Of a DNA stretch of 64,000 nucleotides, positions 1 to 64,000 are shown piece by piece (position 1 is the first letter of the stretch; every line of letters starts with the position of its first letter). Source of the stretch: Clostridia bacterium (GTDB lineage Bacteria > Bacillota > Clostridia > Christensenellales > CAG-917). The notes under the pieces are model-generated. The model did no database searches, had not been told where the DNA came from, and saw only the letters and a list, made by a program, of their open reading frames with translations. A program made the translations under genes and the position numbers. Location: assembly GCA_017553325.1 (NCBI GenBank), contig JAFZMH010000009.1:62001-126000 (forward strand), read 5' to 3'.

Positions 1-1878
1 CACGTTCTTGACGCCCGGGAGGCGGTAGTTGGGCAGTTCCATGACAAACGGCACCGCTTCGCCCTTGAACGCCGTAGCCTTTGAGATGAGGGCAAAGATT
101 ATGCCGACGATGATGCCGATAAAGTACATCGCAATCATCACGAGCCAAGCGTATTTGCCAAAGAATGCCACGGACAGGAAACTGTATATCGGCAGTTTTG
201 CCGAGCAACTCATAAACGGGGTGAGCAATATCGTCATTTTGCGGTCTCTCGCGCTCGGGAGGGTTCTCGTCGCCATAACCCCCGGGACGGTGCACCCAAA
301 GCCTATCAGCATCGGCACTATGCTCTTGCCGGACAAGCCTATCTTGCGCAGTATTTTGTCCATAACGAACGCCACGCGCGCCATATAACCGCTGTCTTCA
401 AGGAGCGAGAGGAACAAGAACAGCACGACGATTATCGGGATAAACGACAGCACACTGCCTACGCCTTCGAATATACCTTTTATAACGAGCGACTGCACGA
501 CGGGGTTGACGTTTGCGTTTGTCATCGCGTCGTCAAGCAGGTTCGTGAGGGCGGTGATGCCCATTTCAAGCCCCATTTGCAGGTAGTAGCCTATCACCCT
601 GAAGGTCAAGAAGAACACAGTCGCCATTATGAGGATGAATATCGGTATCGCGGTGTATTTGCCCGTCAACACCTTGTCTATCTTGCGACTGCGCGCATGT
701 TCCTTGCTCTCTTTTGGCTTTTTGACCGTCTGCGCCACGAGGTTTTGTATGAAAGAAAAGCGCATATCCGCAATGGCGGCGGAGCGGTCCAGTCCGCGTT
801 CCTCCTCCATTTGGACGATGATGTGCTCAATCATTTCCTTTTCGTTGTCGTCGAGGTTCAGAGCGTCTATGATGAGGTTGTCGCCCTCCACAAGTTTGCA
901 CGCCGCAAAACGAATGGGAATATTCGCCGCCTTCGCGTGGTCCTCGATTAAGTGCATTATGCCGTGCAGACATCTGTGCACCGCGCCGCCGTGTTCCGTC
1001 TTGTCACAGAAGTCCGTGCGCGCAGGCTGTTCTTGATAGGTCGCAACGTGTATCGCGTGGTTTACAAGCTCGTCCACGCCTTGATTTTTCGCCGCGGAGA
1101 TGGGGACTACCGGAATGCCCAGCAATTCCTCCATAGCGTTGACGTCAATCTCTCCGCCGTTGCCCTTGACCTCGTCCATCATATTGAGCGCGAGCACCAT
1201 AGGCGTTTCCAATTCCATAAGTTGCATGGTGAGGTAGAGATTGCGCTCTATGTTGGTCGCATCGACTATGTCGATGATACCCTTGGGTTTTTGCTCGATT
1301 ATGTATTTGCGGGACACTATCTCCTCGTCGCTGTACGGGGAGAGGGAGTATATTCCGGGTAGGTCCATAACCTTCGTGTCGGGGTGCCCCTTTATCTTGC
1401 CGCTCTTTTGGTCGACGGTCACGCCGGGGAAGTTGCCCACGTGTTGATTCGAGCCCGTTATTTGATTGAAAAGCGTCGTCTTGCCGCAGTTTTGGTTGCC
1501 TGCAAGCGCAAACGTCAAGAGCGTCCCCTCGGGGAGCGGGTTCTCCGTCGCCTTTTCGTGGTAGCGTCCGCCTTCGCCGAGACCGGGATGTTCGCGCTTT
1601 TGATAGTCCTTGTTTTCGTCCGCTTGGGGGATTGCGTCCTCTTTTTGCTTGACGTACGGCTCGCTCACCTCGATTTTGTCCGCGTCTTGAAGGCGCAAAG
1701 TGAGCTCGTAGCCGTGTACGAGCAGTTCAATCGGGTCGCCCATAGGGGCGTATTTGACAAGCGTAATCTCCACTCCCGGTATCATACCCATATCAAGGAA
1801 GTGTTGACGGAGCGCACCTTCGCCTCCCACCGCTTGTATTGTGGCGCTTTCGCCGATTTTCAAGTCCTTTATAGTCAT
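1..1878 (-). CDS. feoB: Fused FeoA-FeoB ferrous iron transporter (C-terminus beyond window)
   Basis: GTP-dependent Fe(II) uptake across the cytoplasmic membrane. Read on the minus strand from the ATG at 1878, the first ~72 residues are an SH3-like FeoA domain (LDMGMIPG near residue 30). A ~45-residue charged linker follows, then the FeoB G domain with G1 GNQNCGKTT at 127-135, a G3 DLPGIYS, and G4 NMMD at 232-235. The second half is membrane-spanning, and the last residues in the window (PFVMELPNYRLP) are the conserved FeoB gate segment. The frame is open through base 1, so 626 codons are present and the rest lies outside. FeoA and FeoB are usually separate genes; fusion is known in Bacillota. 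A TTGACA/TATTAT promoter lies just upstream. The pair diverges from the gene at 2078. Confidence 0.97.
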   Translation of the reverse strand, partial: MTIKDLKIGESATIQAVGGEGALRQHFLDMGMIPGVEITLVKYAPMGDPIELLVHGYELTLRLQDADKIEVSEPYVKQKEDAIPQADENKDYQKREHPGLGEGGRYHEKATENPLPEGTLLTFALAGNQNCGKTTLFNQITGSNQHVGNFPGVTVDQKSGKIKGHPDTKVMDLPGIYSLSPYSDEEIVSRKYIIEQKPKGIIDIVDATNIERNLYLTMQLMELETPMVLALNMMDEVKGNGGEIDVNAMEELLGIPVVPISAAKNQGVDELVNHAIHVATYQEQPARTDFCDKTEHGGAVHRCLHGIMHLIEDHAKAANIPIRFAACKLVEGDNLIIDALNLDDNEKEMIEHIIVQMEEERGLDRSAAIADMRFSFIQNLVAQTVKKPKESKEHARSRKIDKVLTGKYTAIPIFILIMATVFFLTFRVIGYYLQMGLEMGITALTNLLDDAMTNANVNPVVQSLVIKGIFEGVGSVLSFIPIIVVLFLFLSLLEDSGYMARVAFVMDKILRKIGLSGKSIVPMLIGFGCTVPGVMATRTLPSARDRKMTILLTPFMSCSAKLPIYSFLSVAFFGKYAWLVMIAMYFIGIIVGIIFALISKATAFKGEAVPFVMELPNYRLPGVKNV

Positions 1879-1899
1879 ATTTTTTCCTTTTCCACAATA

Positions 1900-1927
1900 A
1901 TAATAGCATAAATTTTGCGGTTGTCAA
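1900..1927 (-). promoter_or_regulatory. Promoter of feoAB
   Basis: On the minus strand TTGACA (complement of 1922-1927) is followed after 16 bases by TATTAT (complement of 1900-1905), about 20 bases before the feoAB ATG. Seen by eye only. No convincing Fur or DtxR operator could be called here. Confidence 0.6.
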
Positions 1928-2001
1928 CGAAATGTGAAATTTTTTTCATGTTTATTTCGACATCGTTCGCATTTTGCATTGTTATCTCGCCAAACTATTT
2001 G

Positions 2002-2030
2002 TTGATATTTCACCCATCCTTTGATATAAT
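2002..2030 (+). promoter_or_regulatory. Promoter of the membrane-protein gene at 2078
   Basis: TTGATA (2002-2007), a 17-base spacer and a perfect TATAAT (2025-2030). The 5' leader would be about 40 bases and holds an AAAGGA ribosome binding site. Confidence 0.65.
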
Positions 2031-2077
2031 AAAAATATAATACAAAATGTCCTGAATTTCGGGCAAAAGGAACGTTT

Positions 2078-2917
2078 ATGGAAGACAGATTTAAAGCCTA
2101 TTTGGTTGAAGCTTTCAAAACTATCGCTCCCACGAAAGCGGCGATGGAATATCGCAAGCAGACGCTCAAAGATATGCTTGCACGCGCGCAGGAACTCCGC
2201 ATAAAGGGTATGACGGACGAGGAACTCATCTTTGACACCGTGCTCGAGGACTACGAGGACTTCGGCGAAAAACTCAAAGAGTTCGAATCGAGAGAAATCA
2301 AGGTCAATTCGGCAAAGCGCAACGTGTTGCTCGGCGCAGTATTGTCGGTCGCGCTCGTGGCAATCTTGGCGATAACCTACGTCATAATCGGCGTGGCGGC
2401 TCACGTTTGGCACCCGACTTGGCTGCTCATCGTCGGCGGTATATTCGCAGGGCTTATCGGCTTGTTCGCGCTCGTCGGAGTCAAGGCGGTGAAGAATAAA
2501 AAGCACGCCGTTCTCCGTCTGCTCGTTGCGGCGGGAATAGTGCTTGTTTCCGTCTTCGTTTTTCTCGTCTTGCAACTTGCTACGCCGCTCCCGCAGGTAT
2601 GGCTCACCTTCCTCGCTATGGTCGCGCTCATCGTTGGAGCGGACACGGCAATCGCTTTTCTTGTCAACGGTAAGATGAAATGGGTTGAACTTCCGATCTT
2701 TGTCGAGGTCTTTGCGGTCATGCTCTACGTTATGCTCGGCATCATCGTCCACATTTGGCATCCGGGTTGGATACTTTGCCTCGCAGGCGTAGTCGCAGGA
2801 CTCGTCGAGCTCAGCGTTTTCGTTGCAATGCGAAACGCAAAGAAGGCCGAAGCCGAAAAGAAAAAGAACTACGACAAGAACGTCAAGACGGATGAAAAGT
2901 ATTGGGAAGAGTGGTAA
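2078..2917 (+). CDS. Polytopic membrane protein with an internal duplication
   Basis: 279 residues, start set by AAAGGA 7 bases before the ATG. Residues 1-85 are a charged, helical cytosolic part, resembling the N-terminal prefix of DUF1700/permease-prefix proteins (MTDEEL...VLEDYEDFGEKL). About six hydrophobic segments follow. The hydrophobic part is a duplication: one unit contains AAHVWHPTWLLIVGGIFAGL and a second, about 115 residues later, contains IVHIWHPGWILCLAGVVAGL, so each unit has an H-x-W-H-P-x-W motif at a membrane edge. The C-terminus is a charged Lys/Glu tail. I recognise no function. The paired His/Trp motifs could bind a ligand or metal, but that is inference. Confidence 0.85.
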   Translation: MEDRFKAYLVEAFKTIAPTKAAMEYRKQTLKDMLARAQELRIKGMTDEELIFDTVLEDYEDFGEKLKEFESREIKVNSAKRNVLLGAVLSVALVAILAITYVIIGVAAHVWHPTWLLIVGGIFAGLIGLFALVGVKAVKNKKHAVLRLLVAAGIVLVSVFVFLVLQLATPLPQVWLTFLAMVALIVGADTAIAFLVNGKMKWVELPIFVEVFAVMLYVMLGIIVHIWHPGWILCLAGVVAGLVELSVFVAMRNAKKAEAEKKKNYDKNVKTDEKYWEEW

Positions 2918-3038
2918 TCGCTATGGCTTATTGTTCGAACGCGATATTGATTGGAGCAATGTTCATTTGACAAAAACATCGGTTTATGCGCATAAAAATG
3001 CCATATAAACACGCGATTATGCAATTACGGAGATAGAT

Positions 3039-4340
3039 ATGCCAAAAACATTAAAGGCTGAAATATGGGACAAAATGCAATATTTGTTCCGCGATTTTTA
3101 TGACAGGATGGTGCACTGCGTTCAAATTTACGACGCGCCGATTGACGTCTGCGCAATGAAAAACGTCCTCATCTGGACGACGGAAAAGACGCCCATTTTG
3201 CACTCTGCGTTCAGGGTAAACGCGGTTGAGCCGTACTGGACGGTTGAGGAATACACGATAGACGATATTTTGAAAGTCGACCTCGAATGCGCGGACCTTG
3301 ACGATACTATCGACAGGTTTATCACGCAGTCCATTCCCGTCGACAACAACGTGCAATACAAGTTCGGCATTTTCTCGGACGGCGAGCGTTGGGCTATCGC
3401 TATGATAGTCAACCATATGTGTATGGACGGCGGAGATTTCAAATATTTTATGAAGAAACTAGCCGAAAACTACAACAAGCAGATTGCGGGCGAGCGTGGG
3501 TTTTCCATCAAGACTGGCAGTCGTGCGCTCGACGAGGTCTACTCCGATTTGACGGAAGAAGAGAAAGAGATTGCAAAGGGACTCTACAAGAATATCAGCG
3601 CGGTCAAGGACGAGCACTATTTTCCGCTCACTCCCGCAAGCGAGAAAGACCGCACTATGATTTGCAAGCGCAAGGTTGAAAAGGAGTTGTTCGACGAGTT
3701 TAAAGCCATAGGCAAAAAACTCGACGTGACCGTCAACGATATGATGCTAGCCTTTTACATTCGCGCGCTCTACGAGGTGGGGATGTTCAAGGAGACGGAG
3801 AGGCTGTCCATCCCTTGTATGGTCGACCTTCGTCGCCACATAGAGGCGGGAGGCGCAAACACAGGGCTCACCAACCACACGGGATTTATGGTGTGCAGCG
3901 TGGAGAACAAGGGCGAAACGATAAACGACACTCTCGTCAACGTGCTCCGCTCTTTGCGCAAGAGCAAGGACGACCCTTATCTCGGGCTTTATTCCTTGCC
4001 GCTTTTAAAACTTGCCTACGCCGTATTCCCGCACGTCATCAGCGAGACGGCAATCAAAATCGGCTATATGAACCCGCTTATCGGCATGTCGAACATCGGG
4101 CTCTTGAACGACGCGCTATTGAAACTAGGCGACGCAAACCTTGTGGACGGGTTTATGACGGGAGCGGTGAAGTTTAAGCCGTATATGCAACTTGCGCTCA
4201 CAACCGTGAAGGGCGTTATGACGATGACGATAGCGATAAAGGGAAACGACGAGGACGGAAAAATCGTCGAAGGTTTTTTTGATATAATCAAAAAAAATAT
4301 GCGCGATTTCGTCGAACTGAACAGGTCGAAACTCGACTGA
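3039..4340 (+). CDS. Condensation-domain/acyltransferase-like protein
   Basis: 433 residues, GGAG ribosome binding site just before the ATG. The protein has the fold signature of the CoA-dependent acyltransferase superfamily (NRPS condensation domains, alcohol acetyltransferases, WS/DGAT). It carries NHMCMDGGD with the catalytic-type H126-x3-D130-G131, and a second-half NHTGFMVCSVENKG strand-like stretch typical of the C-terminal subdomain. It stands alone, with no carrier protein or adenylation domain nearby, so an NRPS role is unlikely. An acetyl- or acyl-transfer to a small alcohol or lipid is more plausible. A second, diverged member lies at 54642. It ends at a strong terminator and is followed by an HSL-type esterase, a possible opposing activity (inference). 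Confidence 0.8.
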   Translation: MPKTLKAEIWDKMQYLFRDFYDRMVHCVQIYDAPIDVCAMKNVLIWTTEKTPILHSAFRVNAVEPYWTVEEYTIDDILKVDLECADLDDTIDRFITQSIPVDNNVQYKFGIFSDGERWAIAMIVNHMCMDGGDFKYFMKKLAENYNKQIAGERGFSIKTGSRALDEVYSDLTEEEKEIAKGLYKNISAVKDEHYFPLTPASEKDRTMICKRKVEKELFDEFKAIGKKLDVTVNDMMLAFYIRALYEVGMFKETERLSIPCMVDLRRHIEAGGANTGLTNHTGFMVCSVENKGETINDTLVNVLRSLRKSKDDPYLGLYSLPLLKLAYAVFPHVISETAIKIGYMNPLIGMSNIGLLNDALLKLGDANLVDGFMTGAVKFKPYMQLALTTVKGVMTMTIAIKGNDEDGKIVEGFFDIIKKNMRDFVELNRSKLD

Positions 4341-4359
4341 AAAATCAAAAACATATTGC

Positions 4360-4388
4360 GGCGTATTCTTGGGAATACGCCTTTTTTT
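4360..4388 (+). terminator. Rho-independent terminator
   Basis: Stem GGCGTATTC / GAATACGCC with loop TTGG, followed by seven T (4382-4388). It sits 20 bases after the stop of the acyltransferase-like gene. Confidence 0.9.
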
Positions 4389-4418
4389 GCGTTTAATGGC
4401 AAGAAATAAATTTTTGTC

Positions 4419-4447
4419 TTGCAACTTGCCGTTTTGTATGCTACACT
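4419..4447 (+). promoter_or_regulatory. Promoter of the esterase gene at 4478
   Basis: TTGCAA (4419-4424), 17-base spacer, TACACT (4442-4447), placed between a terminator and the AAAGGGGG ribosome binding site of the next gene. Confidence 0.5.
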
Positions 4448-4477
4448 AAAATATATCTATTTTAAAGGGGGCAAATT

Positions 4478-5392
4478 ATGACATTTGCACAGTTTTTGTT
4501 TGTTGCAATCGATAAGTTGTTCGACGGCGGGCAAAACAAGAAAAAGATGCTCAGATTCAAAGACTTGAAATTTGAGATTGAAACGGACGTTCCGTACACC
4601 GAAGGCGAGTATTGCAAACTTGACACCTATTACGTCAAGAAAGACAGCGACGAGAAATACCCCGTGTTCTTCTACATTCACGGCGGCGGTTTCGTTGCGG
4701 GCGACAAGTATCACAGGCGCGGTCTTGCAAAGTGGGCGGCGGCGAAGGGCTTCTTTGTCGTAAACGTCAACTATGCGCTCGGCCCGAAGGAACTTTTCCC
4801 GCTCGGCATTCACAATCTCGTGACCGCGCTCAACTGGGTTGGACAAAACGCCGAGAAGTACAATCTCGACCTGGACAATATGTGCGTCTCCGGCGACTCT
4901 GCGGGTGGCTACTATTCCGCAATGCTCGGCTGTATCTGCGGCAACAAAGAGTTGCAACAACGTTTCGGCGTTTCCACGACATTGAGATTCCGCACGGCAC
5001 TTCTCGACTGCGGAATTTACGATATCGACGAAGCGCTTTCTCACAAGATGCCGTTTAGACTTACGGACAGAATCTGCCACGATTTCACCGGCATTCACAC
5101 AAAGGAACTCGCAGACTACGAGTGGACGGACGTGCTTTCTCCGCTCAAACTCGTGAACGAAAACTTCCCGATAAGCTTCATTACCTATGCCGAGCAAGAT
5201 ATGTTCTGCAAGGGACAAGGTCAAAAACTTATCGCAAGACTTGAGGAACTCGGCATTCACGTAGAGTCTCATCACTCCACGAAGTTTATTGACAATCATT
5301 GCTATCCGCTCAACTGGAACAAGGGCGCGGCAATCGAGAACATAAAACTCAGCGACGATTTCTTGAAGCGCGTCGTTTCTCGCGAAGTATAA
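4478..5392 (+). CDS. Alpha/beta hydrolase, hormone-sensitive-lipase type esterase
   Basis: 304 residues, start fixed by AAAGGGGG at a normal distance. It has the HSL-family oxyanion motif HGGGF (H68-G71) and the nucleophile elbow GDSAGG with Ser141. Plausible triad partners are Asp241 (in AEQDMF) and His274 (in DNHCYPLNW). No signal peptide, so it should act in the cytoplasm on small acyl esters. It is a close paralogue of the protein at 45231, with the same motifs at nearly the same residue numbers. It is followed after 21 bases by a small membrane protein, probably in one transcript. The substrate cannot be read from the sequence. Confidence 0.9.
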   Translation: MTFAQFLFVAIDKLFDGGQNKKKMLRFKDLKFEIETDVPYTEGEYCKLDTYYVKKDSDEKYPVFFYIHGGGFVAGDKYHRRGLAKWAAAKGFFVVNVNYALGPKELFPLGIHNLVTALNWVGQNAEKYNLDLDNMCVSGDSAGGYYSAMLGCICGNKELQQRFGVSTTLRFRTALLDCGIYDIDEALSHKMPFRLTDRICHDFTGIHTKELADYEWTDVLSPLKLVNENFPISFITYAEQDMFCKGQGQKLIARLEELGIHVESHHSTKFIDNHCYPLNWNKGAAIENIKLSDDFLKRVVSREV

Positions 5393-5413
5393 TCAAAATC
5401 CAAAACGCAGTAG

Positions 5414-6055
5414 ATGAGCAAAAAACCGACGTTTACTCCGTCTTCCTACAAGGAGACGGAAAATCCGATTCTCGCGAAGTATTCGGAAGACGATATAATG
5501 CACGCGAGAGCACAGGTCGAACGCGAACAGGCAAAAAAGGATAGGCGTCTCCGCCGCATAGATTTGGCGTGGACGCTGATATCCACGGTCTTTGCAATCG
5601 TTATGACTTCCGTCTTGCTTGCCAAAAATTGGGTGGAAGGCGCGTTGTCCTACGTCATCCTCGCGATGCTCGTCGTCTATATCGTCGTGTTTTTGGTGCT
5701 CTGCGGTTTGCTCTACAAGCGTCCGCACGCGAGGGTAAATTTCAAGGCGTACGGCAAGGCGGTCAAGATTTTCAAGGCGCTCACGAACATAGCGTTTTTG
5801 GTGCTCACCGCAATCACTATGGCGGGCGTCGTCAAAGAGACGGAATCTCTCGACGTCAAGAAGTGGGCGGTGTTTATTCTAAACCTCATCGTGGGACTAG
5901 TGAAACTTGCAATCAGTTTTGCGTCCTTGATCGTGTATCTCAAAGGTCTCTACACCGCGAAGAACTACAGCGTTCTGGTGACGAGATACGTGGATGGCAA
6001 GCAACAAAAAAAGACTGTCTCCGACAAGCGCGCGGAGAAAAAATACAAACAATAA
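5414..6055 (+). CDS. Small four-helix membrane protein, unknown
   Basis: 213 residues. An N-terminal hydrophilic stretch of ~48 residues rich in Lys/Arg/Glu is followed by four hydrophobic segments, roughly residues 52-70, 78-100, 118-138 and 153-178. The C-terminal tail is basic (KKTVSDKRAEKKYKQ). The ribosome binding site is weak, and with only 21 bases after the esterase stop, translation may be coupled. I do not recognise a family. Confidence 0.75.
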   Translation: MSKKPTFTPSSYKETENPILAKYSEDDIMHARAQVEREQAKKDRRLRRIDLAWTLISTVFAIVMTSVLLAKNWVEGALSYVILAMLVVYIVVFLVLCGLLYKRPHARVNFKAYGKAVKIFKALTNIAFLVLTAITMAGVVKETESLDVKKWAVFILNLIVGLVKLAISFASLIVYLKGLYTAKNYSVLVTRYVDGKQQKKTVSDKRAEKKYKQ

Positions 6056-6153
6056 TTTGCAAAACAGAGAGTTTATTCTTGCAAAATGCAGATATTAACC
6101 TCGTGTTGCGCAAACAAAAAGCAATAATCATCAAGACTGTAAAGGTGTGAAAA

Positions 6154-8103
6154 TTGGCAAAATCCGTTGATAAAAACTTGAGAAAGTTGCCGCTCGGAGC
6201 GATACGTCCCGAGGGGTGGCTGCAAAATCAAATGCTCGCAGTATGTACTCTTCAAAAGAGACTCGGCGCGCTTTCGGGGCTTGTCAAAAACGGGGAGTGG
6301 GCAGGCGGAGAATATCTGCCGAGATATCTTAGAGGCCTCGTGCTTTTGGCGTCGGCACTCGACGACAAGAACCTCAAAGAAAAGGCTTACGGTATGCTTT
6401 TGCCCATTCTCAATTCGGCGAACGCGGGCGGAGATTTCGGCCCCAAACAGGCGAGAACGCTCACGCCGAAAATCGAGGCGGTCAAGGCGCTCTTGACTTA
6501 CTACGAGGCGACGAAGGATGAACGCATTTTGCCCTTCCTCAAAAAATTCTTCAAAAATCAATTCAACACCTTTGCCGTTTCGCCCACTTGGTACAATTCA
6601 AGGGCGAGACTGCTCGAAGAGATAGGGGCGATTGAAGCGGTATATCGCGAGACCGATCTCGAATGGTTGCAGGACCTCGGCGAAAAACTGAGAGACAGCA
6701 GCAACGATTGGTTCAAACTTGCAAGCAAGTTCCCGTACAAGCAACCGTACAACAAGTATATCAGTTCCGCCGCGCTCAAGCGCACGCAGAGGACGGTTTC
6801 AACGTACGAGCCTTTGGAGATTTCTCCGAAACTCAAACCTTTCACTCCCGAACTCGTTGAAAAGGAGTGGCACAAAAAGGCGCACCAGACGGCGATTGAA
6901 ACGGACGGCGTAAATCTTGCAAAAGCCGTCAAGTATCCAGCCGTTTACGGAAGGTTCGTCGGAGACGACGACCTCAAAAATCTATCCGTCAAACTCGTGC
7001 AGGCGCTCATGCGCTATCACGGGACGCCTATGGGCATGTTTGCGTGCGCGTCGCGTCTCGGTTCGGCGTCCGCTACGTCCGGCGTAGACGTCGCCGCGTC
7101 CGTCGAGATGTTGGAATCTCTCGTCGAGGTTGTAAAAGAGACGGGGGACTACGGAATGATGGACCTCGTCGAGCGCATAGTGTTCAACGTCATACCGTCC
7201 GCCTGCTTTGAGGACTGTTCCGCCGTGCAGGATATGACGCTTGTCAATCAAATCGAAGCGTCCAACGTTCGCAGATTGCCGAACGCGGACGAAGACAACG
7301 CCTATTATACGAAGAAAATAACCCGCGGTTCCGTCGCGGTGCTGTCCGCCTATCCGCTGTATTTGCAGACGGCGTGCATGATAAAGAACGAAGAAATCAA
7401 CTTTTTGACGTATACGCCCTGCAAAATGGATCTTTCAATCGCGGGCTGTCGTATGACCATTTCCGAGCGCACCGGGTATCCTTTCAGAAACACCGTCGCG
7501 TTCAAGGTCGAGAGTGTGGATGGAGAACCGGAAGTTAAAATTAACTTCCGCGCTCCCAAAAACACCGTAATTCAGCTCATATCGGGCGGTCAGGTCGTGG
7601 CTACGGGCACTAAGCAGATTTCCGTCAAGTGCGTGCTCAAAACGGGCAGCACGTTTATGATAAAACTCAGCATTCCGCTCGTCGCGGAAGAGACGCGCAA
7701 GGGGCTCGTCAGCCTGTACAAGGGCAACCTGCTCATGAGCGAAAAAGTGCCGACTGAAGTTAAAGTCAGCGCGGAAGACAGGAGAATACTCCACGTCAAC
7801 GTCACGAAACGCTGGACGATTGCGCCCATCCTTTCGAGGAAGGGCAACGGCGGCATGAAATCGCTGTTTGAACCGGAGAGAACCGTCGTGCACGAGATAG
7901 GGGAGCGTCCGTTCTCCTTTGACAACCCGCCGTTTGAACTTTTGGTTAGGTCGAAGAATATATCAAACTGGGACTACGACGTAAACGGCTTTGCCGAAAT
8001 ACCGAAAAAACCGAGTTTTTCAGAGGAGAGTCTCGAAAGGGCCTACGTGCCTTGCGGATGCACTCTGCTCAGAATCGCAGAATTCCCTAAATTCTTGAAA
8101 TAG
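6154..8103 (+). CDS. GH127 (DUF1680)-like protein with altered active-site residues
   Basis: 649 residues from a TTG start that has AAGGTG 7 bases upstream. The opening PLGAIRPEGWLQNQM matches the start of beta-L-arabinofuranosidase-like GH127 proteins. The helical (alpha/alpha)6 part runs to ~residue 380, followed by a beta-rich C-terminus. In characterised GH127 enzymes zinc is held by a Glu-x-Cys pair in a GTE-x-C motif and by a later Cys-Cys pair that includes the nucleophile. Here the first region reads SGVDVAAS (Asp312, Ala in place of Cys) and the second reads SNVRRLPN with no Cys pair. There is no signal peptide. It may be a catalytically changed or non-enzymatic family member. The family call is from recognised motifs, not a search. 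Confidence 0.8.
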   Translation: MAKSVDKNLRKLPLGAIRPEGWLQNQMLAVCTLQKRLGALSGLVKNGEWAGGEYLPRYLRGLVLLASALDDKNLKEKAYGMLLPILNSANAGGDFGPKQARTLTPKIEAVKALLTYYEATKDERILPFLKKFFKNQFNTFAVSPTWYNSRARLLEEIGAIEAVYRETDLEWLQDLGEKLRDSSNDWFKLASKFPYKQPYNKYISSAALKRTQRTVSTYEPLEISPKLKPFTPELVEKEWHKKAHQTAIETDGVNLAKAVKYPAVYGRFVGDDDLKNLSVKLVQALMRYHGTPMGMFACASRLGSASATSGVDVAASVEMLESLVEVVKETGDYGMMDLVERIVFNVIPSACFEDCSAVQDMTLVNQIEASNVRRLPNADEDNAYYTKKITRGSVAVLSAYPLYLQTACMIKNEEINFLTYTPCKMDLSIAGCRMTISERTGYPFRNTVAFKVESVDGEPEVKINFRAPKNTVIQLISGGQVVATGTKQISVKCVLKTGSTFMIKLSIPLVAEETRKGLVSLYKGNLLMSEKVPTEVKVSAEDRRILHVNVTKRWTIAPILSRKGNGGMKSLFEPERTVVHEIGERPFSFDNPPFELLVRSKNISNWDYDVNGFAEIPKKPSFSEESLERAYVPCGCTLLRIAEFPKFLK

Positions 8104-8117
8104 GGAGAAGGAGTGTT

Positions 8118-8690
8118 ATGAAAGCGCTGGAAAGAAAGTATTCGAAATCAGAAAGAATCGTCGCGAAGGCGAAGTTTTCCGCATGGGTATTCCTCAAACA
8201 GTTGATAGTCGCCGTAGTATTCGGCGCGATAATCGCAGTGCTTTGGATCTTCGGGGCGCAGATAGTCGGCTTGCTCGGTTCCGTCATTCAAAAGGAAATC
8301 GCGCTCTCCGTTTATATATCGGGGCTCAAATGGGCTATACTCGGGTGCGCGCTCGCGGTGCTCGTCCTCGTGATTTTGCAAGCCGTATCGCTTAGCAGCA
8401 AGGAGCTCATCGTCACAGAGGACAAAGTCGTGTTGCGCTACGGGGTTTTCGACGTGCAAAACGCCATAATTCCGCTTGCGGAAATTCGTATCGTCGAGAG
8501 CAAACAGCGGGTGTTCCAACGCATAATTCGCACGGGCGATATTAGCATCGTCTCGGACGCGGAAAGACCTTATCTCGTCAAAGGAATAGTCGCCGCAGAC
8601 CGCCTCACGAGCAGAATTATGAAGCAGGCAAATTATTGCAAGAAGAGCGGAGACAATAAAAAAATGCGCATCGTTTTGGCGCAAAAGTAA
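8118..8690 (+). CDS. Membrane protein with bacterial PH domain (bPH2/YdbS type)
   Basis: 190 residues with ribosome binding site GGAGAAGGAG, 14 bases after the upstream gene. A basic N-terminus leads to two hydrophobic segments (about residues 30-52 and 70-92). A bacterial PH-like domain follows, with SKELIVTEDKVVLRYGVFD, a PLAEIRIVES strand and a GDISIVSD strand, the usual order in YdbS/YdbT-type proteins. These are membrane proteins of unclear role. It probably ends the transcript, since a hairpin terminator follows. Confidence 0.85.
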   Translation: MKALERKYSKSERIVAKAKFSAWVFLKQLIVAVVFGAIIAVLWIFGAQIVGLLGSVIQKEIALSVYISGLKWAILGCALAVLVLVILQAVSLSSKELIVTEDKVVLRYGVFDVQNAIIPLAEIRIVESKQRVFQRIIRTGDISIVSDAERPYLVKGIVAADRLTSRIMKQANYCKKSGDNKKMRIVLAQK

Positions 8691-8717
8691 ACGTACGAAA
8701 AGTTGATGTTTCAATGC

Positions 8718-8741
8718 AAAGGCACTCTGTGAGTGCCTTTT
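8718..8741. terminator. Bidirectional terminator between convergent genes
   Basis: Perfect 10-bp stem AAAGGCACTC / GAGTGCCTTT with loop TGT. The T run on the plus strand and the A run at the left edge let it serve both the PH-domain gene and the converging gene whose stop overlaps its right arm (8740-8742). Confidence 0.85.
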
Positions 8742-9714
8742 AAAAACCCCAAGAACCGGTCATCGCAAATGTTGCGATCTCGAGTATGCCTGCGAGCACG
8801 ATTGCGTGCGCGAGGTAGAAGTATAGCGCGTATCTGCCGACAAACGTTATCGGCTTGTTCCACTTGCCATCGAGTTTTGGCAGGAGCGAACGGCGGGTTG
8901 GATAGAGTATCGGCGCAAGCAGCGTCCCCGCGAAGAAGAATGCGGAATACGGAATGATGCTGAACAAGTCGCCGGGGGAGATTTCGCCCTGCGAATAGAA
9001 TTGTGTATAGTTGCCGTAAATGTCTTTCGGCGGGAATACCAACCCGAAGATTTTCGGGGTGTTTTCGGGCGGAGTGTACAAAAAATACAGGCACGCGACG
9101 ACTATGATTATCGCGCCGCTTATTCCCATTATTATCCACTTTTGATATTTGGTTTTTCTCGTTGCGAGTTGAATAATTGCATACAGTAGTATGCAAAAAG
9201 CGAGGAAATGCAGTACGCCGAAGGTCACGAACACGCTGCCTGTGTGCATAACTTCCGAGTCGTCAAAGACGAGAGTTTGCACTCCGTACGTAGCGAGAGT
9301 ATAGAGGAGCGCGACGCCTGCGAGTATACCGCCGCGCTTTAAATTCGAACGCGAGAATGAGCAGGATATTCCCGAAATCGAGAAGAAAATAAACAGCACA
9401 ATCGGGTGAATAATGCGCCTCGTGAGGCTTTCGAAGAACCACGTGTAGCAGAAGAGAGAAAACGGGTCCCACAGAGCGAAGTCGTAAGTGTACCACGTTG
9501 GAGCAAACCACGCGCCAATCAGCATAGTAAGATGGTCGAGAACCATAAGACACACGCAAAAACCGCGCAAAAAATCAATCTCCCAAACGCGTTGACGTTT
9601 GGGTTTTTCTTCCTGTGTTTCGGGCGGTGAAATCTCGACTTTTCCGTCATCTAACCGCTCGTTTTGAGTTGTCTGTTCCTCCTTTTGAAGGGGGCTGGTT
9701 TCCTCTCGTTCCAT
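8740..9714 (-). CDS. DUF1624/HGSNAT-type multi-pass membrane acyltransferase-like protein
   Basis: 324 residues. A ~45-residue charged cytosolic N-terminus is followed by WEIDFLRGFCVCLMVLDHL, the hallmark first helix of the DUF1624 / heparan-alpha-glucosaminide N-acetyltransferase catalytic family. FIFFSISGISCSFSRSNLKR, another hallmark of that family, comes next. Eight to nine hydrophobic segments follow. The family is thought to move acetyl groups across the membrane to surface sugars; the acceptor here is unknown. There is no ribosome binding site: the promoter's -10 box ends 6 bases before the ATG, which predicts a leaderless mRNA. Confidence 0.88.
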   Translation of the reverse strand: MEREETSPLQKEEQTTQNERLDDGKVEISPPETQEEKPKRQRVWEIDFLRGFCVCLMVLDHLTMLIGAWFAPTWYTYDFALWDPFSLFCYTWFFESLTRRIIHPIVLFIFFSISGISCSFSRSNLKRGGILAGVALLYTLATYGVQTLVFDDSEVMHTGSVFVTFGVLHFLAFCILLYAIIQLATRKTKYQKWIIMGISGAIIIVVACLYFLYTPPENTPKIFGLVFPPKDIYGNYTQFYSQGEISPGDLFSIIPYSAFFFAGTLLAPILYPTRRSLLPKLDGKWNKPITFVGRYALYFYLAHAIVLAGILEIATFAMTGSWGF

Positions 9715-9720
9715 AGCGAC

Positions 9721-9749
9721 ATATTAACATAAAGACGTTGCCGTGTCAA
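9721..9749 (-). promoter_or_regulatory. Promoter predicting a leaderless transcript
   Basis: On the minus strand TTGACA (complement of 9744-9749), a 17-base spacer and TAATAT (complement of 9721-9726). The ATG of the DUF1624 gene is at 9714, where transcription should begin. Confidence 0.65.
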
Positions 9750-9964
9750 CAGGCGGACGCGCTTCCGTTCGGGGCGCGTCGGGCGGAGGGCAAGGCCGCG
9801 TTCGTCAGCCAAATAAAATCGAAAAATTATTCATAAAGTTTTTTAAGTAAACGCAGTTTACATTTAAAAAACCTTCAAATTTCGGGCGATTTTTACAATA
9901 GGTGGTGGTGTCAAAAATACGGCCACACAACCTATTGCGGTTTGGCACAAAAAAATCTTTGGTA
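9750..9964. other. Intergenic region with two hairpins, no gene seen
   Basis: Between two divergent promoters. Contains a GC-rich inverted repeat GACGCGC / GCGCGTC (9756-9780) and an imperfect repeat starting AATAGGT and ending ACCTATT (9897-9936). The middle is AT-rich. No coding sequence with a ribosome binding site was found. Neither hairpin has a T tract, so neither is called a terminator. Confidence 0.5.
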
Positions 9965-9992
9965 TTGACATTTTTCTTTTGAGTGGTATAAT
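9965..9992 (+). promoter_or_regulatory. Consensus promoter of the giant gene
   Basis: Perfect TTGACA (9965-9970), 16-base spacer, perfect TATAAT (9987-9992). Transcription would start near base 9999, giving a leader of ~55 bases. Confidence 0.8.
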
Positions 9993-10013
9993 TATTGTGT
10001 GTAATAATCTGCA

Positions 10014-10050
10014 CATACGCGCATTATACGTGCGTATGAGCTTGGAGGAG
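10014..10050 (+). promoter_or_regulatory. 5' leader hairpin next to a strong ribosome binding site
   Basis: Nine-pair stem CATACGCGC / GTGCGTATG (10014-10022 and 10030-10038, one G-U pair) with loop ATTATAC, then five bases, then GGAGGAG (10044-10050) three bases before the ATG. The hairpin could stabilise the long mRNA or limit translation; this is inference. Confidence 0.6.
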
Positions 10051-10053
10051 ATT

Positions 10054-13000
10054 ATGAAAAAGCAAAAAATTTCACTCGTCTTGCTACTCGTATTAGTGGT
10101 CTGCATGATCGCTATGCTTGTGGCTTGCAACCCGACTTCTCGCAAATCAGGCGGAAGCGGATCGACGATTATCGACGTTCCGATAACTCCGACGACGCCG
10201 GGAGAGACCACCGAAAACGAAAGGTATCTCGGCTCGAGAGAGGCGTGGAACATATTGAAACTTGCGGCACTCAACGCCACTGCTCAAGGCAAGGACGCGA
10301 ACTACCTCAATTTCGATACCGCAATCAACTTCGGTTTTGCCAAGGATACATACGACTCGCAGTATCAACTCCGTATAGCCGGCAGCGTGTACAGCGAATA
10401 CGACGTGACTCAGGTAGCAGGCGGCAAAGATCCGAGCTCAATACTCTTCGAACTGCGCAGGACGACGAGAAACGTTCTGCCGAACGGTGACGTCGAGTAC
10501 ATAGCCGAGGACGAGCCTGTCATGAGTCTTTATTATGTAGACGAGGAAATAATCGTTGATATTTCGGGACTCAAGAAAGGCGCGCACGTCGTTAAGACGA
10601 GCGACATCGACCTCGCCGCTCTCGTGAACAAACTCGACGGCATCGTTGATCGTATCGGCATATCCGATCTTCTTTGGGACAAGATTTTGGGTATGAACCT
10701 CGGCAGCTTGCTCAAACAGTTCCTGAATATGGACCTCGTAAACGTGACGCTCGAGGACATCATCGTCAACTTCTTGTTCGGCGCGAACAAGAGTCGTATC
10801 GTCGACTACGGTGAAGGACATACTCAACTCCAAATTCCTTGCGACCTCTCCTTGATCGCAAGCGTTTTGCCAATCGTTCAAAGTTTAATTCCGGAAGACA
10901 TCTTCAGCCTTATTGACAGAGTGCTCGGTATCGACCTCCAAAAGATCAGCGCACTCAGCGGCATGGCTCTCTACCTCCAAGCAGACATCTATGACGACAT
11001 TCTCGCAGGTATGGACGCGGACATCGACGTCAACCTCAACGCATACGGCAAAGAAGAAGTTATCAAGAAATACGGTTTGTTCCAAAACGACATCGGCATC
11101 AACATCGGCTACAAGAAATTTGCGTTCACCGGCGCCTCCGAAGTGGACATCAAAGAGATTGTAAACGAGAAATACGAAGAACAACTCAACAATATTGAAC
11201 AATATTCGCTTCTTACCTTTGAAGGTAAGATGACCGTAAACGTCAACGCAATCGACAAGACCGTCACGATAAATAATATCGTGGGGTCTTTCGGCACTTT
11301 GGTTTCGAATCTCCTCGAACAATATCTCAGCGCAGACTTGCTTGAAAGCCTTGCACCGCTCTTTGCCAAGAACGTGGAATTCCACAAGGGCACATTCACG
11401 TTCGGGCTCAATTTGCAGGGCTCCATTAACACGCGCAATAACGCGGAGACGCGCATAGCGTTCGAACTCGTTTCAGAAAACAACGCGACTGCGCTCGGTA
11501 TCTATTACATAGGCGCACGCAACGCGCTGTACATAGACGCGAGCCATCTCCTGACGGGCGTTCCGGACGGAAACGGCGGCAATACCGGCGCGAAACTCAA
11601 GATTACGCAACTCAACGGTCAACCGCTCGACCTCATTCAAATCGTCGACGGTCTGTTTGACAAGGTCGGAGATATAATCGTCAATGCAATCGACAACATC
11701 GACCTCTTCAAGAAGGAAGACAAGGAGACGTTGCAGGCGGTCAAAGCCGTCTACGACGACGCGGTTGAAAACAATACGATCCTCATCCCGCACAACGGCT
11801 ATACCTCCGCGGACGACGAACAGAGCGTGGATACGATGACGCTCATCAATATGATTCTCGATTGTATTGATATCAATATGGACGGCAACATCTTCAACAT
11901 CACGGAGATCAACGTTCAAATCACGCAGGCGGTCATCGGCGCGATTTTGGGGCTCGTGTTCACGGGCGACAACGCGGGCATAAATATCCCCGTCACCAAC
12001 ATCGACTTGAATTATGCAAACCAAGGCGTTGGAAGGCCGAAGACGCTCAATCTCAACATCGGTTTGGGACTTGACGCAAAAGAACCGCCGGTATCCTTGG
12101 ACGTCAACGGCAGTTTGCAACTGGGTCAACTCACCGATCCTGTCGGCTTCAAAGCGAAGATTTCCGACGTAAGCTCGCATGATGCGTCCTATTTGACCAT
12201 CCTCGAGGACGGCACTCTCGATATATCAAAATTCAACGTTTCGTTGTCGACGGGTATCGCAATCGACCTCTCGACCATTCAAGGCAACCTCGGCGAGGTC
12301 AATCTCGACCTCGGCAAACTCGGCTTGGCGGACGACCTGCTCGAAGGCATGACAGCGCAGATTTTGCTTGCGCTCGGCACGATTCAGGGCGGTCTCAACA
12401 TCAACATCGACGCGAGTATCGACCTTGCGATGGGACTCTCGCTCGACACTCTTCTCAATTCGCAGATAAGAATTACCATCACGAAGCAGACGGACGGAAG
12501 TGAAGTGCTTTCGATTTGTCTTGCGGACGGCTATATCTATCTCGACTTGTCCGTGCTCTTCATCGGCGTTGAAAAGGTCAAGGTCAAAGTTGAAGACATC
12601 ATGAACCTCTTCAAGAAGGACGAAGCAGCCGAAACCGCAACGGACGCTCTTGCGTCCGACGACGAGGACGGCGGTTTGCTTGGCAATATCACGCTGGACA
12701 GCATCATCGGGCTCGTCGGTTTGATCATCGGCGACGTCAAGGTCACTGACGGCTTTATCGAAATCGCCATTGCTTCCGGTATCATCGACAACATCTTGAA
12801 GATGATCGGTATCGAAGGCATTCAAATCAAATTTGAAACGGACGAGGAAGACGGCTCGGTCAAGACGACGGGCGGTATTCGTCTCGCCGTTCCGGACAGT
12901 CTCAGCCTCGACGACTTGCAAGTTGAAGTTTGGCTTGCCGTAGGCAAGAACCTCGACCTCACTGTCGCGCTCGACAAGTTCAGAGCGGGAATCGCGGAGA

Positions 13001-16000
13001 GAGATTTGTCCCCGGAAAACAAGAGAGAATACACGGACATCTTCGAGGTGCCGTGCGTTTCCGTCGATTTGAGACTCGGCTTCGACTTCTACGGCGACGA
13101 AGGCGAGACTAATTTCGAACTCGGTACGAACGCGGAAGACGTGGTCGTCGTTCCATTCACTTTCAACGACCCGATGAAATTCGAATATAAGTTGAGAGTG
13201 GCGGCGGATCTCGACCTCACGCCTGTCATCGACTATATCTTCGGCGCGCCCGCAATCAACACGAAGGACAACGCGAGCGAACTCGTCATTGAACTCACGG
13301 GCTCCAAATTCGACGAGAAAGAAAAGGTGTTGCTCGGCTTGTATTACACGGGCGGCACGCTGTATATCGACGGCGAGAACTTTGGTATAACCAAAGTTTC
13401 AACCGACATAGACTTGTACGAACTCATCCTCAACCTTCTCATGAACGACGTCAACGTCAAGGTCAACGACGTCGGCAGTACGACGTCTGCGGACGCGCTT
13501 GCGTGCGATGACGGCGACGAAAACGACGAACAGGCTTTAAGAGAGAAGATTGCGTTTACCATTATGACTCTCATCACTTCGGACCGCGCGAAGGTCGAGG
13601 TGACGAAGGGTATCACGGAAGCCATCTTCAAAATCTTCGGCGTCGATACGAACAACGCCATCGCATATCTCAGCTACGTTTGGGCGAACTACGAAGAGAA
13701 CGGCTATTCCGGTTCGCAAAGTCAATTCCCGCACGGCGACGAGATGTTCTCGTTTACGGGCGCAATCTACAACGAAAACAACCAATACATCGGCGCTGCG
13801 ACGATTTACGCGAGCCACGAGACCTCAATCAAGGTTGTCAACGGACTCAAAGGCATCAAGCTTTCACGCGAGGTCTATGACCTCAACGGCAATCTCGTCA
13901 CGGTGGAAGAAGACATACTCGACGAAGAAGGCAACAAGGTCGGCGTGCAAGACGTCGCAAAGGACTTCACGCTCACGGAATACGTGCACGCCAGCGCGAT
14001 TCACGGCGGCTTTGACGAAGTCAAGCTCTTTAACGAGAGCAAGGATATCGTGCTGCCGAGCATCTTCTTGGAACTCAAAGGTACGATTTCAATCGGCGCG
14101 TCGGCAGGCAACGAGGAGTGGAGCATAGGCGAATGGATTGCGAACTTCCTGTGCGACACTGACTTCGCGGTGCTTGAAACCGACGACGGCTTGTACACAG
14201 AATTGTACAAATCCATCGGCAACGACAACTATAAACCGCTTACCGCGGCGGAAAAGACCAACTATACGGGCGTAAGATACGTCAAGGAATACGCGGAAGG
14301 CGGCACGATTGCGTTCAACGTCGTTGAGGACAGATCCAACGTGAACGCAAATTCCGAAGTGTACGTTATGGTGGGCGGCAAGTACAGAAAGGTCGACCCG
14401 ACAAAGGTCTTGGAAACGGAACCGCTCTACGCGCAAGACGCATTGACGTCCTTTGTTAGCGACCTACTGTTGCAGTACAACATTCCGTCCGACGTCGGCA
14501 GAGATCTCGGCTTCCGTATCGCCGTCAAGGTTAGACTCAATCCGGAAGTTCCGATCAACCTCACCGCAAACATCAAGTATACGGAAATCGAAGAAGTTGA
14601 CGCTTCTTACACCGAGGTTTACAAGCTCGTAAAGAACGAATACAAAGGTCTCTCCGAAAGCGAGAGATCCGATCCGTCCGTCAAGAAATACGTCAAAGAG
14701 TATTTGCCGGACGGCATTCCGCTCAAGGCTATTTCTTCGAGAGCGGAACTTGAAGGCGTAGAAAAAGTTTACGTCAAAGTCGGCGAAAATTACATCAAGG
14801 TCGACCCGAGCAAAGTCGAGGACGGTACGACGCTTTACATAGCGAAATCTCTGCTTGACCTCGAATACATTTTGTCTCATACGGACCTTGCAATCGAACT
14901 CTACAATCAAGACATAGTAGCGGTTGACGCAATGAAAACGCAAAAGGAAAAGAATGCCGCTACAATCTTTGCAATACGTCTCGTTGCGGAACAAAACTCC
15001 AAAGGAGTTTATACCGGAACGAGTTCACTCTATCTCGATTTCAAAGACGACTTCCATATGGCGATGAGCAACCTCAATCTTGCCTCGCTTCTCGGAACGG
15101 TTATGTCGTTGCTCAGCAAGGACGAAAAGTCCGACGACGCACTCACTCCGGGTGAAAACGAAACGCCTGAAAACTCTTCTGAGGGACACGAAGGCGTGAC
15201 GTCGGCGCTCCTCGACGGAATCGATCTCAATTCGATACTCGAAGACCCGTCCGGTCTCGTCGACACCTTCAAGGGCATCATCGGTGGCGTCATCGACACT
15301 ATCAACGCGGACCAAGAGGGCTTCAAGATCAATCTTGCGGGCGGGCTCGTGCTCATGCTCGTAAATATGCTCACGGGCAAAAAGATTACCGCTGACAAGT
15401 TTTTACAACTCAACCCCGAAGCCAGTTATTTGGAATTCTATTGGGAATACGCGGCGAAATTGAGCCTCGGCATCGACCCGCTCAAACTTGCGGTGGGCTT
15501 GTCTCAAATCAAGATTGAACTCGGCGGAAGCGCAAGCGTATTGCCGAGCGACTTTAACAAGGCGAATTATATGTCCGCAACTCAACTTGACGAGTTGTCT
15601 TTGCAAATGTCCCTCGACTTGAACGCTACGCTCAAGGGACAAGACGAACAAATCAGGTTGGAGAAGTATCTCGACGTACTCGTCGCGGACCTCGGACTCA
15701 AACTCGGCATCGACTTCCCGACGGTGGACATGGATTACAAGTTCAGTCTCACTTTGGGCGCGAATCTCACGCTCAACGACCCGAACAGAACGGAAATCGA
15801 GATTGAAATTTTGAATATGGCGGAGAATGCGGTCAGAGGCGAAATCGTCATGGGCATCTATATCGTCGGTCCGGAACTCTACGTTGACATGGGCAAACTC
15901 GCAGATCAAGCGATCCGCGTCACCAACACCGACCTCGCGGATCGTATCTGCGCCTTTATCAGCAAACTTTTGGGCAGAATCAACGAAGAAGATTTGCTCA

Positions 16001-19000
16001 CGAGTTCAGACGCATACACGGCGTCCGACGACGTGTCCGCGGACGAGGCTTTGGGCATAATGCTCACGCTCGCGAACGGCAAACTCGGCGTACTCATTGC
16101 CGAAAACATCATCATCGGTCTCATCTCGGCGCTCGCAGGCAACAACGAAGTCGTAAACGGCAAGTCGCTTACGGAGATCATTCAGGAGTTCGGTCTCGAC
16201 CTCGTTTTGGACGTCGACATCAGTCTTGACCCGGTTGCGTTCAACCTCTCGTTGGACAGCAGTTTGATTGCGCTTGAGATTGCACTTAGCAATCTCGGAC
16301 TCGCAACAGGCACGGACAGCGTGACGAGCCAAGATATTTCCGACACGTTGCACGCGGCGATTGCAAGAAAAGACTACGTCAAGATCGGCGAAGGCGAAAT
16401 CGTTGACCCCGAAGATAAATTCGACGCGGACGGCACGCCGAACCCCGACGGCATATACAAAGAAGTCGACCACTTTGTGCAACAACCCGATTCACACGTA
16501 CTTTCAATCGGTCTTGCACTCGTGATTGATTACAGTGCTTGCGCGACCTTCGTCCTTGTCGACGACGCGACGCTTGCAAACTATTCGCTTGACGAAAGAT
16601 ATGCGAAGAACGCCTACGACGGCAAGTTTGTCAAAGACCCGAAAGGCCATTACGTAAGAGACGGTTTCACCTACGACCAACTCCTTGACACGGTGTTCCA
16701 TTTGGCGCAACTTGCGGACATTATGTCGTTTGCGCTTCCTGTCGTGAGCTTTGGCGGCGACAACTTCGTCACTACAGAGACGGACGGCTCGTTGACCGTC
16801 GGCGCTCTCCTTGAACACCTCGGACTCAGCGTATTCTTCGACTCGGCAATAAACGACGGATTGCTGATTGAACTCGGTCTCAAGATAGACCTCGAAAAAC
16901 TCGGACTCTTTGATGAAGAGACGGGCGATTTGAAGGAAGTCAACACCATCGTAATCACGGGAGAAAATATTCTCCGCGCACTCGAAGCGAAGATCGAAAT
17001 CGACTTCGACTACGAGAATCAAAGAAACAACACAAAGATCGGTTTGTACTTGGTTGACGGTGAAATCTATCTCGATTTGTCCGGCATCGGCAGCGAGAAA
17101 GTCAAGATCGGCATCGACCCGATTCTCGACTTGCTCACCGAAGCGCTCAAATTCGACATCAGAGATTTCGAATTCTCCGTCGGCGGTGTCATCGACACCG
17201 TCAAGGGAAAAATCCAAGACGCTCTCGCTTCCGCAGACGGCGATGAAGAAACTTCATCCGGCAGCGATAACATACTCGGCTTCCTCGACGGATTCACCAA
17301 CGCTTCCGGCATCGTCGCGATTGTGAACGCCGCGATTTCGAGAATCAGCCTTGAAGCGGAAAAGTGGGCAAAGAACCCCGATCTCTACAAGATAAAAGAC
17401 ATCGGCATCTTCCTCAGCGCGAACATCGTCAACGATTTGTTGTCGCTCATCACAAGCGACGAAATCTTCTTTGACCAGAGCGTTCTCGACGACGAACAGA
17501 GCGGTATCTTCCTGACGTTTGACGACGACAGTTTCGCAAACGTTGCGGACGATATGTGGTCTTTGAGACTCCTGTTTGCTTTAGCAAACAAGGAGGACGT
17601 CAACGCAGATGCGAACGCAGAGGATAAGACCTACAAGATCGACCTCAAGTTCGGCGTCAACTTCGACGTCAAACTCGAGAGCATTCAAACGACGGAGAGT
17701 CTCGTCCCGAACGACGACAGACTCAACTTTATCAGCCTTGACGAGTACCTTGGAAACTTGCTCAACGTCTTCAACAAGGTGCTCGATTGCACGTACGACG
17801 AAGTGACGTCGACGCAGAAAGACAAACTGTATTACACGTTCACCGAAGACCCAAGCGGCGACCACGTCTTCCAAAACGGCACGTACCGCAAGATTTTGTC
17901 CAAGGAAGAAACGGACAAGACGCATTTCAGACGCGGTTTTGCGGTTGTCGTGGCAGGCAAGGGCAGGGCTGTGACGTTCGTCCAAGACAACGACGGCAAC
18001 TATGTATACAACGAAGAAAAAGACATCTACGTCCCTGTGTACGCAGGCGTGGGCGCGAACAATAGATATAGGGCGATAATCTCGCAAGACGTGCTCCCCG
18101 AAAGCGTAAAATTGTACGCGAGAAACGATATCGAAGACTATGTCGACCAGAACATTTCGTTCAGCGTCGCAGGTCTCGTATACTTCAATTCAAACGGCGC
18201 GGACACCTTCAACTTGGGCGGTCTCTTCGAGAGTTTGTTCGGCGAGATGCTGATTGAACTTCAAACGCTCCAAGCGTTCGACAACGGTATCGGCTTCAAA
18301 CTCTCCGCAAACGTCGACCTCGGCGCAATCAACTTTGCGGGACTTGTGGACGGCAGCGGTGAACACGGAAGCATCTTGGACAGCGACTTCGACAAGATTG
18401 AACTCGCGCTCGAACTCATCGAAACCAACGAGAGAAACGACTTCGTCAAGATTCAAAAGAGAGACGGCACGGAAGTCGACAAGGTGCTCGGCGGTATCTA
18501 TCTGCACAACGGCTCCTTGTATCTCGACGCGACGGGACTCGTCGACGTGGTTGAAAACTACTCGAAAGTCGACAACTTTATGACCGTCTTGTCCGCAATC
18601 ATCGACAAGGGCAAGGGACTTATCGGCAGTATTTCCAACCTGTTCGGCAATAAGGAAGAGACGCAAGACGCACTCGCTGCCGCAGAGGGTGGCGACAACG
18701 AAGTCGCACGCGACGCAATTCTCGCGCTCATCTACGGCGACAAGGCGTTACAAGTCCAACTCACGCGTTCAATTCTCGCATTGCTCATCTCCTCGATTTT
18801 GCCTGACCTCGGTTCTATCGAAGAAGTCTTTGATATGTTTGAGATTTCTTTGAACATACAACACGGCGAAGAGCAATTCCTGAAGGTCTCCGACATCGAG
18901 AAAGACGTCCTCGACTATGCCGACAAGACCAAGCACTACGAGTTCAAGGTCGGCGACGACAAGTATTACGTCTCCGATTCATACGACATCTATCATCAAG

Positions 19001-22000
19001 ACGGCGAAGGCAATTACGTCCTCGCGCTCTACGACGGAGAAAAGACCAACTACGTCTATTTCAAGAATGACTATCGTCAAGTGCTCCGTCGTTTGACCAC
19101 GGTTGAACTCTTTGACACGGAACTCTATGCGGACGAAAGATACACCTATTTCGCAGAAGAGAACTACGAGACAGTGGACAACGAAAACGGCAAGTATGCG
19201 GCAGTCGACTTTGACGGCGACGGCAAGAGCGACAAATATTTGCCGATCAGCATCTACAAACTCTATCACAAGGACCCGCTCAGCGGCGAACTCGTGGCGA
19301 ACGAGGACAACAAGTTCGACACGTCAGTCGGCGCAATCAACTATATCGTCTACAACGGCGTTGAGAAAAAGGTCTCCAATATGCGCACTCGCAGAGTCGG
19401 CTTTACCAAGTCGTACGGCAAAGACTATACGCTCGACAAGACCGGCACCTACAAGAAAGTGGGCGAGGAATACTTCGCTCTTACGGAAGAGGAATACGAC
19501 GAAGGAAATCCGGCATACATCACACCGACGCAAAGATATTTGAAGGAAGGCGATTACTACCGCGCAATCAGATACTACACGAGACTCGACGAGTTCTTCG
19601 TGGGACTTGATATCTCAGTAGGCAGTATGAGTATGGGCTTCAAAGTCGGCGGACTCTCATTCGGCTTCGGCGCAGGTCAAACCTTGCTCCCGAGCTACAT
19701 CAGAGACAGCAAGGCGCACACCTATATCGACAACAACAATACGCCGCTTAACCCGAGCGACGACGTCGAATACCTCTACGACCCGAACGACGCAAAGGCG
19801 GTTGAATTGACCGAAGACCTCAGCACCAACCCGTTCTACGACACGATCATAAGAGTTGCATTCTCAATCGAAATCGACTTCTCTATCACGGAGAGCACGT
19901 TCGACTTCGGCAAGATATTGCACAACATCTTGGGCAACATCGACGGCATCGTTTTCGAGGCTCCGAGCACGGCGAAACACTATTCGTCGGCGCACTTCCG
20001 TCTCGACTTCAGCCTCATGCTCGATATGTACGATATCACGAACTCCGAACTTACGGCTGAGCTCTACTCACTCACGGAAACCGGCTACGAATCCAAGTGG
20101 CTCGGCATCTACTATCTCAACAACGCCCTCTATATCGACGCGGAAGAATTCTTCAACATCCCGAAGATTTCAATCGGCGGTTTCAACATCGTCGACCTCC
20201 TCGGCGAGATTTTGGGTATGGATTCCGACGGCATCTTCATCCATTGGGACGACTATGCCGAAACGAGTGCGGACGCATTGGCAGCCGCTGACGACGACAA
20301 GAGCATTGACTTTACGAACGAAGAACTCGCCGTCGCATTCTTGATAAGCAGAAACAATCTTGCCATCGGTATCGGCGACAAGATGTTCGACTATATCATC
20401 GATTTGATTTCGGACCTCACGGACGTCGACCTTGCGAAATTCATCTATACAGCAATCGACGGCAACCTCTCCGTCAACCTCAACACCGGCAACGGCATCA
20501 ACCTCGAAGCAATCGCAGGTATGAAGATAGCCGGCGACAGATACAACGAAGTAGGTTTGGCAAGCGCGGTTCAAGACCAAGTCGCAAAGGCAATCACGAA
20601 GAACGCAAGAGAATACTTCGTGTTCAAATCTGCGGCGTCCGACGCAAGAGCGCTTGCAAACACGCAAGCGGGCTATTACGTGCCGTCCGACAGCGGTCAA
20701 TATTTCCGCGTCGTCACTCCGACCGAAACAGACGTTGAAAACCTCTACGTCAAGTATCGTCTGCGCTACAACACTGAGGCATCAAGACTCGAGATGACTC
20801 TCGTGCGCGATAACGGTGAAGCGGACGAGGATTCGGAAGGCGTCAAATGGCTCGAACTTAGTGCAGACGACGTCATCTACGAACTTGTCACGGGCGATAC
20901 GTCCAACAAGTCCACCGTCGCAGACGGAGGCAAGTACGACATCGACCTCAAGTTGTTGCTTGCAATCAAGGACCTTGACGTACAATTCATCAATTCGAGA
21001 AACTACGCGCTGAACGAAGAAGACTTTGATGAATATATGAGCCTCAACGACCTCGATCGTATCAGCCTTACCGAGAAGATTGAGATTTCGCCGAGCCTTA
21101 AAGTCGGTGAAGATATTGACCTCAGCGAACTCATCGAATACTTCATTCCGAGCATCAGCAGTGACGAAATCAAGGCTCTCATCAGCGCAAAAGCGGACGA
21201 CGGCGGAGACATCAACAGAGAATTCTGGCTTGAAGTGACCGTGGATATCCAGCTTGCCGCGCTCATGAACGCAGTGCGTACGAGCGTAGATTATGGTACT
21301 GAAGGCGACTTGTCCATCATGACTTACGTCAATATGTTGATAGACAAGATCTCCGGCTTGTTCAGCGGCGGTCTGTCGGTGAACGGCATTATTGACATCA
21401 TTCAAAATATAGCGAGCTATATCGGTATTTCCATAAGAATAACCACATTGAACGGTGCAGAAAAGGCGGCGGGACAAGAACCGCACAACGTATTCGGCAT
21501 CTATCTCGTAGGCGGCACGTACGAACTTATGGTGGCGGACGAGTACGACGAGAATCACGACGACTACATCGCTCCGGAATTCAGATACAGCCACTACTAC
21601 GAGAATAAGCAGGGCAGTTATTACTACAACGCTCAATCCGGCACTTATATCTACGACAAGACCAAGACGGGTGTGACGAGATATTCTTACGACTCGTCCT
21701 ATTGCTATGCAAATCCGCTCGGCGAATACAAGCGCATCAACGGCGGCGTTTATATCGACCTCAGCTATTTCAACCTCCCGAGCATCGAAATCAACAGCAA
21801 GTCCATGAGAAAGTTCATCTCCAACTTGCCGTCTTTGCTCAAACAATTCGGCGTTGAATTGGGAAGCAAAAACAGCGAAGAGACCGATGCCTTGACTCCC
21901 GACGAAGGCTCCGGCGAACAAGGCGAGTCAAACGAGAGCGGTTCGAACGAGAGCGGCTCGAACGAACAGAGCAACCAAGGCGCATTGAGCGGCGCGAGAG

Positions 22001-25000
22001 ACAGAATCAAACTCCCGCTCATCGACGATACCGTCAGCGGCTATCTCAAGACGTTCCTCTACGGTATAAGAATGACTTCGTCCTACATCGCAGTCATGCT
22101 TGACCCGAACTATATCAACAACTTGTTGTCCCTCATCGGCGGCGAAGACTTTACGCTTCAATTCGACGCGGACGACTTCACGAGCAGACCCGAACTCAAG
22201 GTCTATGCGGACAACCACAGATATCAATATCTCTCACTCCAAGAAGTGCTTGCGGATATCGTTGCTTGCAAAGACAAGATCGACGTCGTGGACGGCGAAC
22301 TTGATGCGATTGACGCATACATCAATGAAATCGACGACGAAGCGACGATAGCGGCTCGTACAGCTGAAAAAGCAGACGAAAAGGCTGCAAAACAAGCGGA
22401 AAAGGACGAACTTGTCGAGGATAGACAAGAAGCTATCGACGTCGCCGAAAAGTTGCTCAACAGCACGAGATACAGATTTACCGTCGAGCAAGTCGCAGGA
22501 ACCGAAAACGGTATGTATTTCGTTGACGACGACGGCGCGGCACTCTTGAAGATCGATATGACGGTCTCTCAAAGAAAGACATACGACAAGGCTGTTACGG
22601 ACGGCCATTACGTCGAGATGTCCAACGAAGAGGCTTTGGCGTACCTCGGACAGAAGTACAGGAAGACGAGCACCGGCTTCGTTCCGGACAACGTTGAAGG
22701 AACGTATAAACTTGAATATAAGCACTATTACGACATCAGCGTTATCAACACGTATATCAAAGTCGGCGAAGACAAGTACGTGCTCTATAAAGACGCGTCG
22801 ACGTCTCAACTCAGAAGCACTGACGCAGACGCCAAACTGGCGGAATACGGCGTCACCTTCCCGCAACTCTACGTCTACGTCGATTTAACCGACGACGGAG
22901 AGGATAACCCGAAGTACGAGACCATTTTCGATTACGGTTTTGCAAATCTCTATTGCGTGAAGGTTCTTGACAACCGCAACCCGCTCATCGGTTTGCAATT
23001 GTACATTTGGGACTACGAATTGGCGCTCAATATCTATATGCCGGAGTTCGACGCACGCGAATTCGTGTACGTGAGCGCAGAAGAGGCGGAGGCGCACAAC
23101 GTCGACGCTCCAGACGGCGCGAAATACACTTCGCAAATTCAAGAACTCATGACGGCTGTGGACAGAGAACTCGACGGCACGTATCAATGGAGACGCGACT
23201 ACTACGAAGGTCTTGCGTTCAGCAGCATCAAGTACGACGCCAACCCGCGCTACTACGAGTATAAGAACAAATACTATCCGATTACGGGCGAAACGCTCTG
23301 CACCAAGTCGTTGTCCGGCGACGTATACACGCCTGTCGGCACGATGGTCGACTTTATTGAAAACATCATTGCCGGCAACACCTATTACGTGAAAGTCGGC
23401 AACAACTACGTCAAGCTTCAAAGATCCTTCGTCTACAGAAAGACGACCTACGACCTTGACGGCAAGCGCTTGATGACTGCGGAAGAAGTGGAAGATCCCG
23501 CATACATATCGGATAGCGCAGGTTCTTACAAGAAGAACGTTATCGACGCAAATCACGTCGAATACCTCGCATTGGAAGACGAAGCGAAGGGCACTTACGT
23601 CGGCAAGAGATATACGGCGGTTGAAGACCACAGACACGGCGCATACAAGTTCGTCGGCACGGACTACGTACTCATCACGGACGGCTATGACGGAATGAGA
23701 TATTCCATCCAAGAGTCTCATGCGGGCACGCACAAGAAGGTCGGCGCTGGCTACGTCAAATTGACGGATGAAGAAAAGGGCACCTTCGAAGGCGAGAGAT
23801 ACACTCCGTACTACGTGCGCGACGTCCAAGACAGCCTCGTTCAACAGCCGGATCAAGCTTACGTCGATACCGACGACCTCTTCTATATCTCAATGAAGTT
23901 GTCGGGCAGAATCGCGTTTGAAGGCGGCAAGAAGTTCGTCGATTACGATACGTACAAAGAGTTGTTCACAACGGCAGGACATTCGCTTGACGCAGGCGAA
24001 GTCCCGATGGAAACTCTCAAATATATAGCCTACAAGTATTTCCACGGCTCCTACGAGCAAGTCACCGAAGAGGACGAAATCATAAGCCTGAGAAAGGCGG
24101 GCGCTCTCTACGTATGGCTCAATTCCGCTCTCGACAGCGAGCACAGCGGCGTCAACGAACAGTTGAGCGAAGTCTTGAGAGGAATTCTCGGCGATATGCA
24201 AGGCTACTTCCAAGTGAAGGAAAAGACGAAGATGGAAATCTTCTTTGAAATCAAACTCAACATGAGCTTTGAAATCAACTTCACTCCGTCCTTCAACGTC
24301 ATCGTCCGCGACCTCGACCTCGCAGTCGACGCGTGGGGCAGACAGGAAGACTTGAAGACCAACCCGATTGACTACACCGAGGATGAATATGAATATTTGA
24401 CCGAAGAAGAGCGCAAGACCTACGATGGCGAACTCTACTACGGCTCACTCACTCACGTTCTCGGCATCTATTACACCAACGACCACGACACCGGCAACGC
24501 GGGGCTCTATATCGACCTCAGCTGGTTGCTCGGCGCAGGCGGCAAGATGTACATCGACCTTAGCGAGTACACGATTGAAGATTTGCTCGGCGGACTTGTG
24601 GGCGGCTTGCTCAACAAAGCTTCCAGCGACGCTTTGACGTCGGGAGACGCGGCGGACGAAAATATCAACTACGCGGCGCTCTACCTCAGCATCTTCACGA
24701 ACGCATTCGCGCTCAAACTTACGACCAACTTCTTGAAGGTCGTGCTCGGCGAGGCATTGCCTGACGCAGGCAACATCCTCGATATGCTTCCGAACGTCCA
24801 AATCTACTTGAAGCAAGCGCTCAACCCGTACGATTTGACGCTCGGTCTCAGACTGTACAACGAAGCGGGCGATACGCCGATACTCGACGTCTTGCTCCAA
24901 ATCTACGGTCTCAACGGAGACGCATTGTCTTCGAGCATCGCATTCGGCAGAGAAGAAGACTTCCGCGCTCACGAAGATCCGAACGATCCGAACTACATCT

Positions 25001-28000
25001 TCTATTACGCCAACTTCTACAACGATCAAGAGAACGGCGGCTATGCGAAGATAGGCACGGGCAAGGGCTACGTCAAAGTCAGCGAAATCGAAGGCACATT
25101 CGAAGAAAGCAGTCTCGGCAGATACAAACTCGCGGCGGGCAAGTACGTTCCGATGACGGACAAAGAAGCCGGCAGCTACAAAGACTTGAGATATAAGGTC
25201 GAACTCGACAACGAACACGGCACCTACAAGCAAGAGGGCTTGAATTACGTGCTTATCGAAGGCGTCTACGGCGGCGACAAGTTCACGATAACCGAATCGA
25301 GCCAAGGCACCTTGAAACTCGTCGAAGACCACTATGAAGAACTCGCGTACAATGCGCAAACAGGCGCGGAACGCGGTACTTACAGTGGCAAGAGATATTT
25401 GACGCATACACCGCACGAGAGACTCTCTCAAAGCGAAGGCGTGTTTACAGAAGTCACTTCAAAGGCGAGATACGCATTCGGCTCTCCGCACGTGTTGACC
25501 TACGACAATTTGCTCTACGAAGACGAGATGGCTCAAACCTCCATCTTCGGAGACAAGACCTACAGAGACGTAGTGAACACGAGAGCGTTCAGAGAATATA
25601 CGGGTCCGCTTTACGTACGCAACACGAATGAAAACAAGATTGAATACGTGACCAAGCTCGACCTCGCGGGCTTCACGGGCGTCAACGAATTGCAATACGT
25701 TTTGGCGGGCAAGTTCGTCGACCTCGGCGGCGAGGTATATGGCGGCGATAAGTACGTCATGGAAGGCAGAACGTTCACTCACGACGACGAAAACGGCACG
25801 CACAAACTCGTAAAGAGTATAAACAGCATCAACGCGACTCAATATGCGGGACTCAACGCGATTATAACCGCGGATTACGAAGTCTACGTTCCGGTTGACG
25901 GCACGTTTGACAACTTGGGCAACTTCACGTTCGGCGGCGGCGACGGGCATACCGATATGAACGAAGCGGACGCAATAGCACCCGAAACGAAGGTCTACAA
26001 ATACGTGCGCAACTTCACGGACTACACGCAAATCGGCGCGATGAACCTCAACGATCTCATCGGCGAGATTACGGACGGTACGTTTGAAATTACGAGTTTG
26101 CTCAAATCGTTCGAAGCGTTTGAGACGCTCGAACTCAACGTCAATATGGACCTCGGGCTCAGGCTCAAGGACATCATCAACTGGTCGAAGATTTTGGGCG
26201 ATTTCGTAGACGACAGAAATATCGCGGAAACGGTCTACTTCCTTGCTTCGTCTCTGCAAACGGACAACACGTCGTTTGAGAGTACGATAGGTCTTGACTT
26301 CTCGCTCCACGTATATCTCAACGTGCAGAACCTTATCGGTGCGCTCACGAGTCCGTACGGCTTCAACATCGTCGACGCACTCAAGGGCACGATAGTATAT
26401 CTCGAGCTCGTCTACGACACCAACTTCCACGGAAAAGATAAGGCAAAGGCAAGATTGTGGATTGAGGTCACCGACGACTACTACAATAACGAGGGAGAAC
26501 TCGTTGAAGGCGGCAAGATCAACGGCTATATCGACATGAAGGAAATCGGAGAAATCGTCGGTCTCGGCGACTACTTCTCCTATGGTCTCGTCAAAGACGT
26601 TGACATCAACAACTTGCTCAGCAAAGCGTCGGGTCTCCTCGGCGGTTTGACGTCCGCGTCTGGCGACGCATACGTCTCTGCTGACGACGATGACGCGCTC
26701 AAGTCCACGGGTATTCTTCCCGAAAACATCTGGACGATTGTCAACGCAATCATCGGCAGACTCCTCGTTGCGGAAGACTTCGTGACGATAGGTCTTGATG
26801 AGAACCTCATGAACGGCGTCATCAGACTTCTCCTCGGCGAAGGCAACGAAGACCTCGTCAAGTTGGTTGAGAAATTGCCACACTTGAGAACAACCGACAA
26901 CAGAGACACGTCGGGTATCACCATCAACTTCTACGGCAGTGCTCCGACGATTGACCTCAACTTCGGTTGGGTTGTCGGCAAAGAATACAATCTCACGCTC
27001 GACGCCTACAACGACAAGTTCGCCTATATTTTGAGAAGCGAAACCGAAGCCCCGGACGGCTATATCGCCGGTGGCGGTCAGTATTGGAACAAGAGCTACG
27101 TGGTTGACGACGTAGACGGTATTTATTGGTACGATTCCGACAAGGACAAATACGTGCTCAGAGAGGAATTCCTCCCGAGCGACGCATATATCGGCACAAT
27201 CGGCACGTCGACTCACTACTACAACTCCACGTACACTGCCGACGGTTCAGGCAAATATTGGTTGAACGCAGCCAACAAGTTGGCGCTCGGCAACAATGAA
27301 TTGATGTACGTCAACGAGGAACTCTGCGAAGGCGCAGACGTCAACGTCGACAAGGTCGTCGTGTCCACAGAGCAATATGCGCTCATGGCGTTTGCATATC
27401 CCGATTGGGCAGGCGAGACCTACAAGTACGTTCTCGCAAACGACAAATTTACGGAAGCGCCGTCGGGCAAATATTTGAAACTCGGCGACTTCAACCTCGG
27501 CGCAAGCATCTACGGCATCAACGCAACCGCAAACAAGCCGTTCTCCTACGGCACGGCGGAAGAGACGATGATGAAGGATGAACTCGGCAACGACATAAGC
27601 GACCAGTTCGTCACGTTCGCAAACGCGCACTTCGGACTCGACGTCTCAATCGGCGTTTCGATTTACGGTAGCGGTACGCACGGAGACGCAAACATCATCG
27701 ACCTCAGCGAACTCCTTGACCTCGTGCTCGGACTCCTTGCGCCGAACAGCGCAATCTCCGGCTCAACCTTGAGACTCAACATAGTCAACCAACTCGGCTA
27801 TGCGGACAGAGATTTCGTCTCTCTCAACATCAAGGCGTTCATTGACAACAACAATTTCAACATCACCGACCCGACGAAGCCGATGTTCAACATCCAAGCC
27901 GCAATCGAACTCATCCTCAACAGGGCTGAGGTAAACGGCGGTTCACAAGTGCTCGTCGGTATCTATCTCGATCAAGACGCGGCGTACGTCGATTTGAGCA

Positions 28001-31000
28001 AGGTGCTCGGCTCGACGGCAAAGATCTCCATCACCAATCTCGGCGTCAATAAGATAGTCGCGGAATTGCTGAGCGGTCTCGTCACGGCAAACGACAGCGA
28101 CGCTTTGGCTTCCGGTGAGGAGGACATCGCCATCATCGAAAGCAATATGATGGACATCCCGTACGTCCTCTTGAGAGTCAACCCGCAAATTCTTATGCTC
28201 CAAATCAACGCGGACGTCGTCAACGTGGTCTACAAGAAGATTATGGCACTCCGTGGCAGAGAGCAAAAGAACCTCATCCCGGACATCGGCGACTTGATGC
28301 TCAAGGGCACGACGCTCGGCGAATACGTGCTCAGATCTTCCGTCAGCGAACCGGTGGATTACAGCGGAGACTATTGGGATAGACATTACGACGTCAACGA
28401 CGTCAGCGGCAAGTACTGGTATGACACGACGCATCAAGCGTACGTGCTCAGAACGGAAGTCGCCCCGTCCGCCTCGTATATTTCGGGCATCGGTTCAACG
28501 ACGCACTACTATGACTTTAGCGGTACGTACGACAAGAATAACGTCGGTGTTGGCGGCAAGTATTGGCGCAACGACGGCACGGTCACGATGCTCGACTTGC
28601 GCTTCAGCGACGGCTTCTACGCGAGCCTGTCCATACCGAAACTCAAAGTGACAAAGTCCAACCCGGGCATCGTCGATTTGATGGCTAAGTCGCAAGGACT
28701 TGCGCTCGGCAACGCAGGCGATTATTACGCATACGTCGGCACGGGTTATATCTCCACGCAAGTTTTGCCGGCTCCGGCGAACGTTGACAAATTCATCTAC
28801 AGCGAAGGCGAATTCGTCGAAGTTGACGACGAAGAGACCTTCTGGTATTCAAAGACTCCGTTTGCAATGACCACGTCTCCGACGAAGAACGTTTACAGCG
28901 TTGCAAAGAACGGCGCATACGTCAACGTGGACGGCGAATACGTTGCATATAACGTAAATACGCACGGCACGAACGTCACGCGCTACAGCAAAACGACTGT
29001 AAGCAACTATAAGCATAACGGAACGTCATCCTTCTATCAACTTGCTCTCACCGCAGACGCTTCAAAGGGCGGTCTCATCGGCGGAGCGGACCTTGAAGTC
29101 GCAATCGAGACGATTGGACTTGAACTTGGGCTCACGATGACGATGACCTCAAACAACTACAGCAAGTCCACGAACAGAGAGAAGTATGACGCCAGCATAT
29201 TCGGTTGGCTCGAAAATACTCTCGGCACTCTCTTGAGCGGTGTGTCCGCAGTCGGCGAATACAAGACGTTGTCGTCGAGAGTGGACGACTATAAGGGCAA
29301 GTACTTCATAAAGAAAGACGGCAAGTACGAAGAGGTCGACAAGGAGAACACTTATTGGCGCGATCCTTCCGACTCAACCAAGTACTATCCGATTTCATCG
29401 GTTGCAAAGACTTATGCCGGCAAGTTCTACAAACTTGAAGAGGAAGAGTACATCGAAATTGCAACCACGCTCTATTGGTTCAAGACGGCGGAATTCAACT
29501 TCACGTTCACGAGCATTCCGATTGAGGTCTTCATCACACTCAAGGCAAATATCAACTTGCCTGCGATTTTGAAGTACGGCATCAGCGGCGTGTTGTTCAG
29601 CGACTTGGCTCTCGAAGTCGGCATGGGCGATCCTATCAACAAGACGTTCATGAAGCTCTATTATCTCGGCTCCTCGAGACTTACCGAAGAACCTGCGGGC
29701 GCAGAAGGACATCAACTCACGCAGAGCAAGACCGGCGTGTACAGCGACGCAATCTATATTGACCTTACAGGTATGGGACTTGGCAAGATCAAGTTCCAAG
29801 GCTTGGCAGGCATACTCGGCGCGAAGACGGGCGGTATAGTCGGCGAAGAGGCGACTACCGCGGGCGAGGCTATGACGGTTGCGGAAGAAGAGACCGTAGC
29901 GGAAGCACTCTTCCTTGAAATCGCTCTCGAAAACAACAGAACGAGCGTCACGTTTGACAAGAGCTTGCTCGACTTTGCACTTGGGCTCTTGAAACTCAAC
30001 TTGCCGTTCGATTTGCCGCCGATTCAATCTGCGACGATGTCTCTCATCAGCGACGGCGGAGACCTCAACGAGGTCAACCTCAACATCCTCCTTGACTCTG
30101 TCGGTACGGCTGCGAATATCAAGATTAAACCGCTCACCCTCGGCTTTGGCGACGACTTCCTCGACATGAATGCGCTCATCGGCGAAGTGCAAGCGGGCTA
30201 TGCGGGCGTCACGTATTCGAAGACCGCAGGTCTGTTCAACCTCATCCAAAACGCGCTTGACAGCATCCATCCGGGCTTGTACATCGCAATCGACAAGAGA
30301 ATCAATTCGTATTATAACGGCGCAGAGAACGACGGTTTGTTTGATATTGACAACGTAAGCACGGTCGAAACCACAAACGAAGCGACGTCGATGTCGCTGA
30401 AACTCAACAAGTCGTCGGCGGCGGTAAAGGAAGGCGAGACGCACTACGTTTTGAACGGTCAACTTGCCGCGCACCATCCTTCCGCTGAAACGGTGGACAT
30501 TTCTGCAAATCTGTTTATCGGATCAGGCAACTTGTATATCGGCGACTTCAACTTCGTCAGCGGTGCGTTGGGCGTTTTGTTGAACATAGCAACCGCATTG
30601 GTCTCCGCACTCAGACCTATCTCTCTTGAAGGCGGCAAAGCGGAAGACACTTCGTTTGTCGATGAACTTTTGAAGTGGAACGATGACGCCGGTACGGAAC
30701 ACAAGAGCATCGTAAGAAGCGTTGACGGCGACAACTCCGGATGGAATTATCCTGAGTATACGGAAGCGCCGAAAGTTGACAAATCGAAAGTAAAGGTAAC
30801 GCTTTATGGTTTAAGGACTCAAACGGACGTATATCAATACAACGGCACAGGCGAAGGCGAAAAGAAGAAACCGGACGATTATTCTGGAAGCATGTACACG
30901 TACAATGAAGCCACCGATACGTTTACATCGGGCAGCGGGCCATATTGGCTTGAGTCAACTACGTTTGAATATGCATATCCGCTTGAACTCACCAACCTTA

Positions 31001-34000
31001 TCAAGTCGGTAGACGTCAATCTCTTCAACAACACCGATTACTATCCGTACTATGACAACATGACGTTGCCGGACAACGCAAACCGCTTCGTGTCCTTGCA
31101 TATCGTGCTCAACAAGAAAGCGTTCAACGAGCTCTTGCTCTTCGTCTACACGATGATACTCAATTTGTTCAAGAAGGATATCGACGCGTCAACGTCAAGT
31201 TATAAGTACTTTACAACGGGTGGCGATTCTCCGGTAAACAAGAGCTGTTCGGACGTGTTGAACGATTTCAACGAATATTACATTGCGTGGTCCAACGAAA
31301 AGTCGGATGACAACTTCGACGATATGGTTGAGTTTATGGAAAGCTATACGAGAGGTTTGCCGTTTACGCTTGAGCATTATTTGGTCTACAACCTTATTTT
31401 GCCGGCTGTCGATTTGCAAGGCATGTACGGCACGGTAGGAACAATGGCGGGCTCAGTGTTGACCAACGTCTCCTGCTTGCTCAACACTCTGTTGCCGTTG
31501 CCGTTTGCAAGCGGTAAAGCAGATCCGAGCATAAATCTCTATATCGACTTGGATCCTGTTCCGTCAGATTATAAATGCGACGGCAAGACGATGCTCCCCG
31601 GCGTGCAGGCGATTGAAATCATGATCAACTGCAAGAAGAACGGCGCGGGCACCGGCATGACGTATAATTCCAATGCAACCAACGGCACAACGAACGCAAT
31701 CGGCAGTTCTTACGACACTTGGTTCTTGCGCATCAACCCGCTCAGCACCAAAGACGCAGGCGTCACAAGCGGCTTGCTCGGGTTTGACGAATCCAAGTCG
31801 GCAGAGGCTATCGACGGTTCGGACGTACCTGAAGAAATCTACATCACGGATCCTGCGACGAGAAAGGGCAACGCGGGCGGACAAGCGTTCGAGTTGACCG
31901 ACAAATTTATCTACAATTCGAGTATGTTCCCGAAGAGAGCGAACGTCACGTTTGCGGAATCGGGCAACCCGGTTTCGTACAGACCGGTTGAAGGCGACGT
32001 CGAGAAATTCGCTTCGCGCGGTACGTATATCACTTGGGATGCTTCGTCAGTAGACCTCAAAGCTCCGAGCTATGAATCCGGCGAGACGGAATATCTTGCG
32101 GGCTACCTCTACGGCTATGCTCTCAACACCGTCGTTTATGCGATTCCGGTTTACGTGACGAGCAACAAGATGGTCACCTCTATCAAGGCGGTTGACACGA
32201 GCAAGTATCCGACGACGCTCAGCGGCAAAGATATCCAAATCGACATAAGGACGCTGGACAAGAACGGAAACGCATCGGCAACGTTCGCAGCTGAATTGCC
32301 GAACCTCATTATGGTCTCCGACAAGAACGGCGACAGAGTATTCGCAACTGTGTCAAGTCTGGGACCCGTCCTCCTCGGCAACGGGGTGCAGGCAAAAGTC
32401 AACAGCGGCGCGAACATCACCGCGGGCAACTTTACCAACGCGGGAGGCGAGACGGTCTATACTGCGGCACTTGTCAGAAATACGGACGGCAGCTACTATC
32501 AATATGAGAAGGACGGCGAGAAATACTACGTTCTCGACAACAATTTGTTGCCGTCAAAGCAGAGCTCGCTCTATCCGGTGGGCACGTTCAGTTGGGACGA
32601 AAAAGATTTCGTCTACTACTGGAGAGGCGGAAGCGAAGACGAGGTAGTGGCGAGCATCGACGTCGATTACACCTACAAGTGGGGCCTTGCGTCCGAGTGC
32701 AGCGGCACGCTCAACATCCCGGTCAAGAACTACAAGATACTTATGACCTCGAAGTTCTACTACGTTGAGAACACAAAGGAAATCAGCGTACAGAAGTTTG
32801 ACAACCTCAATTCGTTCGCGCTCACAACGAACGACCTCGCCGCTTATATCACCAAGTTCGACCACGTAAAGGTTTCAACCGAGTCAGGCACAATCACGAC
32901 GAACGTCAAGTGGGATCTTGGCAACCTCGAAGACGCGCTCAAAGAGGTCGGCAAGGATGACGAAGGCAACTACAACCTCTACAAAGGTATCGACGTGACG
33001 GTCACGGCGTATGTTGGCGGAGACTTATTCAAGACCTTCTCCATCAAGAGCACCAACGCGACGACAGGTTTGGCCACAACTTACGGCTTTGCAGACGAAG
33101 GCTCTACGGACGCCAAGTATGCGAAGGCAGGCTACACTGCGCAACCGATAAGCGTCAAGATTCACGTTTCGCCGAACATCTACAACTCGCTCGAGACCGC
33201 ACTCGTCCTCGATCAATACGAGTCGATAGAATTGACGGGCAATTCGTTCGTGGTCAACAAGCTGAAATTCAACGTTGAGAACAGAAAGGTCGAATCGCAA
33301 AACGTCAACGCTTCCAACGTGTCCATCACGGCTCCGTTCATCTATGACGACGGCAGCTATAAAGACGCGTATGAAGCGGAAGCAATAAGCAGAGAAGGCG
33401 ACATCACCTACAACGGATATTCCGGCAAGAAACTCTACGCGAAACTCACTATCGGCACCGCCAACAGCGGCAAGCAGTCGGTTTATGAGCCGATCACGAT
33501 AAATGCGCTTACGCCGAAGGTTTATGAACTTGCGGTATCGGTTGAAAACGTCTTCAACCCGAAGTGGTATTCCGACATCAATAAGTTGAATATCGACTTC
33601 AAGGGAAGCGGAACGCACGAGATGACCCCTGTATGGTCAGGCATCAAGTACTATTCCGACTCGAGACTCAAGAACGAGATTGAAAATATCTACGGTGGCG
33701 GCGATATCTACGCGACGGTTCCGGCAAAGGTCATTGACGGCAACGATAACGTAGTCGCGTGCGTCATCAAGGACGGAGAGTACGTCCCGCAGACGATTAC
33801 GCTCAAGCTCAGCGTCCCGCAACTGAGTATCGGTGACACGGTCTACTTCTACAACGGAGCGGGAACCGATATTTACAGCTCCAGAAACGGAGATCCGGCG
33901 GTCACGACGCTTGGCAACCTCTACAACATTGCCAAGTATAACGGAACGGTGTATGCGCAGACGCACATTAAGGACGGCATTGCCTACGGTATCGACCCAA

Positions 34001-37000
34001 TCAACTATGCGTTGCATCCGGGAGATTACTTCAAGATCGGCGAGTGGGGCGACGCGGTCAACGGCACAGCGGTTAAGGTGACCGTCGAAGGTGGCGGCGA
34101 GTATATCGCATACCTCAGAAAAGTGACGATCAACACCAACACCATGGAGGTCAAGGGCTTAATCGGCAACAAGTGGGTCGATATCCCGGTCAGAATGCCG
34201 AACTACACTCCGACCATCGTGTTGGGCAACAACGGCGTGTCAACGGTCAGAGTCAAGACCGGTATCGGCGAAATCAGCGCGACGGCTATGGTATTCCAGT
34301 TCGACGCGCACTATGAATGGAAGTTGCCATCCACGGTCTTGATGGGTACGGAGAGCGGTCCTGCGGGCGGAGTCGTTCAAGACATCTACTGGCTCGACGA
34401 CAGCGCTCCGACAAAGGACGAACTCGTAAGCGACGGCGACGATCAATACATCGTGAGATACTATCGCTTCCACGACGGCGTAGAATTCAGCGAGGAATAT
34501 CCCGCAAAGATCTACATCGTCAATATGGAATTGCAGGAAGGCGACGAGGTGACCATCAATTATGAGGGCGGAGTCAAACCCGATTACACCCCGTTCGCGG
34601 AATTCGTGTTCCCGACAACCGCGACGATTACTCCGGCAGAAGGCGCAGCCAGCCCGTCGGTGACGGTCACGTGGAGCGCAGGTTTGCCGACAGATGAAGA
34701 AATCAGCCAAGGCTCATTCAAGAGATACGCATACGTCGGCGTCGACATCACCACGCTTGAAGTCACGTTCAACGTGTCCAAGAAATTTGAATTCAGACCG
34801 GAAGAGGGATTCGTCACGGAAACCGTCGACGAAGTGAAGGTCGTTTCCTTCGAACTCGGCGATGAAGCAAGCGCCTACAACGGTTTGCCGAGAAACGGTA
34901 AGATCGTCATCGGCGAAAACGAAGGCGCAACCGAAGTCGACGTCGAATACTACTGGAATCTCGAATACTCGCTTGATGAAGGTTATAACGGCGAGGCTGA
35001 ACTCATAGTCAAGAACGAGCACTTCGCAGTGTCCGTTCCGGTTCAACTCCACATCGTGGCAAGCACGAGCGCAGTCAGCTTCAAGACGCTCGGCGAAGAT
35101 TACGTCAGATTGGCAACGAACGAAGACTACGATGGCAACAAGTACTTGAGAAAGGACTACAAGATCGTCGAAGGCGTCCTCATTGAGTTGACAGGCGACG
35201 ATATCGGCACGTATTTGGGCAAGAGATATACTAAACTCAGCGAAGTCGAATACGAGCTGAGCGCAGACGGCAACTACAAGAAGGAAGGCAACAACTACGT
35301 GTTGATGACCGAAGCCGAAATCGGCTACATCGGCAACAGAGCCGTCAAGTACGTGCTGAATGAACAAGGCAACTACAAGAAGGTCGAAAAGAACTTGCTC
35401 GTCATCGACCCGTACGGCATAGAAGGCACGCTCTTCGCGTCAGGCGCAAAGGCGACAGTCCTCACTGCAAACGGAAACGAAGTCGAGGTTACAGGCTACT
35501 ACACGTTGCCGAAAGACTTCTACTCAGGAGCAAGCAAGTACTTTGGCAAGACCTTGACTCTCGAAGTCAGCCTGGTGCGCAACGGCGGCAAGGACGATAC
35601 CGTCACCGAGAAACTCTCGGTTGACGTGTACGTGCTTGACAGAACCGTGAAGTACGTCAAAGATACGGAATACCGCGCACTCTCAATCGACCCGTTCTAC
35701 GTCAACAACATCGACGGTCTCACAAAAGAATTGACGATTGCGACGTTCAAGGATAAGGTCGGCGTCGTGGCACTCGACGGACAAGGCAACAAGGTCTATG
35801 CGACGACGACAGAGTTTGCCGTGACGATTGATTGGAGCGGAGTTGCAAAACTCATCTCCGAATACAAGAGCGACTTCACGTTTGTGACGAACGCTACGAC
35901 GACTTACGTCGACGAAGCGGGCGAGACGATCAACGTCGTACAAAAAGTCGCGGTCCCGATCACTATCTTGAACCGTATCATAGTTGACGCAGACTTCGAT
36001 CCTGAAGATGAGGTCGACGAGAACGGCGACAAGGTCTACGAATTCTTGTACACCGACGACAGCAAGACCGCAACTATCACCGATACGTATCGCAGCTTGA
36101 ACGATGGTGAAGGCAACTATTTCCAGATCGTGTTTGCGAGAACCGGCGGTAGCTTCCCGAGACAATTCATCTTCGAGAATCAGTTCGCATACAAGGGAGT
36201 CGCAAGCTTGCCGCAACGCACGAAGTTCACGTTTGAAGACGGCGTCTCCAACTACTACAGATTGACGTATGAGAACGTTCCTGATCCTGACCCGATCAAG
36301 TTGTCCGCAGGCTCTACTACGAGACGTAACGTCAAGGTCAACATCTGGAGCGGCAACCCGAACGTCGATCCGACAGGCGACGGCACTGACGGCAGATTCA
36401 AGATTATGACCATCGGCGTCGAACTCGTCGTTCGCCCGGTGGCTACAACCATCAACAACACCGACATCGCCTACATCGATTTGTCTGCGGGCGACTACGC
36501 CAACAACTTCGACGCATATCCGACTGGCGCGTCAAGAGCGAACTCCGTGTACGGAGCAGAGCTCCCGTCAAGCGTCACCTACTACGTCGGCGGTATGTTC
36601 TTGAAGCGCGCAACGTGGACGACGCAGGGCGAACCGGGCGACACCGTCAACGTCGAGTGGACGAGACTCCACAGCATCTACAGAGTGTACGAAGACGCGT
36701 TGGGCAACGAAGTCACCTACGATTACAGCGACGTCACGAGAACGTACTCCAAGCATACGGAGGCAGGTCAAGGCGATTACATCTACATCTACGTGACCAC
36801 GCATACGTTGAATGCGAAGTGGGACGTCAGCGGCTTGTCTTACACCTACACGGGCGGCGTATCCTACGCAAAGGCAACGCTTGAATCCGAAGCAAGATAC
36901 GTCTTGATTGAGGAAGGCGAAGTGGTTGCGGAGAGCGACAGATACAACGAGAACGGCACGCAGAACAATAACGGCTTGTACAGAAAGCAAGTTATCGGCT

Positions 37001-38619
37001 CTACAATCAAGGTCCCGATCTATATCAACAGCGGTAAGGCGAAGGTCGCGCCGAACGGCGATGCGGTTTACAGCTTCACCGATACGGTAAACGCAACAAC
37101 CGGCAAGTTCTACGATACCACGAACAACTTGTTCAAGGTCAACCCGTATGATACGACGGTGGGCGGCGACTTCTTCGCAAGAGTGGCAACCTACAACGGT
37201 CAGAGATACAAACGCGTCACTAAGGACGACGGAACCGTTTCGTATGAGAAGGATGCGAAGGGCGCCTACAAGAAGGTCGGCGACGACAAGTATGAAGCGC
37301 TCACCTACAGCGAACTCGGCAACTACACGTACTTCCCGAGCACAGTCAAGTTGACTCTGGCGGACGGCAGTCAAAAGGTTGTCAACGTACAATGGGATTT
37401 CAGCGCGATATCCATCACTTATGCGGGCGGCGAATTTACGGCGTACGCACTCATCAACGGCGACGGCAACGGTAGGGGCGAATATGATTACTGGAGACTA
37501 GGCACAGAGGATAAAGAAACCGATTCCATCAACGCAATCGGCGTCCAAAAACTCAAAGTCACGTTCACGGTTATCGACGGCTCGGTACAATCGATTGCAA
37601 CAGAAAGCGACAATTATCTCAAAGCCAACAGCACGGGTTATATCAACGGCACGTCGTTCATCGATCCGTATGATTACAGCAATCCGACTGTGCCGACATC
37701 GCTCACGGTCAACATCAAGAATCCAAGCGGCAACGGCACGACCACCAAGGTCTACACGACCGGTACTCCGACGACAGGTCAAGGCAAGCTCACTTGGAGC
37801 TTCTCAACCTTCCGTCCGAACTATAAGGGTGGTTTGACGTACGTGACGGCACTCTTGAAGGGTGAAGACGGAACGACGCAAAAGTACGAGATTCCGTACA
37901 AGGTATACAGAATGACGGCAGCGTCCTTGATGTCGAACTATTCGGGCACACTACGCAAGTCCAACCACTTGAGCGGTAGCGTCGGCAGCTTGAGTTATAC
38001 TATCGACCCGTACAACGGCTACTCGCTGGCATTGCCGACAGGTTATAAGGTCACGTTTACCCGTGAAGAACCGGTGATAACGGACGGCAAGTTCACAGGC
38101 GACTTTGAAAACTCGAGCAGCCTGCCGCATACGTTCAACTACGTCATAGTGACGACTCCGACGGCGCTTGATTACTACCTTGACGACACGCAATGGAAGT
38201 CTCACGGCAGTGGCAAGACGGCGACGATCCAACTCTCCAACCAAGAAGTCATCGACGTCACGCTCAACGTCACGACCACGACTGCAATCTCGTCGTTCAC
38301 GACGCCGTCAGGAAACTCTTCGGGACTTGCGAAGACAACCACAATAAATGGCGGTTCGACAAAGGTCCCGGTCGTATGGTACGGTACCGCGAAGATAGGC
38401 ACGATGGAGGAACACACGGTTGTCTTCTCGGGCTATGACGATCCTGATGATAACACCGACAACCTTATCGCCGTGACCAAGTATAAAGGCAGAACGGTCA
38501 CCTACAAGTTGACTCCGTACATCGGCGCAATAGTCGATAAGAACGGCAACATAGTGGTGAGCGAAGACGGCGAACCCGTTGCGGCAAAGAAAGGTAGCCA
38601 GATTCAATTCACGGCATAA
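10054..38619 (+). CDS. Giant modular secreted lipoprotein, 9,521 residues
   Basis: The true start is the ATG at 10054, after GGAGGAG; the frame is open 25 codons further upstream but without a ribosome binding site. The signal peptide is MKKQ followed by a hydrophobic run and lipobox LVAC, giving lipid-modified Cys25. No other membrane segment and no LPXTG or S-layer motif was seen, so the N-terminal lipid is the only anchor. Layout: residues ~150-6860 hold about fifteen beta-rich modules, each with a G-[IL]-Y-x-x-x(n)-L-Y-[IV]-D signature, mostly followed by an acidic DAL-type linker and an amphipathic stretch. Aromatic repeat blocks are inserted at several sites, and a charged coiled-coil lies at ~4063-4140. 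Residues ~7265-9521 are Ig-like repeats. It is acidic, rich in Asp, Asn, Gly and Tyr, and poor in Cys. Mass is about 1 MDa by residue count. Codon use matches its neighbours and no frameshift is seen over 28.6 kb. Function unknown; a long surface fibre or lipid/glycan-binding scaffold is inference. Confidence 0.93.
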   Translation: MKKQKISLVLLLVLVVCMIAMLVACNPTSRKSGGSGSTIIDVPITPTTPGETTENERYLGSREAWNILKLAALNATAQGKDANYLNFDTAINFGFAKDTYDSQYQLRIAGSVYSEYDVTQVAGGKDPSSILFELRRTTRNVLPNGDVEYIAEDEPVMSLYYVDEEIIVDISGLKKGAHVVKTSDIDLAALVNKLDGIVDRIGISDLLWDKILGMNLGSLLKQFLNMDLVNVTLEDIIVNFLFGANKSRIVDYGEGHTQLQIPCDLSLIASVLPIVQSLIPEDIFSLIDRVLGIDLQKISALSGMALYLQADIYDDILAGMDADIDVNLNAYGKEEVIKKYGLFQNDIGINIGYKKFAFTGASEVDIKEIVNEKYEEQLNNIEQYSLLTFEGKMTVNVNAIDKTVTINNIVGSFGTLVSNLLEQYLSADLLESLAPLFAKNVEFHKGTFTFGLNLQGSINTRNNAETRIAFELVSENNATALGIYYIGARNALYIDASHLLTGVPDGNGGNTGAKLKITQLNGQPLDLIQIVDGLFDKVGDIIVNAIDNIDLFKKEDKETLQAVKAVYDDAVENNTILIPHNGYTSADDEQSVDTMTLINMILDCIDINMDGNIFNITEINVQITQAVIGAILGLVFTGDNAGINIPVTNIDLNYANQGVGRPKTLNLNIGLGLDAKEPPVSLDVNGSLQLGQLTDPVGFKAKISDVSSHDASYLTILEDGTLDISKFNVSLSTGIAIDLSTIQGNLGEVNLDLGKLGLADDLLEGMTAQILLALGTIQGGLNINIDASIDLAMGLSLDTLLNSQIRITITKQTDGSEVLSICLADGYIYLDLSVLFIGVEKVKVKVEDIMNLFKKDEAAETATDALASDDEDGGLLGNITLDSIIGLVGLIIGDVKVTDGFIEIAIASGIIDNILKMIGIEGIQIKFETDEEDGSVKTTGGIRLAVPDSLSLDDLQVEVWLAVGKNLDLTVALDKFRAGIAERDLSPENKREYTDIFEVPCVSVDLRLGFDFYGDEGETNFELGTNAEDVVVVPFTFNDPMKFEYKLRVAADLDLTPVIDYIFGAPAINTKDNASELVIELTGSKFDEKEKVLLGLYYTGGTLYIDGENFGITKVSTDIDLYELILNLLMNDVNVKVNDVGSTTSADALACDDGDENDEQALREKIAFTIMTLITSDRAKVEVTKGITEAIFKIFGVDTNNAIAYLSYVWANYEENGYSGSQSQFPHGDEMFSFTGAIYNENNQYIGAATIYASHETSIKVVNGLKGIKLSREVYDLNGNLVTVEEDILDEEGNKVGVQDVAKDFTLTEYVHASAIHGGFDEVKLFNESKDIVLPSIFLELKGTISIGASAGNEEWSIGEWIANFLCDTDFAVLETDDGLYTELYKSIGNDNYKPLTAAEKTNYTGVRYVKEYAEGGTIAFNVVEDRSNVNANSEVYVMVGGKYRKVDPTKVLETEPLYAQDALTSFVSDLLLQYNIPSDVGRDLGFRIAVKVRLNPEVPINLTANIKYTEIEEVDASYTEVYKLVKNEYKGLSESERSDPSVKKYVKEYLPDGIPLKAISSRAELEGVEKVYVKVGENYIKVDPSKVEDGTTLYIAKSLLDLEYILSHTDLAIELYNQDIVAVDAMKTQKEKNAATIFAIRLVAEQNSKGVYTGTSSLYLDFKDDFHMAMSNLNLASLLGTVMSLLSKDEKSDDALTPGENETPENSSEGHEGVTSALLDGIDLNSILEDPSGLVDTFKGIIGGVIDTINADQEGFKINLAGGLVLMLVNMLTGKKITADKFLQLNPEASYLEFYWEYAAKLSLGIDPLKLAVGLSQIKIELGGSASVLPSDFNKANYMSATQLDELSLQMSLDLNATLKGQDEQIRLEKYLDVLVADLGLKLGIDFPTVDMDYKFSLTLGANLTLNDPNRTEIEIEILNMAENAVRGEIVMGIYIVGPELYVDMGKLADQAIRVTNTDLADRICAFISKLLGRINEEDLLTSSDAYTASDDVSADEALGIMLTLANGKLGVLIAENIIIGLISALAGNNEVVNGKSLTEIIQEFGLDLVLDVDISLDPVAFNLSLDSSLIALEIALSNLGLATGTDSVTSQDISDTLHAAIARKDYVKIGEGEIVDPEDKFDADGTPNPDGIYKEVDHFVQQPDSHVLSIGLALVIDYSACATFVLVDDATLANYSLDERYAKNAYDGKFVKDPKGHYVRDGFTYDQLLDTVFHLAQLADIMSFALPVVSFGGDNFVTTETDGSLTVGALLEHLGLSVFFDSAINDGLLIELGLKIDLEKLGLFDEETGDLKEVNTIVITGENILRALEAKIEIDFDYENQRNNTKIGLYLVDGEIYLDLSGIGSEKVKIGIDPILDLLTEALKFDIRDFEFSVGGVIDTVKGKIQDALASADGDEETSSGSDNILGFLDGFTNASGIVAIVNAAISRISLEAEKWAKNPDLYKIKDIGIFLSANIVNDLLSLITSDEIFFDQSVLDDEQSGIFLTFDDDSFANVADDMWSLRLLFALANKEDVNADANAEDKTYKIDLKFGVNFDVKLESIQTTESLVPNDDRLNFISLDEYLGNLLNVFNKVLDCTYDEVTSTQKDKLYYTFTEDPSGDHVFQNGTYRKILSKEETDKTHFRRGFAVVVAGKGRAVTFVQDNDGNYVYNEEKDIYVPVYAGVGANNRYRAIISQDVLPESVKLYARNDIEDYVDQNISFSVAGLVYFNSNGADTFNLGGLFESLFGEMLIELQTLQAFDNGIGFKLSANVDLGAINFAGLVDGSGEHGSILDSDFDKIELALELIETNERNDFVKIQKRDGTEVDKVLGGIYLHNGSLYLDATGLVDVVENYSKVDNFMTVLSAIIDKGKGLIGSISNLFGNKEETQDALAAAEGGDNEVARDAILALIYGDKALQVQLTRSILALLISSILPDLGSIEEVFDMFEISLNIQHGEEQFLKVSDIEKDVLDYADKTKHYEFKVGDDKYYVSDSYDIYHQDGEGNYVLALYDGEKTNYVYFKNDYRQVLRRLTTVELFDTELYADERYTYFAEENYETVDNENGKYAAVDFDGDGKSDKYLPISIYKLYHKDPLSGELVANEDNKFDTSVGAINYIVYNGVEKKVSNMRTRRVGFTKSYGKDYTLDKTGTYKKVGEEYFALTEEEYDEGNPAYITPTQRYLKEGDYYRAIRYYTRLDEFFVGLDISVGSMSMGFKVGGLSFGFGAGQTLLPSYIRDSKAHTYIDNNNTPLNPSDDVEYLYDPNDAKAVELTEDLSTNPFYDTIIRVAFSIEIDFSITESTFDFGKILHNILGNIDGIVFEAPSTAKHYSSAHFRLDFSLMLDMYDITNSELTAELYSLTETGYESKWLGIYYLNNALYIDAEEFFNIPKISIGGFNIVDLLGEILGMDSDGIFIHWDDYAETSADALAAADDDKSIDFTNEELAVAFLISRNNLAIGIGDKMFDYIIDLISDLTDVDLAKFIYTAIDGNLSVNLNTGNGINLEAIAGMKIAGDRYNEVGLASAVQDQVAKAITKNAREYFVFKSAASDARALANTQAGYYVPSDSGQYFRVVTPTETDVENLYVKYRLRYNTEASRLEMTLVRDNGEADEDSEGVKWLELSADDVIYELVTGDTSNKSTVADGGKYDIDLKLLLAIKDLDVQFINSRNYALNEEDFDEYMSLNDLDRISLTEKIEISPSLKVGEDIDLSELIEYFIPSISSDEIKALISAKADDGGDINREFWLEVTVDIQLAALMNAVRTSVDYGTEGDLSIMTYVNMLIDKISGLFSGGLSVNGIIDIIQNIASYIGISIRITTLNGAEKAAGQEPHNVFGIYLVGGTYELMVADEYDENHDDYIAPEFRYSHYYENKQGSYYYNAQSGTYIYDKTKTGVTRYSYDSSYCYANPLGEYKRINGGVYIDLSYFNLPSIEINSKSMRKFISNLPSLLKQFGVELGSKNSEETDALTPDEGSGEQGESNESGSNESGSNEQSNQGALSGARDRIKLPLIDDTVSGYLKTFLYGIRMTSSYIAVMLDPNYINNLLSLIGGEDFTLQFDADDFTSRPELKVYADNHRYQYLSLQEVLADIVACKDKIDVVDGELDAIDAYINEIDDEATIAARTAEKADEKAAKQAEKDELVEDRQEAIDVAEKLLNSTRYRFTVEQVAGTENGMYFVDDDGAALLKIDMTVSQRKTYDKAVTDGHYVEMSNEEALAYLGQKYRKTSTGFVPDNVEGTYKLEYKHYYDISVINTYIKVGEDKYVLYKDASTSQLRSTDADAKLAEYGVTFPQLYVYVDLTDDGEDNPKYETIFDYGFANLYCVKVLDNRNPLIGLQLYIWDYELALNIYMPEFDAREFVYVSAEEAEAHNVDAPDGAKYTSQIQELMTAVDRELDGTYQWRRDYYEGLAFSSIKYDANPRYYEYKNKYYPITGETLCTKSLSGDVYTPVGTMVDFIENIIAGNTYYVKVGNNYVKLQRSFVYRKTTYDLDGKRLMTAEEVEDPAYISDSAGSYKKNVIDANHVEYLALEDEAKGTYVGKRYTAVEDHRHGAYKFVGTDYVLITDGYDGMRYSIQESHAGTHKKVGAGYVKLTDEEKGTFEGERYTPYYVRDVQDSLVQQPDQAYVDTDDLFYISMKLSGRIAFEGGKKFVDYDTYKELFTTAGHSLDAGEVPMETLKYIAYKYFHGSYEQVTEEDEIISLRKAGALYVWLNSALDSEHSGVNEQLSEVLRGILGDMQGYFQVKEKTKMEIFFEIKLNMSFEINFTPSFNVIVRDLDLAVDAWGRQEDLKTNPIDYTEDEYEYLTEEERKTYDGELYYGSLTHVLGIYYTNDHDTGNAGLYIDLSWLLGAGGKMYIDLSEYTIEDLLGGLVGGLLNKASSDALTSGDAADENINYAALYLSIFTNAFALKLTTNFLKVVLGEALPDAGNILDMLPNVQIYLKQALNPYDLTLGLRLYNEAGDTPILDVLLQIYGLNGDALSSSIAFGREEDFRAHEDPNDPNYIFYYANFYNDQENGGYAKIGTGKGYVKVSEIEGTFEESSLGRYKLAAGKYVPMTDKEAGSYKDLRYKVELDNEHGTYKQEGLNYVLIEGVYGGDKFTITESSQGTLKLVEDHYEELAYNAQTGAERGTYSGKRYLTHTPHERLSQSEGVFTEVTSKARYAFGSPHVLTYDNLLYEDEMAQTSIFGDKTYRDVVNTRAFREYTGPLYVRNTNENKIEYVTKLDLAGFTGVNELQYVLAGKFVDLGGEVYGGDKYVMEGRTFTHDDENGTHKLVKSINSINATQYAGLNAIITADYEVYVPVDGTFDNLGNFTFGGGDGHTDMNEADAIAPETKVYKYVRNFTDYTQIGAMNLNDLIGEITDGTFEITSLLKSFEAFETLELNVNMDLGLRLKDIINWSKILGDFVDDRNIAETVYFLASSLQTDNTSFESTIGLDFSLHVYLNVQNLIGALTSPYGFNIVDALKGTIVYLELVYDTNFHGKDKAKARLWIEVTDDYYNNEGELVEGGKINGYIDMKEIGEIVGLGDYFSYGLVKDVDINNLLSKASGLLGGLTSASGDAYVSADDDDALKSTGILPENIWTIVNAIIGRLLVAEDFVTIGLDENLMNGVIRLLLGEGNEDLVKLVEKLPHLRTTDNRDTSGITINFYGSAPTIDLNFGWVVGKEYNLTLDAYNDKFAYILRSETEAPDGYIAGGGQYWNKSYVVDDVDGIYWYDSDKDKYVLREEFLPSDAYIGTIGTSTHYYNSTYTADGSGKYWLNAANKLALGNNELMYVNEELCEGADVNVDKVVVSTEQYALMAFAYPDWAGETYKYVLANDKFTEAPSGKYLKLGDFNLGASIYGINATANKPFSYGTAEETMMKDELGNDISDQFVTFANAHFGLDVSIGVSIYGSGTHGDANIIDLSELLDLVLGLLAPNSAISGSTLRLNIVNQLGYADRDFVSLNIKAFIDNNNFNITDPTKPMFNIQAAIELILNRAEVNGGSQVLVGIYLDQDAAYVDLSKVLGSTAKISITNLGVNKIVAELLSGLVTANDSDALASGEEDIAIIESNMMDIPYVLLRVNPQILMLQINADVVNVVYKKIMALRGREQKNLIPDIGDLMLKGTTLGEYVLRSSVSEPVDYSGDYWDRHYDVNDVSGKYWYDTTHQAYVLRTEVAPSASYISGIGSTTHYYDFSGTYDKNNVGVGGKYWRNDGTVTMLDLRFSDGFYASLSIPKLKVTKSNPGIVDLMAKSQGLALGNAGDYYAYVGTGYISTQVLPAPANVDKFIYSEGEFVEVDDEETFWYSKTPFAMTTSPTKNVYSVAKNGAYVNVDGEYVAYNVNTHGTNVTRYSKTTVSNYKHNGTSSFYQLALTADASKGGLIGGADLEVAIETIGLELGLTMTMTSNNYSKSTNREKYDASIFGWLENTLGTLLSGVSAVGEYKTLSSRVDDYKGKYFIKKDGKYEEVDKENTYWRDPSDSTKYYPISSVAKTYAGKFYKLEEEEYIEIATTLYWFKTAEFNFTFTSIPIEVFITLKANINLPAILKYGISGVLFSDLALEVGMGDPINKTFMKLYYLGSSRLTEEPAGAEGHQLTQSKTGVYSDAIYIDLTGMGLGKIKFQGLAGILGAKTGGIVGEEATTAGEAMTVAEEETVAEALFLEIALENNRTSVTFDKSLLDFALGLLKLNLPFDLPPIQSATMSLISDGGDLNEVNLNILLDSVGTAANIKIKPLTLGFGDDFLDMNALIGEVQAGYAGVTYSKTAGLFNLIQNALDSIHPGLYIAIDKRINSYYNGAENDGLFDIDNVSTVETTNEATSMSLKLNKSSAAVKEGETHYVLNGQLAAHHPSAETVDISANLFIGSGNLYIGDFNFVSGALGVLLNIATALVSALRPISLEGGKAEDTSFVDELLKWNDDAGTEHKSIVRSVDGDNSGWNYPEYTEAPKVDKSKVKVTLYGLRTQTDVYQYNGTGEGEKKKPDDYSGSMYTYNEATDTFTSGSGPYWLESTTFEYAYPLELTNLIKSVDVNLFNNTDYYPYYDNMTLPDNANRFVSLHIVLNKKAFNELLLFVYTMILNLFKKDIDASTSSYKYFTTGGDSPVNKSCSDVLNDFNEYYIAWSNEKSDDNFDDMVEFMESYTRGLPFTLEHYLVYNLILPAVDLQGMYGTVGTMAGSVLTNVSCLLNTLLPLPFASGKADPSINLYIDLDPVPSDYKCDGKTMLPGVQAIEIMINCKKNGAGTGMTYNSNATNGTTNAIGSSYDTWFLRINPLSTKDAGVTSGLLGFDESKSAEAIDGSDVPEEIYITDPATRKGNAGGQAFELTDKFIYNSSMFPKRANVTFAESGNPVSYRPVEGDVEKFASRGTYITWDASSVDLKAPSYESGETEYLAGYLYGYALNTVVYAIPVYVTSNKMVTSIKAVDTSKYPTTLSGKDIQIDIRTLDKNGNASATFAAELPNLIMVSDKNGDRVFATVSSLGPVLLGNGVQAKVNSGANITAGNFTNAGGETVYTAALVRNTDGSYYQYEKDGEKYYVLDNNLLPSKQSSLYPVGTFSWDEKDFVYYWRGGSEDEVVASIDVDYTYKWGLASECSGTLNIPVKNYKILMTSKFYYVENTKEISVQKFDNLNSFALTTNDLAAYITKFDHVKVSTESGTITTNVKWDLGNLEDALKEVGKDDEGNYNLYKGIDVTVTAYVGGDLFKTFSIKSTNATTGLATTYGFADEGSTDAKYAKAGYTAQPISVKIHVSPNIYNSLETALVLDQYESIELTGNSFVVNKLKFNVENRKVESQNVNASNVSITAPFIYDDGSYKDAYEAEAISREGDITYNGYSGKKLYAKLTIGTANSGKQSVYEPITINALTPKVYELAVSVENVFNPKWYSDINKLNIDFKGSGTHEMTPVWSGIKYYSDSRLKNEIENIYGGGDIYATVPAKVIDGNDNVVACVIKDGEYVPQTITLKLSVPQLSIGDTVYFYNGAGTDIYSSRNGDPAVTTLGNLYNIAKYNGTVYAQTHIKDGIAYGIDPINYALHPGDYFKIGEWGDAVNGTAVKVTVEGGGEYIAYLRKVTINTNTMEVKGLIGNKWVDIPVRMPNYTPTIVLGNNGVSTVRVKTGIGEISATAMVFQFDAHYEWKLPSTVLMGTESGPAGGVVQDIYWLDDSAPTKDELVSDGDDQYIVRYYRFHDGVEFSEEYPAKIYIVNMELQEGDEVTINYEGGVKPDYTPFAEFVFPTTATITPAEGAASPSVTVTWSAGLPTDEEISQGSFKRYAYVGVDITTLEVTFNVSKKFEFRPEEGFVTETVDEVKVVSFELGDEASAYNGLPRNGKIVIGENEGATEVDVEYYWNLEYSLDEGYNGEAELIVKNEHFAVSVPVQLHIVASTSAVSFKTLGEDYVRLATNEDYDGNKYLRKDYKIVEGVLIELTGDDIGTYLGKRYTKLSEVEYELSADGNYKKEGNNYVLMTEAEIGYIGNRAVKYVLNEQGNYKKVEKNLLVIDPYGIEGTLFASGAKATVLTANGNEVEVTGYYTLPKDFYSGASKYFGKTLTLEVSLVRNGGKDDTVTEKLSVDVYVLDRTVKYVKDTEYRALSIDPFYVNNIDGLTKELTIATFKDKVGVVALDGQGNKVYATTTEFAVTIDWSGVAKLISEYKSDFTFVTNATTTYVDEAGETINVVQKVAVPITILNRIIVDADFDPEDEVDENGDKVYEFLYTDDSKTATITDTYRSLNDGEGNYFQIVFARTGGSFPRQFIFENQFAYKGVASLPQRTKFTFEDGVSNYYRLTYENVPDPDPIKLSAGSTTRRNVKVNIWSGNPNVDPTGDGTDGRFKIMTIGVELVVRPVATTINNTDIAYIDLSAGDYANNFDAYPTGASRANSVYGAELPSSVTYYVGGMFLKRATWTTQGEPGDTVNVEWTRLHSIYRVYEDALGNEVTYDYSDVTRTYSKHTEAGQGDYIYIYVTTHTLNAKWDVSGLSYTYTGGVSYAKATLESEARYVLIEEGEVVAESDRYNENGTQNNNGLYRKQVIGSTIKVPIYINSGKAKVAPNGDAVYSFTDTVNATTGKFYDTTNNLFKVNPYDTTVGGDFFARVATYNGQRYKRVTKDDGTVSYEKDAKGAYKKVGDDKYEALTYSELGNYTYFPSTVKLTLADGSQKVVNVQWDFSAISITYAGGEFTAYALINGDGNGRGEYDYWRLGTEDKETDSINAIGVQKLKVTFTVIDGSVQSIATESDNYLKANSTGYINGTSFIDPYDYSNPTVPTSLTVNIKNPSGNGTTTKVYTTGTPTTGQGKLTWSFSTFRPNYKGGLTYVTALLKGEDGTTQKYEIPYKVYRMTAASLMSNYSGTLRKSNHLSGSVGSLSYTIDPYNGYSLALPTGYKVTFTREEPVITDGKFTGDFENSSSLPHTFNYVIVTTPTALDYYLDDTQWKSHGSGKTATIQLSNQEVIDVTLNVTTTTAISSFTTPSGNSSGLAKTTTINGGSTKVPVVWYGTAKIGTMEEHTVVFSGYDDPDDNTDNLIAVTKYKGRTVTYKLTPYIGAIVDKNGNIVVSEDGEPVAAKKGSQIQFTA
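14188..14842 (+). repeat. Duplicated aromatic insert (first pair) in the giant gene
   Basis: Two copies of an ~80-residue insert, 14188-14432 and 14602-14842. Shared order: LYKSIGNDNYK or VYKLVKNEYKG, then TAAEK or SESER, then a VKEY segment, then EVYVMVGGKYRKVDPTKV or KVYVKVGENYIKVDPSKV. They interrupt the module order. Confidence 0.75.
22240..22470 (+). other. Charged coiled-coil segment inside the giant protein
   Basis: About 75 residues (from DIVACKDKIDVVDGELDAI through EKLLNSTRY) rich in Ala, Glu, Lys and Asp with heptad-like spacing, including TAEKADEKAAKQAEKDEL. It is the only long helical, coiled-coil-like stretch in a protein that is otherwise mostly beta. Confidence 0.65.
23512..23815 (+). 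repeat. Aromatic tandem repeat block in the giant gene
   Basis: Three tandem units of about 30-37 residues of the form G-[ST]-Y-K-K-V-G-x-x-Y-V-x-L-T-x-x-E-x-G-T-x-x-G-x-R-Y. Examples are GAYKFVGTDYVLITDGYDG and GTHKKVGAGYVKLTDEEKG. The pattern recalls aromatic carbohydrate-binding repeats, but no family is claimed. Confidence 0.75.
25036..25410 (+). repeat. Aromatic tandem repeat block in the giant gene
   Basis: Four units of the same type as at 23512: GGYAKIGTGKGYVKVSE, GRYKLAAGKYVPMTDKEAG, GTYKQEGLNYVLIEGVYGG and GTLKLVEDHYEELAYN. Two units end in a G-x-R-Y or L-R-Y box. Confidence 0.75.
27028..28590 (+). repeat. Internal duplication of an ~85-residue YW-rich unit, spaced 1.3 kb apart
   Basis: Copies at 27028-27276 and 28324-28577. 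Shared landmarks in order: YVVDDVDGIYWYDS or YDVNDVSGKYWYDT, then YVLREEFLPSDAYIGTIG or YVLRTEVAPSASYISGIG, then STHYY or TTHYY, then GKYWLN or GKYWRN. Each copy sits between the module core and the next module, so the insert was copied with or between modules. Confidence 0.8.
31850..38619 (+). repeat. C-terminal Ig-like repeats of the giant protein
   Basis: About 2,250 residues made of repeats of ~100-180 residues. Each runs through a conserved [VT]-x-W-[DS] strand (TYITWDASSVDL, NVKWDLGNLED, NAKWDVSGLSYTYTGGV, NVQWDFSAISITYAGGE, KLTWSFSTFRPNYKGG), often a Y-x-G-G turn, and ends in [VI]-P-[IVY]-x-[VI] before the next unit (AIPVYVTS, VPVQLHIV, VPITILN, VPIYINSG, IPYKVYRM). This matches the general look of bacterial Ig-like surface domains. 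The protein ends KKGSQIQFTA with no wall-sorting signal. Confidence 0.75.
35090..35395 (+). repeat. Aromatic tandem repeat block within the Ig-like region
   Basis: Same repeat type as at 23512 and 25036, here inside the C-terminal part: GEDYVRLATNEDYDGNKYL, an incomplete unit ending GTYLGKRYTKL, GNYKKEGNNYVLMTEAEIG, and GNYKKVEKN. The same insert therefore invaded two different domain types. Confidence 0.7.
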
Positions 38620-38643
38620 GCCGAAACACACAAAACTCAATAG

Positions 38644-38673
38644 TTTCAAGGGCGTAGCAATACGCCCTTGAAA
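38644..38673. other. Inverted repeat after the giant gene
   Basis: Thirteen-pair perfect stem TTTCAAGGGCGTA / TACGCCCTTGAAA with loop GCAA. No T tract follows on either strand, so it is not a typical terminator. It may shield the 3' end of the 28.6-kb message or give partial termination before the next gene. Confidence 0.65.
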
Positions 38674-38704
38674 AAGAACATACCTTTTGGAGGAACAAAC
38701 AAAA

Positions 38705-39829
38705 ATGGGCTTTTTGAAAAAACAACTTTTAAAAGTCATATCTTGGGAAGATCAATCGAGAAACACTCTCGTTCAAAAGTTCGTCTATGACGACAGATAC
38801 GCCATCATGAAGGGCTCTCAGCTCATCGTGCGTCCGTCGCAAGCCGCGATATTCGTGTATCAAGGCTCCGTTTGTGACGTTTTTACGGAAGGCATTTGGA
38901 AACTCGAAGAAGGTTCAACCCCGATTCTCACCAAACTTGCCAACTGGAAATACGCATTCGAGAACCCGAAACAAACCGACGTGTACTTTGTCAATCTGCG
39001 CCAATTCACGCAGATGAAATGGGGCACGCCAAACCCGATCATGATGCGCGACAAGGACTTTGGAATGATAAGAATTTCCGGTCACGGCGAATATTCTTTC
39101 CACGTGATGAAGCCGGATCTCTTTATGAGAGAATGCTTCGGCACAATCCATTCTTTCAAGACGGAAGATATTCAAGAGCACTTGAAGAGCATCGTGCTTG
39201 CAGAACTCACCGACCTTATGGGCGAGTGCCAAATTCCTGCGCTCGACCTCGCCGCAAACTATCTCGAACTCGGCGATACTGCCCGCAACAAGGCGGCTGC
39301 AAGATTCAGAGCGCTCGGTCTTGACATAGACCAAATTCTCATTCGCAACCTCAAACTTCCCGAAGCCGTCGAACAGGCAATGGACAAGCGCACGACGCTC
39401 GGCGTGTACAGCGGCGCGATGAACGAATACGCTCAATACGAAGCGATTGGCGCAATGCGCGACGCGGCAAAGAACGGAAACGGCGCGGCAGGCACGTTTG
39501 CCTCTATGGGTATGGGACTCACCGCAGGCGCAACGATCGGCAGACAATTTGCAGGCGGTTTGAACGACGCTATGGCTCCGACCAAGAAGTGCCCGAAGTG
39601 CGGCGCGACAGTCAAAGAAGGAGCAAAATTCTGCCCCGAGTGCGGAGCGAAAATGGAAACTCCCGCACAAGACACAATCGCTTGCCCGAAGTGCGGACAA
39701 CAAGTGAACGCAAACGCAAAATTCTGTCCGCATTGCGGAGAAAAGTTGCAAGCAACTTGCCCCAAGTGCGGTACGTCTGTAAGCGGCGGAGTCAAGTTCT
39801 GCCCGAACTGCGGAGAAAAACTCAAATAA
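38705..39829 (+). CDS. SPFH-domain protein with three C-terminal zinc ribbons
   Basis: 374 residues from the ATG after TTGGAGGA; the TTG at 38687 belongs to the ribosome binding site. The N-terminal ~250 residues are an SPFH/YdjI-like 'virion core' domain (QAAIFVYQGSVCDVFTEGIW, QTDVYFVNLRQFTQMKWGT). A Gly/Ala-rich linker follows, then three C-x2-C...C-x2-C ribbons: CPKCGATVKEGAKFCPECG, CPKCGQQVNANAKFCPHCG and CPKCGTSVSGGVKFCPNCG. There is no membrane segment. Proteins of this kind often sit beside zinc-ribbon membrane proteins, as here. Exact role unknown; a membrane-associated or stress-related oligomer is the usual inference. Confidence 0.9.
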   Translation: MGFLKKQLLKVISWEDQSRNTLVQKFVYDDRYAIMKGSQLIVRPSQAAIFVYQGSVCDVFTEGIWKLEEGSTPILTKLANWKYAFENPKQTDVYFVNLRQFTQMKWGTPNPIMMRDKDFGMIRISGHGEYSFHVMKPDLFMRECFGTIHSFKTEDIQEHLKSIVLAELTDLMGECQIPALDLAANYLELGDTARNKAAARFRALGLDIDQILIRNLKLPEAVEQAMDKRTTLGVYSGAMNEYAQYEAIGAMRDAAKNGNGAAGTFASMGMGLTAGATIGRQFAGGLNDAMAPTKKCPKCGATVKEGAKFCPECGAKMETPAQDTIACPKCGQQVNANAKFCPHCGEKLQATCPKCGTSVSGGVKFCPNCGEKLK

Positions 39830-39832
39830 GTT

Positions 39833-40906
39833 ATGGCAGACGCGTTCAAGTATAACGTAGCGGAAGTTATCAAATGCAAATCTTGCGGGGCGGATATGGT
39901 GTTCGACCCCGCTTTGCAAAAACTTAAATGTCCCTATTGCGACATCACCCGCGACATAGAAAAACGCGTTCCGCACATTCGCGATTTTGAAAGCGAAAGA
40001 CGCTCGGGCGGAGTTGCCTTTGACGGTGACACCTACAAGTGCCCGAACTGCGGAGGGGAGAGCGAGATTCACGGCTTTGACACGGCGGTCAAGTGCCCGT
40101 TTTGCGGCGGCACGAACGTCATCAAACTCGAGGATATGAAAGGACTCAAACCCGACAGTCTTCTTCCGTTCGCGCTCACAAAGGAGACCGCGGTGCAGGC
40201 GGGCAGGTCTTGGATAAAGAAGAAATTCTTTGCTCCGAGCAAGCTCAAAAAGAACTTTACCGTCGACAAATTCCACGGCGTCTATATTCCGTCTTTCGCG
40301 TTCAATTCCGACACGTATTCAAAGTATGACGGCAGGTTCGGCGAGGACAGGACGCGTACGGTGCAGACCAAGGACGGTCCAAAGACCGAGCACTACATAG
40401 AGTGGTACCACGTCAGCGGGAATTGGGATAGGTTTTTTGAGAATACTATGGTCGAGGCGTCCACGCAGATAAGGCAGGACGAACTCAACAAAATTCTCCC
40501 GTACGATATGAACAACGCTACGGGCTATTCGCGCGACTTTTTGGCGGGGTTCTCGGCGGAGAGGTACGACACGTCCCTAGACGATTCATTCGGAGTCGCA
40601 AAAGGCGAGATGGACGGCATGATTCGTCAGGAAATCAAAAACCACTACAACCCCGACCATGTTGACTATCTCAACGTCAACACTACGTTCTCGAACGTGA
40701 AATTCCGCTATACGCTCCTTCCGCTTTGGATATGCGGTTACAAATTCAAAGAGAAGATTTACCGCTTCCTCATCAACGCGAGGACGGGCAAGGCAACGGG
40801 CAAAGTGCCCAAATCTCCTGCGAAGATTGCGCTCGTCGTATTCTTTATCCTCGCAATTATCGCCGCGATTGCCGCAATCATCATATTTGGAGGAAACGGA
40901 GAATAA
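39833..40906 (+). CDS. Zinc-ribbon protein with C-terminal membrane anchor
   Basis: 357 residues, starting 3 bases after the SPFH gene, so the two are co-transcribed and likely coupled. N-terminal ribbon CKSCGADMVFDPALQKLKCPYC, second ribbon CPNCGGE...CPFCGG, a ~200-residue soluble domain (FTVDKFHGVYIPSFAFN), and one strong hydrophobic helix at the C-terminus (ALVVFFILAIIAAIAAIIIF) before GGNGE. The architecture matches 'TFIIB-type zinc ribbon-containing protein' entries in Bacillota, whose function is unknown. Confidence 0.88.
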   Translation: MADAFKYNVAEVIKCKSCGADMVFDPALQKLKCPYCDITRDIEKRVPHIRDFESERRSGGVAFDGDTYKCPNCGGESEIHGFDTAVKCPFCGGTNVIKLEDMKGLKPDSLLPFALTKETAVQAGRSWIKKKFFAPSKLKKNFTVDKFHGVYIPSFAFNSDTYSKYDGRFGEDRTRTVQTKDGPKTEHYIEWYHVSGNWDRFFENTMVEASTQIRQDELNKILPYDMNNATGYSRDFLAGFSAERYDTSLDDSFGVAKGEMDGMIRQEIKNHYNPDHVDYLNVNTTFSNVKFRYTLLPLWICGYKFKEKIYRFLINARTGKATGKVPKSPAKIALVVFFILAIIAAIAAIIIFGGNGE

Positions 40907-40963
40907 AACCTTGTGGCAAGGAAATGCCACACCAAACAGATTATTTTTTGGAGGAATAAATAT

Positions 40964-41161
40964 ATGATAACCAAGGATATGCTCATTATCGACATATTGA
41001 ATCAAGAAAAAGCAAACGAACTCGCTCAAATTCTCTTTGAGAGCGGTATGCATTGCCTCGGCTGTCTCGCCGCACACGGTGAAACGCTCGAGCAAGCGGC
41101 GGCTGTGCACGGGATTGATGCCGATGAGCTCGTTGCTCGTCTCAACTCAATCCTTGAGTAA
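40964..41161 (+). CDS. DUF1858 disulfide-redox domain protein
   Basis: 65 residues from the ATG after TTGGAGGAATAAAT. The whole protein is a DUF1858 domain: ITKDMLIIDILNQ, CLGC (the redox-type Cys pair of this family), then a helix ending LVARLNSILE. Such domains accompany hybrid-cluster proteins or stand alone. The spacing (57 bases after the zinc-ribbon gene) allows co-transcription. The stop is directly followed by intergenic element copy A. Confidence 0.9.
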   Translation: MITKDMLIIDILNQEKANELAQILFESGMHCLGCLAAHGETLEQAAAVHGIDADELVARLNSILE

Positions 41162-41271
41162 AGCGCTATTTGGCGAATAACCGCGTCAGCGCACCCTCGC
41201 TGTCAACTCATGTGCGTTCTTGTACATTAGGGTTGTCATCAAGAGTGCGCTTTCTTGTTCTTCATCCAAAC
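41162..41271 (+). repeat. Dispersed intergenic hairpin element, copy A
   Basis: Begins at the first base after the DUF1858 stop. Head box AGCGCTATTTGGCGA, then ACCGCGTCA. Outer stem AGCGCAC (41188-41194) pairs with GTGCGCT (41245-41251); an inner arm ATGT...ACAT lies between. The tail reads TTTCTTGTTCTTCATCCAAAC. Head, inner arm and tail match copies B and C, while the outer stem sequence differs but still pairs. It probably ends the upstream transcript. The rest of the gap to 41362 is AT-rich and holds a short palindrome ATTGCA/TGCAAT at 41271-41287. Confidence 0.8.
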
Positions 41272-41362
41272 ATTGCAGATTTGCAATTCAAGGATTGTGG
41301 AGATTTTATATATTTAATATTTATTTTTTTAATTGCTTCAATATTTTTATAAATAAACACGT

Positions 41363-41869
41363 TTACATTGCTCGGCACAGTAGGCATGCGACTACCGTGC
41401 CGAGTAATGTGCAGAACAAAGATACGGGGATGGCGTAGCGCAGTTTCTTAGTCTTTGAGGAGGAGAAGTAGACCGCGGAAATATAGAATACCGTCTCCGT
41501 CCCTCCTGCGATACAGGCGGCGCAACGGGCGGGGTAGGAGTCGACTCCGCACTCTGCGATAATCTTTTCAAGGAGGGCAATCGTGCCGTTGCCGGAAAGC
41601 GGGACGAGCAGAATGAGTTCCGTTATTTCCTTTGGGATGCCGAGATACGACAGAGGCTTTGACATTAGGTTTGCAAGCATCGAAGACAGCCCGCTCGCGG
41701 CAAACAATTCGACGCCGATAAATATCGTGGCTATGTACGGGAACACCGTTTTTATGAGCGTCAAAGAGTCCCTTGCTCCGTCCAAAAAACAGTCGTAAAC
41801 CTTGACCTTTTTGACGACGCAGACGACAATCAAAAGTATAACGAGCACGGGTAAAACGTATGCGCTCAT
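41363..41869 (-). CDS. spmB: Spore maturation protein B
   Basis: 168 residues. Nucleoside-recognition-domain membrane protein of the SpmB family: MSAYVLPVLVILLIVVCVVKKVKVYDCFLDGA at the N-terminus and LLVPLSGNGTIALLEKII with the conserved PLSGNG box. With SpmA it is needed for full spore-core dehydration in Bacillus. The start overlaps the end of spmA by 4 bases (translational coupling). The last codons contain a strong inverted repeat (41371-41404). Confidence 0.95.
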   Translation of the reverse strand: MSAYVLPVLVILLIVVCVVKKVKVYDCFLDGARDSLTLIKTVFPYIATIFIGVELFAASGLSSMLANLMSKPLSYLGIPKEITELILLVPLSGNGTIALLEKIIAECGVDSYPARCAACIAGGTETVFYISAVYFSSSKTKKLRYAIPVSLFCTLLGTVVACLLCRAM

Positions 41870-42522
41870 ATTGTATTGCCTTTTGTCCTTGTTTTTGCAA
41901 AAAACGGCTTTAATCTGTGCGTTTTTGTGATGTTAACATTGTATTTTGCGGTTTTATTGGGCATTTTTCCATTCTTCAAAGACATGACTTTGCATATCAA
42001 AACTCCCGACAAAGTAGAGATGAAAGTGGCAATCAGCGTGGGAAAGAATATGCTTGCGGAGTTTGCGCTGCCTGCCGCCGCACGGATTGATATTACCGTG
42101 GCGGGGATGAGTTGAATCGAAGTTGCGTTTATGACTATGAGAAGGCACATATTGTCAGTCGCCTTTTCTCCGTCTTGTTGCATTGAGCCGATTGCCTTTA
42201 TCCCCGCGGGGGTTGCCGCTCCGCCCATTCCAAGCATATTCGACGCAAGGTTGACGGAGATCCAGTCGTAGCATTCGTCGCGCTCCTTTTTGAACAATCT
42301 CTTTACCAGCGGGCGCAACAGCCTTGACAGCGCCTTGTCAATACGCGTCTCTTTCATCATTTTGAGCACGCCCAGCCACACCGTATATATCGCCGCAAGT
42401 TTGAGCATCAATAGTATTGCGTTTTTCACACCCGTTATCATCGTAGAAAAAGCCGTCTCGGGCGAGACGATTGTGAGCGTGACAAGCGACGCAAGTGCGA
42501 TGAGCGTAAACGCAACGTTCAT
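41866..42522 (-). CDS. spmA: Spore maturation protein A
   Basis: 218 residues, membrane protein with the SpmA nucleoside-recognition domain: NLASNMLGMGGAATPAGIKA is the family signature, followed by LIVINATSIQLIPATVISIR. It is first in the spmA-spmB pair. It lies downstream of and in the same direction as ade, but a terminator at 42564-42589 separates them. It supports an endospore-forming host. Confidence 0.96.
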   Translation of the reverse strand: MNVAFTLIALASLVTLTIVSPETAFSTMITGVKNAILLMLKLAAIYTVWLGVLKMMKETRIDKALSRLLRPLVKRLFKKERDECYDWISVNLASNMLGMGGAATPAGIKAIGSMQQDGEKATDNMCLLIVINATSIQLIPATVISIRAAAGSANSASIFFPTLIATFISTLSGVLICKVMSLKNGKMPNKTAKYNVNITKTHRLKPFFAKTRTKGNTI

Positions 42523-42563
42523 ACAAAATTTTATTCACGGGGCAAAGTTTTAATGTCGTAAAA

Positions 42564-42589
42564 TAAAAACCCCAACCAAAAGGTTGGGG
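42564..42589 (-). terminator. Terminator of ade
   Basis: Perfect stem CCCCAACC / GGTTGGGG with an AAAA loop (42570-42589). On the minus strand it is followed by GTTTTTATTTT. Confidence 0.9.
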
Positions 42590-42608
42590 AATATATTTGC
42601 GCTTTGAT

Positions 42609-44399
42609 TTATTCGATTATCGGCGGCACGAATCGGAAGGTCCTGCAATCGACTAAGCCTCTGTTTGTCAAGCGGAGTTCAGGCAAGCAGGCGAGAGGAA
42701 TAATCGACATAGTCATAAACGGCGAGGGGAGAGCACACCCCATGTCCTTCCACGCTTGTTCGAGGCGGGAGACGGTCTTGACCATCTCGTCGAGGGGTTT
42801 GTCGCTCATGAGTCCTGCAATCGGGAGCGGGACTTCGCCCAAAATCTTGCCGTTCTTTACGGCAATCATACCGCCGCCGACTTTTATGAGTTCGTTTGCG
42901 GCGAGCAGCATATCTTCGTCGTTTGTGCCGACGACCAGCAGGTTGTGCGCGTCGTGGGACACCGTTTGAGCGAGCGCGCCTTCCTTTATTCCGAAGCCTT
43001 TCAAAAAGCCGTAGCCGCGCGTGCCAGTCTCGTGATGACGCTCAAACACGAACGCCTTCAAGACGTCTTGATTTGCGTCCGATTGCACTTTTCCGTCTTT
43101 GACGGGAAGGGTGGCAAACTTTTCGAGTGTGCTCGTCTTTCCGCCGATAGCTTCTATTACGCGAACCTTGACGCTGTCCCCCGTATGCACGATTTCAAAG
43201 TCTTTGAGCGTGAGCGGGGAAAGGTGTACGGAGTGCGTCGCCGCTTCCGGATAGACGTACGGTTGCCATTTTGCAATCGTCTTGCCGTCCTTGGCTACGA
43301 GATCGCCGTCTATCCACACTTGCGTAACGTGGCACTCGTCGAGGTCGTCGATTAGCACCATATTCGCGCACTTGGACGGGGCGATAGAGCCGAGTTCGTG
43401 GTCGAGTTGGAAGCATTGCGCGACGTTTATCGTCACCATTTGTATCGCTTCGACGGGGTCTATGCCTTCCTCGACAGCGCGCTTGACGATATGGTCGAGG
43501 TGCCCGTGCTCTTGCAAAGTGTGCGGGTGCGTGTCGTCAGAAATGAGGCAGGCAAAGCGGGAGTCGATTTCGTGCTTCGTCACGGACTTGCCGACCTCTT
43601 GAAGGTCGTGCCAAGCGGAGCCTTCGCGGAACATGGCGTACATGCCCAGGCGCATCTTTTCAAGCGCGTCTTCCTCACGCGTGGACTCGTGGCAGCATCT
43701 TACGCCCGATGCGACGTATGCGTTGAGCGCAGAGCCCGTATCTGGGATGGAGAAGTGTCCGGTTGGAATTTTGCCGGGTTTCATGGTTTCGCCGACTATT
43801 GCGTGCGTGCGCTCGTCCGAGTAGATAATACCGGGGAAATTCATCATTTCGCCGAGTCCCGCGCATTCCTTCCAACTCATCATTTCTGCGACCTCCTTCG
43901 GACCTACCGACGCGCCCGTATCTTCGAACCCGGGGACGGCGGGAACGCAGGACGGAGCGGTCAAAATCGCCTTCAAAGGCGTGCGAGCCGCGTCCTCGAG
44001 CATATATCTCACGCCGTCAAGTCCAAGCACGTTGCAAATCTCGTGCGGGTCCATAAACACCGCGCAAGTGCCGTGTGCGACGACTGCCTTGGCATATTCG
44101 CTTGCAGTGAGCATCGAAGATTCGATGTGGATGTGTCCGTCCATAAAAGCAGGGGCAAGATATTGTCCTTTTGCGTCCACAATCTGCGTTTTTTCGCCGA
44201 TTGTATGGGCGCAGTCGCCCACCATGGCAATTCTGCCTTCCGCCACGGCGACGTCAATATTCGGCAAAAGTTCCTTCGTGCAGACGTTGACGAGCGTCGC
44301 GTTTTTGACGACCAAATCGGCGGGTTTTCTGCCCATTGCCACGTCGCAGAGCGTCCTCGACGTCTCCCAAAGCGGTTTCTTGCAAAATTCGTTCACCAT
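42609..44399 (-). CDS. ade: Adenine deaminase
   Basis: 596 residues. Converts adenine to hypoxanthine and ammonia in purine salvage, in the cytoplasm. Start at 44399, where CAGGAGAAAG lies at the right distance; the frame is open 6 codons further. Amidohydrolase signature FMDGHIHIESSM with the metal-binding His pair, then FMDPHEICNVLG, ISDDTHPHTL, and the C-terminal Ade domain with GTRGYGF, VSHDAHNLLVVG and PLPIAGLMSD. Full family length. It has its own promoter and terminator, so it is transcribed alone. Confidence 0.97.
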   Translation of the reverse strand: MVNEFCKKPLWETSRTLCDVAMGRKPADLVVKNATLVNVCTKELLPNIDVAVAEGRIAMVGDCAHTIGEKTQIVDAKGQYLAPAFMDGHIHIESSMLTASEYAKAVVAHGTCAVFMDPHEICNVLGLDGVRYMLEDAARTPLKAILTAPSCVPAVPGFEDTGASVGPKEVAEMMSWKECAGLGEMMNFPGIIYSDERTHAIVGETMKPGKIPTGHFSIPDTGSALNAYVASGVRCCHESTREEDALEKMRLGMYAMFREGSAWHDLQEVGKSVTKHEIDSRFACLISDDTHPHTLQEHGHLDHIVKRAVEEGIDPVEAIQMVTINVAQCFQLDHELGSIAPSKCANMVLIDDLDECHVTQVWIDGDLVAKDGKTIAKWQPYVYPEAATHSVHLSPLTLKDFEIVHTGDSVKVRVIEAIGGKTSTLEKFATLPVKDGKVQSDANQDVLKAFVFERHHETGTRGYGFLKGFGIKEGALAQTVSHDAHNLLVVGTNDEDMLLAANELIKVGGGMIAVKNGKILGEVPLPIAGLMSDKPLDEMVKTVSRLEQAWKDMGCALPSPFMTMSIIPLACLPELRLTNRGLVDCRTFRFVPPIIE

Positions 44400-44429
44400 A
44401 CGCTTTCTCCTGAGCATTTCGTTTTTTTG

Positions 44430-44458
44430 ATTATACCATTTTCCAAAATCTATCGCAA
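44430..44458 (-). promoter_or_regulatory. Promoter of ade
   Basis: Minus strand TTGCGA (complement of 44453-44458), 17-base spacer, perfect TATAAT (complement of 44430-44435). Confidence 0.65.
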
Positions 44459-44472
44459 GCGGATTGGGCGGT

Positions 44473-44492
44473 TTGAAACATTATTGTTTCAA
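44473..44492. promoter_or_regulatory. Palindrome in the divergent ade control region
   Basis: Perfect 8-bp arms TTGAAACA / TGTTTCAA separated by TTAT. It lies just upstream of the ade -35 box and upstream of the promoter of the divergent gene, so a shared operator is plausible. No known regulator site is claimed. Confidence 0.5.
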
Positions 44493-44517
44493 CTTTTGAC
44501 ATATTTGAAAATTTGTG

Positions 44518-44546
44518 TTGTGTGAAACAAAAAGGTGTGTTAAAAT
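44518..44546 (+). promoter_or_regulatory. Promoter of the gene at 44574
   Basis: TTGTGT (44518-44523), 17-base spacer, TAAAAT (44541-44546). A TTGACA at 44496 has no good -10 partner. Confidence 0.4.
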
Positions 44547-44573
44547 TTAGACGAAGTGGCAAAAGGAGTTTGT

Positions 44574-45212
44574 ATGGCAAGGCAAAAGTATGCGTTGGTG
44601 AGGTTCAAGCCGTTTGGCAAAGATTACACCTATTCCTGTGGGGACGACGTCAAAGAGGGCAACGTAGTGCTCGTGGGCGTCGGGGACGGCAAGGAGCAAA
44701 AGCGAGCCGTCGTCACGGAAGTTTGCTACTTTGCCGAGGGCGCGTTGCCGTGTCCCGCCGAGCAAATTCGCGAGATAATCGAGGTCGTGGAAGAAGAGGA
44801 CTACAACGGAGAGTTTTTCGAGGATATGAACGTCCTGTTTGCGCGAGAAGAGCCGAGGCTTATGAATGCGCTTTGGTCGCGCGCGGAGGACTACGACGAA
44901 TACCCGGAGCAACTGCCTCTCTACGGCGACATCGAGCACAAGTACGGTGGCAGAATCACGGTTTTCAAGACGATGACCGAATTTGTGATAAGATATGCCA
45001 TCCGCGATTTTGCAGAGGGGAGATACGTCGCCTACTCGAAAGGCGAGATGCTTGGGATAACCAAGAACTTAAAGTGCGGAATAGACTTTTATATGCGCCA
45101 CAGGGACAAGGTCGGAGACGAGTTTGTAGAGGAACTTTTTGAAAGCCCGACGGTCATCCCCGAAATTTATAACGACACCAATTTTGATGAATACGACGAG
45201 TTTGAAGATTAG
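44574..45212 (+). CDS. Unrecognised acidic protein with a small beta N-terminus
   Basis: 212 residues from the ATG after AAAGGAG. The first ~55 residues (YALVRFKPFGKDYTYSCGDD, then VVLVGVGDGKEQKRAVVTEV) look like a small beta-barrel. They weakly recall the N-terminal DNA-binding part of PriA, where a 'plays as pore/wrapper' sheet precedes VLVPFG-like strands; this is only a resemblance. The middle is strongly acidic, a second globular part follows at ~120-185, and the tail is acidic (DEYDEFED). No membrane segment or signal. It is 18 bases before the esterase gene and probably forms an operon with it. Function unknown. Confidence 0.75.
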   Translation: MARQKYALVRFKPFGKDYTYSCGDDVKEGNVVLVGVGDGKEQKRAVVTEVCYFAEGALPCPAEQIREIIEVVEEEDYNGEFFEDMNVLFAREEPRLMNALWSRAEDYDEYPEQLPLYGDIEHKYGGRITVFKTMTEFVIRYAIRDFAEGRYVAYSKGEMLGITKNLKCGIDFYMRHRDKVGDEFVEELFESPTVIPEIYNDTNFDEYDEFED

Positions 45213-45230
45213 TCGTCGCAGGAGGAAACC

Positions 45231-46139
45231 ATGTCAATGTTAAAGAGCATGTACAACTTGTTGTACAAGTGCACAAACAAATCGCAAAACGAGCCTAAGA
45301 ACGTCTTTTCGGACGTGGAAGTCGAGGTGATAAAGGATATCGCAGTCGATGAGGAAGGTATCTGCACAATCGACCTTTGGACGCCGAAGGAGAGAGCGGA
45401 CAAATTGCCGGTTCTTTTCTATACGCACGGCGGAAGCTTTGTGTCGGGTGGAAAGTATTACGTCCGCGGACTCTCGAAGTGGGTGGCGCAAATGGGCTAT
45501 GCCGTCGTCACCGTCGAGTACGGACTTGCGCCGAAGTATCATCTCTTTGAGCAGTTGAAACAGGTGTCTTCCGCGCTCAACTGGGTGGAGGCAAATGCGG
45601 AGAACTACGGTTTTGACCTCTCGCGCGTTGTGGCGGGCGGAGACAGCGCAGGCGGATACCTTTCCGCAATGACGACCGCGCTCAGTCGTGATAAGGAACT
45701 TCAAAAGAAGTTCGGCGTGGACACGAACATAAGATTCTGCGCAGGGTGGTACAACTGCGCCCTCTACGATTTCAACCTCATGCTCGAAAAGGGCTTCACA
45801 AAGACTCTCGTCAAGATTTTGACGCCGGACGTCCTCGGCGTCAAGTTTAAGGACAGTTTTGCCGTCGAACCAAAAGAGTTTTGGTCAATCACGGACAACA
45901 TCAATGCGGACTTCCCGCCGTGCTGCTTAATCTACTCCAAAAAAGACTCCGTCTGCCCGGGTCAAACCGAAGCGTTCATGAAACGCCTTGACGAACTCGG
46001 CGTGCACTACGAGAGCGCTTTCTCCACCAAGTTCAGTGACAACCACTGCTACAGCCTGAATTGGAAATCTCCTGCTTCGCAGGAAGCGAATGCCCTTGTT
46101 AAAGAGTTCTTGACAAAAATCGCACAGGATCGCGCCTGA
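45231..46139 (+). CDS. Alpha/beta hydrolase, hormone-sensitive-lipase type esterase
   Basis: 302 residues, ribosome binding site GGAGGAAA. HGGSF at His66, nucleophile elbow GGDSAGGY with Ser139, likely partners Asp239 (SKKDSV) and His272 (DNHCYSLNW). Full-length paralogue of the protein at 4478: triad spacing is the same to within two residues. The second Gly of HGGG is Ser here, which is allowed in the family. Its last ~26 bases form one arm of a 17-bp inverted repeat belonging to intergenic element copy D. Confidence 0.9.
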   Translation: MSMLKSMYNLLYKCTNKSQNEPKNVFSDVEVEVIKDIAVDEEGICTIDLWTPKERADKLPVLFYTHGGSFVSGGKYYVRGLSKWVAQMGYAVVTVEYGLAPKYHLFEQLKQVSSALNWVEANAENYGFDLSRVVAGGDSAGGYLSAMTTALSRDKELQKKFGVDTNIRFCAGWYNCALYDFNLMLEKGFTKTLVKILTPDVLGVKFKDSFAVEPKEFWSITDNINADFPPCCLIYSKKDSVCPGQTEAFMKRLDELGVHYESAFSTKFSDNHCYSLNWKSPASQEANALVKEFLTKIAQDRA

Positions 46140-46238
46140 CTTTGTCAGATTTACGTGCACTCGCAGTCACGTACAGCAAGTACGCTCGTGCTCGCGTGCG
46201 CATCTTTCGCGTCATCCATCAATCCTGAGCGATTTTTG
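46114..46238 (+). repeat. Dispersed intergenic element, divergent copy D, with 17-bp inverted repeat
   Basis: Arms CAAAAATCGCACAGGAT (46114-46130) and ATCCTGAGCGATTTTTG (46222-46238) pair with one mismatch. The left arm is inside the esterase gene and its stop lies just beyond. Between them is a second hairpin with CGTAC AGCAA GTACG at its tip. The order (head ending in a TGTCA box, hairpin, then TCATCCATC) resembles copies A-C, but identity is low, so kinship is uncertain. It directly precedes the AT-rich CoiA-like gene. Confidence 0.5.
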
Positions 46239-46262
46239 ATAATATATATTTGTAGCAAAGAT

Positions 46263-47246
46263 ATGGATATTGCAAAAGATAAATATGGGAATAGAGTTCA
46301 TGCCAATGATGCTGTTAAAGGAGAACAGTATTTTTGTCCAATTTGTCATGAAAAAGTAATATTAAAAGCGGGAGAAGTAAATATACATCATTTTGCACAT
46401 GTTTCTGGGTATTCTTGTGATGGTTGGGATTATGATATGTCCGAATGGCATCGCAAAATGCAAGGCTATTTCCCTATAGAGAATCAAGAAGTTATTATTG
46501 AATATAATGGCGTAAAACACAGAGCAGATATATGTGTTAATGATGTTGTCATTGAGTTCCAACACAGTCAAATAACGGCAGATGAGTTTAAAGAAAGAAA
46601 TTCATTTTATTTAAATGCCGGTTATAAACTCGCATGGGTATTTGATTTTAGAGATTATTTTGATTGGGATCAAATTAGTGTTCAAGAAAACAATAATGCA
46701 GAGTATTATAGATGGAAACATCCAATGAGAATATTTAAATTAGCACCAACAATAAGTGATTATTCTCCTAATTTTACTATATGGATTAGTGGTTGTTCTA
46801 TTGACGACCATTACATAAAAAAAATAGTATGGACCGCGAAAGATGAGTTTGGAGACATATCACTCTCAAAATTTATTATTTCTGAAGATAATTACATCGA
46901 TTTAAGAAAATTAACAAATGCAAGTGAATTGTTTTATTCAAAGAATGATTGGTTTAATATTGCATTAGAGGCTTTTAAACAGAATTATAAAAGCGGGTTT
47001 AGTATAAAAGTCAAAGGCGTTAAGGGTCATCCTCAAGGATCATATACATGTCTGAGAACAGGCATATTTGGAGTAATGTCTAAAGATAATAGATGTGAGT
47101 ATTGTAAATATTGTGAGTTTATTTCACATAAAAAGCGAGCAGGAGAAAATTCCTACAACATATATTGTTGTTATCCGAATGTTGTTAGGACGCAACCAGG
47201 CGTAGGCGGAAGCGAGTGTTGTAGTTGTAAAGTGTATGAAATATAG
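46263..47246 (+). CDS. CoiA-like nuclease-domain protein on AT-rich DNA
   Basis: 327 residues. The ATG at 46263 begins MDIAKDKYGN; the frame is open further upstream, but through the copy D repeat. CoiA architecture: a small metal-site-like start YFCPICHEKVILKAG, NIHHFAHVSG, then a PD-(D/E)xK nuclease core HRADICVNDVVIEFQHSQI with Asp and Glu-x-Gln, followed by LAWVFDFRDYF. A Cys-rich C-terminus (CEYCKYC and CCSCKVYEI) may bind zinc. CoiA acts in DNA processing during competence; similar proteins also occur on mobile DNA. Base composition is much more AT-rich than the neighbours and the ribosome binding site is weak, both signs of transfer. Confidence 0.85.
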   Translation: MDIAKDKYGNRVHANDAVKGEQYFCPICHEKVILKAGEVNIHHFAHVSGYSCDGWDYDMSEWHRKMQGYFPIENQEVIIEYNGVKHRADICVNDVVIEFQHSQITADEFKERNSFYLNAGYKLAWVFDFRDYFDWDQISVQENNNAEYYRWKHPMRIFKLAPTISDYSPNFTIWISGCSIDDHYIKKIVWTAKDEFGDISLSKFIISEDNYIDLRKLTNASELFYSKNDWFNIALEAFKQNYKSGFSIKVKGVKGHPQGSYTCLRTGIFGVMSKDNRCEYCKYCEFISHKKRAGENSYNIYCCYPNVVRTQPGVGGSECCSCKVYEI

Positions 47247-47260
47247 AAGTTTAAAAACAA

Positions 47261-47286
47261 AAAAGCACGCTTTATAGAGTGCTTTT
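47261..47286 (+). terminator. Terminator of the CoiA-like gene
   Basis: AAAAGCAC / GTGCTTTT stem around GCTTTATAGA, ending in a short T run, 14 bases after the stop. Confidence 0.8.
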
Positions 47287-47316
47287 AATTTCAATTAGAA
47301 AAACTGTGATTGTTTG

Positions 47317-47423
47317 TATTAGATGCACGAAAACAAAAGAAATCGCACCGCCTAATGTACTGACGTGCATGACGGTGCGTATTTTTTGTAGTTGACAATG
47401 CAGGTCGCCAAATAGCGCGGTTT
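47317..47423 (-). repeat. Dispersed intergenic hairpin element, copy C
   Basis: Directly follows the stop of the M18 peptidase gene in its orientation. On the minus strand: AAACCGCGCTATTTGGCGA head, CCTGCATTGTCAACTACAAA, outer stem CGCACCG / CGGTGCG (complement of 47373-47379 and 47344-47350), inner arms ATGCAC and GTACAT, then ATTTCTTTTGTTTTC and a tail ending in GCATCTAATAC. It shares GTCAACT-CAAAAAATAC with copy B exactly apart from one base. Confidence 0.85.
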
Positions 47424-48785
47424 TTATTTGACGAAGGCGCTAAAGGCTTTGTGTGCCGACCAAATGTCCGCCTTGGAGATGAGCTCGTAAGGAGCGTGCA
47501 TAGAGAGCACAGGGACGCCGACGTCGACCGTGTCGATATTGATGGAGGCAATAAACTTTGCCACCGTTCCGCCGCCGCCGAGGTCAACGCGACCGAGTTC
47601 GCTCGTTTGCCAAATGACGCTGTCCTTTGCAAAGACGCCTCTCAAATAACCAATGTATTCGGCAGAAGCGTCGTTCGAACCTGCTTTACCGCGTGCGCCC
47701 GTAAATTTGTTCATTGAAACGCCGTGACTCATAAGGCTAGCGTTTTTCTCTTCAAACGCGGAGGCAAAGTCGGGGTCGAAGCCCGCCGTCACGTCTGCGG
47801 ACAAGCACTTGGAGTTGGCTCTCATAACCGCGGAACTCACGCCGTAGCTTCTTGCAATTTCGTCGAGCAGGTCGCGGATGAGCACGCTCTGCATACCAGT
47901 ATTGCCTTCACTGCCGATTTCCTCTTTATCTGCGAGGATGGTGAGGACGGTTTGATCCGTTTCGGTTTCGAGAGTGGCGGTGATTTCCGGATAGGCACAC
48001 ACTCTGTCGTCGTGGCCGTAGCCGCCGACGAACGCTCTGTCAAAGCCGACATCGTTTGCCTTTGCGACGGGAACTGCTTCGATTTCAGCAGAGAGCAGGT
48101 CTTCTTCGGTTATGCCGTACTTCTCGTTGAGAATTTTGAGCACGCCGAGTTTGACCGCGTCCTTTTCGGCGTCCTTGGCGGGAATACCGCCGACGAGGAT
48201 GTTGAGGTTTTCTGCGGGGAACCCGTCCGCTATCGTCTTTGTGACTATCTCTTGAGAGAGGTGCGGAAGAAGGTCGGTGATGTAGAAATACGGATCGCCC
48301 TCCTCTTCGCCGACGCAGACGTTCACGCTCTTGCCGTCCTTCAAGGAGACGACGCCGTGGAGCGCGAGCGGAATGGTGAGCCATTGATACTTTTTGATAC
48401 CGCCGTAGTAGTGCGTTTTTAAAAACGCCATATCCGCCTTTTCATAGAGCGGGACTTGTTTCAAGTCGAGTCTCGGGCAGTCCACGTGTGCGACGAGGAT
48501 GCGCACGCCGTTCTTTGCGACGTCCGCCTTGCCTGCCTTCAAGATGAACAAGCCTTTGCCGCGGTTGTTGTAGTAGAGTTTGTCGCCTGGGTTGATTTTG
48601 TCGCCGAGGGTATACTCCTTATAGCCGTGCGCCTTGACGAGTGCGATACCGCTTTCAACCGCTTCTCTCTCGGTTTTGCTGTTGTTGAGGAAGGACTTGT
48701 AGCCTTCGCTGTACGCCTGAATTTCGGCAAGTTCTTTTTCGCTCGCCACGGCGTAAATGTTTTGTTTTTTGTAAGTAAGTTCCAT
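47424..48785 (-). CDS. M18-family aminopeptidase
   Basis: 453 residues. Removes N-terminal residues from peptides in the cytoplasm using two metal ions. The start is the ATG at 48785 with AAGGTGG upstream, rather than the GTG three codons earlier. Family marks: ILVAHVDCPRLDLKQ, THYYGGIKKYQW, DKEEIGSEGNTG (catalytic Glu pair) and the end segment VPVLSMHAPYELISKADIW with a metal-ligand His. Length is normal for the M18 aspartyl/lysyl aminopeptidase group. It is divergent from thrS and followed by element C, which likely ends its transcript. Confidence 0.95.
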   Translation of the reverse strand: MELTYKKQNIYAVASEKELAEIQAYSEGYKSFLNNSKTEREAVESGIALVKAHGYKEYTLGDKINPGDKLYYNNRGKGLFILKAGKADVAKNGVRILVAHVDCPRLDLKQVPLYEKADMAFLKTHYYGGIKKYQWLTIPLALHGVVSLKDGKSVNVCVGEEEGDPYFYITDLLPHLSQEIVTKTIADGFPAENLNILVGGIPAKDAEKDAVKLGVLKILNEKYGITEEDLLSAEIEAVPVAKANDVGFDRAFVGGYGHDDRVCAYPEITATLETETDQTVLTILADKEEIGSEGNTGMQSVLIRDLLDEIARSYGVSSAVMRANSKCLSADVTAGFDPDFASAFEEKNASLMSHGVSMNKFTGARGKAGSNDASAEYIGYLRGVFAKDSVIWQTSELGRVDLGGGGTVAKFIASINIDTVDVGVPVLSMHAPYELISKADIWSAHKAFSAFVK

Positions 48786-48868
48786 AAAAACCACCTTGTA
48801 AAAATGTTATTGAATTTATTATATCACAAAGTTTGAATTTGGCAATTAATATATTTTATAAATATAAG

Positions 48869-48897
48869 TTGTCTTTTTCGTCGCTATGAGTTAAAAT
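48869..48897 (+). promoter_or_regulatory. Promoter of thrS
   Basis: TTGTCT (48869-48874), 17-base spacer, TAAAAT (48892-48897). The leader to the ATG is only ~25 bases, too short for a T-box riboswitch. Confidence 0.6.
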
Positions 48898-48928
48898 ATT
48901 AAAGCAATTAAAAAAAGAGGTATTCGGT

Positions 48929-50692
48929 ATGAAAATACTCTACAAAGACGGCACAGTCGCAGAGTGCCCGCAGGAAGAAGAACTTCAAGTTCTTCGCCAC
49001 TCGACGGCGCACGTTATGGCGCAGGCAATAAAGCGCCTATACCCGCACGCAGATTTTGCGTACGGTCCCGCAACCGAAAAGGGCTTCTACTATGACGTAG
49101 ACCTCGGCGACACCAAACTCACGGACGAAGATCTTGCCAAGATCGAAGCCGAAATGAAGAAGATAGTCAAAGAGAATTTGCCCGTCAAGGCATATATCCT
49201 CCCGCGCGAGGACGCAATCAAACTCATGGAAGAGCGCGGAGAAAAATATAAGGTCGAGCACATCGGCGATTTGCCCGAAGACGCAGAGATAAGTTTTTAT
49301 CAGCAGGGCGAATATATCGATATGTGCACCGGCCCGCACGTCACCTACACGAAGGCGCTCAAAGCATTCAAAATTACGCAACAGTCCGGCGCATACTGGA
49401 AGAATGACAAGGACAACAAGATGCTCACCCGTATCAACGGCGTGGCTTTTAGGTCGCAACAAGAACTCGAAGAGTTTCAAAAACTCCAAGAGGAAGCCGA
49501 ACGCAGAGACCATAGAAAAATCGGCAAAGAGATGAAACTCTTTATGTTCAGCGACGAAGGCCCCGGGTTCCCGTTCTTCCTGCCCAACGGCATGATCGTC
49601 AAAAACGAACTCATGTCCTATTGGCGCGAGATTCACAGAGCAAACGGCTATGTCGAAGTGTCCAGCCCGATGATTATGAACCGTCACCTTTGGGAGACGA
49701 GCGGCCACTGGGCGCACTACAAGGACAATATGTACACAACGACGATAGACGACGAAATCTGCTGTGTCAAACCGATGAACTGCCCGGGTAGCGTGCTCAT
49801 CTACAAAAACCAACCGCACTCCTATCGTGAACTCCCGCTCCGCATTGCAGAGATGGGACTCGTGCATCGCCACGAACTCAAAGGCGCGCTCCACGGACTC
49901 TTCCGCGTAAGATGCTTCACGCAGGACGATGCGCACATCTATCTCACACGCGAGCAAATCACGGACGAAATCGTGCGTATCGTGGGACTTATAAACGAAG
50001 TTTATACAAAATTCGGTTTTGATTATTTTGTCGAACTTTCCACTCGTCCCGAGGACAGTATGGGAAGCGACGAAGACTGGGAAGCCGCAACGAATGGACT
50101 CAAAAACGCCCTCGAAAAACTCGGCCTTCCGTATATCATCAACGAGGGTGACGGCGCGTTCTACGGTCCGAAGATTGACTTCCATCTCCGCGACAGCATA
50201 GGAAGAACGTGGCAATGCGGTACGATTCAACTCGATTTCCAAATGCCGCAAAACTTTGGGCTTGAATACGTGGACGAAAAAGGCGAAAAGAAGTGCCCGA
50301 TTATGATTCACCGCGTATGCTTCGGTTCAATTGAGCGCTTCATCGGTATTCTCACCGAGAACTTTGCGGGCAGATATCCTGTGTGGCTTGCTCCGACGCA
50401 GGTAAAGATCCTCACTCTCCCCGGAAGCGATACGACGTTTGCCAAAGAGATTTACGACAAACTCGCCAACGCCAAGGTCAGAGTCGTGCTCGACGACCGC
50501 AACGAAACTATAGGCTACAAAATCAGAGAGGCTCGTCAAATCGACCGCGTGCCGTATATGCTCATTATCGGCGCAAAGGAAATCGAAAACAGAAGTCTTT
50601 CTGTGCGTGAACTCGCCACCGACCAAACGACATCCTGTGGCATAGATGAATTTGTCACCAAGATTTCCGAGGAAATCAAAGAAAGAAAATAA
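48929..50692 (+). CDS. thrS: Threonine-tRNA ligase lacking the N-terminal TGS domain
   Basis: 587 residues with ribosome binding site AAAGAGG. Charges tRNA-Thr. The usual ~60-residue TGS domain is reduced to about 20 residues (MKILYKDGTV), after which the editing domain starts at once: RHSTAH with H24 and H28, and MCTGPH with C133 and H137. Catalytic zinc ligands are Cys285 in PMNCPG, His336 in QDDAH and His461 in MIHRV. The normally conserved MNCPGH reads MNCPGS, and RVRGFTQ reads RVRCFTQ. The anticodon-binding domain is complete (VRVVLDDRNETIGYKIREA). There is no T-box upstream. It is flanked by a bidirectional terminator. Confidence 0.97.
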   Translation: MKILYKDGTVAECPQEEELQVLRHSTAHVMAQAIKRLYPHADFAYGPATEKGFYYDVDLGDTKLTDEDLAKIEAEMKKIVKENLPVKAYILPREDAIKLMEERGEKYKVEHIGDLPEDAEISFYQQGEYIDMCTGPHVTYTKALKAFKITQQSGAYWKNDKDNKMLTRINGVAFRSQQELEEFQKLQEEAERRDHRKIGKEMKLFMFSDEGPGFPFFLPNGMIVKNELMSYWREIHRANGYVEVSSPMIMNRHLWETSGHWAHYKDNMYTTTIDDEICCVKPMNCPGSVLIYKNQPHSYRELPLRIAEMGLVHRHELKGALHGLFRVRCFTQDDAHIYLTREQITDEIVRIVGLINEVYTKFGFDYFVELSTRPEDSMGSDEDWEAATNGLKNALEKLGLPYIINEGDGAFYGPKIDFHLRDSIGRTWQCGTIQLDFQMPQNFGLEYVDEKGEKKCPIMIHRVCFGSIERFIGILTENFAGRYPVWLAPTQVKILTLPGSDTTFAKEIYDKLANAKVRVVLDDRNETIGYKIREARQIDRVPYMLIIGAKEIENRSLSVRELATDQTTSCGIDEFVTKISEEIKERK

Positions 50693-50705
50693 CCAAAGCA
50701 CAAAC

Positions 50706-50735
50706 AAAAAAATCCGTCGACTGACGGATTTTTTT
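50706..50735. terminator. Bidirectional terminator between thrS and the M3 peptidase
   Basis: AATCCGTC / GACGGATT stem with loop GACT, an A run before and a T run after, so it works in both directions for two convergent genes. Confidence 0.92.
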
Positions 50736-50757
50736 GTGGCAAAATTTATAGATAAAT

Positions 50758-52443
50758 TTATTTTTTGAGTTCGTCAAGCAGTTTGACCGTCGTTGAGGCT
50801 ACCTCTTTGAGCGCACCGTCTTCAAACGGCGATTTGAGTCCCGCGAGTTTTACGAGGTGATTGAAGGCATAGAGCCCTCCGCGCTTGCAGTGCTCGACGT
50901 AGCGGTTGAAAGCGTCCGCATAGTCCTTTTGCGAGTCGGACAAGAATTCGAGCGCGACCACCTGCGCAAGGCAATAGTCGATGTAGTAGAATGGCATTTC
51001 ATAGATGTGCATTTGATATTGCCAACGCGTTCCTTGCTCCAAATACTCGATGCCGTCGAAGTTGAGATACGGGCGGTATTTCTTTTCGAGGTCGAGATAG
51101 ACCTTCTTTCTCTCGGCGGGCGTGAGTTCGGGATGCTCGTACATGACGTGCTGGAATTCGTCCACGATAACGCCGTAGGGGATGAAGGACAAACATCCGC
51201 CGAGGTGCTTGAACTTGTAGCCCTTGACGTCGTCGAAGAATTTGTCGAGATATTTCCAAGCAAAGAATTCCATGCTCATGCTGTGCGTTTCGGCGGTCTC
51301 GCTTGAGCCGATGCCCGCTTCCGTATCGTGGTCAAACGCAAAGTTCATTGCAAACGTATGCCCGAATTCGTGCGTGACAAGGTCGATGTCGTCGCTCATG
51401 CCGGTAAAGTTGCCGAGAATGAACGTCTGGTGAAAGTCTTCGAACGTAGTCGCGTACCCACCGCCCCATTTGCCGTCGCGGGGGAGGGGGTCGATTGCGC
51501 CCACAGAGAGCATTTGACGCATGAGTTTGCTGGCTTCGGGATGCATATCGTCGTACATATCGCGTGCGGCGTCGAGTATGCCTTGCGCGTCCACCTTCGG
51601 CACGGGATTTCCGCCCGGGATGACGCTGTCGTCGTAGAATTTGAACTCGTCAAGCCCAAGTTCTTTCTGTATCTGCGCTTTGAATTTTGAAACGACGGGG
51701 ACGAGGTCTTTGAGCACGTTTTCTCTGAACTTCGCCACCATTTCGCGGTTGTAGTCAATGCGCCCCATACGGCAATAGCCGAGTTCGACGAAGTCCTTGA
51801 AGCCGAGTTTTTTCGCTATGCGAGTGCGCACCTTGACGAGTCTGTCGTAGATGTCGTCCAGTTGTTCGGATACGCTTTCAAGCACGCGCCCGATTGCGTT
51901 TGCCGCCGCTTTTCTCATTTCGCGGTCGGGAGACTCGAAGAACCCGCGGATATAACTTATCGTCTTTTTTTCGCCTTGCCAGTCCGTAGTGAGTTGGGAC
52001 ATAAGTTGAGAATACTCGGTGACGATGGAGTTTTCTTCCTTTTCGTCCTCCACGGTCTCGGGGCTGTGGCATTTGCTTTCAAGTTCAAGCAGCGGGAACA
52101 AGGTCTCGGGGAGTGCTTTTTTGAGTTCCTCTTTGAAGCGACTGTTGAGGACGCAGTTTGCGACTTTCATTCTGCAAATTCCCACTATCGGCATCGCTTC
52201 GTCATAGTAGGCTTGCTCATCAAGATAAAACTTGTCGTAGGTGTTGAGAGTGTATCTCGTATAGGCAAGACTGCTCATCGTGAAGAAGTGCATAAAGTCT
52301 TTCAAAAGTTCGTCTCTTGCCTTCAAAACGTCGTCGACGCACTTCGCGTCTTTTTCCGCTTGCAGAAACTTTTCGGTTGCTTCTTCGACGAGTTTTGCGT
52401 CATACCTCTCGTACGGCAGGTCTTTGACGGGAATTGTGTTCAT
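50758..52443 (-). CDS. M3-family oligoendopeptidase (PepF-like)
   Basis: 561 residues from the ATG at 52443, which has AAGGAG 9 bases upstream; the frame is open 12 codons further without a ribosome binding site. A zinc metallopeptidase that cuts short peptides in the cytoplasm. The active site is HEFGH at residues 358-362 with the downstream Glu in EAGIGSSETAETHSM, typical of M3 enzymes. The C-terminal helices with YQMHIYEMPFYYIDYCLAQ are also family marks. It is followed on the same strand by nothing nearer than thrS's terminator, and preceded by the WYL regulator gene with a gap of 72 bases. Confidence 0.95.
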   Translation of the reverse strand: MNTIPVKDLPYERYDAKLVEEATEKFLQAEKDAKCVDDVLKARDELLKDFMHFFTMSSLAYTRYTLNTYDKFYLDEQAYYDEAMPIVGICRMKVANCVLNSRFKEELKKALPETLFPLLELESKCHSPETVEDEKEENSIVTEYSQLMSQLTTDWQGEKKTISYIRGFFESPDREMRKAAANAIGRVLESVSEQLDDIYDRLVKVRTRIAKKLGFKDFVELGYCRMGRIDYNREMVAKFRENVLKDLVPVVSKFKAQIQKELGLDEFKFYDDSVIPGGNPVPKVDAQGILDAARDMYDDMHPEASKLMRQMLSVGAIDPLPRDGKWGGGYATTFEDFHQTFILGNFTGMSDDIDLVTHEFGHTFAMNFAFDHDTEAGIGSSETAETHSMSMEFFAWKYLDKFFDDVKGYKFKHLGGCLSFIPYGVIVDEFQHVMYEHPELTPAERKKVYLDLEKKYRPYLNFDGIEYLEQGTRWQYQMHIYEMPFYYIDYCLAQVVALEFLSDSQKDYADAFNRYVEHCKRGGLYAFNHLVKLAGLKSPFEDGALKEVASTTVKLLDELKK

Positions 52444-52515
52444 AGTGTTTATCTCCTTAATATTATTTTTATTTTTCACAACGCGCGGTTTAATGATACG
52501 TTTTGCACTGATAAA

Positions 52516-53505
52516 CTATCTTTTGCGCTGATTACTATACATATTTGACATATCTGCGATTTTGGACTTTATCTCGTCTCGCATAAACTCCGGCGAGAGA
52601 ATTTCCACGTTGACGTTGTATTGAAGCGCCCAATACAACATGGCCTGTTTCGAGGCGGTGACGGTGGCGACGAAATGATTTTTGTCGAGAGGGGAAATGG
52701 TGTAGCCGTCTCCGAACCAATCGCCGAGTTCGTCCGTCATGAAGTTTTTGCATTTGAGTTTTACGGTCACTTGTTCGTCGTTGAACATATAGGGAAGTCC
52801 GGACGAGAAGCGGGAATAGTTGAGCCCGTTCTTGTAGCCTTCGACCTCGCGCAATGGGGTGGCGTCCTCCTTCAAGATTTTCATTTTCGACATCTTGTCC
52901 ACTCGAAGATACGAGACGTTTTGATACTTTTCGTCGAGCAGTACGAGATAGTAGCGTTGATTGTGCAGTACGAGTTGATAGGGCGACGCCTTTCTCGACG
53001 ACGATTTGTGATACTCCTTGTCCAGCCCGACTTTGAGGTAGTCGAAAGAGATTTTTTTGCCTTTTTCAATCGCTTCGTCAATGAGTTCGATGTTGAGGAA
53101 CAGTTCCTTGCCCGCGGTCTTGCCCCAATCGGCTATGGAATAGACGTGCTTGACGTGCCCCTCGAAGTTTTTGCCCCCGAGCGCGGCGAGCTTGTTTATC
53201 AATTGTTTTGAATACTGCGCGCCCACGTGACGAGAGCCGAGCACGCTGTCGATGAGCAGGCGAAGTTCCGAGTTTTCAAAACGGCGGGAGGCAAGATACG
53301 CTCCTCGTCCGCAGATTTCGATGTCAAGACCCATCTCTTGCAGATAGGAGAGATTGCGCCCGACGGCTTTTCTCTCGCACTCGATACCGTAGTCCGCGTC
53401 GAGCTTGTCGATTATATCCTGCTGTTTGAGAGGGTGATTTTCGTCCGAATAGTCCTCTAAGATTTGATAAATTCGCATTATCAACGTTTTCTTTGGTTCA
53501 AGCAT
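52516..53505 (-). CDS. WYL-domain transcription regulator
   Basis: 329 residues. The N-terminal winged HTH is of YafY/DeoR type (QQDIIDKLDADYGIECERKAVGRNLSYL), then a linker, then the WYL domain with PYQLVLHNQRYYLVLLDEKYQ and SYLRVDKMSKM, and a C-terminal WCX-like part. WYL domains bind small ligands or nucleic acid and control nearby genes in many cases. It lies upstream of the M3 peptidase gene on the same strand, and divergent from the 36-codon ORF. It may regulate either; that is inference. Confidence 0.93.
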   Translation of the reverse strand: MLEPKKTLIMRIYQILEDYSDENHPLKQQDIIDKLDADYGIECERKAVGRNLSYLQEMGLDIEICGRGAYLASRRFENSELRLLIDSVLGSRHVGAQYSKQLINKLAALGGKNFEGHVKHVYSIADWGKTAGKELFLNIELIDEAIEKGKKISFDYLKVGLDKEYHKSSSRKASPYQLVLHNQRYYLVLLDEKYQNVSYLRVDKMSKMKILKEDATPLREVEGYKNGLNYSRFSSGLPYMFNDEQVTVKLKCKNFMTDELGDWFGDGYTISPLDKNHFVATVTASKQAMLYWALQYNVNVEILSPEFMRDEIKSKIADMSNMYSNQRKR

Positions 53506-53588
53506 AAAAACCTCGCGATAATTTTTTCAATATCTTTATAACACACAATATCGAAAATGCGCAACGATTTTTTGAAAATATTTGCGAT

Positions 53589-53611
53589 ACGGGAAGATTC
53601 GTCCCGTTTTT
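53589..53611 (+). terminator. Terminator-like hairpin in the WYL upstream region
   Basis: ACGGGA / TCCCGT stem, loop AGATTCG, followed by TTTT. It is not downstream of any plus-strand gene, so it could be an attenuator or chance. Confidence 0.35.
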
Positions 53612-53699
53612 GGGACATTGAAAGTCGTATTATATAGTCACAAAGCAAGGGAACACGGTCTTATGACCAAATCGGCTGTCTCAGCGAAAGGAGAGTAAT

Positions 53700-53810
53700 A
53701 TGAGAATAATCGTTTCAAGAATCAACAATGCAAACGGAGTGCAAAATCAAGAAACTTGCGTCAAAAACGGCAAACTGGCTTTTGTCAGACTTACAATAAT
53801 CAAGAAGTAA
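53700..53810 (+). CDS. Possible 36-residue small protein
   Basis: Begins MRIIVSRINNANGVQNQETC and ends LTIIKK. The ATG is preceded by GAAAGGAGAG at ideal distance, which is the main support. It lies alone in a ~360-base gap between the WYL regulator (divergent) and yabQ (convergent). No membrane segment and no family known. The AAGGAG site, and a codon mix like its neighbours, make it better than a random ORF. It could also be a fragment left from a longer gene. Confidence 0.5.
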   Translation: MRIIVSRINNANGVQNQETCVKNGKLAFVRLTIIKK

Positions 53811-53869
53811 TAGTCCAATTCTTTTTTCTTACCCAAATTGGAGGGGGCGTGGCTACGGCTGCGTCCCTT

Positions 53870-54214
53870 TCAATTTGCGGGAGTGATACGTTTTGTTCGT
53901 CTTCTTTTGCACAATAAAAACAGCGAAGGTATCAAACAAGCGCCCGCGCAGTAGGCGATCAGTCCGTAAAGTTCGAATTTCCCGCCGAAGACGAGTTCCA
54001 AACAGCCGATATATCCCATTCCCGCGGCAAGCGTCGCAAACAGGTCCGTGACGAATCTTTCCGCCTTTCCCGACTTTCTGAAAAGCAGCAACAAAAACAC
54101 GCCGAACGCGACGCCGACGCCAAGGCAAATCGCAAACTTCAAAGCTTGCGTTTTTGCGTTTGCGGCAAGAGTTAAAACCTGTTCGCTTGAAAGAAAATAC
54201 GCGGTTAGATGCAC
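53870..54214 (-). CDS. yabQ: YabQ-like sporulation membrane protein
   Basis: 114 residues from a GTG start 2 bases after the yabP stop, with no ribosome binding site of its own, so it is translated by coupling. Three to four hydrophobic segments with VAFGVFLLLLFRK, a TDLFATLAAG helix and a basic end. In Bacillus, YabQ is a membrane protein needed for the spore cortex, encoded right after yabP; the position and topology fit, although the sequence alone would be weak evidence. Confidence 0.8.
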   Translation of the reverse strand: MHLTAYFLSSEQVLTLAANAKTQALKFAICLGVGVAFGVFLLLLFRKSGKAERFVTDLFATLAAGMGYIGCLELVFGGKFELYGLIAYCAGACLIPSLFLLCKRRRTKRITPAN

Positions 54215-54216
54215 GG

Positions 54217-54510
54217 TTATTTGAGTATTCGCTTGAAAAAAGAGGTGGGTGCGGAGGACGGGGAATACCTCAATGAATTTATCGTGCCCGATATCGTCAA
54301 TTTGCCGTTTTCCACGTCCAAGATTTTGATTTCGAGGTTCTGTCCCGACACGGTCAAAGTTTCGTCTTTCAGTTTTACGATTGCCGACTTGTCCGTGAAC
54401 GTGGGCACGGCGTACACTCCCGTCATGCTCGCGCCGTGGTTGCGGTCGAGTTCCAACTTGTGAGCCTGAGTATTTTTGGTTTGCGTTTTTTGGACGTTTT
54501 GTTCTTGCAT
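54217..54510 (-). CDS. yabP: YabP-family sporulation protein
   Basis: 97 residues from the ATG at 54510 after AAAGGAG. YabP/YqfC family: HKLELDRNHGASMTGVYAV, then IVKLKDETLTVSGQNLEIK, ILDVENGKLTISGTINSL, ending FFKRILK. This matches the family order closely. YabP acts with YabQ during spore formation. Two-gene unit with yabQ; divergent from the acyltransferase-like gene. Confidence 0.93.
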   Translation of the reverse strand: MQEQNVQKTQTKNTQAHKLELDRNHGASMTGVYAVPTFTDKSAIVKLKDETLTVSGQNLEIKILDVENGKLTISGTINSLRYSPSSAPTSFFKRILK

Positions 54511-54560
54511 CGTTTCTCCTTTTTTCACAATATTTTGCGGGTTTCAGTTGGTTTATTTCA

Positions 54561-54589
54561 TTGACAATAATATTTAAAAATATTAGAAT
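54561..54589 (+). promoter_or_regulatory. Promoter of the acyltransferase-like gene at 54642
   Basis: Perfect TTGACA (54561-54566), 17-base spacer, TAGAAT (54584-54589). This shows that the upstream in-frame TTG is promoter DNA and not the start codon. Confidence 0.75.
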
Positions 54590-54641
54590 ATATGAGCAAA
54601 TTCAAAAAACTCGCAAATTTTTGCGTTTATCGCCGGAGAAT

Positions 54642-55973
54642 ATGGCAGGAAACGAAGCGGAAGAAAAACAGGTGATCGCCTCATATCGCGACAAGGTCGA
54701 AAAAGAACCGAGAAAAAATCATCCCAAGGATGACTTTTTCAAGCGCAAAGGACAGGTGTGGCTCGAATACGACCACGCGGCGAGGTTTTATCCCATTCTT
54801 GCCACGAAAAAGGCGCAGAGCAATTTTGCCGTGGGCGCTACGCTCGACGGGCCCGTCAACCCCGAACTTTTGGAGAGGGCCGTCAACGATTGCGCAAAGC
54901 GTTTTCCCGCTTTCAAGGTCAAGCAAAAGCGCGGATACGCGTGGCATTATCTCCTTGAAAACGACGCGCCGATAAAGGTTTTTCCGCTTGAAAAGGCTGT
55001 CCCTTGTCCTATAAACAGCAAGGAGACCAACGGGTATTTGTTCAAACTCACCTATGGTGAGAACCGTATCGAGATGATAATCTTCCACGGGCTCTGCGAC
55101 GGCAACGGCGCAATCGAATTTTTGAAGACGATATTGCTTGCCTACAAGAGATTATCCGGCGTGAAAATCGAAAATACCGAGGGCATACTCGACCACGAAA
55201 GCGACTTTCATCCGCACGAACTCGAAGACAGTTTCGTGTCCCACTACGTTCCGATCAAGCTTGGTGAGATAGATTTCAAAAAACTGCTCGGTGGCAAGCC
55301 GTACAGAATTAAGGGGCAACTCGTCCGCGGGTTTGAAACGGACAGACTCGTTATGGACGGAGCGGAGATTGCAAAGCGCGCGAAGCAGGCGGGCGTGACG
55401 TTTACGTCCTACGTGACGGGTGCGATTGCGTACGCGCTCGACAAGTACGATGAGAACGAGCACAAACACAACTACGTCATTATGGTCCCCGTAAATCTCA
55501 GAAACCTGTTCGAGTCGACGTCGCTTCGCAACTTCGTTACCTTCGTCAGAGTGATTGTGAAACCGCACTCCTTCGACACAGTCGAAGAGTATGCCGTCGA
55601 GGCTCAAAAGCAGATTGCCGAAGAGGCTTCCAAGGACAAGATGGCAAGGTTTATCTCCACGTCCGTGAGGGCGCAGAGAGGGTTTTTGATGAAGATAACT
55701 CCGCTCTTTTTGAAGCAGTTCTTCCTTAAACTCGGCAGATTGTTCACATCGTCAAGGCAGACGATTATATTCAGCAATCTCGGCAGGGTGGCGGTACCCA
55801 AGGAACTCGGCGTCGAGTATTTTTACGTCAACCTGAACGCGTCCGCGACGAATACTCAGAATTTGAGTTCGGTGACGACGGACGGCAAAGCTGTCTTTAC
55901 ATTGACCAGAGCGGTAAAAGAGAAAGATTTTTCAGACGCGCTCTTTGCGCTCATCGAAAAAGGCGAAATCTAA
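54642..55973 (+). CDS. Condensation-domain/acyltransferase-like protein, second copy
   Basis: 443 residues from the ATG preceded by GGAG; the upstream frame overlaps the promoter. It has the acyltransferase-superfamily catalytic motif IIFHGLCDGNGAIEF with H149-x3-D153-G154, and a second half with TSYVTGAIAYALDKYDEN, MVPVNLRNLFES and TIIFSNLGRVAVP, as in alcohol acetyltransferase-like and condensation-like enzymes. It belongs to the same superfamily as the protein at 3039 but is not a recent copy. No carrier domain is nearby. It is followed 38 bases later by alaS, with a small GNRA-loop hairpin (GGCGGAAACGCC) between. Substrate unknown. Confidence 0.85.
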   Translation: MAGNEAEEKQVIASYRDKVEKEPRKNHPKDDFFKRKGQVWLEYDHAARFYPILATKKAQSNFAVGATLDGPVNPELLERAVNDCAKRFPAFKVKQKRGYAWHYLLENDAPIKVFPLEKAVPCPINSKETNGYLFKLTYGENRIEMIIFHGLCDGNGAIEFLKTILLAYKRLSGVKIENTEGILDHESDFHPHELEDSFVSHYVPIKLGEIDFKKLLGGKPYRIKGQLVRGFETDRLVMDGAEIAKRAKQAGVTFTSYVTGAIAYALDKYDENEHKHNYVIMVPVNLRNLFESTSLRNFVTFVRVIVKPHSFDTVEEYAVEAQKQIAEEASKDKMARFISTSVRAQRGFLMKITPLFLKQFFLKLGRLFTSSRQTIIFSNLGRVAVPKELGVEYFYVNLNASATNTQNLSSVTTDGKAVFTLTRAVKEKDFSDALFALIEKGEI

Positions 55974-56011
55974 AATAGAAATCAACAAGGCGGAAACGCC
56001 CAAGAGGAAAT

Positions 56012-57802
56012 ATGAAACAGTTTACATCAGACGAACTCAGAAAACTTTATATCGACTTTTATCACTCGAAAGGTCACGCGGTCATCGATTCCGCGTCCCT
56101 CATTCCCGAAAACGACCCGACGGTTTTGTTTACCACCGCCGGTATGCATCCGCTCGTGCCCTATCTTCTCGGAGAGAAGCATCCTGCGGGCAACAGGCTC
56201 ACGGACGTGCAAATCTGCGTGCGCACTGGCGATATAGACGAGGTCGGCGACGCTTCTCACTGCACCTTCTTCGAGATGCTCGGCAGATGGTCGCTCGGCG
56301 ACTATTTCAAAAAGGACGCAATCGCTTGGTCTTACGACTTTATGCTAAACAAACTCGGCTTTGACAAGAACACGTTTGCGGTCACGGTTTTCGCGGGTGA
56401 CGAAGATTGTCCAAGGGATGAGGAGAGCGCGTCGTATTGGAGAGAGGTCGGCATCCCCGCGGACAGAATTTTCTACCTCAACAAAAAGCACAACTGGTGG
56501 GGACCTGCGGGCGTCACGGGACCTTGCGGACCGGACACTGAGATGTTTGTCGACACGGGCAAGCCGAAATGCTGTCCCGAATGCTCTCCCGCCTGCGATT
56601 GCGGAAAGTATCTCGAAGTGGGCAACGACGTGTTTATGCAGTATTTCAAAAACGCGGAAGGCAAGTTTGAACCTTTGAAGCAAAAGAACGTGGACGAAGG
56701 TTTAGGGCTTGAAAGATTGCTCTGCATTTTGAACGGCTACAAGTCCGTGTACGAAACCGACCTGTTCAGTTTTGCCATAAAGAAACTCGAAGAACTCTCC
56801 GGCAAGAAGTACGGCGAGGACGAAACCATGACCGTCGCGATGAGAATCATCGCGGACCACACGAGAACGGCGACTTTCCTGCTCGGCGACACGAAGGGAA
56901 TATCTCCTTCAAACGTCGACCAAGGCTACGTGCTCAGAAGACTTATCCGCAGAGCGATGAGATATTGCCGTACCCTCGGCGTCGACGACAGCGCGCTCGT
57001 CGAACTTGCAAGACTTTACGTCGAAAAGTACAAGGACGCATATCCGTATATCAAGGACAACGAGGAGAGAATCGTAAGCGAACTCGAAGCGGAAAAGGAC
57101 AAATTTGCCAAGACTATCGAGCAAGGGCTCAAAGAGTTTGACAAAATCGTCTCTCATTTGCCTGAAAATATGACGGTATTCCCGGGCAAGACGGCGTTTA
57201 GACTTTACGACACTTTCGGTTTTCCGATTGAGATGACTGAGGAACTCGCCAAGGAAAAGGGCTACGTTCTCGACAGAGCCGGCTACGACAAGGCATTCAG
57301 CGACCATCAAGCTCTTTCCAAAGCGGGCGCGGAGCAAAAGTTTAAGGGCGGACTTGCCGACGGGGGAGAATTTACCGCGCGTCTGCACAGCGCTACACAC
57401 CTCTTGAACGCCGCTCTCAAACAAGTTTTGCACGACGACGGCATTCAACAGAGAGGCTCGAACATCACGGCGGAGAGACTTCGTTTCGACTTCAATTTCC
57501 CGCGTCCTTTGACGGCGGAGGAGATTGCAGACGTCGAAAAACTCGTCAATGCGGAAATCGCAAAGGACAGTGAGGTCAAGCTAGAAGAGATGACCGTGGA
57601 CGAGGCGAGAGCAAGCGGAGCAGTCGGCGTGTTCGGCTCAAAGTACGGCGAAATCGTCAAGGTCTACACGATTGGTTTCTCCAAAGAAATCTGCGGCGGT
57701 CCGCACGCCAAGCGCACGGGCGAACTCGGCAAGTTCAAGATCGTCAAAGAACAAAGTTCTTCGGCGGGCATAAGAAGAATAAAGGCCATTTTGGAATATT
57801 GA
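56012..57802 (+). CDS. alaS: Compact alanine-tRNA ligase without C-Ala domain
   Basis: 596 residues, ribosome binding site AGAGGAAA; bacterial AlaRS is usually ~870. Class II catalytic core is complete: VLFTTAGMHPLVPYL, CTFFEMLGRWSLGDYF, WGPAGVTGPCGPDTEMF, GLGLERLLCI. The tRNA-recognition helices follow. The editing site is present: HSATH with H459 and H463, and CGGPH with C561 and H565. The ~100-residue beta-barrel normally before HSATH is missing (KFKGGLADGGEF leads straight in), and the protein ends just after the editing domain, so DHHA1/C-Ala is absent. Ends naturally at a terminator, so it is not a truncation by frameshift. Short AlaRS forms are known in some lineages. Confidence 0.95.
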   Translation: MKQFTSDELRKLYIDFYHSKGHAVIDSASLIPENDPTVLFTTAGMHPLVPYLLGEKHPAGNRLTDVQICVRTGDIDEVGDASHCTFFEMLGRWSLGDYFKKDAIAWSYDFMLNKLGFDKNTFAVTVFAGDEDCPRDEESASYWREVGIPADRIFYLNKKHNWWGPAGVTGPCGPDTEMFVDTGKPKCCPECSPACDCGKYLEVGNDVFMQYFKNAEGKFEPLKQKNVDEGLGLERLLCILNGYKSVYETDLFSFAIKKLEELSGKKYGEDETMTVAMRIIADHTRTATFLLGDTKGISPSNVDQGYVLRRLIRRAMRYCRTLGVDDSALVELARLYVEKYKDAYPYIKDNEERIVSELEAEKDKFAKTIEQGLKEFDKIVSHLPENMTVFPGKTAFRLYDTFGFPIEMTEELAKEKGYVLDRAGYDKAFSDHQALSKAGAEQKFKGGLADGGEFTARLHSATHLLNAALKQVLHDDGIQQRGSNITAERLRFDFNFPRPLTAEEIADVEKLVNAEIAKDSEVKLEEMTVDEARASGAVGVFGSKYGEIVKVYTIGFSKEICGGPHAKRTGELGKFKIVKEQSSSAGIRRIKAILEY

Positions 57803-57824
57803 CGCACACTTCGTGCGTTTGTAT
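57802..57824 (+). terminator. Terminator-like hairpin after alaS
   Basis: ACGCAC / GTGCGT stem with loop ACTTC, followed by TTGTATTTT. It overlaps the last base of the stop codon region. The T tract is broken, so it may be partial. Confidence 0.55.
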
Positions 57825-57899
57825 TTTGTGAGTGCGAAAAATATGCGATAGAGGTTTTCGCGCCACATTCAAAAGCATACTACAAGGAGACAAAGTCTC

Positions 57900-58721
57900 A
57901 TGATAAAGGTTGATTGCCACACTCACACAAATCACTCCCATGACGGCAAAGTATCCGTTGCGGATATGGTCAAACTCGCAAGAGAGCAGGGGCTTTCATA
58001 TCTCTGCACGACAGACCATTGCGACTACGACCTCGTCTACGGAGGATGTCGCGCCCCGTTTAGGTGGGGAGACACCGACGTCGAGTCGTATTGGCAAGAT
58101 TGGAAAGAGGTCAAGGCGGCTCTCGACAAGGACGAAAACAATACGCTAACGCTCGGCTTCGGCATAGAGGCGGCGTACGCGGACGGAGAACTCGTGGCGG
58201 AGAAATACAAAGAACTCATCGCCAAATATCCGTTCGACACCGTCATCAACTCCGTACACTGCGCGGGCGGGAAGGATATGTATTTCAAAAACGCGTTTCT
58301 GTTCAAGTCCAAAAAGAAGGCGTACGGGCTCTATCTCGACACGATTAGGCGCAGTCTCGACGTGCCCTATCAGTACGACGTCGTGGCGCATATCGGCTAC
58401 GTGACGCACGGCGCGCCGTACCGCGACAAGGCTCTCCGCTACGTGGACTTTGCGGACAAGATCGACGATATTTTGAAGCGCATAATCGAGTTGGACAAGG
58501 CTCTCGAAGTCAATTTCCATCATGAGATGAATCCGAAACGCGATATAATCGAGCGTTATTTCGAACTGGGCGGGCGCAAAATTTCTTACGGAAGCGACGC
58601 GCACAGGGGAGATATCTGCAAAGAATTCGAAGCCGTCGGCGATATGCTCAAAGAGATAGGGTTCAAAGAGTACGTAGTCTACGTAAAGCACGAGCCGAAG
58701 TATATTCCAATCGGCGACTAA
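57900..58721 (+). CDS. PHP-domain phosphoesterase (histidinol-phosphatase-like)
   Basis: 273 residues, AAGGAG 11 bases before the ATG. PHP metal motifs: DCHTHTNHSHDG (H7, H9, H12, H14), CTTDHCDYDL, FGIEAAY with a metal Glu, NSVHCAGG, VVAHIGYV, and a final SYGSDAHRGD. The layout matches HisK/HisJ-type histidinol phosphatases, but no other his gene is nearby, so the substrate may be another phosphate ester. Cytoplasmic. Confidence 0.88.
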   Translation: MIKVDCHTHTNHSHDGKVSVADMVKLAREQGLSYLCTTDHCDYDLVYGGCRAPFRWGDTDVESYWQDWKEVKAALDKDENNTLTLGFGIEAAYADGELVAEKYKELIAKYPFDTVINSVHCAGGKDMYFKNAFLFKSKKKAYGLYLDTIRRSLDVPYQYDVVAHIGYVTHGAPYRDKALRYVDFADKIDDILKRIIELDKALEVNFHHEMNPKRDIIERYFELGGRKISYGSDAHRGDICKEFEAVGDMLKEIGFKEYVVYVKHEPKYIPIGD

Positions 58722-58868
58722 ATAGTTCGCAAGATTTTCGGCAGAATAAACGGGGCGAAAACTCGCACGCAAAAAATCGGCGTTAGACCGTTGACTATTG
58801 CGAAAATAAAGTTTATATTATAGAAAACAAAATTATTCGCACGCTCGTCGCGCGAATGTGAGGAGAAT

Positions 58869-59624
58869 ATGAAAAAAAATCTCGAAAAAATCTTTACCAG
58901 CGCAAGCGTCGTAGTCGCCGTAATTCTCATTATGGTGCTTCTCGTGACGGCGTTTGGAGGCATCAAACAAGAAGATTTTGACAACAACCTCGTCAAAGGT
59001 TTGCTCTTTACTCTCGGCGTGCTCTATCTCGTACTGTCCATCGTCGCAATCGTGCTCATCTTTGTCAACAGCGACGTCATCAAGGACGTGACGCTCAGAA
59101 CGGATAAGGGCGGTTCAATCAAGGTTTCCGCAAGCGTCATCAACAAGTATGTCAGATCCGCCTGCTCCGAAATCGAAGGCGTGAAGTGCAAAAAGGTCGG
59201 TCTCGTCAGCGACGAATACGGCGTGAGACTCAAAGCCAACATCAAGGTCGTCGACAAGGACGTCATCGAAGTCGAAACGTATCTCAGAACTTTGCTTGAA
59301 GATATGTTCTTGAAAGAATTCGATTTCAAATTCAATTCAATAGAATTCAAAGTGACCGCGCTCGTTCCGAAGTACAAAGCGGACAAGGCGGAAATCGAAA
59401 ACGCCGTGGCAAAGAAACTCGAAGAGTTGAGAGCCAAGGAAGGCGAGAACTCGGCAGAAGCGGAAGACGCTCAAGTTGAAGAGAATGCCGAACCGCTCGA
59501 GGACGCTCCCGTCGAAGAGCCGATCGAAGCGGCAAGCGAAGAGCCTGCTCTCGAAGAACCCTTAGAGGAACCCGTCGAAGAACCCGCTCCGGAAGAGCCG
59601 GTCGAAGTCGAAGAAGAAAAATAA
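58869..59624 (+). CDS. amaP: AmaP/Asp23-family membrane anchor
   Basis: 251 residues, GAGGAG ribosome binding site. Two N-terminal membrane helices (about residues 13-32 and 44-68), then an Asp23/Gls24 domain (GSIKVSASVINKYVRSACSEIEG, VRLKANIKVVDKDVIEVETYLRTLL, FNSIEFKVTALVP). This is the AmaP order, which anchors Asp23 to the membrane in Gram-positive bacteria. The last ~60 residues are a low-complexity acidic tail of E-E-P-[VAL] repeats. Supports a Gram-positive host. Confidence 0.92.
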   Translation: MKKNLEKIFTSASVVVAVILIMVLLVTAFGGIKQEDFDNNLVKGLLFTLGVLYLVLSIVAIVLIFVNSDVIKDVTLRTDKGGSIKVSASVINKYVRSACSEIEGVKCKKVGLVSDEYGVRLKANIKVVDKDVIEVETYLRTLLEDMFLKEFDFKFNSIEFKVTALVPKYKADKAEIENAVAKKLEELRAKEGENSAEAEDAQVEENAEPLEDAPVEEPIEAASEEPALEEPLEEPVEEPAPEEPVEVEEEK

Positions 59625-59663
59625 TACGTTTGCCCGCACTATTTGCGGGAAAAGGGAAATAAT

Positions 59664-60140
59664 ATGAAAGAAGTATTGTTGACAAAAGAAGGTCTTGAAG
59701 AATTAAAGGAAAGACTCAACTATCTCGTCGTAGTCAAGCGCAAAGAAGTTGCGGAACACTTGCAACACGCAAGATCCCTCGGCGACCTCAGCGAAAACGC
59801 GGAATACGACGCCGCAAAACTCGAGCAAACCCAAGTCGAAGCCGAAATCAACGAACTCGAAGAGAAAATCAAATTTGCCGTCATCATCGAAAAAGGCGCA
59901 AAGAACAAGGTCTCTATCGGTAGCACCGTCGTCGTGGAATTCTTGGGCGAACTTGAAGACGACGAGGACGCTCGTATGGAATTCCGTATCGTCGGTGAAA
60001 CGGAAGCGGACTTTGCAAAGGGACTGCTCTCCAACGAATCTCCGCTTGCGAAGGCACTCCTCGGCAAGAAGGAAAAGGAAGTCGTCACCGTCATCGCTCC
60101 GCACGGCGAAGAGTCTTACAAGATAATCTCTATCAAATAA
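59664..60140 (+). CDS. greA: Transcription elongation factor GreA
   Basis: 158 residues, the typical GreA length, from the ATG after AAGGGAAAT. N-terminal coiled coil (TKEGLEELKERLNYLVVVKR, DLSENAEYDAAKLEQ with the acidic tip) and a C-terminal FKBP-like half (KVSIGSTVVVEF, RIVGETEAD, SPLAKALLGKKEKE). Releases backtracked RNA polymerase. A hairpin CCCGC/GCGGG lies just before its ribosome binding site. It is placed before lysS, the order seen in many Bacillota. Confidence 0.97.
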   Translation: MKEVLLTKEGLEELKERLNYLVVVKRKEVAEHLQHARSLGDLSENAEYDAAKLEQTQVEAEINELEEKIKFAVIIEKGAKNKVSIGSTVVVEFLGELEDDEDARMEFRIVGETEADFAKGLLSNESPLAKALLGKKEKEVVTVIAPHGEESYKIISIK

Positions 60141-60158
60141 CAAACGACAAAAAAACCG

Positions 60159-60182
60159 AAAAGGCAACGAGCGTTGCCTTTT
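60159..60182 (+). terminator. Hairpin between greA and lysS
   Basis: AAAAGGCAAC / GTTGCCTTTT around GAGC, 19 bases after the greA stop. The T tract is the arm itself plus TTTT. lysS starts 22 bases later with no clear promoter, so termination is likely partial. Confidence 0.7.
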
Positions 60183-60204
60183 CATTGCATTTAAATTTGG
60201 AAAA

Positions 60205-61716
60205 ATGGCAGAACAAGAAAATTTGAACGTACAACAAAATCAGGAAAGGGAAGTCGACGCGAGCGAAGTCAGGAAGGTCAGAATCGAAAAACTCGAGGAC
60301 CTCGTTTCTCGCGGGCAAAACCCTTTTGAAATCGTAAGATTTGATCGCACGGCAACCGCGGGACAGATACTTGAAAACTTCGAGGAATTCGAGGGCAAGG
60401 AAGTGTCAGTCGCGGGCAGACTCGTCTCAAAGCGCATTATGGGCAAGGCGAGTTTCGGTCATATCATGGACAGCGACGCCAAGTTGCAAGGCTATTTTTG
60501 CCGCGACGATCTCGGCGTTGACGAATACCAGGATTTCAAAAAACTCGACGTCGGCGACATAGTCGGCATAGTGGGCGTCGTTTTCAAGACGAAGACGGGG
60601 GAGACATCAGTGCACGCAAGAAAGGTCGTGCTCCTTGCAAAGTCCCTCCTTCCGCTCCCCGAAAAATATCACGGGCTCACGAATACGGAACTTCGCTATC
60701 GCCAACGCTACGTCGACCTCATCGTCAACCCCGACGTCAAAGAGACGTTCGTCAAGCGCAGCAAAATCATCTCCACGATAAGAAACGTCCTCGACGCGAA
60801 GGGTTTTATCGAGGTTGAAACTCCCGTGCTCAACACGCTCGCGGGCGGTGCGAACGCGCGTCCGTTCGTCACGCACCACAACACTCTCGACATCGATATG
60901 TATATGCGTATTGCAACCGAATTGCACTTGAAACGTTGCATCGTCGGCGGGTTTGAAAAGGTGTACGAGATAGGCCGTCAATTCAGGAACGAGGGCATGG
61001 ATCCAAAACATAACCCCGAATTCACCACGATTGAACTCTATCAAGCCTACGTTGATTACAACGAGATGATGAACGTCACCGAGGAACTGTATACGGCGGC
61101 GGCAGAGGCTGTTTGCGGCGGTCTTGATATTATATATCAAGGGCAGGAACTTCACCTGCAAAGACCGTGGGCAAGACTCACAATGGTCGAGGCGGTCAAA
61201 AAGTACGTCGGCTTCGATTTTGACAACGAACCGCTTGACGAACTAATCAAAAAGGCGAACGCCAAAGGGCTTGAACTTGCCCCCGATACGTCGTGGGGAC
61301 GCGCGCTCTACGCCGTCTTCGACGCCTTTGTCGAAGAGCAACTTGTGGGACCCGTCTTCATCACGGACTATCCCGTCGAGGTCAGCCCGCTCGCAAAGAA
61401 GAAGCCTTCCGACAATCGCCTTACCGAGAGATTCGAATTCTTTATCTGCGCAAGCGAAGGAGGCAACGCATTCAGTGAACTAAACGACCCGCTCGACCAA
61501 CGCGCGCGTTTCGAGGCTCAAATGCAAGCCAAGGCAAAGGGCGACGAAGAGGCTCAACCTTACGACGAAGACTTCTGCACCGCGCTTGAATACGGCATGC
61601 CCCCAACGGGCGGTCTCGGCATAGGTATTGACCGCATGGTCATGTTCCTGACGGACAGCGCGTCGATTCGTGATGTCTTATTATTCCCAACAATGCGCCC
61701 AAACCGCACAGTTTAG
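60205..61716 (+). CDS. lysS: Lysine-tRNA ligase, class II
   Basis: 503 residues with only a weak ribosome binding site (TTGGAAAA). Anticodon-binding OB fold (VSVAGRLVSKRIMGKASFGH), class II motif 2 (GRQFRNEGMDPKHNPEFT) and motif 3 (GLGIGIDRMVMFLTD). Charges tRNA-Lys. Complete. The stop lies inside the first 16 bases of element copy B, so the last residues (PNRTV) are partly encoded by the element's head box. Confidence 0.97.
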   Translation: MAEQENLNVQQNQEREVDASEVRKVRIEKLEDLVSRGQNPFEIVRFDRTATAGQILENFEEFEGKEVSVAGRLVSKRIMGKASFGHIMDSDAKLQGYFCRDDLGVDEYQDFKKLDVGDIVGIVGVVFKTKTGETSVHARKVVLLAKSLLPLPEKYHGLTNTELRYRQRYVDLIVNPDVKETFVKRSKIISTIRNVLDAKGFIEVETPVLNTLAGGANARPFVTHHNTLDIDMYMRIATELHLKRCIVGGFEKVYEIGRQFRNEGMDPKHNPEFTTIELYQAYVDYNEMMNVTEELYTAAAEAVCGGLDIIYQGQELHLQRPWARLTMVEAVKKYVGFDFDNEPLDELIKKANAKGLELAPDTSWGRALYAVFDAFVEEQLVGPVFITDYPVEVSPLAKKKPSDNRLTERFEFFICASEGGNAFSELNDPLDQRARFEAQMQAKAKGDEEAQPYDEDFCTALEYGMPPTGGLGIGIDRMVMFLTDSASIRDVLLFPTMRPNRTV

Positions 61717-61812
61717 CGAATTACTGCGTCAACTGCAAAAAATACACCCCCTCATGTACGTTTTTGTACGTTGGGCGGGGTGTTTTTTGTTTTCTTGTTC
61801 TTCATCTAAACC
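61701..61812 (+). repeat. Dispersed intergenic hairpin element, copy B
   Basis: Head AAACCGCACAGTTTAGCGA overlaps the last codons of lysS. Then CTGCGTCAACTGCAAAAAAT, outer stem ACACCCC (61744-61750) / GGGGTGT (61777-61783), inner GTAC / GTAC arms, six T's, and tail TTTCTTGTTCTTCATCTAAAC, identical to copy A's tail but for one base. The stem with its T run makes this a good terminator for lysS. Confidence 0.85.
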
Positions 61813-61841
61813 GAGCGGTTTGGTATGATTAAAACTTAAAA

Positions 61842-62672
61842 TCATCTATAGGAGCTGTTGAGTGTCAAATCAACTAACTTTCCATATCGGGTAGCGGTTT
61901 CGACAAGTTCCCTTGTCACGAGAGTGCCGCGTTTGGCGAGAAGGACGCCGGCATAGGTGGTGAGGTCGCGGAGCAAGGTTCTGCCCAGTAGAAAGTCGTA
62001 GTCGCTGATTACGCGCGCGGGCGTGCGCTCGTCCGTGGCGTCATAGACCAGTTCTTTGCCCACGATTTTTTCAAGAGCGTCCTGAGAGAATAGGGGAGCG
62101 CCTTGTTCCAAGGCGACTGCCTTCTTTGTAGACGGCTGTATCGTTGTTTCGGAGTTTGTTGCCGGTACTGGCGCGGTATTCTGTTTTTTCACGTCAAAAA
62201 TCTCAACTTTGCGATTGACAGCGTCCTTTGGGATAGAGTGGCGGACGGTGCGCCGCTTCGTCTGTTTCAAGAGGAGAATATCGCCGAGTTTTTGAAAGGC
62301 GGAGGAGTTGTAGGACGCGTTTTCCGCGCAAATTTTGCTCGTCTTTCCACCCGAAAACAGTTCGACGTATTCGACGCGTCCTTTATTCTCTCCCGTTTGC
62401 GAATATATTTCTTTTCCGTCCAAGGCGATGAGCGTCGTCATATCCACGTCGCAGGCGTCCACGAGGGATAGAGTGGAGTCTATGACGATAGCGTCCGTTT
62501 TGTTTAAGATTTTGCCGTACGGCAAAAGCATAAGTTTGTCATCGGGGGAAAGGGTGAGATAGATTGCCGTTTTGCCCGTTTCGTCAAAGAGTACGCTTTC
62601 CACCCGTCCGATAATGCGCGCGTCGGCGATACTCAAAACGGGGAGCGTCAAAAAATCTGTCGTTTTATTCAT
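61842..62672 (-). CDS. PRC-barrel domain protein
   Basis: 276 residues from the ATG at 62672 after AGAGGTGAAATT. The N-terminus is a PRC-barrel (LTLPVLSIADARIIGRVESVLFD, AIYLTLSPDDKLMLLPYGKI), followed by a second barrel-like unit (GDILLLKQ...VNRKVEIFDVK), a low-complexity Thr/Lys linker, and a C-terminal unit DLTTYAGVLLAKRGTLVTRE seen in other PRC-barrel proteins. Such proteins are thought to work in RNA or membrane-linked processes; no precise role is known here. Convergent with lysS. Confidence 0.82.
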   Translation of the reverse strand: MNKTTDFLTLPVLSIADARIIGRVESVLFDETGKTAIYLTLSPDDKLMLLPYGKILNKTDAIVIDSTLSLVDACDVDMTTLIALDGKEIYSQTGENKGRVEYVELFSGGKTSKICAENASYNSSAFQKLGDILLLKQTKRRTVRHSIPKDAVNRKVEIFDVKKQNTAPVPATNSETTIQPSTKKAVALEQGAPLFSQDALEKIVGKELVYDATDERTPARVISDYDFLLGRTLLRDLTTYAGVLLAKRGTLVTRELVETATRYGKLVDLTLNSSYR

Positions 62673-62982
62673 AATTTCACCTCTTGAAATGTATATGAAA
62701 CACGAATCGTCAATATGTGCATAACGGACGTTTTGTACGGCAAAAAAAATAACTCTATTTAGATGTGCGGTTTTTGTCGAAGAGTGTCGAGAGCAAGTTT
62801 TTTCCGTTCTCGATTTACGGTGGCGTGGCATAATTTTTTGCAATTTCAAAAAACGCGGTTCTAATATGGAATTTTTGGGGTTATCCACCGACTTGTCCAC
62901 AAAATCACCCCAAAATGTGGACAACTTTGTGGAAAACCGTGAATTTTTATACTTTTTTGCATAAACTTAAAACTGAAACGAT
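62673..62982. other. Divergent intergenic region with four DnaA-box-like sites
   Basis: 310 bases without a gene. Boxes: TTATCCACC (62881), TTGTCCACA (62893), TGTGGACAA (62916, reverse) and TGTGGAAAA (62928, reverse), each one or two bases from the TTATCCACA consensus. The two inner boxes form a perfect inverted repeat of 9 bp. An AT-rich run follows at 62941-62960. The last box overlaps a possible -35 of the amidase promoter (TTGTGG at 62927, TACTTT at 62950). The left half is AT-rich with no site I could name. Confidence 0.65.
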
Positions 62983-63702
62983 ATGCGGTTTTTTGTTGTG
63001 AAAAATGCAAAACTCGCCACTTTCTCGGCGATTGTGCTTGCGGTTCTCGTCGCGACTTTTGCGCTCTGTTCGCCTATGATAGTTTACGCCGCGCGGACGA
63101 CGAGCGAAGTCCCCACGATAGTTATCGACGCGGGGCACGGAGGAGTTGACGCAGGCGTCGTGGGCAAGACGACGGGGATGAGGGAGAGCGACCTCAATTT
63201 GCAGATAGCTTTGCTCCTCGGCGACGTCTTGAAAGGCGCGGGCTATTTCGTGGTGTACACGAGGACGAACGACACCTCTTTGACGCTTGTCAAGAGCGAC
63301 ACGAGAAAGCGTACGGATATGTTCTCGCGGGCAAAGATTATCAATTCCGCAAAGGCGGACGTCGTAGTCAGCGTGCACATGAACTACTTTCCGTCCTCGT
63401 CGCGTCGCGGAGCACAGGTGTTTTTCGACAGAAACGACGACGCTTCCTTCCGGCTTGCAACCGCCGTGCAAAACTCTCTCAACGAGATAAACCTTGAGAA
63501 TATGGGCAGAGAGTTTTCTCCGCTTACGGCTGAAAAATACATTTTGTCCTGTTCGCAAGCGGCGTCTGTAATCGTCGAGTGCGGTTTTTTGAGCAACCCC
63601 GCCGACGAAAGACTTCTTGAAACTCCCGAGTATAAGGCTCTCCTCGCCGAAAAGATAGCCGAGGGCGTGAAAGACTTTTTGAAAGGCGAAACTGCCGGAT
63701 AA
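62983..63702 (+). CDS. cwlD: N-acetylmuramoyl-L-alanine amidase, CwlD-like
   Basis: 239 residues with no clear ribosome binding site. A hydrophobic N-terminal signal (residues ~12-36) exports it. Amidase_3 fold with zinc and catalytic residues His52 (DAGHGG), Glu68 (MRESD), His132 (SVHMNY) and Glu199 (VECGFLSN). The RRGAQVFF strand after the third ligand is seen in CwlD, the amidase that makes muramic-delta-lactam in spore cortex; with spmAB and yabPQ in the window this is the favoured role, but a general wall amidase cannot be excluded. It sits right after the DnaA-box cluster. Confidence 0.88.
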   Translation: MRFFVVKNAKLATFSAIVLAVLVATFALCSPMIVYAARTTSEVPTIVIDAGHGGVDAGVVGKTTGMRESDLNLQIALLLGDVLKGAGYFVVYTRTNDTSLTLVKSDTRKRTDMFSRAKIINSAKADVVVSVHMNYFPSSSRRGAQVFFDRNDDASFRLATAVQNSLNEINLENMGREFSPLTAEKYILSCSQAASVIVECGFLSNPADERLLETPEYKALLAEKIAEGVKDFLKGETAG

Positions 63703-63757
63703 GAACATAACAAAACTTTTAAAACCGCTCGATAATAAAAGAAAATATTCAAAACCT

Positions 63758-63822
63758 TTCAATTTGGATGAGACGCAACAAAGTATGCCGACGTCGCAGG
63801 TCGCAAAATTGTGCGGTTTTCT
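63758..63822 (-). repeat. Dispersed intergenic element, shortened copy E
   Basis: On the minus strand AAACCGCACAATTTTGCGA followed by CCTGCGACGTC, then a tail with CGTCTCATCCAAATTG. Head and tail match copies B, C and A, but the hairpin is missing, so this looks like a deletion remnant. It lies against the direction of cwlD, unlike the other copies. Confidence 0.5.
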
Positions 63823-63823
63823 A

Positions 63824-63852
63824 TTGATTTATAAATATTTTTAGATTATAAT
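63824..63852 (+). promoter_or_regulatory. Promoter predicting a leaderless transcript
   Basis: TTGATT (63824-63829), 17-base spacer, perfect TATAAT (63847-63852). Transcription should start near 63859, only about three bases before the ATG. Confidence 0.65.
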
Positions 63853-63861
63853 AAACATATT

Positions 63862-64000
63862 ATGACAAACGCATTTGCATACCCTTGTCAAAAGGTACTC
63901 AACAAACACAAAGACGACCCTGAGATTGCTGCAATCATCAAGGATATCGAAAACGCGAAGCAAGGCGTCATGACTTTTTCGAAGGAAGTCAAAAAGTATA
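63862..64000 (+). CDS. Start of an unidentified gene (runs off the window)
   Basis: 46 codons, beginning MTNAFAYPCQKVLNKHKDD and open to base 64000. No ribosome binding site precedes the ATG, but a strong promoter ends just upstream, so a leaderless start is likely. The visible part is hydrophilic and helical; too short to name a family. Confidence 0.65.
   Translation, partial: MTNAFAYPCQKVLNKHKDDPEIAAIIKDIENAKQGVMTFSKEVKKY

Follow-up and report, generated by a model that had tools for sequence, protein, structure and literature searches.

A megadalton lipoprotein of ordered, divergent beta-rich domains and its relatives in the Christensenellales

Our analysis revealed a giant bacterial lipoprotein whose first ~6,700–7,100 residues consist of ~14–15 highly divergent two-lobed beta-rich domains. 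No curated family is matched by the main repeated domain, which by sequence comparison is a new protein family. The observation is judged stronger than it was first stated in the initial annotation, because relatives encode similar giants that together make up a conserved lipoprotein family with this unrecognised main domain.

The giant gene and its domain layout

The gene lies in the window (the whole 64,000-nucleotide stretch analysed) as one intact frame, running from the ATG at 10054 to the stop at 38619 with zero internal stops, and its 9,521-aa product has a computed mass of 1,049,980 Da (1.05 MDa). The ATG at 10054 is taken as the start because a GGAGGAG and a promoter with 12/12 consensus matches lie upstream of it (Table 1). 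Shuffling of the upstream region gave a mean of 0.8 promoter-like sites, any quality counted, and promoters with 10–12/12 matches were found ~84–102 nt 5' of the start in 13 of 19 relatives. The promoter and its counterparts suggest that the gene may form a transcription unit of its own and may be strongly transcribed.

The N-terminus of the protein (MKKQKISLVLLLVLVVCMIAMLVAC) is a lipoprotein signal peptide with the lipobox LVAC and Cys25, as in bacterial lipoproteins, and a motif scan detected a lipobox at the N-terminus of relatives as well. The signal peptide is the sole transmembrane-like stretch, besides which there are a few amphipathic hydropathy peaks of 1.6–1.9; inspection of the whole protein, which ends in SQIQFTA, found no LPXTG and no C-terminal transmembrane segment or anchor. 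The codon usage of the giant correlates with that of nine neighbour genes (r = 0.93). A foreign origin was rejected, as codon usage and synteny fit the host. A search of viral contigs gave no match. The intact frame, the lipobox as the only membrane anchor and the host-like codon use, all proposed in the initial annotation, were therefore borne out.

Table 1. Features of the giant lipoprotein gene and its surroundings. Positions are those of the window unless a locus is named; all beta-domain boundaries are approximate.
Feature	Position	Strand	Remarks
HGSNAT-type membrane acyltransferase, upstream neighbour	8740..9714	-	syntenic in most family loci
Sigma-70 promoter TTGACA-16-TATAAT	9965..9992	+	12/12 consensus matches
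Shine-Dalgarno GGAGGAG	10044..10050	+	just 5' of ATG 10054
Giant lipoprotein gene	10054..38619	+	9,521 aa
Lipoprotein signal peptide and lipobox LVAC	10054..10128	+	Cys25
Beta domain D0	10231..11103	+	residues ~60-350
Beta domain D1	11176..12153	+	residues 375-700
Beta domain D2	12196..13023	+	residues 715-990
Beta domain D3	13051..13773	+	residues 1000-1240
Insert between D3 and D4	13774..14463	+	residues 1241-1470
Beta domain D4, with inner insert	14491..15543	+	residues 1480-1830
Beta domain D5	15571..16383	+	residues 1840-2110
Insert	16384..16728	+	residues 2111-2225
Beta domain D6	16741..17733	+	residues 2230-2560
Beta domain D7	18136..18903	+	residues 2695-2950
Insert	18904..19563	+	residues 2951-3170
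Beta domain D8, most conserved	19576..20553	+	residues 3175-3500
Beta domain D9, with inner insert	20941..22293	+	residues 3630-4080
Large Tyr-rich insert	22294..23850	+	residues 4081-4599
Beta domain D10	23851..24963	+	residues 4600-4970
Tyr-rich insert	24964..26028	+	residues 4971-5325
Beta domain D11	26041..27003	+	residues 5330-5650; weak profile match
Insert	27004..27423	+	residues 5651-5790; copy resembles residues 6091-6173
Beta domain D12	27436..28338	+	residues 5795-6095
Insert	28339..29043	+	residues 6096-6330
Beta domain D13	29461..30183	+	residues 6470-6710
Possible 15th, degenerate beta domain	30184..31398	+	residues ~6711-7115; weak, sequence inspection only
Junction domain	31423..31770	+	residues 7124-7239
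Ig-like tail, at least 5 Big_4-like units	31918..38616	+	residues 7289-9521
Big_4 (PF07532) match	37318..37461	+	E 1.7e-8
SPFH and zinc ribbons, downstream neighbour	38687..39829	+	syntenic in family
Second exported protein in short-form relatives	L126:591-4217	-	
Second exported protein in short-form relatives	L133:11582-15127	+	
Second exported protein in short-form relatives	L125	-	next to repeat protein

The initial annotation had also described ~15 beta-rich modules, aromatic inserts and Ig-like repeats, each of which was recovered. Profile–profile self-comparison showed that the same unit recurs from about residue 80 to 6,700, and an iterated HMM search detected 349 domain cores across 29 proteins, of which the giant contains 13 (at most 18 elsewhere). 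The core consensus, here called lobe 1, is a meander with the terminal pattern ELaLELyd...LGIYYvGGtLYLDLSGLGlpKiKIdglDLsdLLgdLL, after which an Ala/Asp-rich linker (SSDALAxDD) leads to lobe 2, consisting of a strand, a helix and three strands (GyIsLnLTenLIdALLgaL...LgLgLelgvDLDLsdLaLnvnLDSngldLGLsLgdInI). As the first domain of a short relative is complete, with lobe 1, linker and lobe 2 in this order, the domain register could be fixed; in this register, most inserts follow lobe 2 and lie between two domains.

Tyr-rich hairpins make up the inserts, with 15 copies detected in the giant and 2 to 17 in relatives where detected, and the insert length differs between species. The same Tyr-rich hairpin repeats as in the inserts of the giant are also present (ELTAAERGTYTGKRYSLVDDKYVESSQGNYKKSGSEYIELTAEEKGTYTGKRYT) in an unrelated membrane protein encoded on another contig (C3) of this genome (L155:6288-9569, + strand). 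The Tyr-rich hairpin is perhaps a short repeat spreading among exported proteins. The junction domain at residues ~7124–7239 occurs once in each of the 19 family proteins reaching so far, and the tail after it contains at least five detectable Ig-like units, one a clear Big_4 match (Table 1). Big_4-like units occur only after residue ~7,289.

The repeats announced by the initial annotation are real but are not near-copies, since the cores within the giant share a mean identity of 20% (maximum 28%). Between genomes of the family, cores that occupy equivalent positions are 34% identical, as compared with 19% at different positions, and in 144 of 175 cases a core found its best match at its own position; between families, the positional correspondence is lost. 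Because each core resembles its counterpart in other genera more than its neighbours, the domain order was set before the family diversified and is ancient. That the repeats are not interchangeable argues that single domains may have their own partners or ligands. As position-specific identity has been kept, the domains are likely more than spacers, and the fixed order and strong conservation argue against simple spacer repeats.

Relatives, distribution and selection

In the first search, 33 of 100 genomes contained a relative, and all 33 belong to the same family. Collinear homologs are present in 19 other genomes of the family, one of which (G005) is cut by its assembly, and most of the 19 relatives fetched are full-length, comprising 6,203 to 10,437 residues in collinear arrangement with 21–58% identity. 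The relative in Christensenella sp. UBA1260, which is cut by the contig end, shares 72% identity over the stretch compared. For this pair, dN/dS was ~0.13 over 4,850 codons (0.08–0.21 by region), a rough ratio with dS near saturation. Purifying selection is strong along the compared part, inserts included.

When 15 orthologs of one module were combined into a profile (A1), 93 of the order's 396 genomes searched gave relatives, belonging to six families and mostly in frames of 7,000 to 12,531 residues, and a broader profile of the module core from 62 sequences (A6) matched in 83 of 297 genomes and added a seventh family. Relatives thus occur in about one quarter of the order's sampled genomes, mostly with 6,000–12,500 residues, and the six further families of the order hold divergent homologs of 1.6–12.5 kaa. 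In one of these (f5), the proteins are mostly shorter (1.6–3.4 kaa), and the layout of lipobox, few modules and Ig-like end is kept. Profile searches of ~400 and ~300 genomes of the phylum outside the order gave essentially no match. A 403-aa lipoprotein of genome G022 with a weak match to the N-terminus was dropped, as it has no visible module. Literature searches found no description of this family.

Since repetitive genes misassemble easily, the giant could in principle be an artefact of gene prediction or assembly, or decaying repeat DNA, and in two genomes (G019 and G021) it is missing and the contig ends close to the SPFH gene. For that reason the giant was perhaps lost to assembly in these two genomes. 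Against such an artefact stand the collinear stop-free frames in many independent genomes, the dN/dS of ~0.13 and the conserved start signals; the independent homologs refute this reading, to which we assign a probability close to nil. Four genomes labelled as the same genus (G003, G004, G016 and G017) contain neither the giant nor a close SPFH neighbour.

Identity of the repeated domain

Pfam and NCBIfam scans of the whole giant returned only Big_4 plus chance-level matches, among which the weak matches to COG6_N, Nepo_coat_N and CglE were rejected as chance, and PDB profile searches with three alignments gave no chain at E <= 10. These results agree with the initial annotation, which had recognised no described family in the modules. 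For DUF6612 (PF20316), no piece of the giant matched at E <= 1, which is short of the Pfam gathering cut-off. The sole reproducible outside match of our profiles, in ~700 Bacillota genomes, was to two orthologous 276-aa lipoproteins of one genus, with E-values of 1.9e-4 and 5e-3 that are per genome; the first of the two is a DUF6612 member according to Pfam. When the domain was compared with DUF6612 by hhalign, P was 0.025–0.5 and the similarity was limited to one YYxxGxLYxD hairpin. Lobe 1 scored 17.3 against DUF6612, while 40 decoys gave a mean of 10.9 (sd 2.1, maximum 17.2), and lobe 2 gave no match. Membership of the main domain in DUF6612 was rejected, as the gathering cut-off was not reached and profile–profile similarity did not extend over the domain.

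The AlphaFold models were of low confidence, with a mean pLDDT of 41.6 for residues 553–1215 (with paralog rows) and of 52.6 for residues 1712–1988, the latter unit being in the wrong register, namely lobe 2 of one domain with lobe 1 of the next. These models (pTM 0.27–0.29) place ~6–8 strands before a helix and linker, followed by a strand, a helix and strands. Foldseek searches with both against the PDB gave no match at E <= 0.001, and the Foldseek lists (pneumolysin, herpes gB and others) were discarded as meaningless at such model confidence. The profile search and structure prediction of a module that the initial annotation had proposed thus gave no confident fold.

The predicted order of elements in the domain is a meander up to a YYxGGxLYIDLS hairpin, a helix with a flexible acidic linker, and a strand, a helix and three strands. 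In the LolA beta-clam, an 11-stranded antiparallel sheet, a lid loop connects the first 6 strands to the remaining 5 (PMC6363788), and the order predicted here looks like that of a LolA beta-clam of the DUF6612/LprG-like kind. We are therefore somewhat inclined to regard the main domain as a LolA-like beta-clam. Members of the LolA/LolB superfamily (DUF6612 PF20316, LprG/LppX, RseB/SsdC) likewise have a lipoprotein or exported setting, a sheet, a helical or flexible lid and a strand-helix-strands element, as predicted for the giant, and a YYxxGxLYxD-like hairpin is common to both. They are, however, single domains, whereas the giant has ~14–15 per chain, no significant sequence match and models of low confidence only. 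The suggestion of the initial annotation that the modules look like lipid- or glycan-binding units is thus upheld in part, by the predicted topology, and weakened by the near-chance DUF6612 comparison and the low-confidence models.

Genomic setting and possible function

In the family loci, a GH127-like protein, a bacterial PH domain and the HGSNAT-type acyltransferase are often conserved upstream, and in several genera a GH20 hexosaminidase, a PIG-L deacetylase and an aldose-epimerase-like protein lie between these and the giant. Downstream are SPFH and zinc-ribbon proteins and, in the genera with GH20/PIG-L, an AEC-type transporter. PIG-L and aldose-epimerase-like genes also adjoin giants of another family. 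The neighbours of the giant are intracellular sugar enzymes and membrane proteins, with no secretion or adhesion genes among them. Omp85 was undetectable in the genome (1.34 Mb in 10 contigs, 97% complete), while diderm control genomes were positive; therefore, the host cell most likely has a single membrane.

Several further genes were observed around the giant and its relatives. The window contains two condensation/PapA-like acyltransferases (3039-4340 and 54561-55973), the first being syntenic with the giant in several relatives; a membrane protein (2078-2917) that weakly matches Bax1-I and DUF1129 and is syntenic with the giant in close relatives; a CoiA-like competence protein (46155-47246), where GC content falls locally to 0.41; and a short alanyl-tRNA-synthetase-like protein of 596 aa with only tRNA-synt_2c and SAD domains (56012-57802). 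The upstream region of the giant in family f24 encodes a lipoprotein that combines Ig-like and transglutaminase-like domains (L130:5628-8642, - strand). The short-form relatives are directly followed by another exported protein of ~1,200 aa (Table 1), one of which was scanned and has an MBG_2 domain; this second protein is a possible partner.

We consider the chances about even that the giant is a lipid-anchored, wall-crossing surface stalk presenting its Ig-like tail in attachment or envelope organisation. Judging from the signal peptide, the protein would be exported via Sec, and its lipidated N-terminus would hold the chain in the outer leaflet of the cytoplasmic membrane. The ~14, possibly 15, different two-lobed domains in fixed order would form a stalk of 60–70 nm at 4–5 nm per domain, enough to span a Gram-positive wall, so that the junction domain and the Ig-like tail of ~2,230 residues would be exposed on the outside. 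The Tyr/Lys-rich hairpin inserts, which for the most part separate domains and differ among species, may provide extra exposed binding surface, and tail and inserts together may bind host, partner-cell or wall glycans. The layout of lipobox, beta domains and Ig-like tail recurs in shorter relatives of another family. Against a stalk, such strong conservation would be unusual in a mere presenter, the neighbourhood has no secretion or adhesion genes, and some genomes labelled as the same genus are without the giant.

Two other roles must be weighed against the stalk. The 14–15 domains might be LolA/LprG-type beta-clams in tandem, each holding a lipid, glycolipid or other hydrophobic ligand that is passed from domain to domain, either outward across the wall or back towards the membrane. 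The predicted strands, helix, flexible lid and strand-helix-strands fit the beta-clam of PMC6363788, the only reproducible outside match is a DUF6612 lipoprotein, lobe 1 scores just above the decoy maximum, and two condensation/PapA-like acyltransferases and a membrane acyltransferase are encoded nearby. The DUF6612 match nevertheless comes down to one hairpin at P ~0.025, with lobe 2 unmatched and E-values counted per genome; moreover, without Omp85 an outer membrane as lipid destination is missing, and a relay would be broken by the inserts, which put up to 500 residues between one domain and the next. We thus rate a tandem carrier as rather unlikely, and it is decidedly unlikely that an array of LolA-type beta-clams in one chain of 1 MDa stores ligands or conveys them across the wall, from membrane to surface, in a single-membrane bacterium.

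The neighbouring GH20 hexosaminidase, PIG-L deacetylase, HGSNAT acyltransferase and GH127-like protein in several genera, together with the PIG-L and aldose-epimerase-like gene beside the giant in another family, would suit a scaffold that captures glycans or organises the wall, binding amino-sugar polymers such as mucin, peptidoglycan or teichoic acid and working with the linked GlcNAc enzymes. On inspection, however, the GH20 and PIG-L neighbours have no signal peptide, the giant is preceded by a promoter of its own, queries with neighbours from the window find no match near the giants of other families, and no carbohydrate-binding module was recognised in the giant, so that this role appears unlikely.

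With regard to known systems, the reading as an adhesin or long fibre given in the initial annotation is compatible with our data. Giant Ig-repeat adhesins, such as that of Mobiluncus mulieris with 7,651 aa (PMC10619420) and SiiE (PMC6272769), are likewise single-chain surface proteins of the megadalton class with Ig-like domains. In the present protein, however, Ig domains make up only the last quarter and the stalk is another, unrecognised domain; the anchor is an N-terminal lipid without a wall-sorting signal, and the repeats are only ~20% identical. The giant thus departs from the plan of the Ig-repeat adhesins, its chain being not mainly Ig-like and having no LPXTG or C-terminal membrane anchor, and its order-set divergent domains are unlike the near-identical repeats of giant adhesins. 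Bridge-like lipid transfer proteins (VPS13, AsmA/TamB) are also very long, beta-rich and membrane-attached repeat proteins, an analogy only; a Pfam scan of the whole protein found no AsmA, Chorein-N or TamB domain, a second membrane to connect is unlikely as no Omp85 was detected, and the domains of the giant are split by flexible linkers and inserts. The giant genes of Omnitrophota and others share the size class of >5,000 aa (PMC11573180); the text of that survey mentions neither Christensenellales nor lipoproteins.

The main domain and, within the reach of our searches, the whole protein were previously undescribed, and one domain of 240–320 aa is small enough to express. About 2% of the DNA of a small 1.34 Mb genome is spent on this one gene, which is under strong selection and has a consensus promoter, and relatives in seven families of one order keep the giant gene. 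If the protein is a lipid carrier, it would be a third lipid-transfer architecture beside shuttles and continuous bridges, and the beta-clam array, if right, would be without precedent in the literature searched. If it is an adhesin, the giant may explain how uncultured Christensenellales hold on to surfaces.
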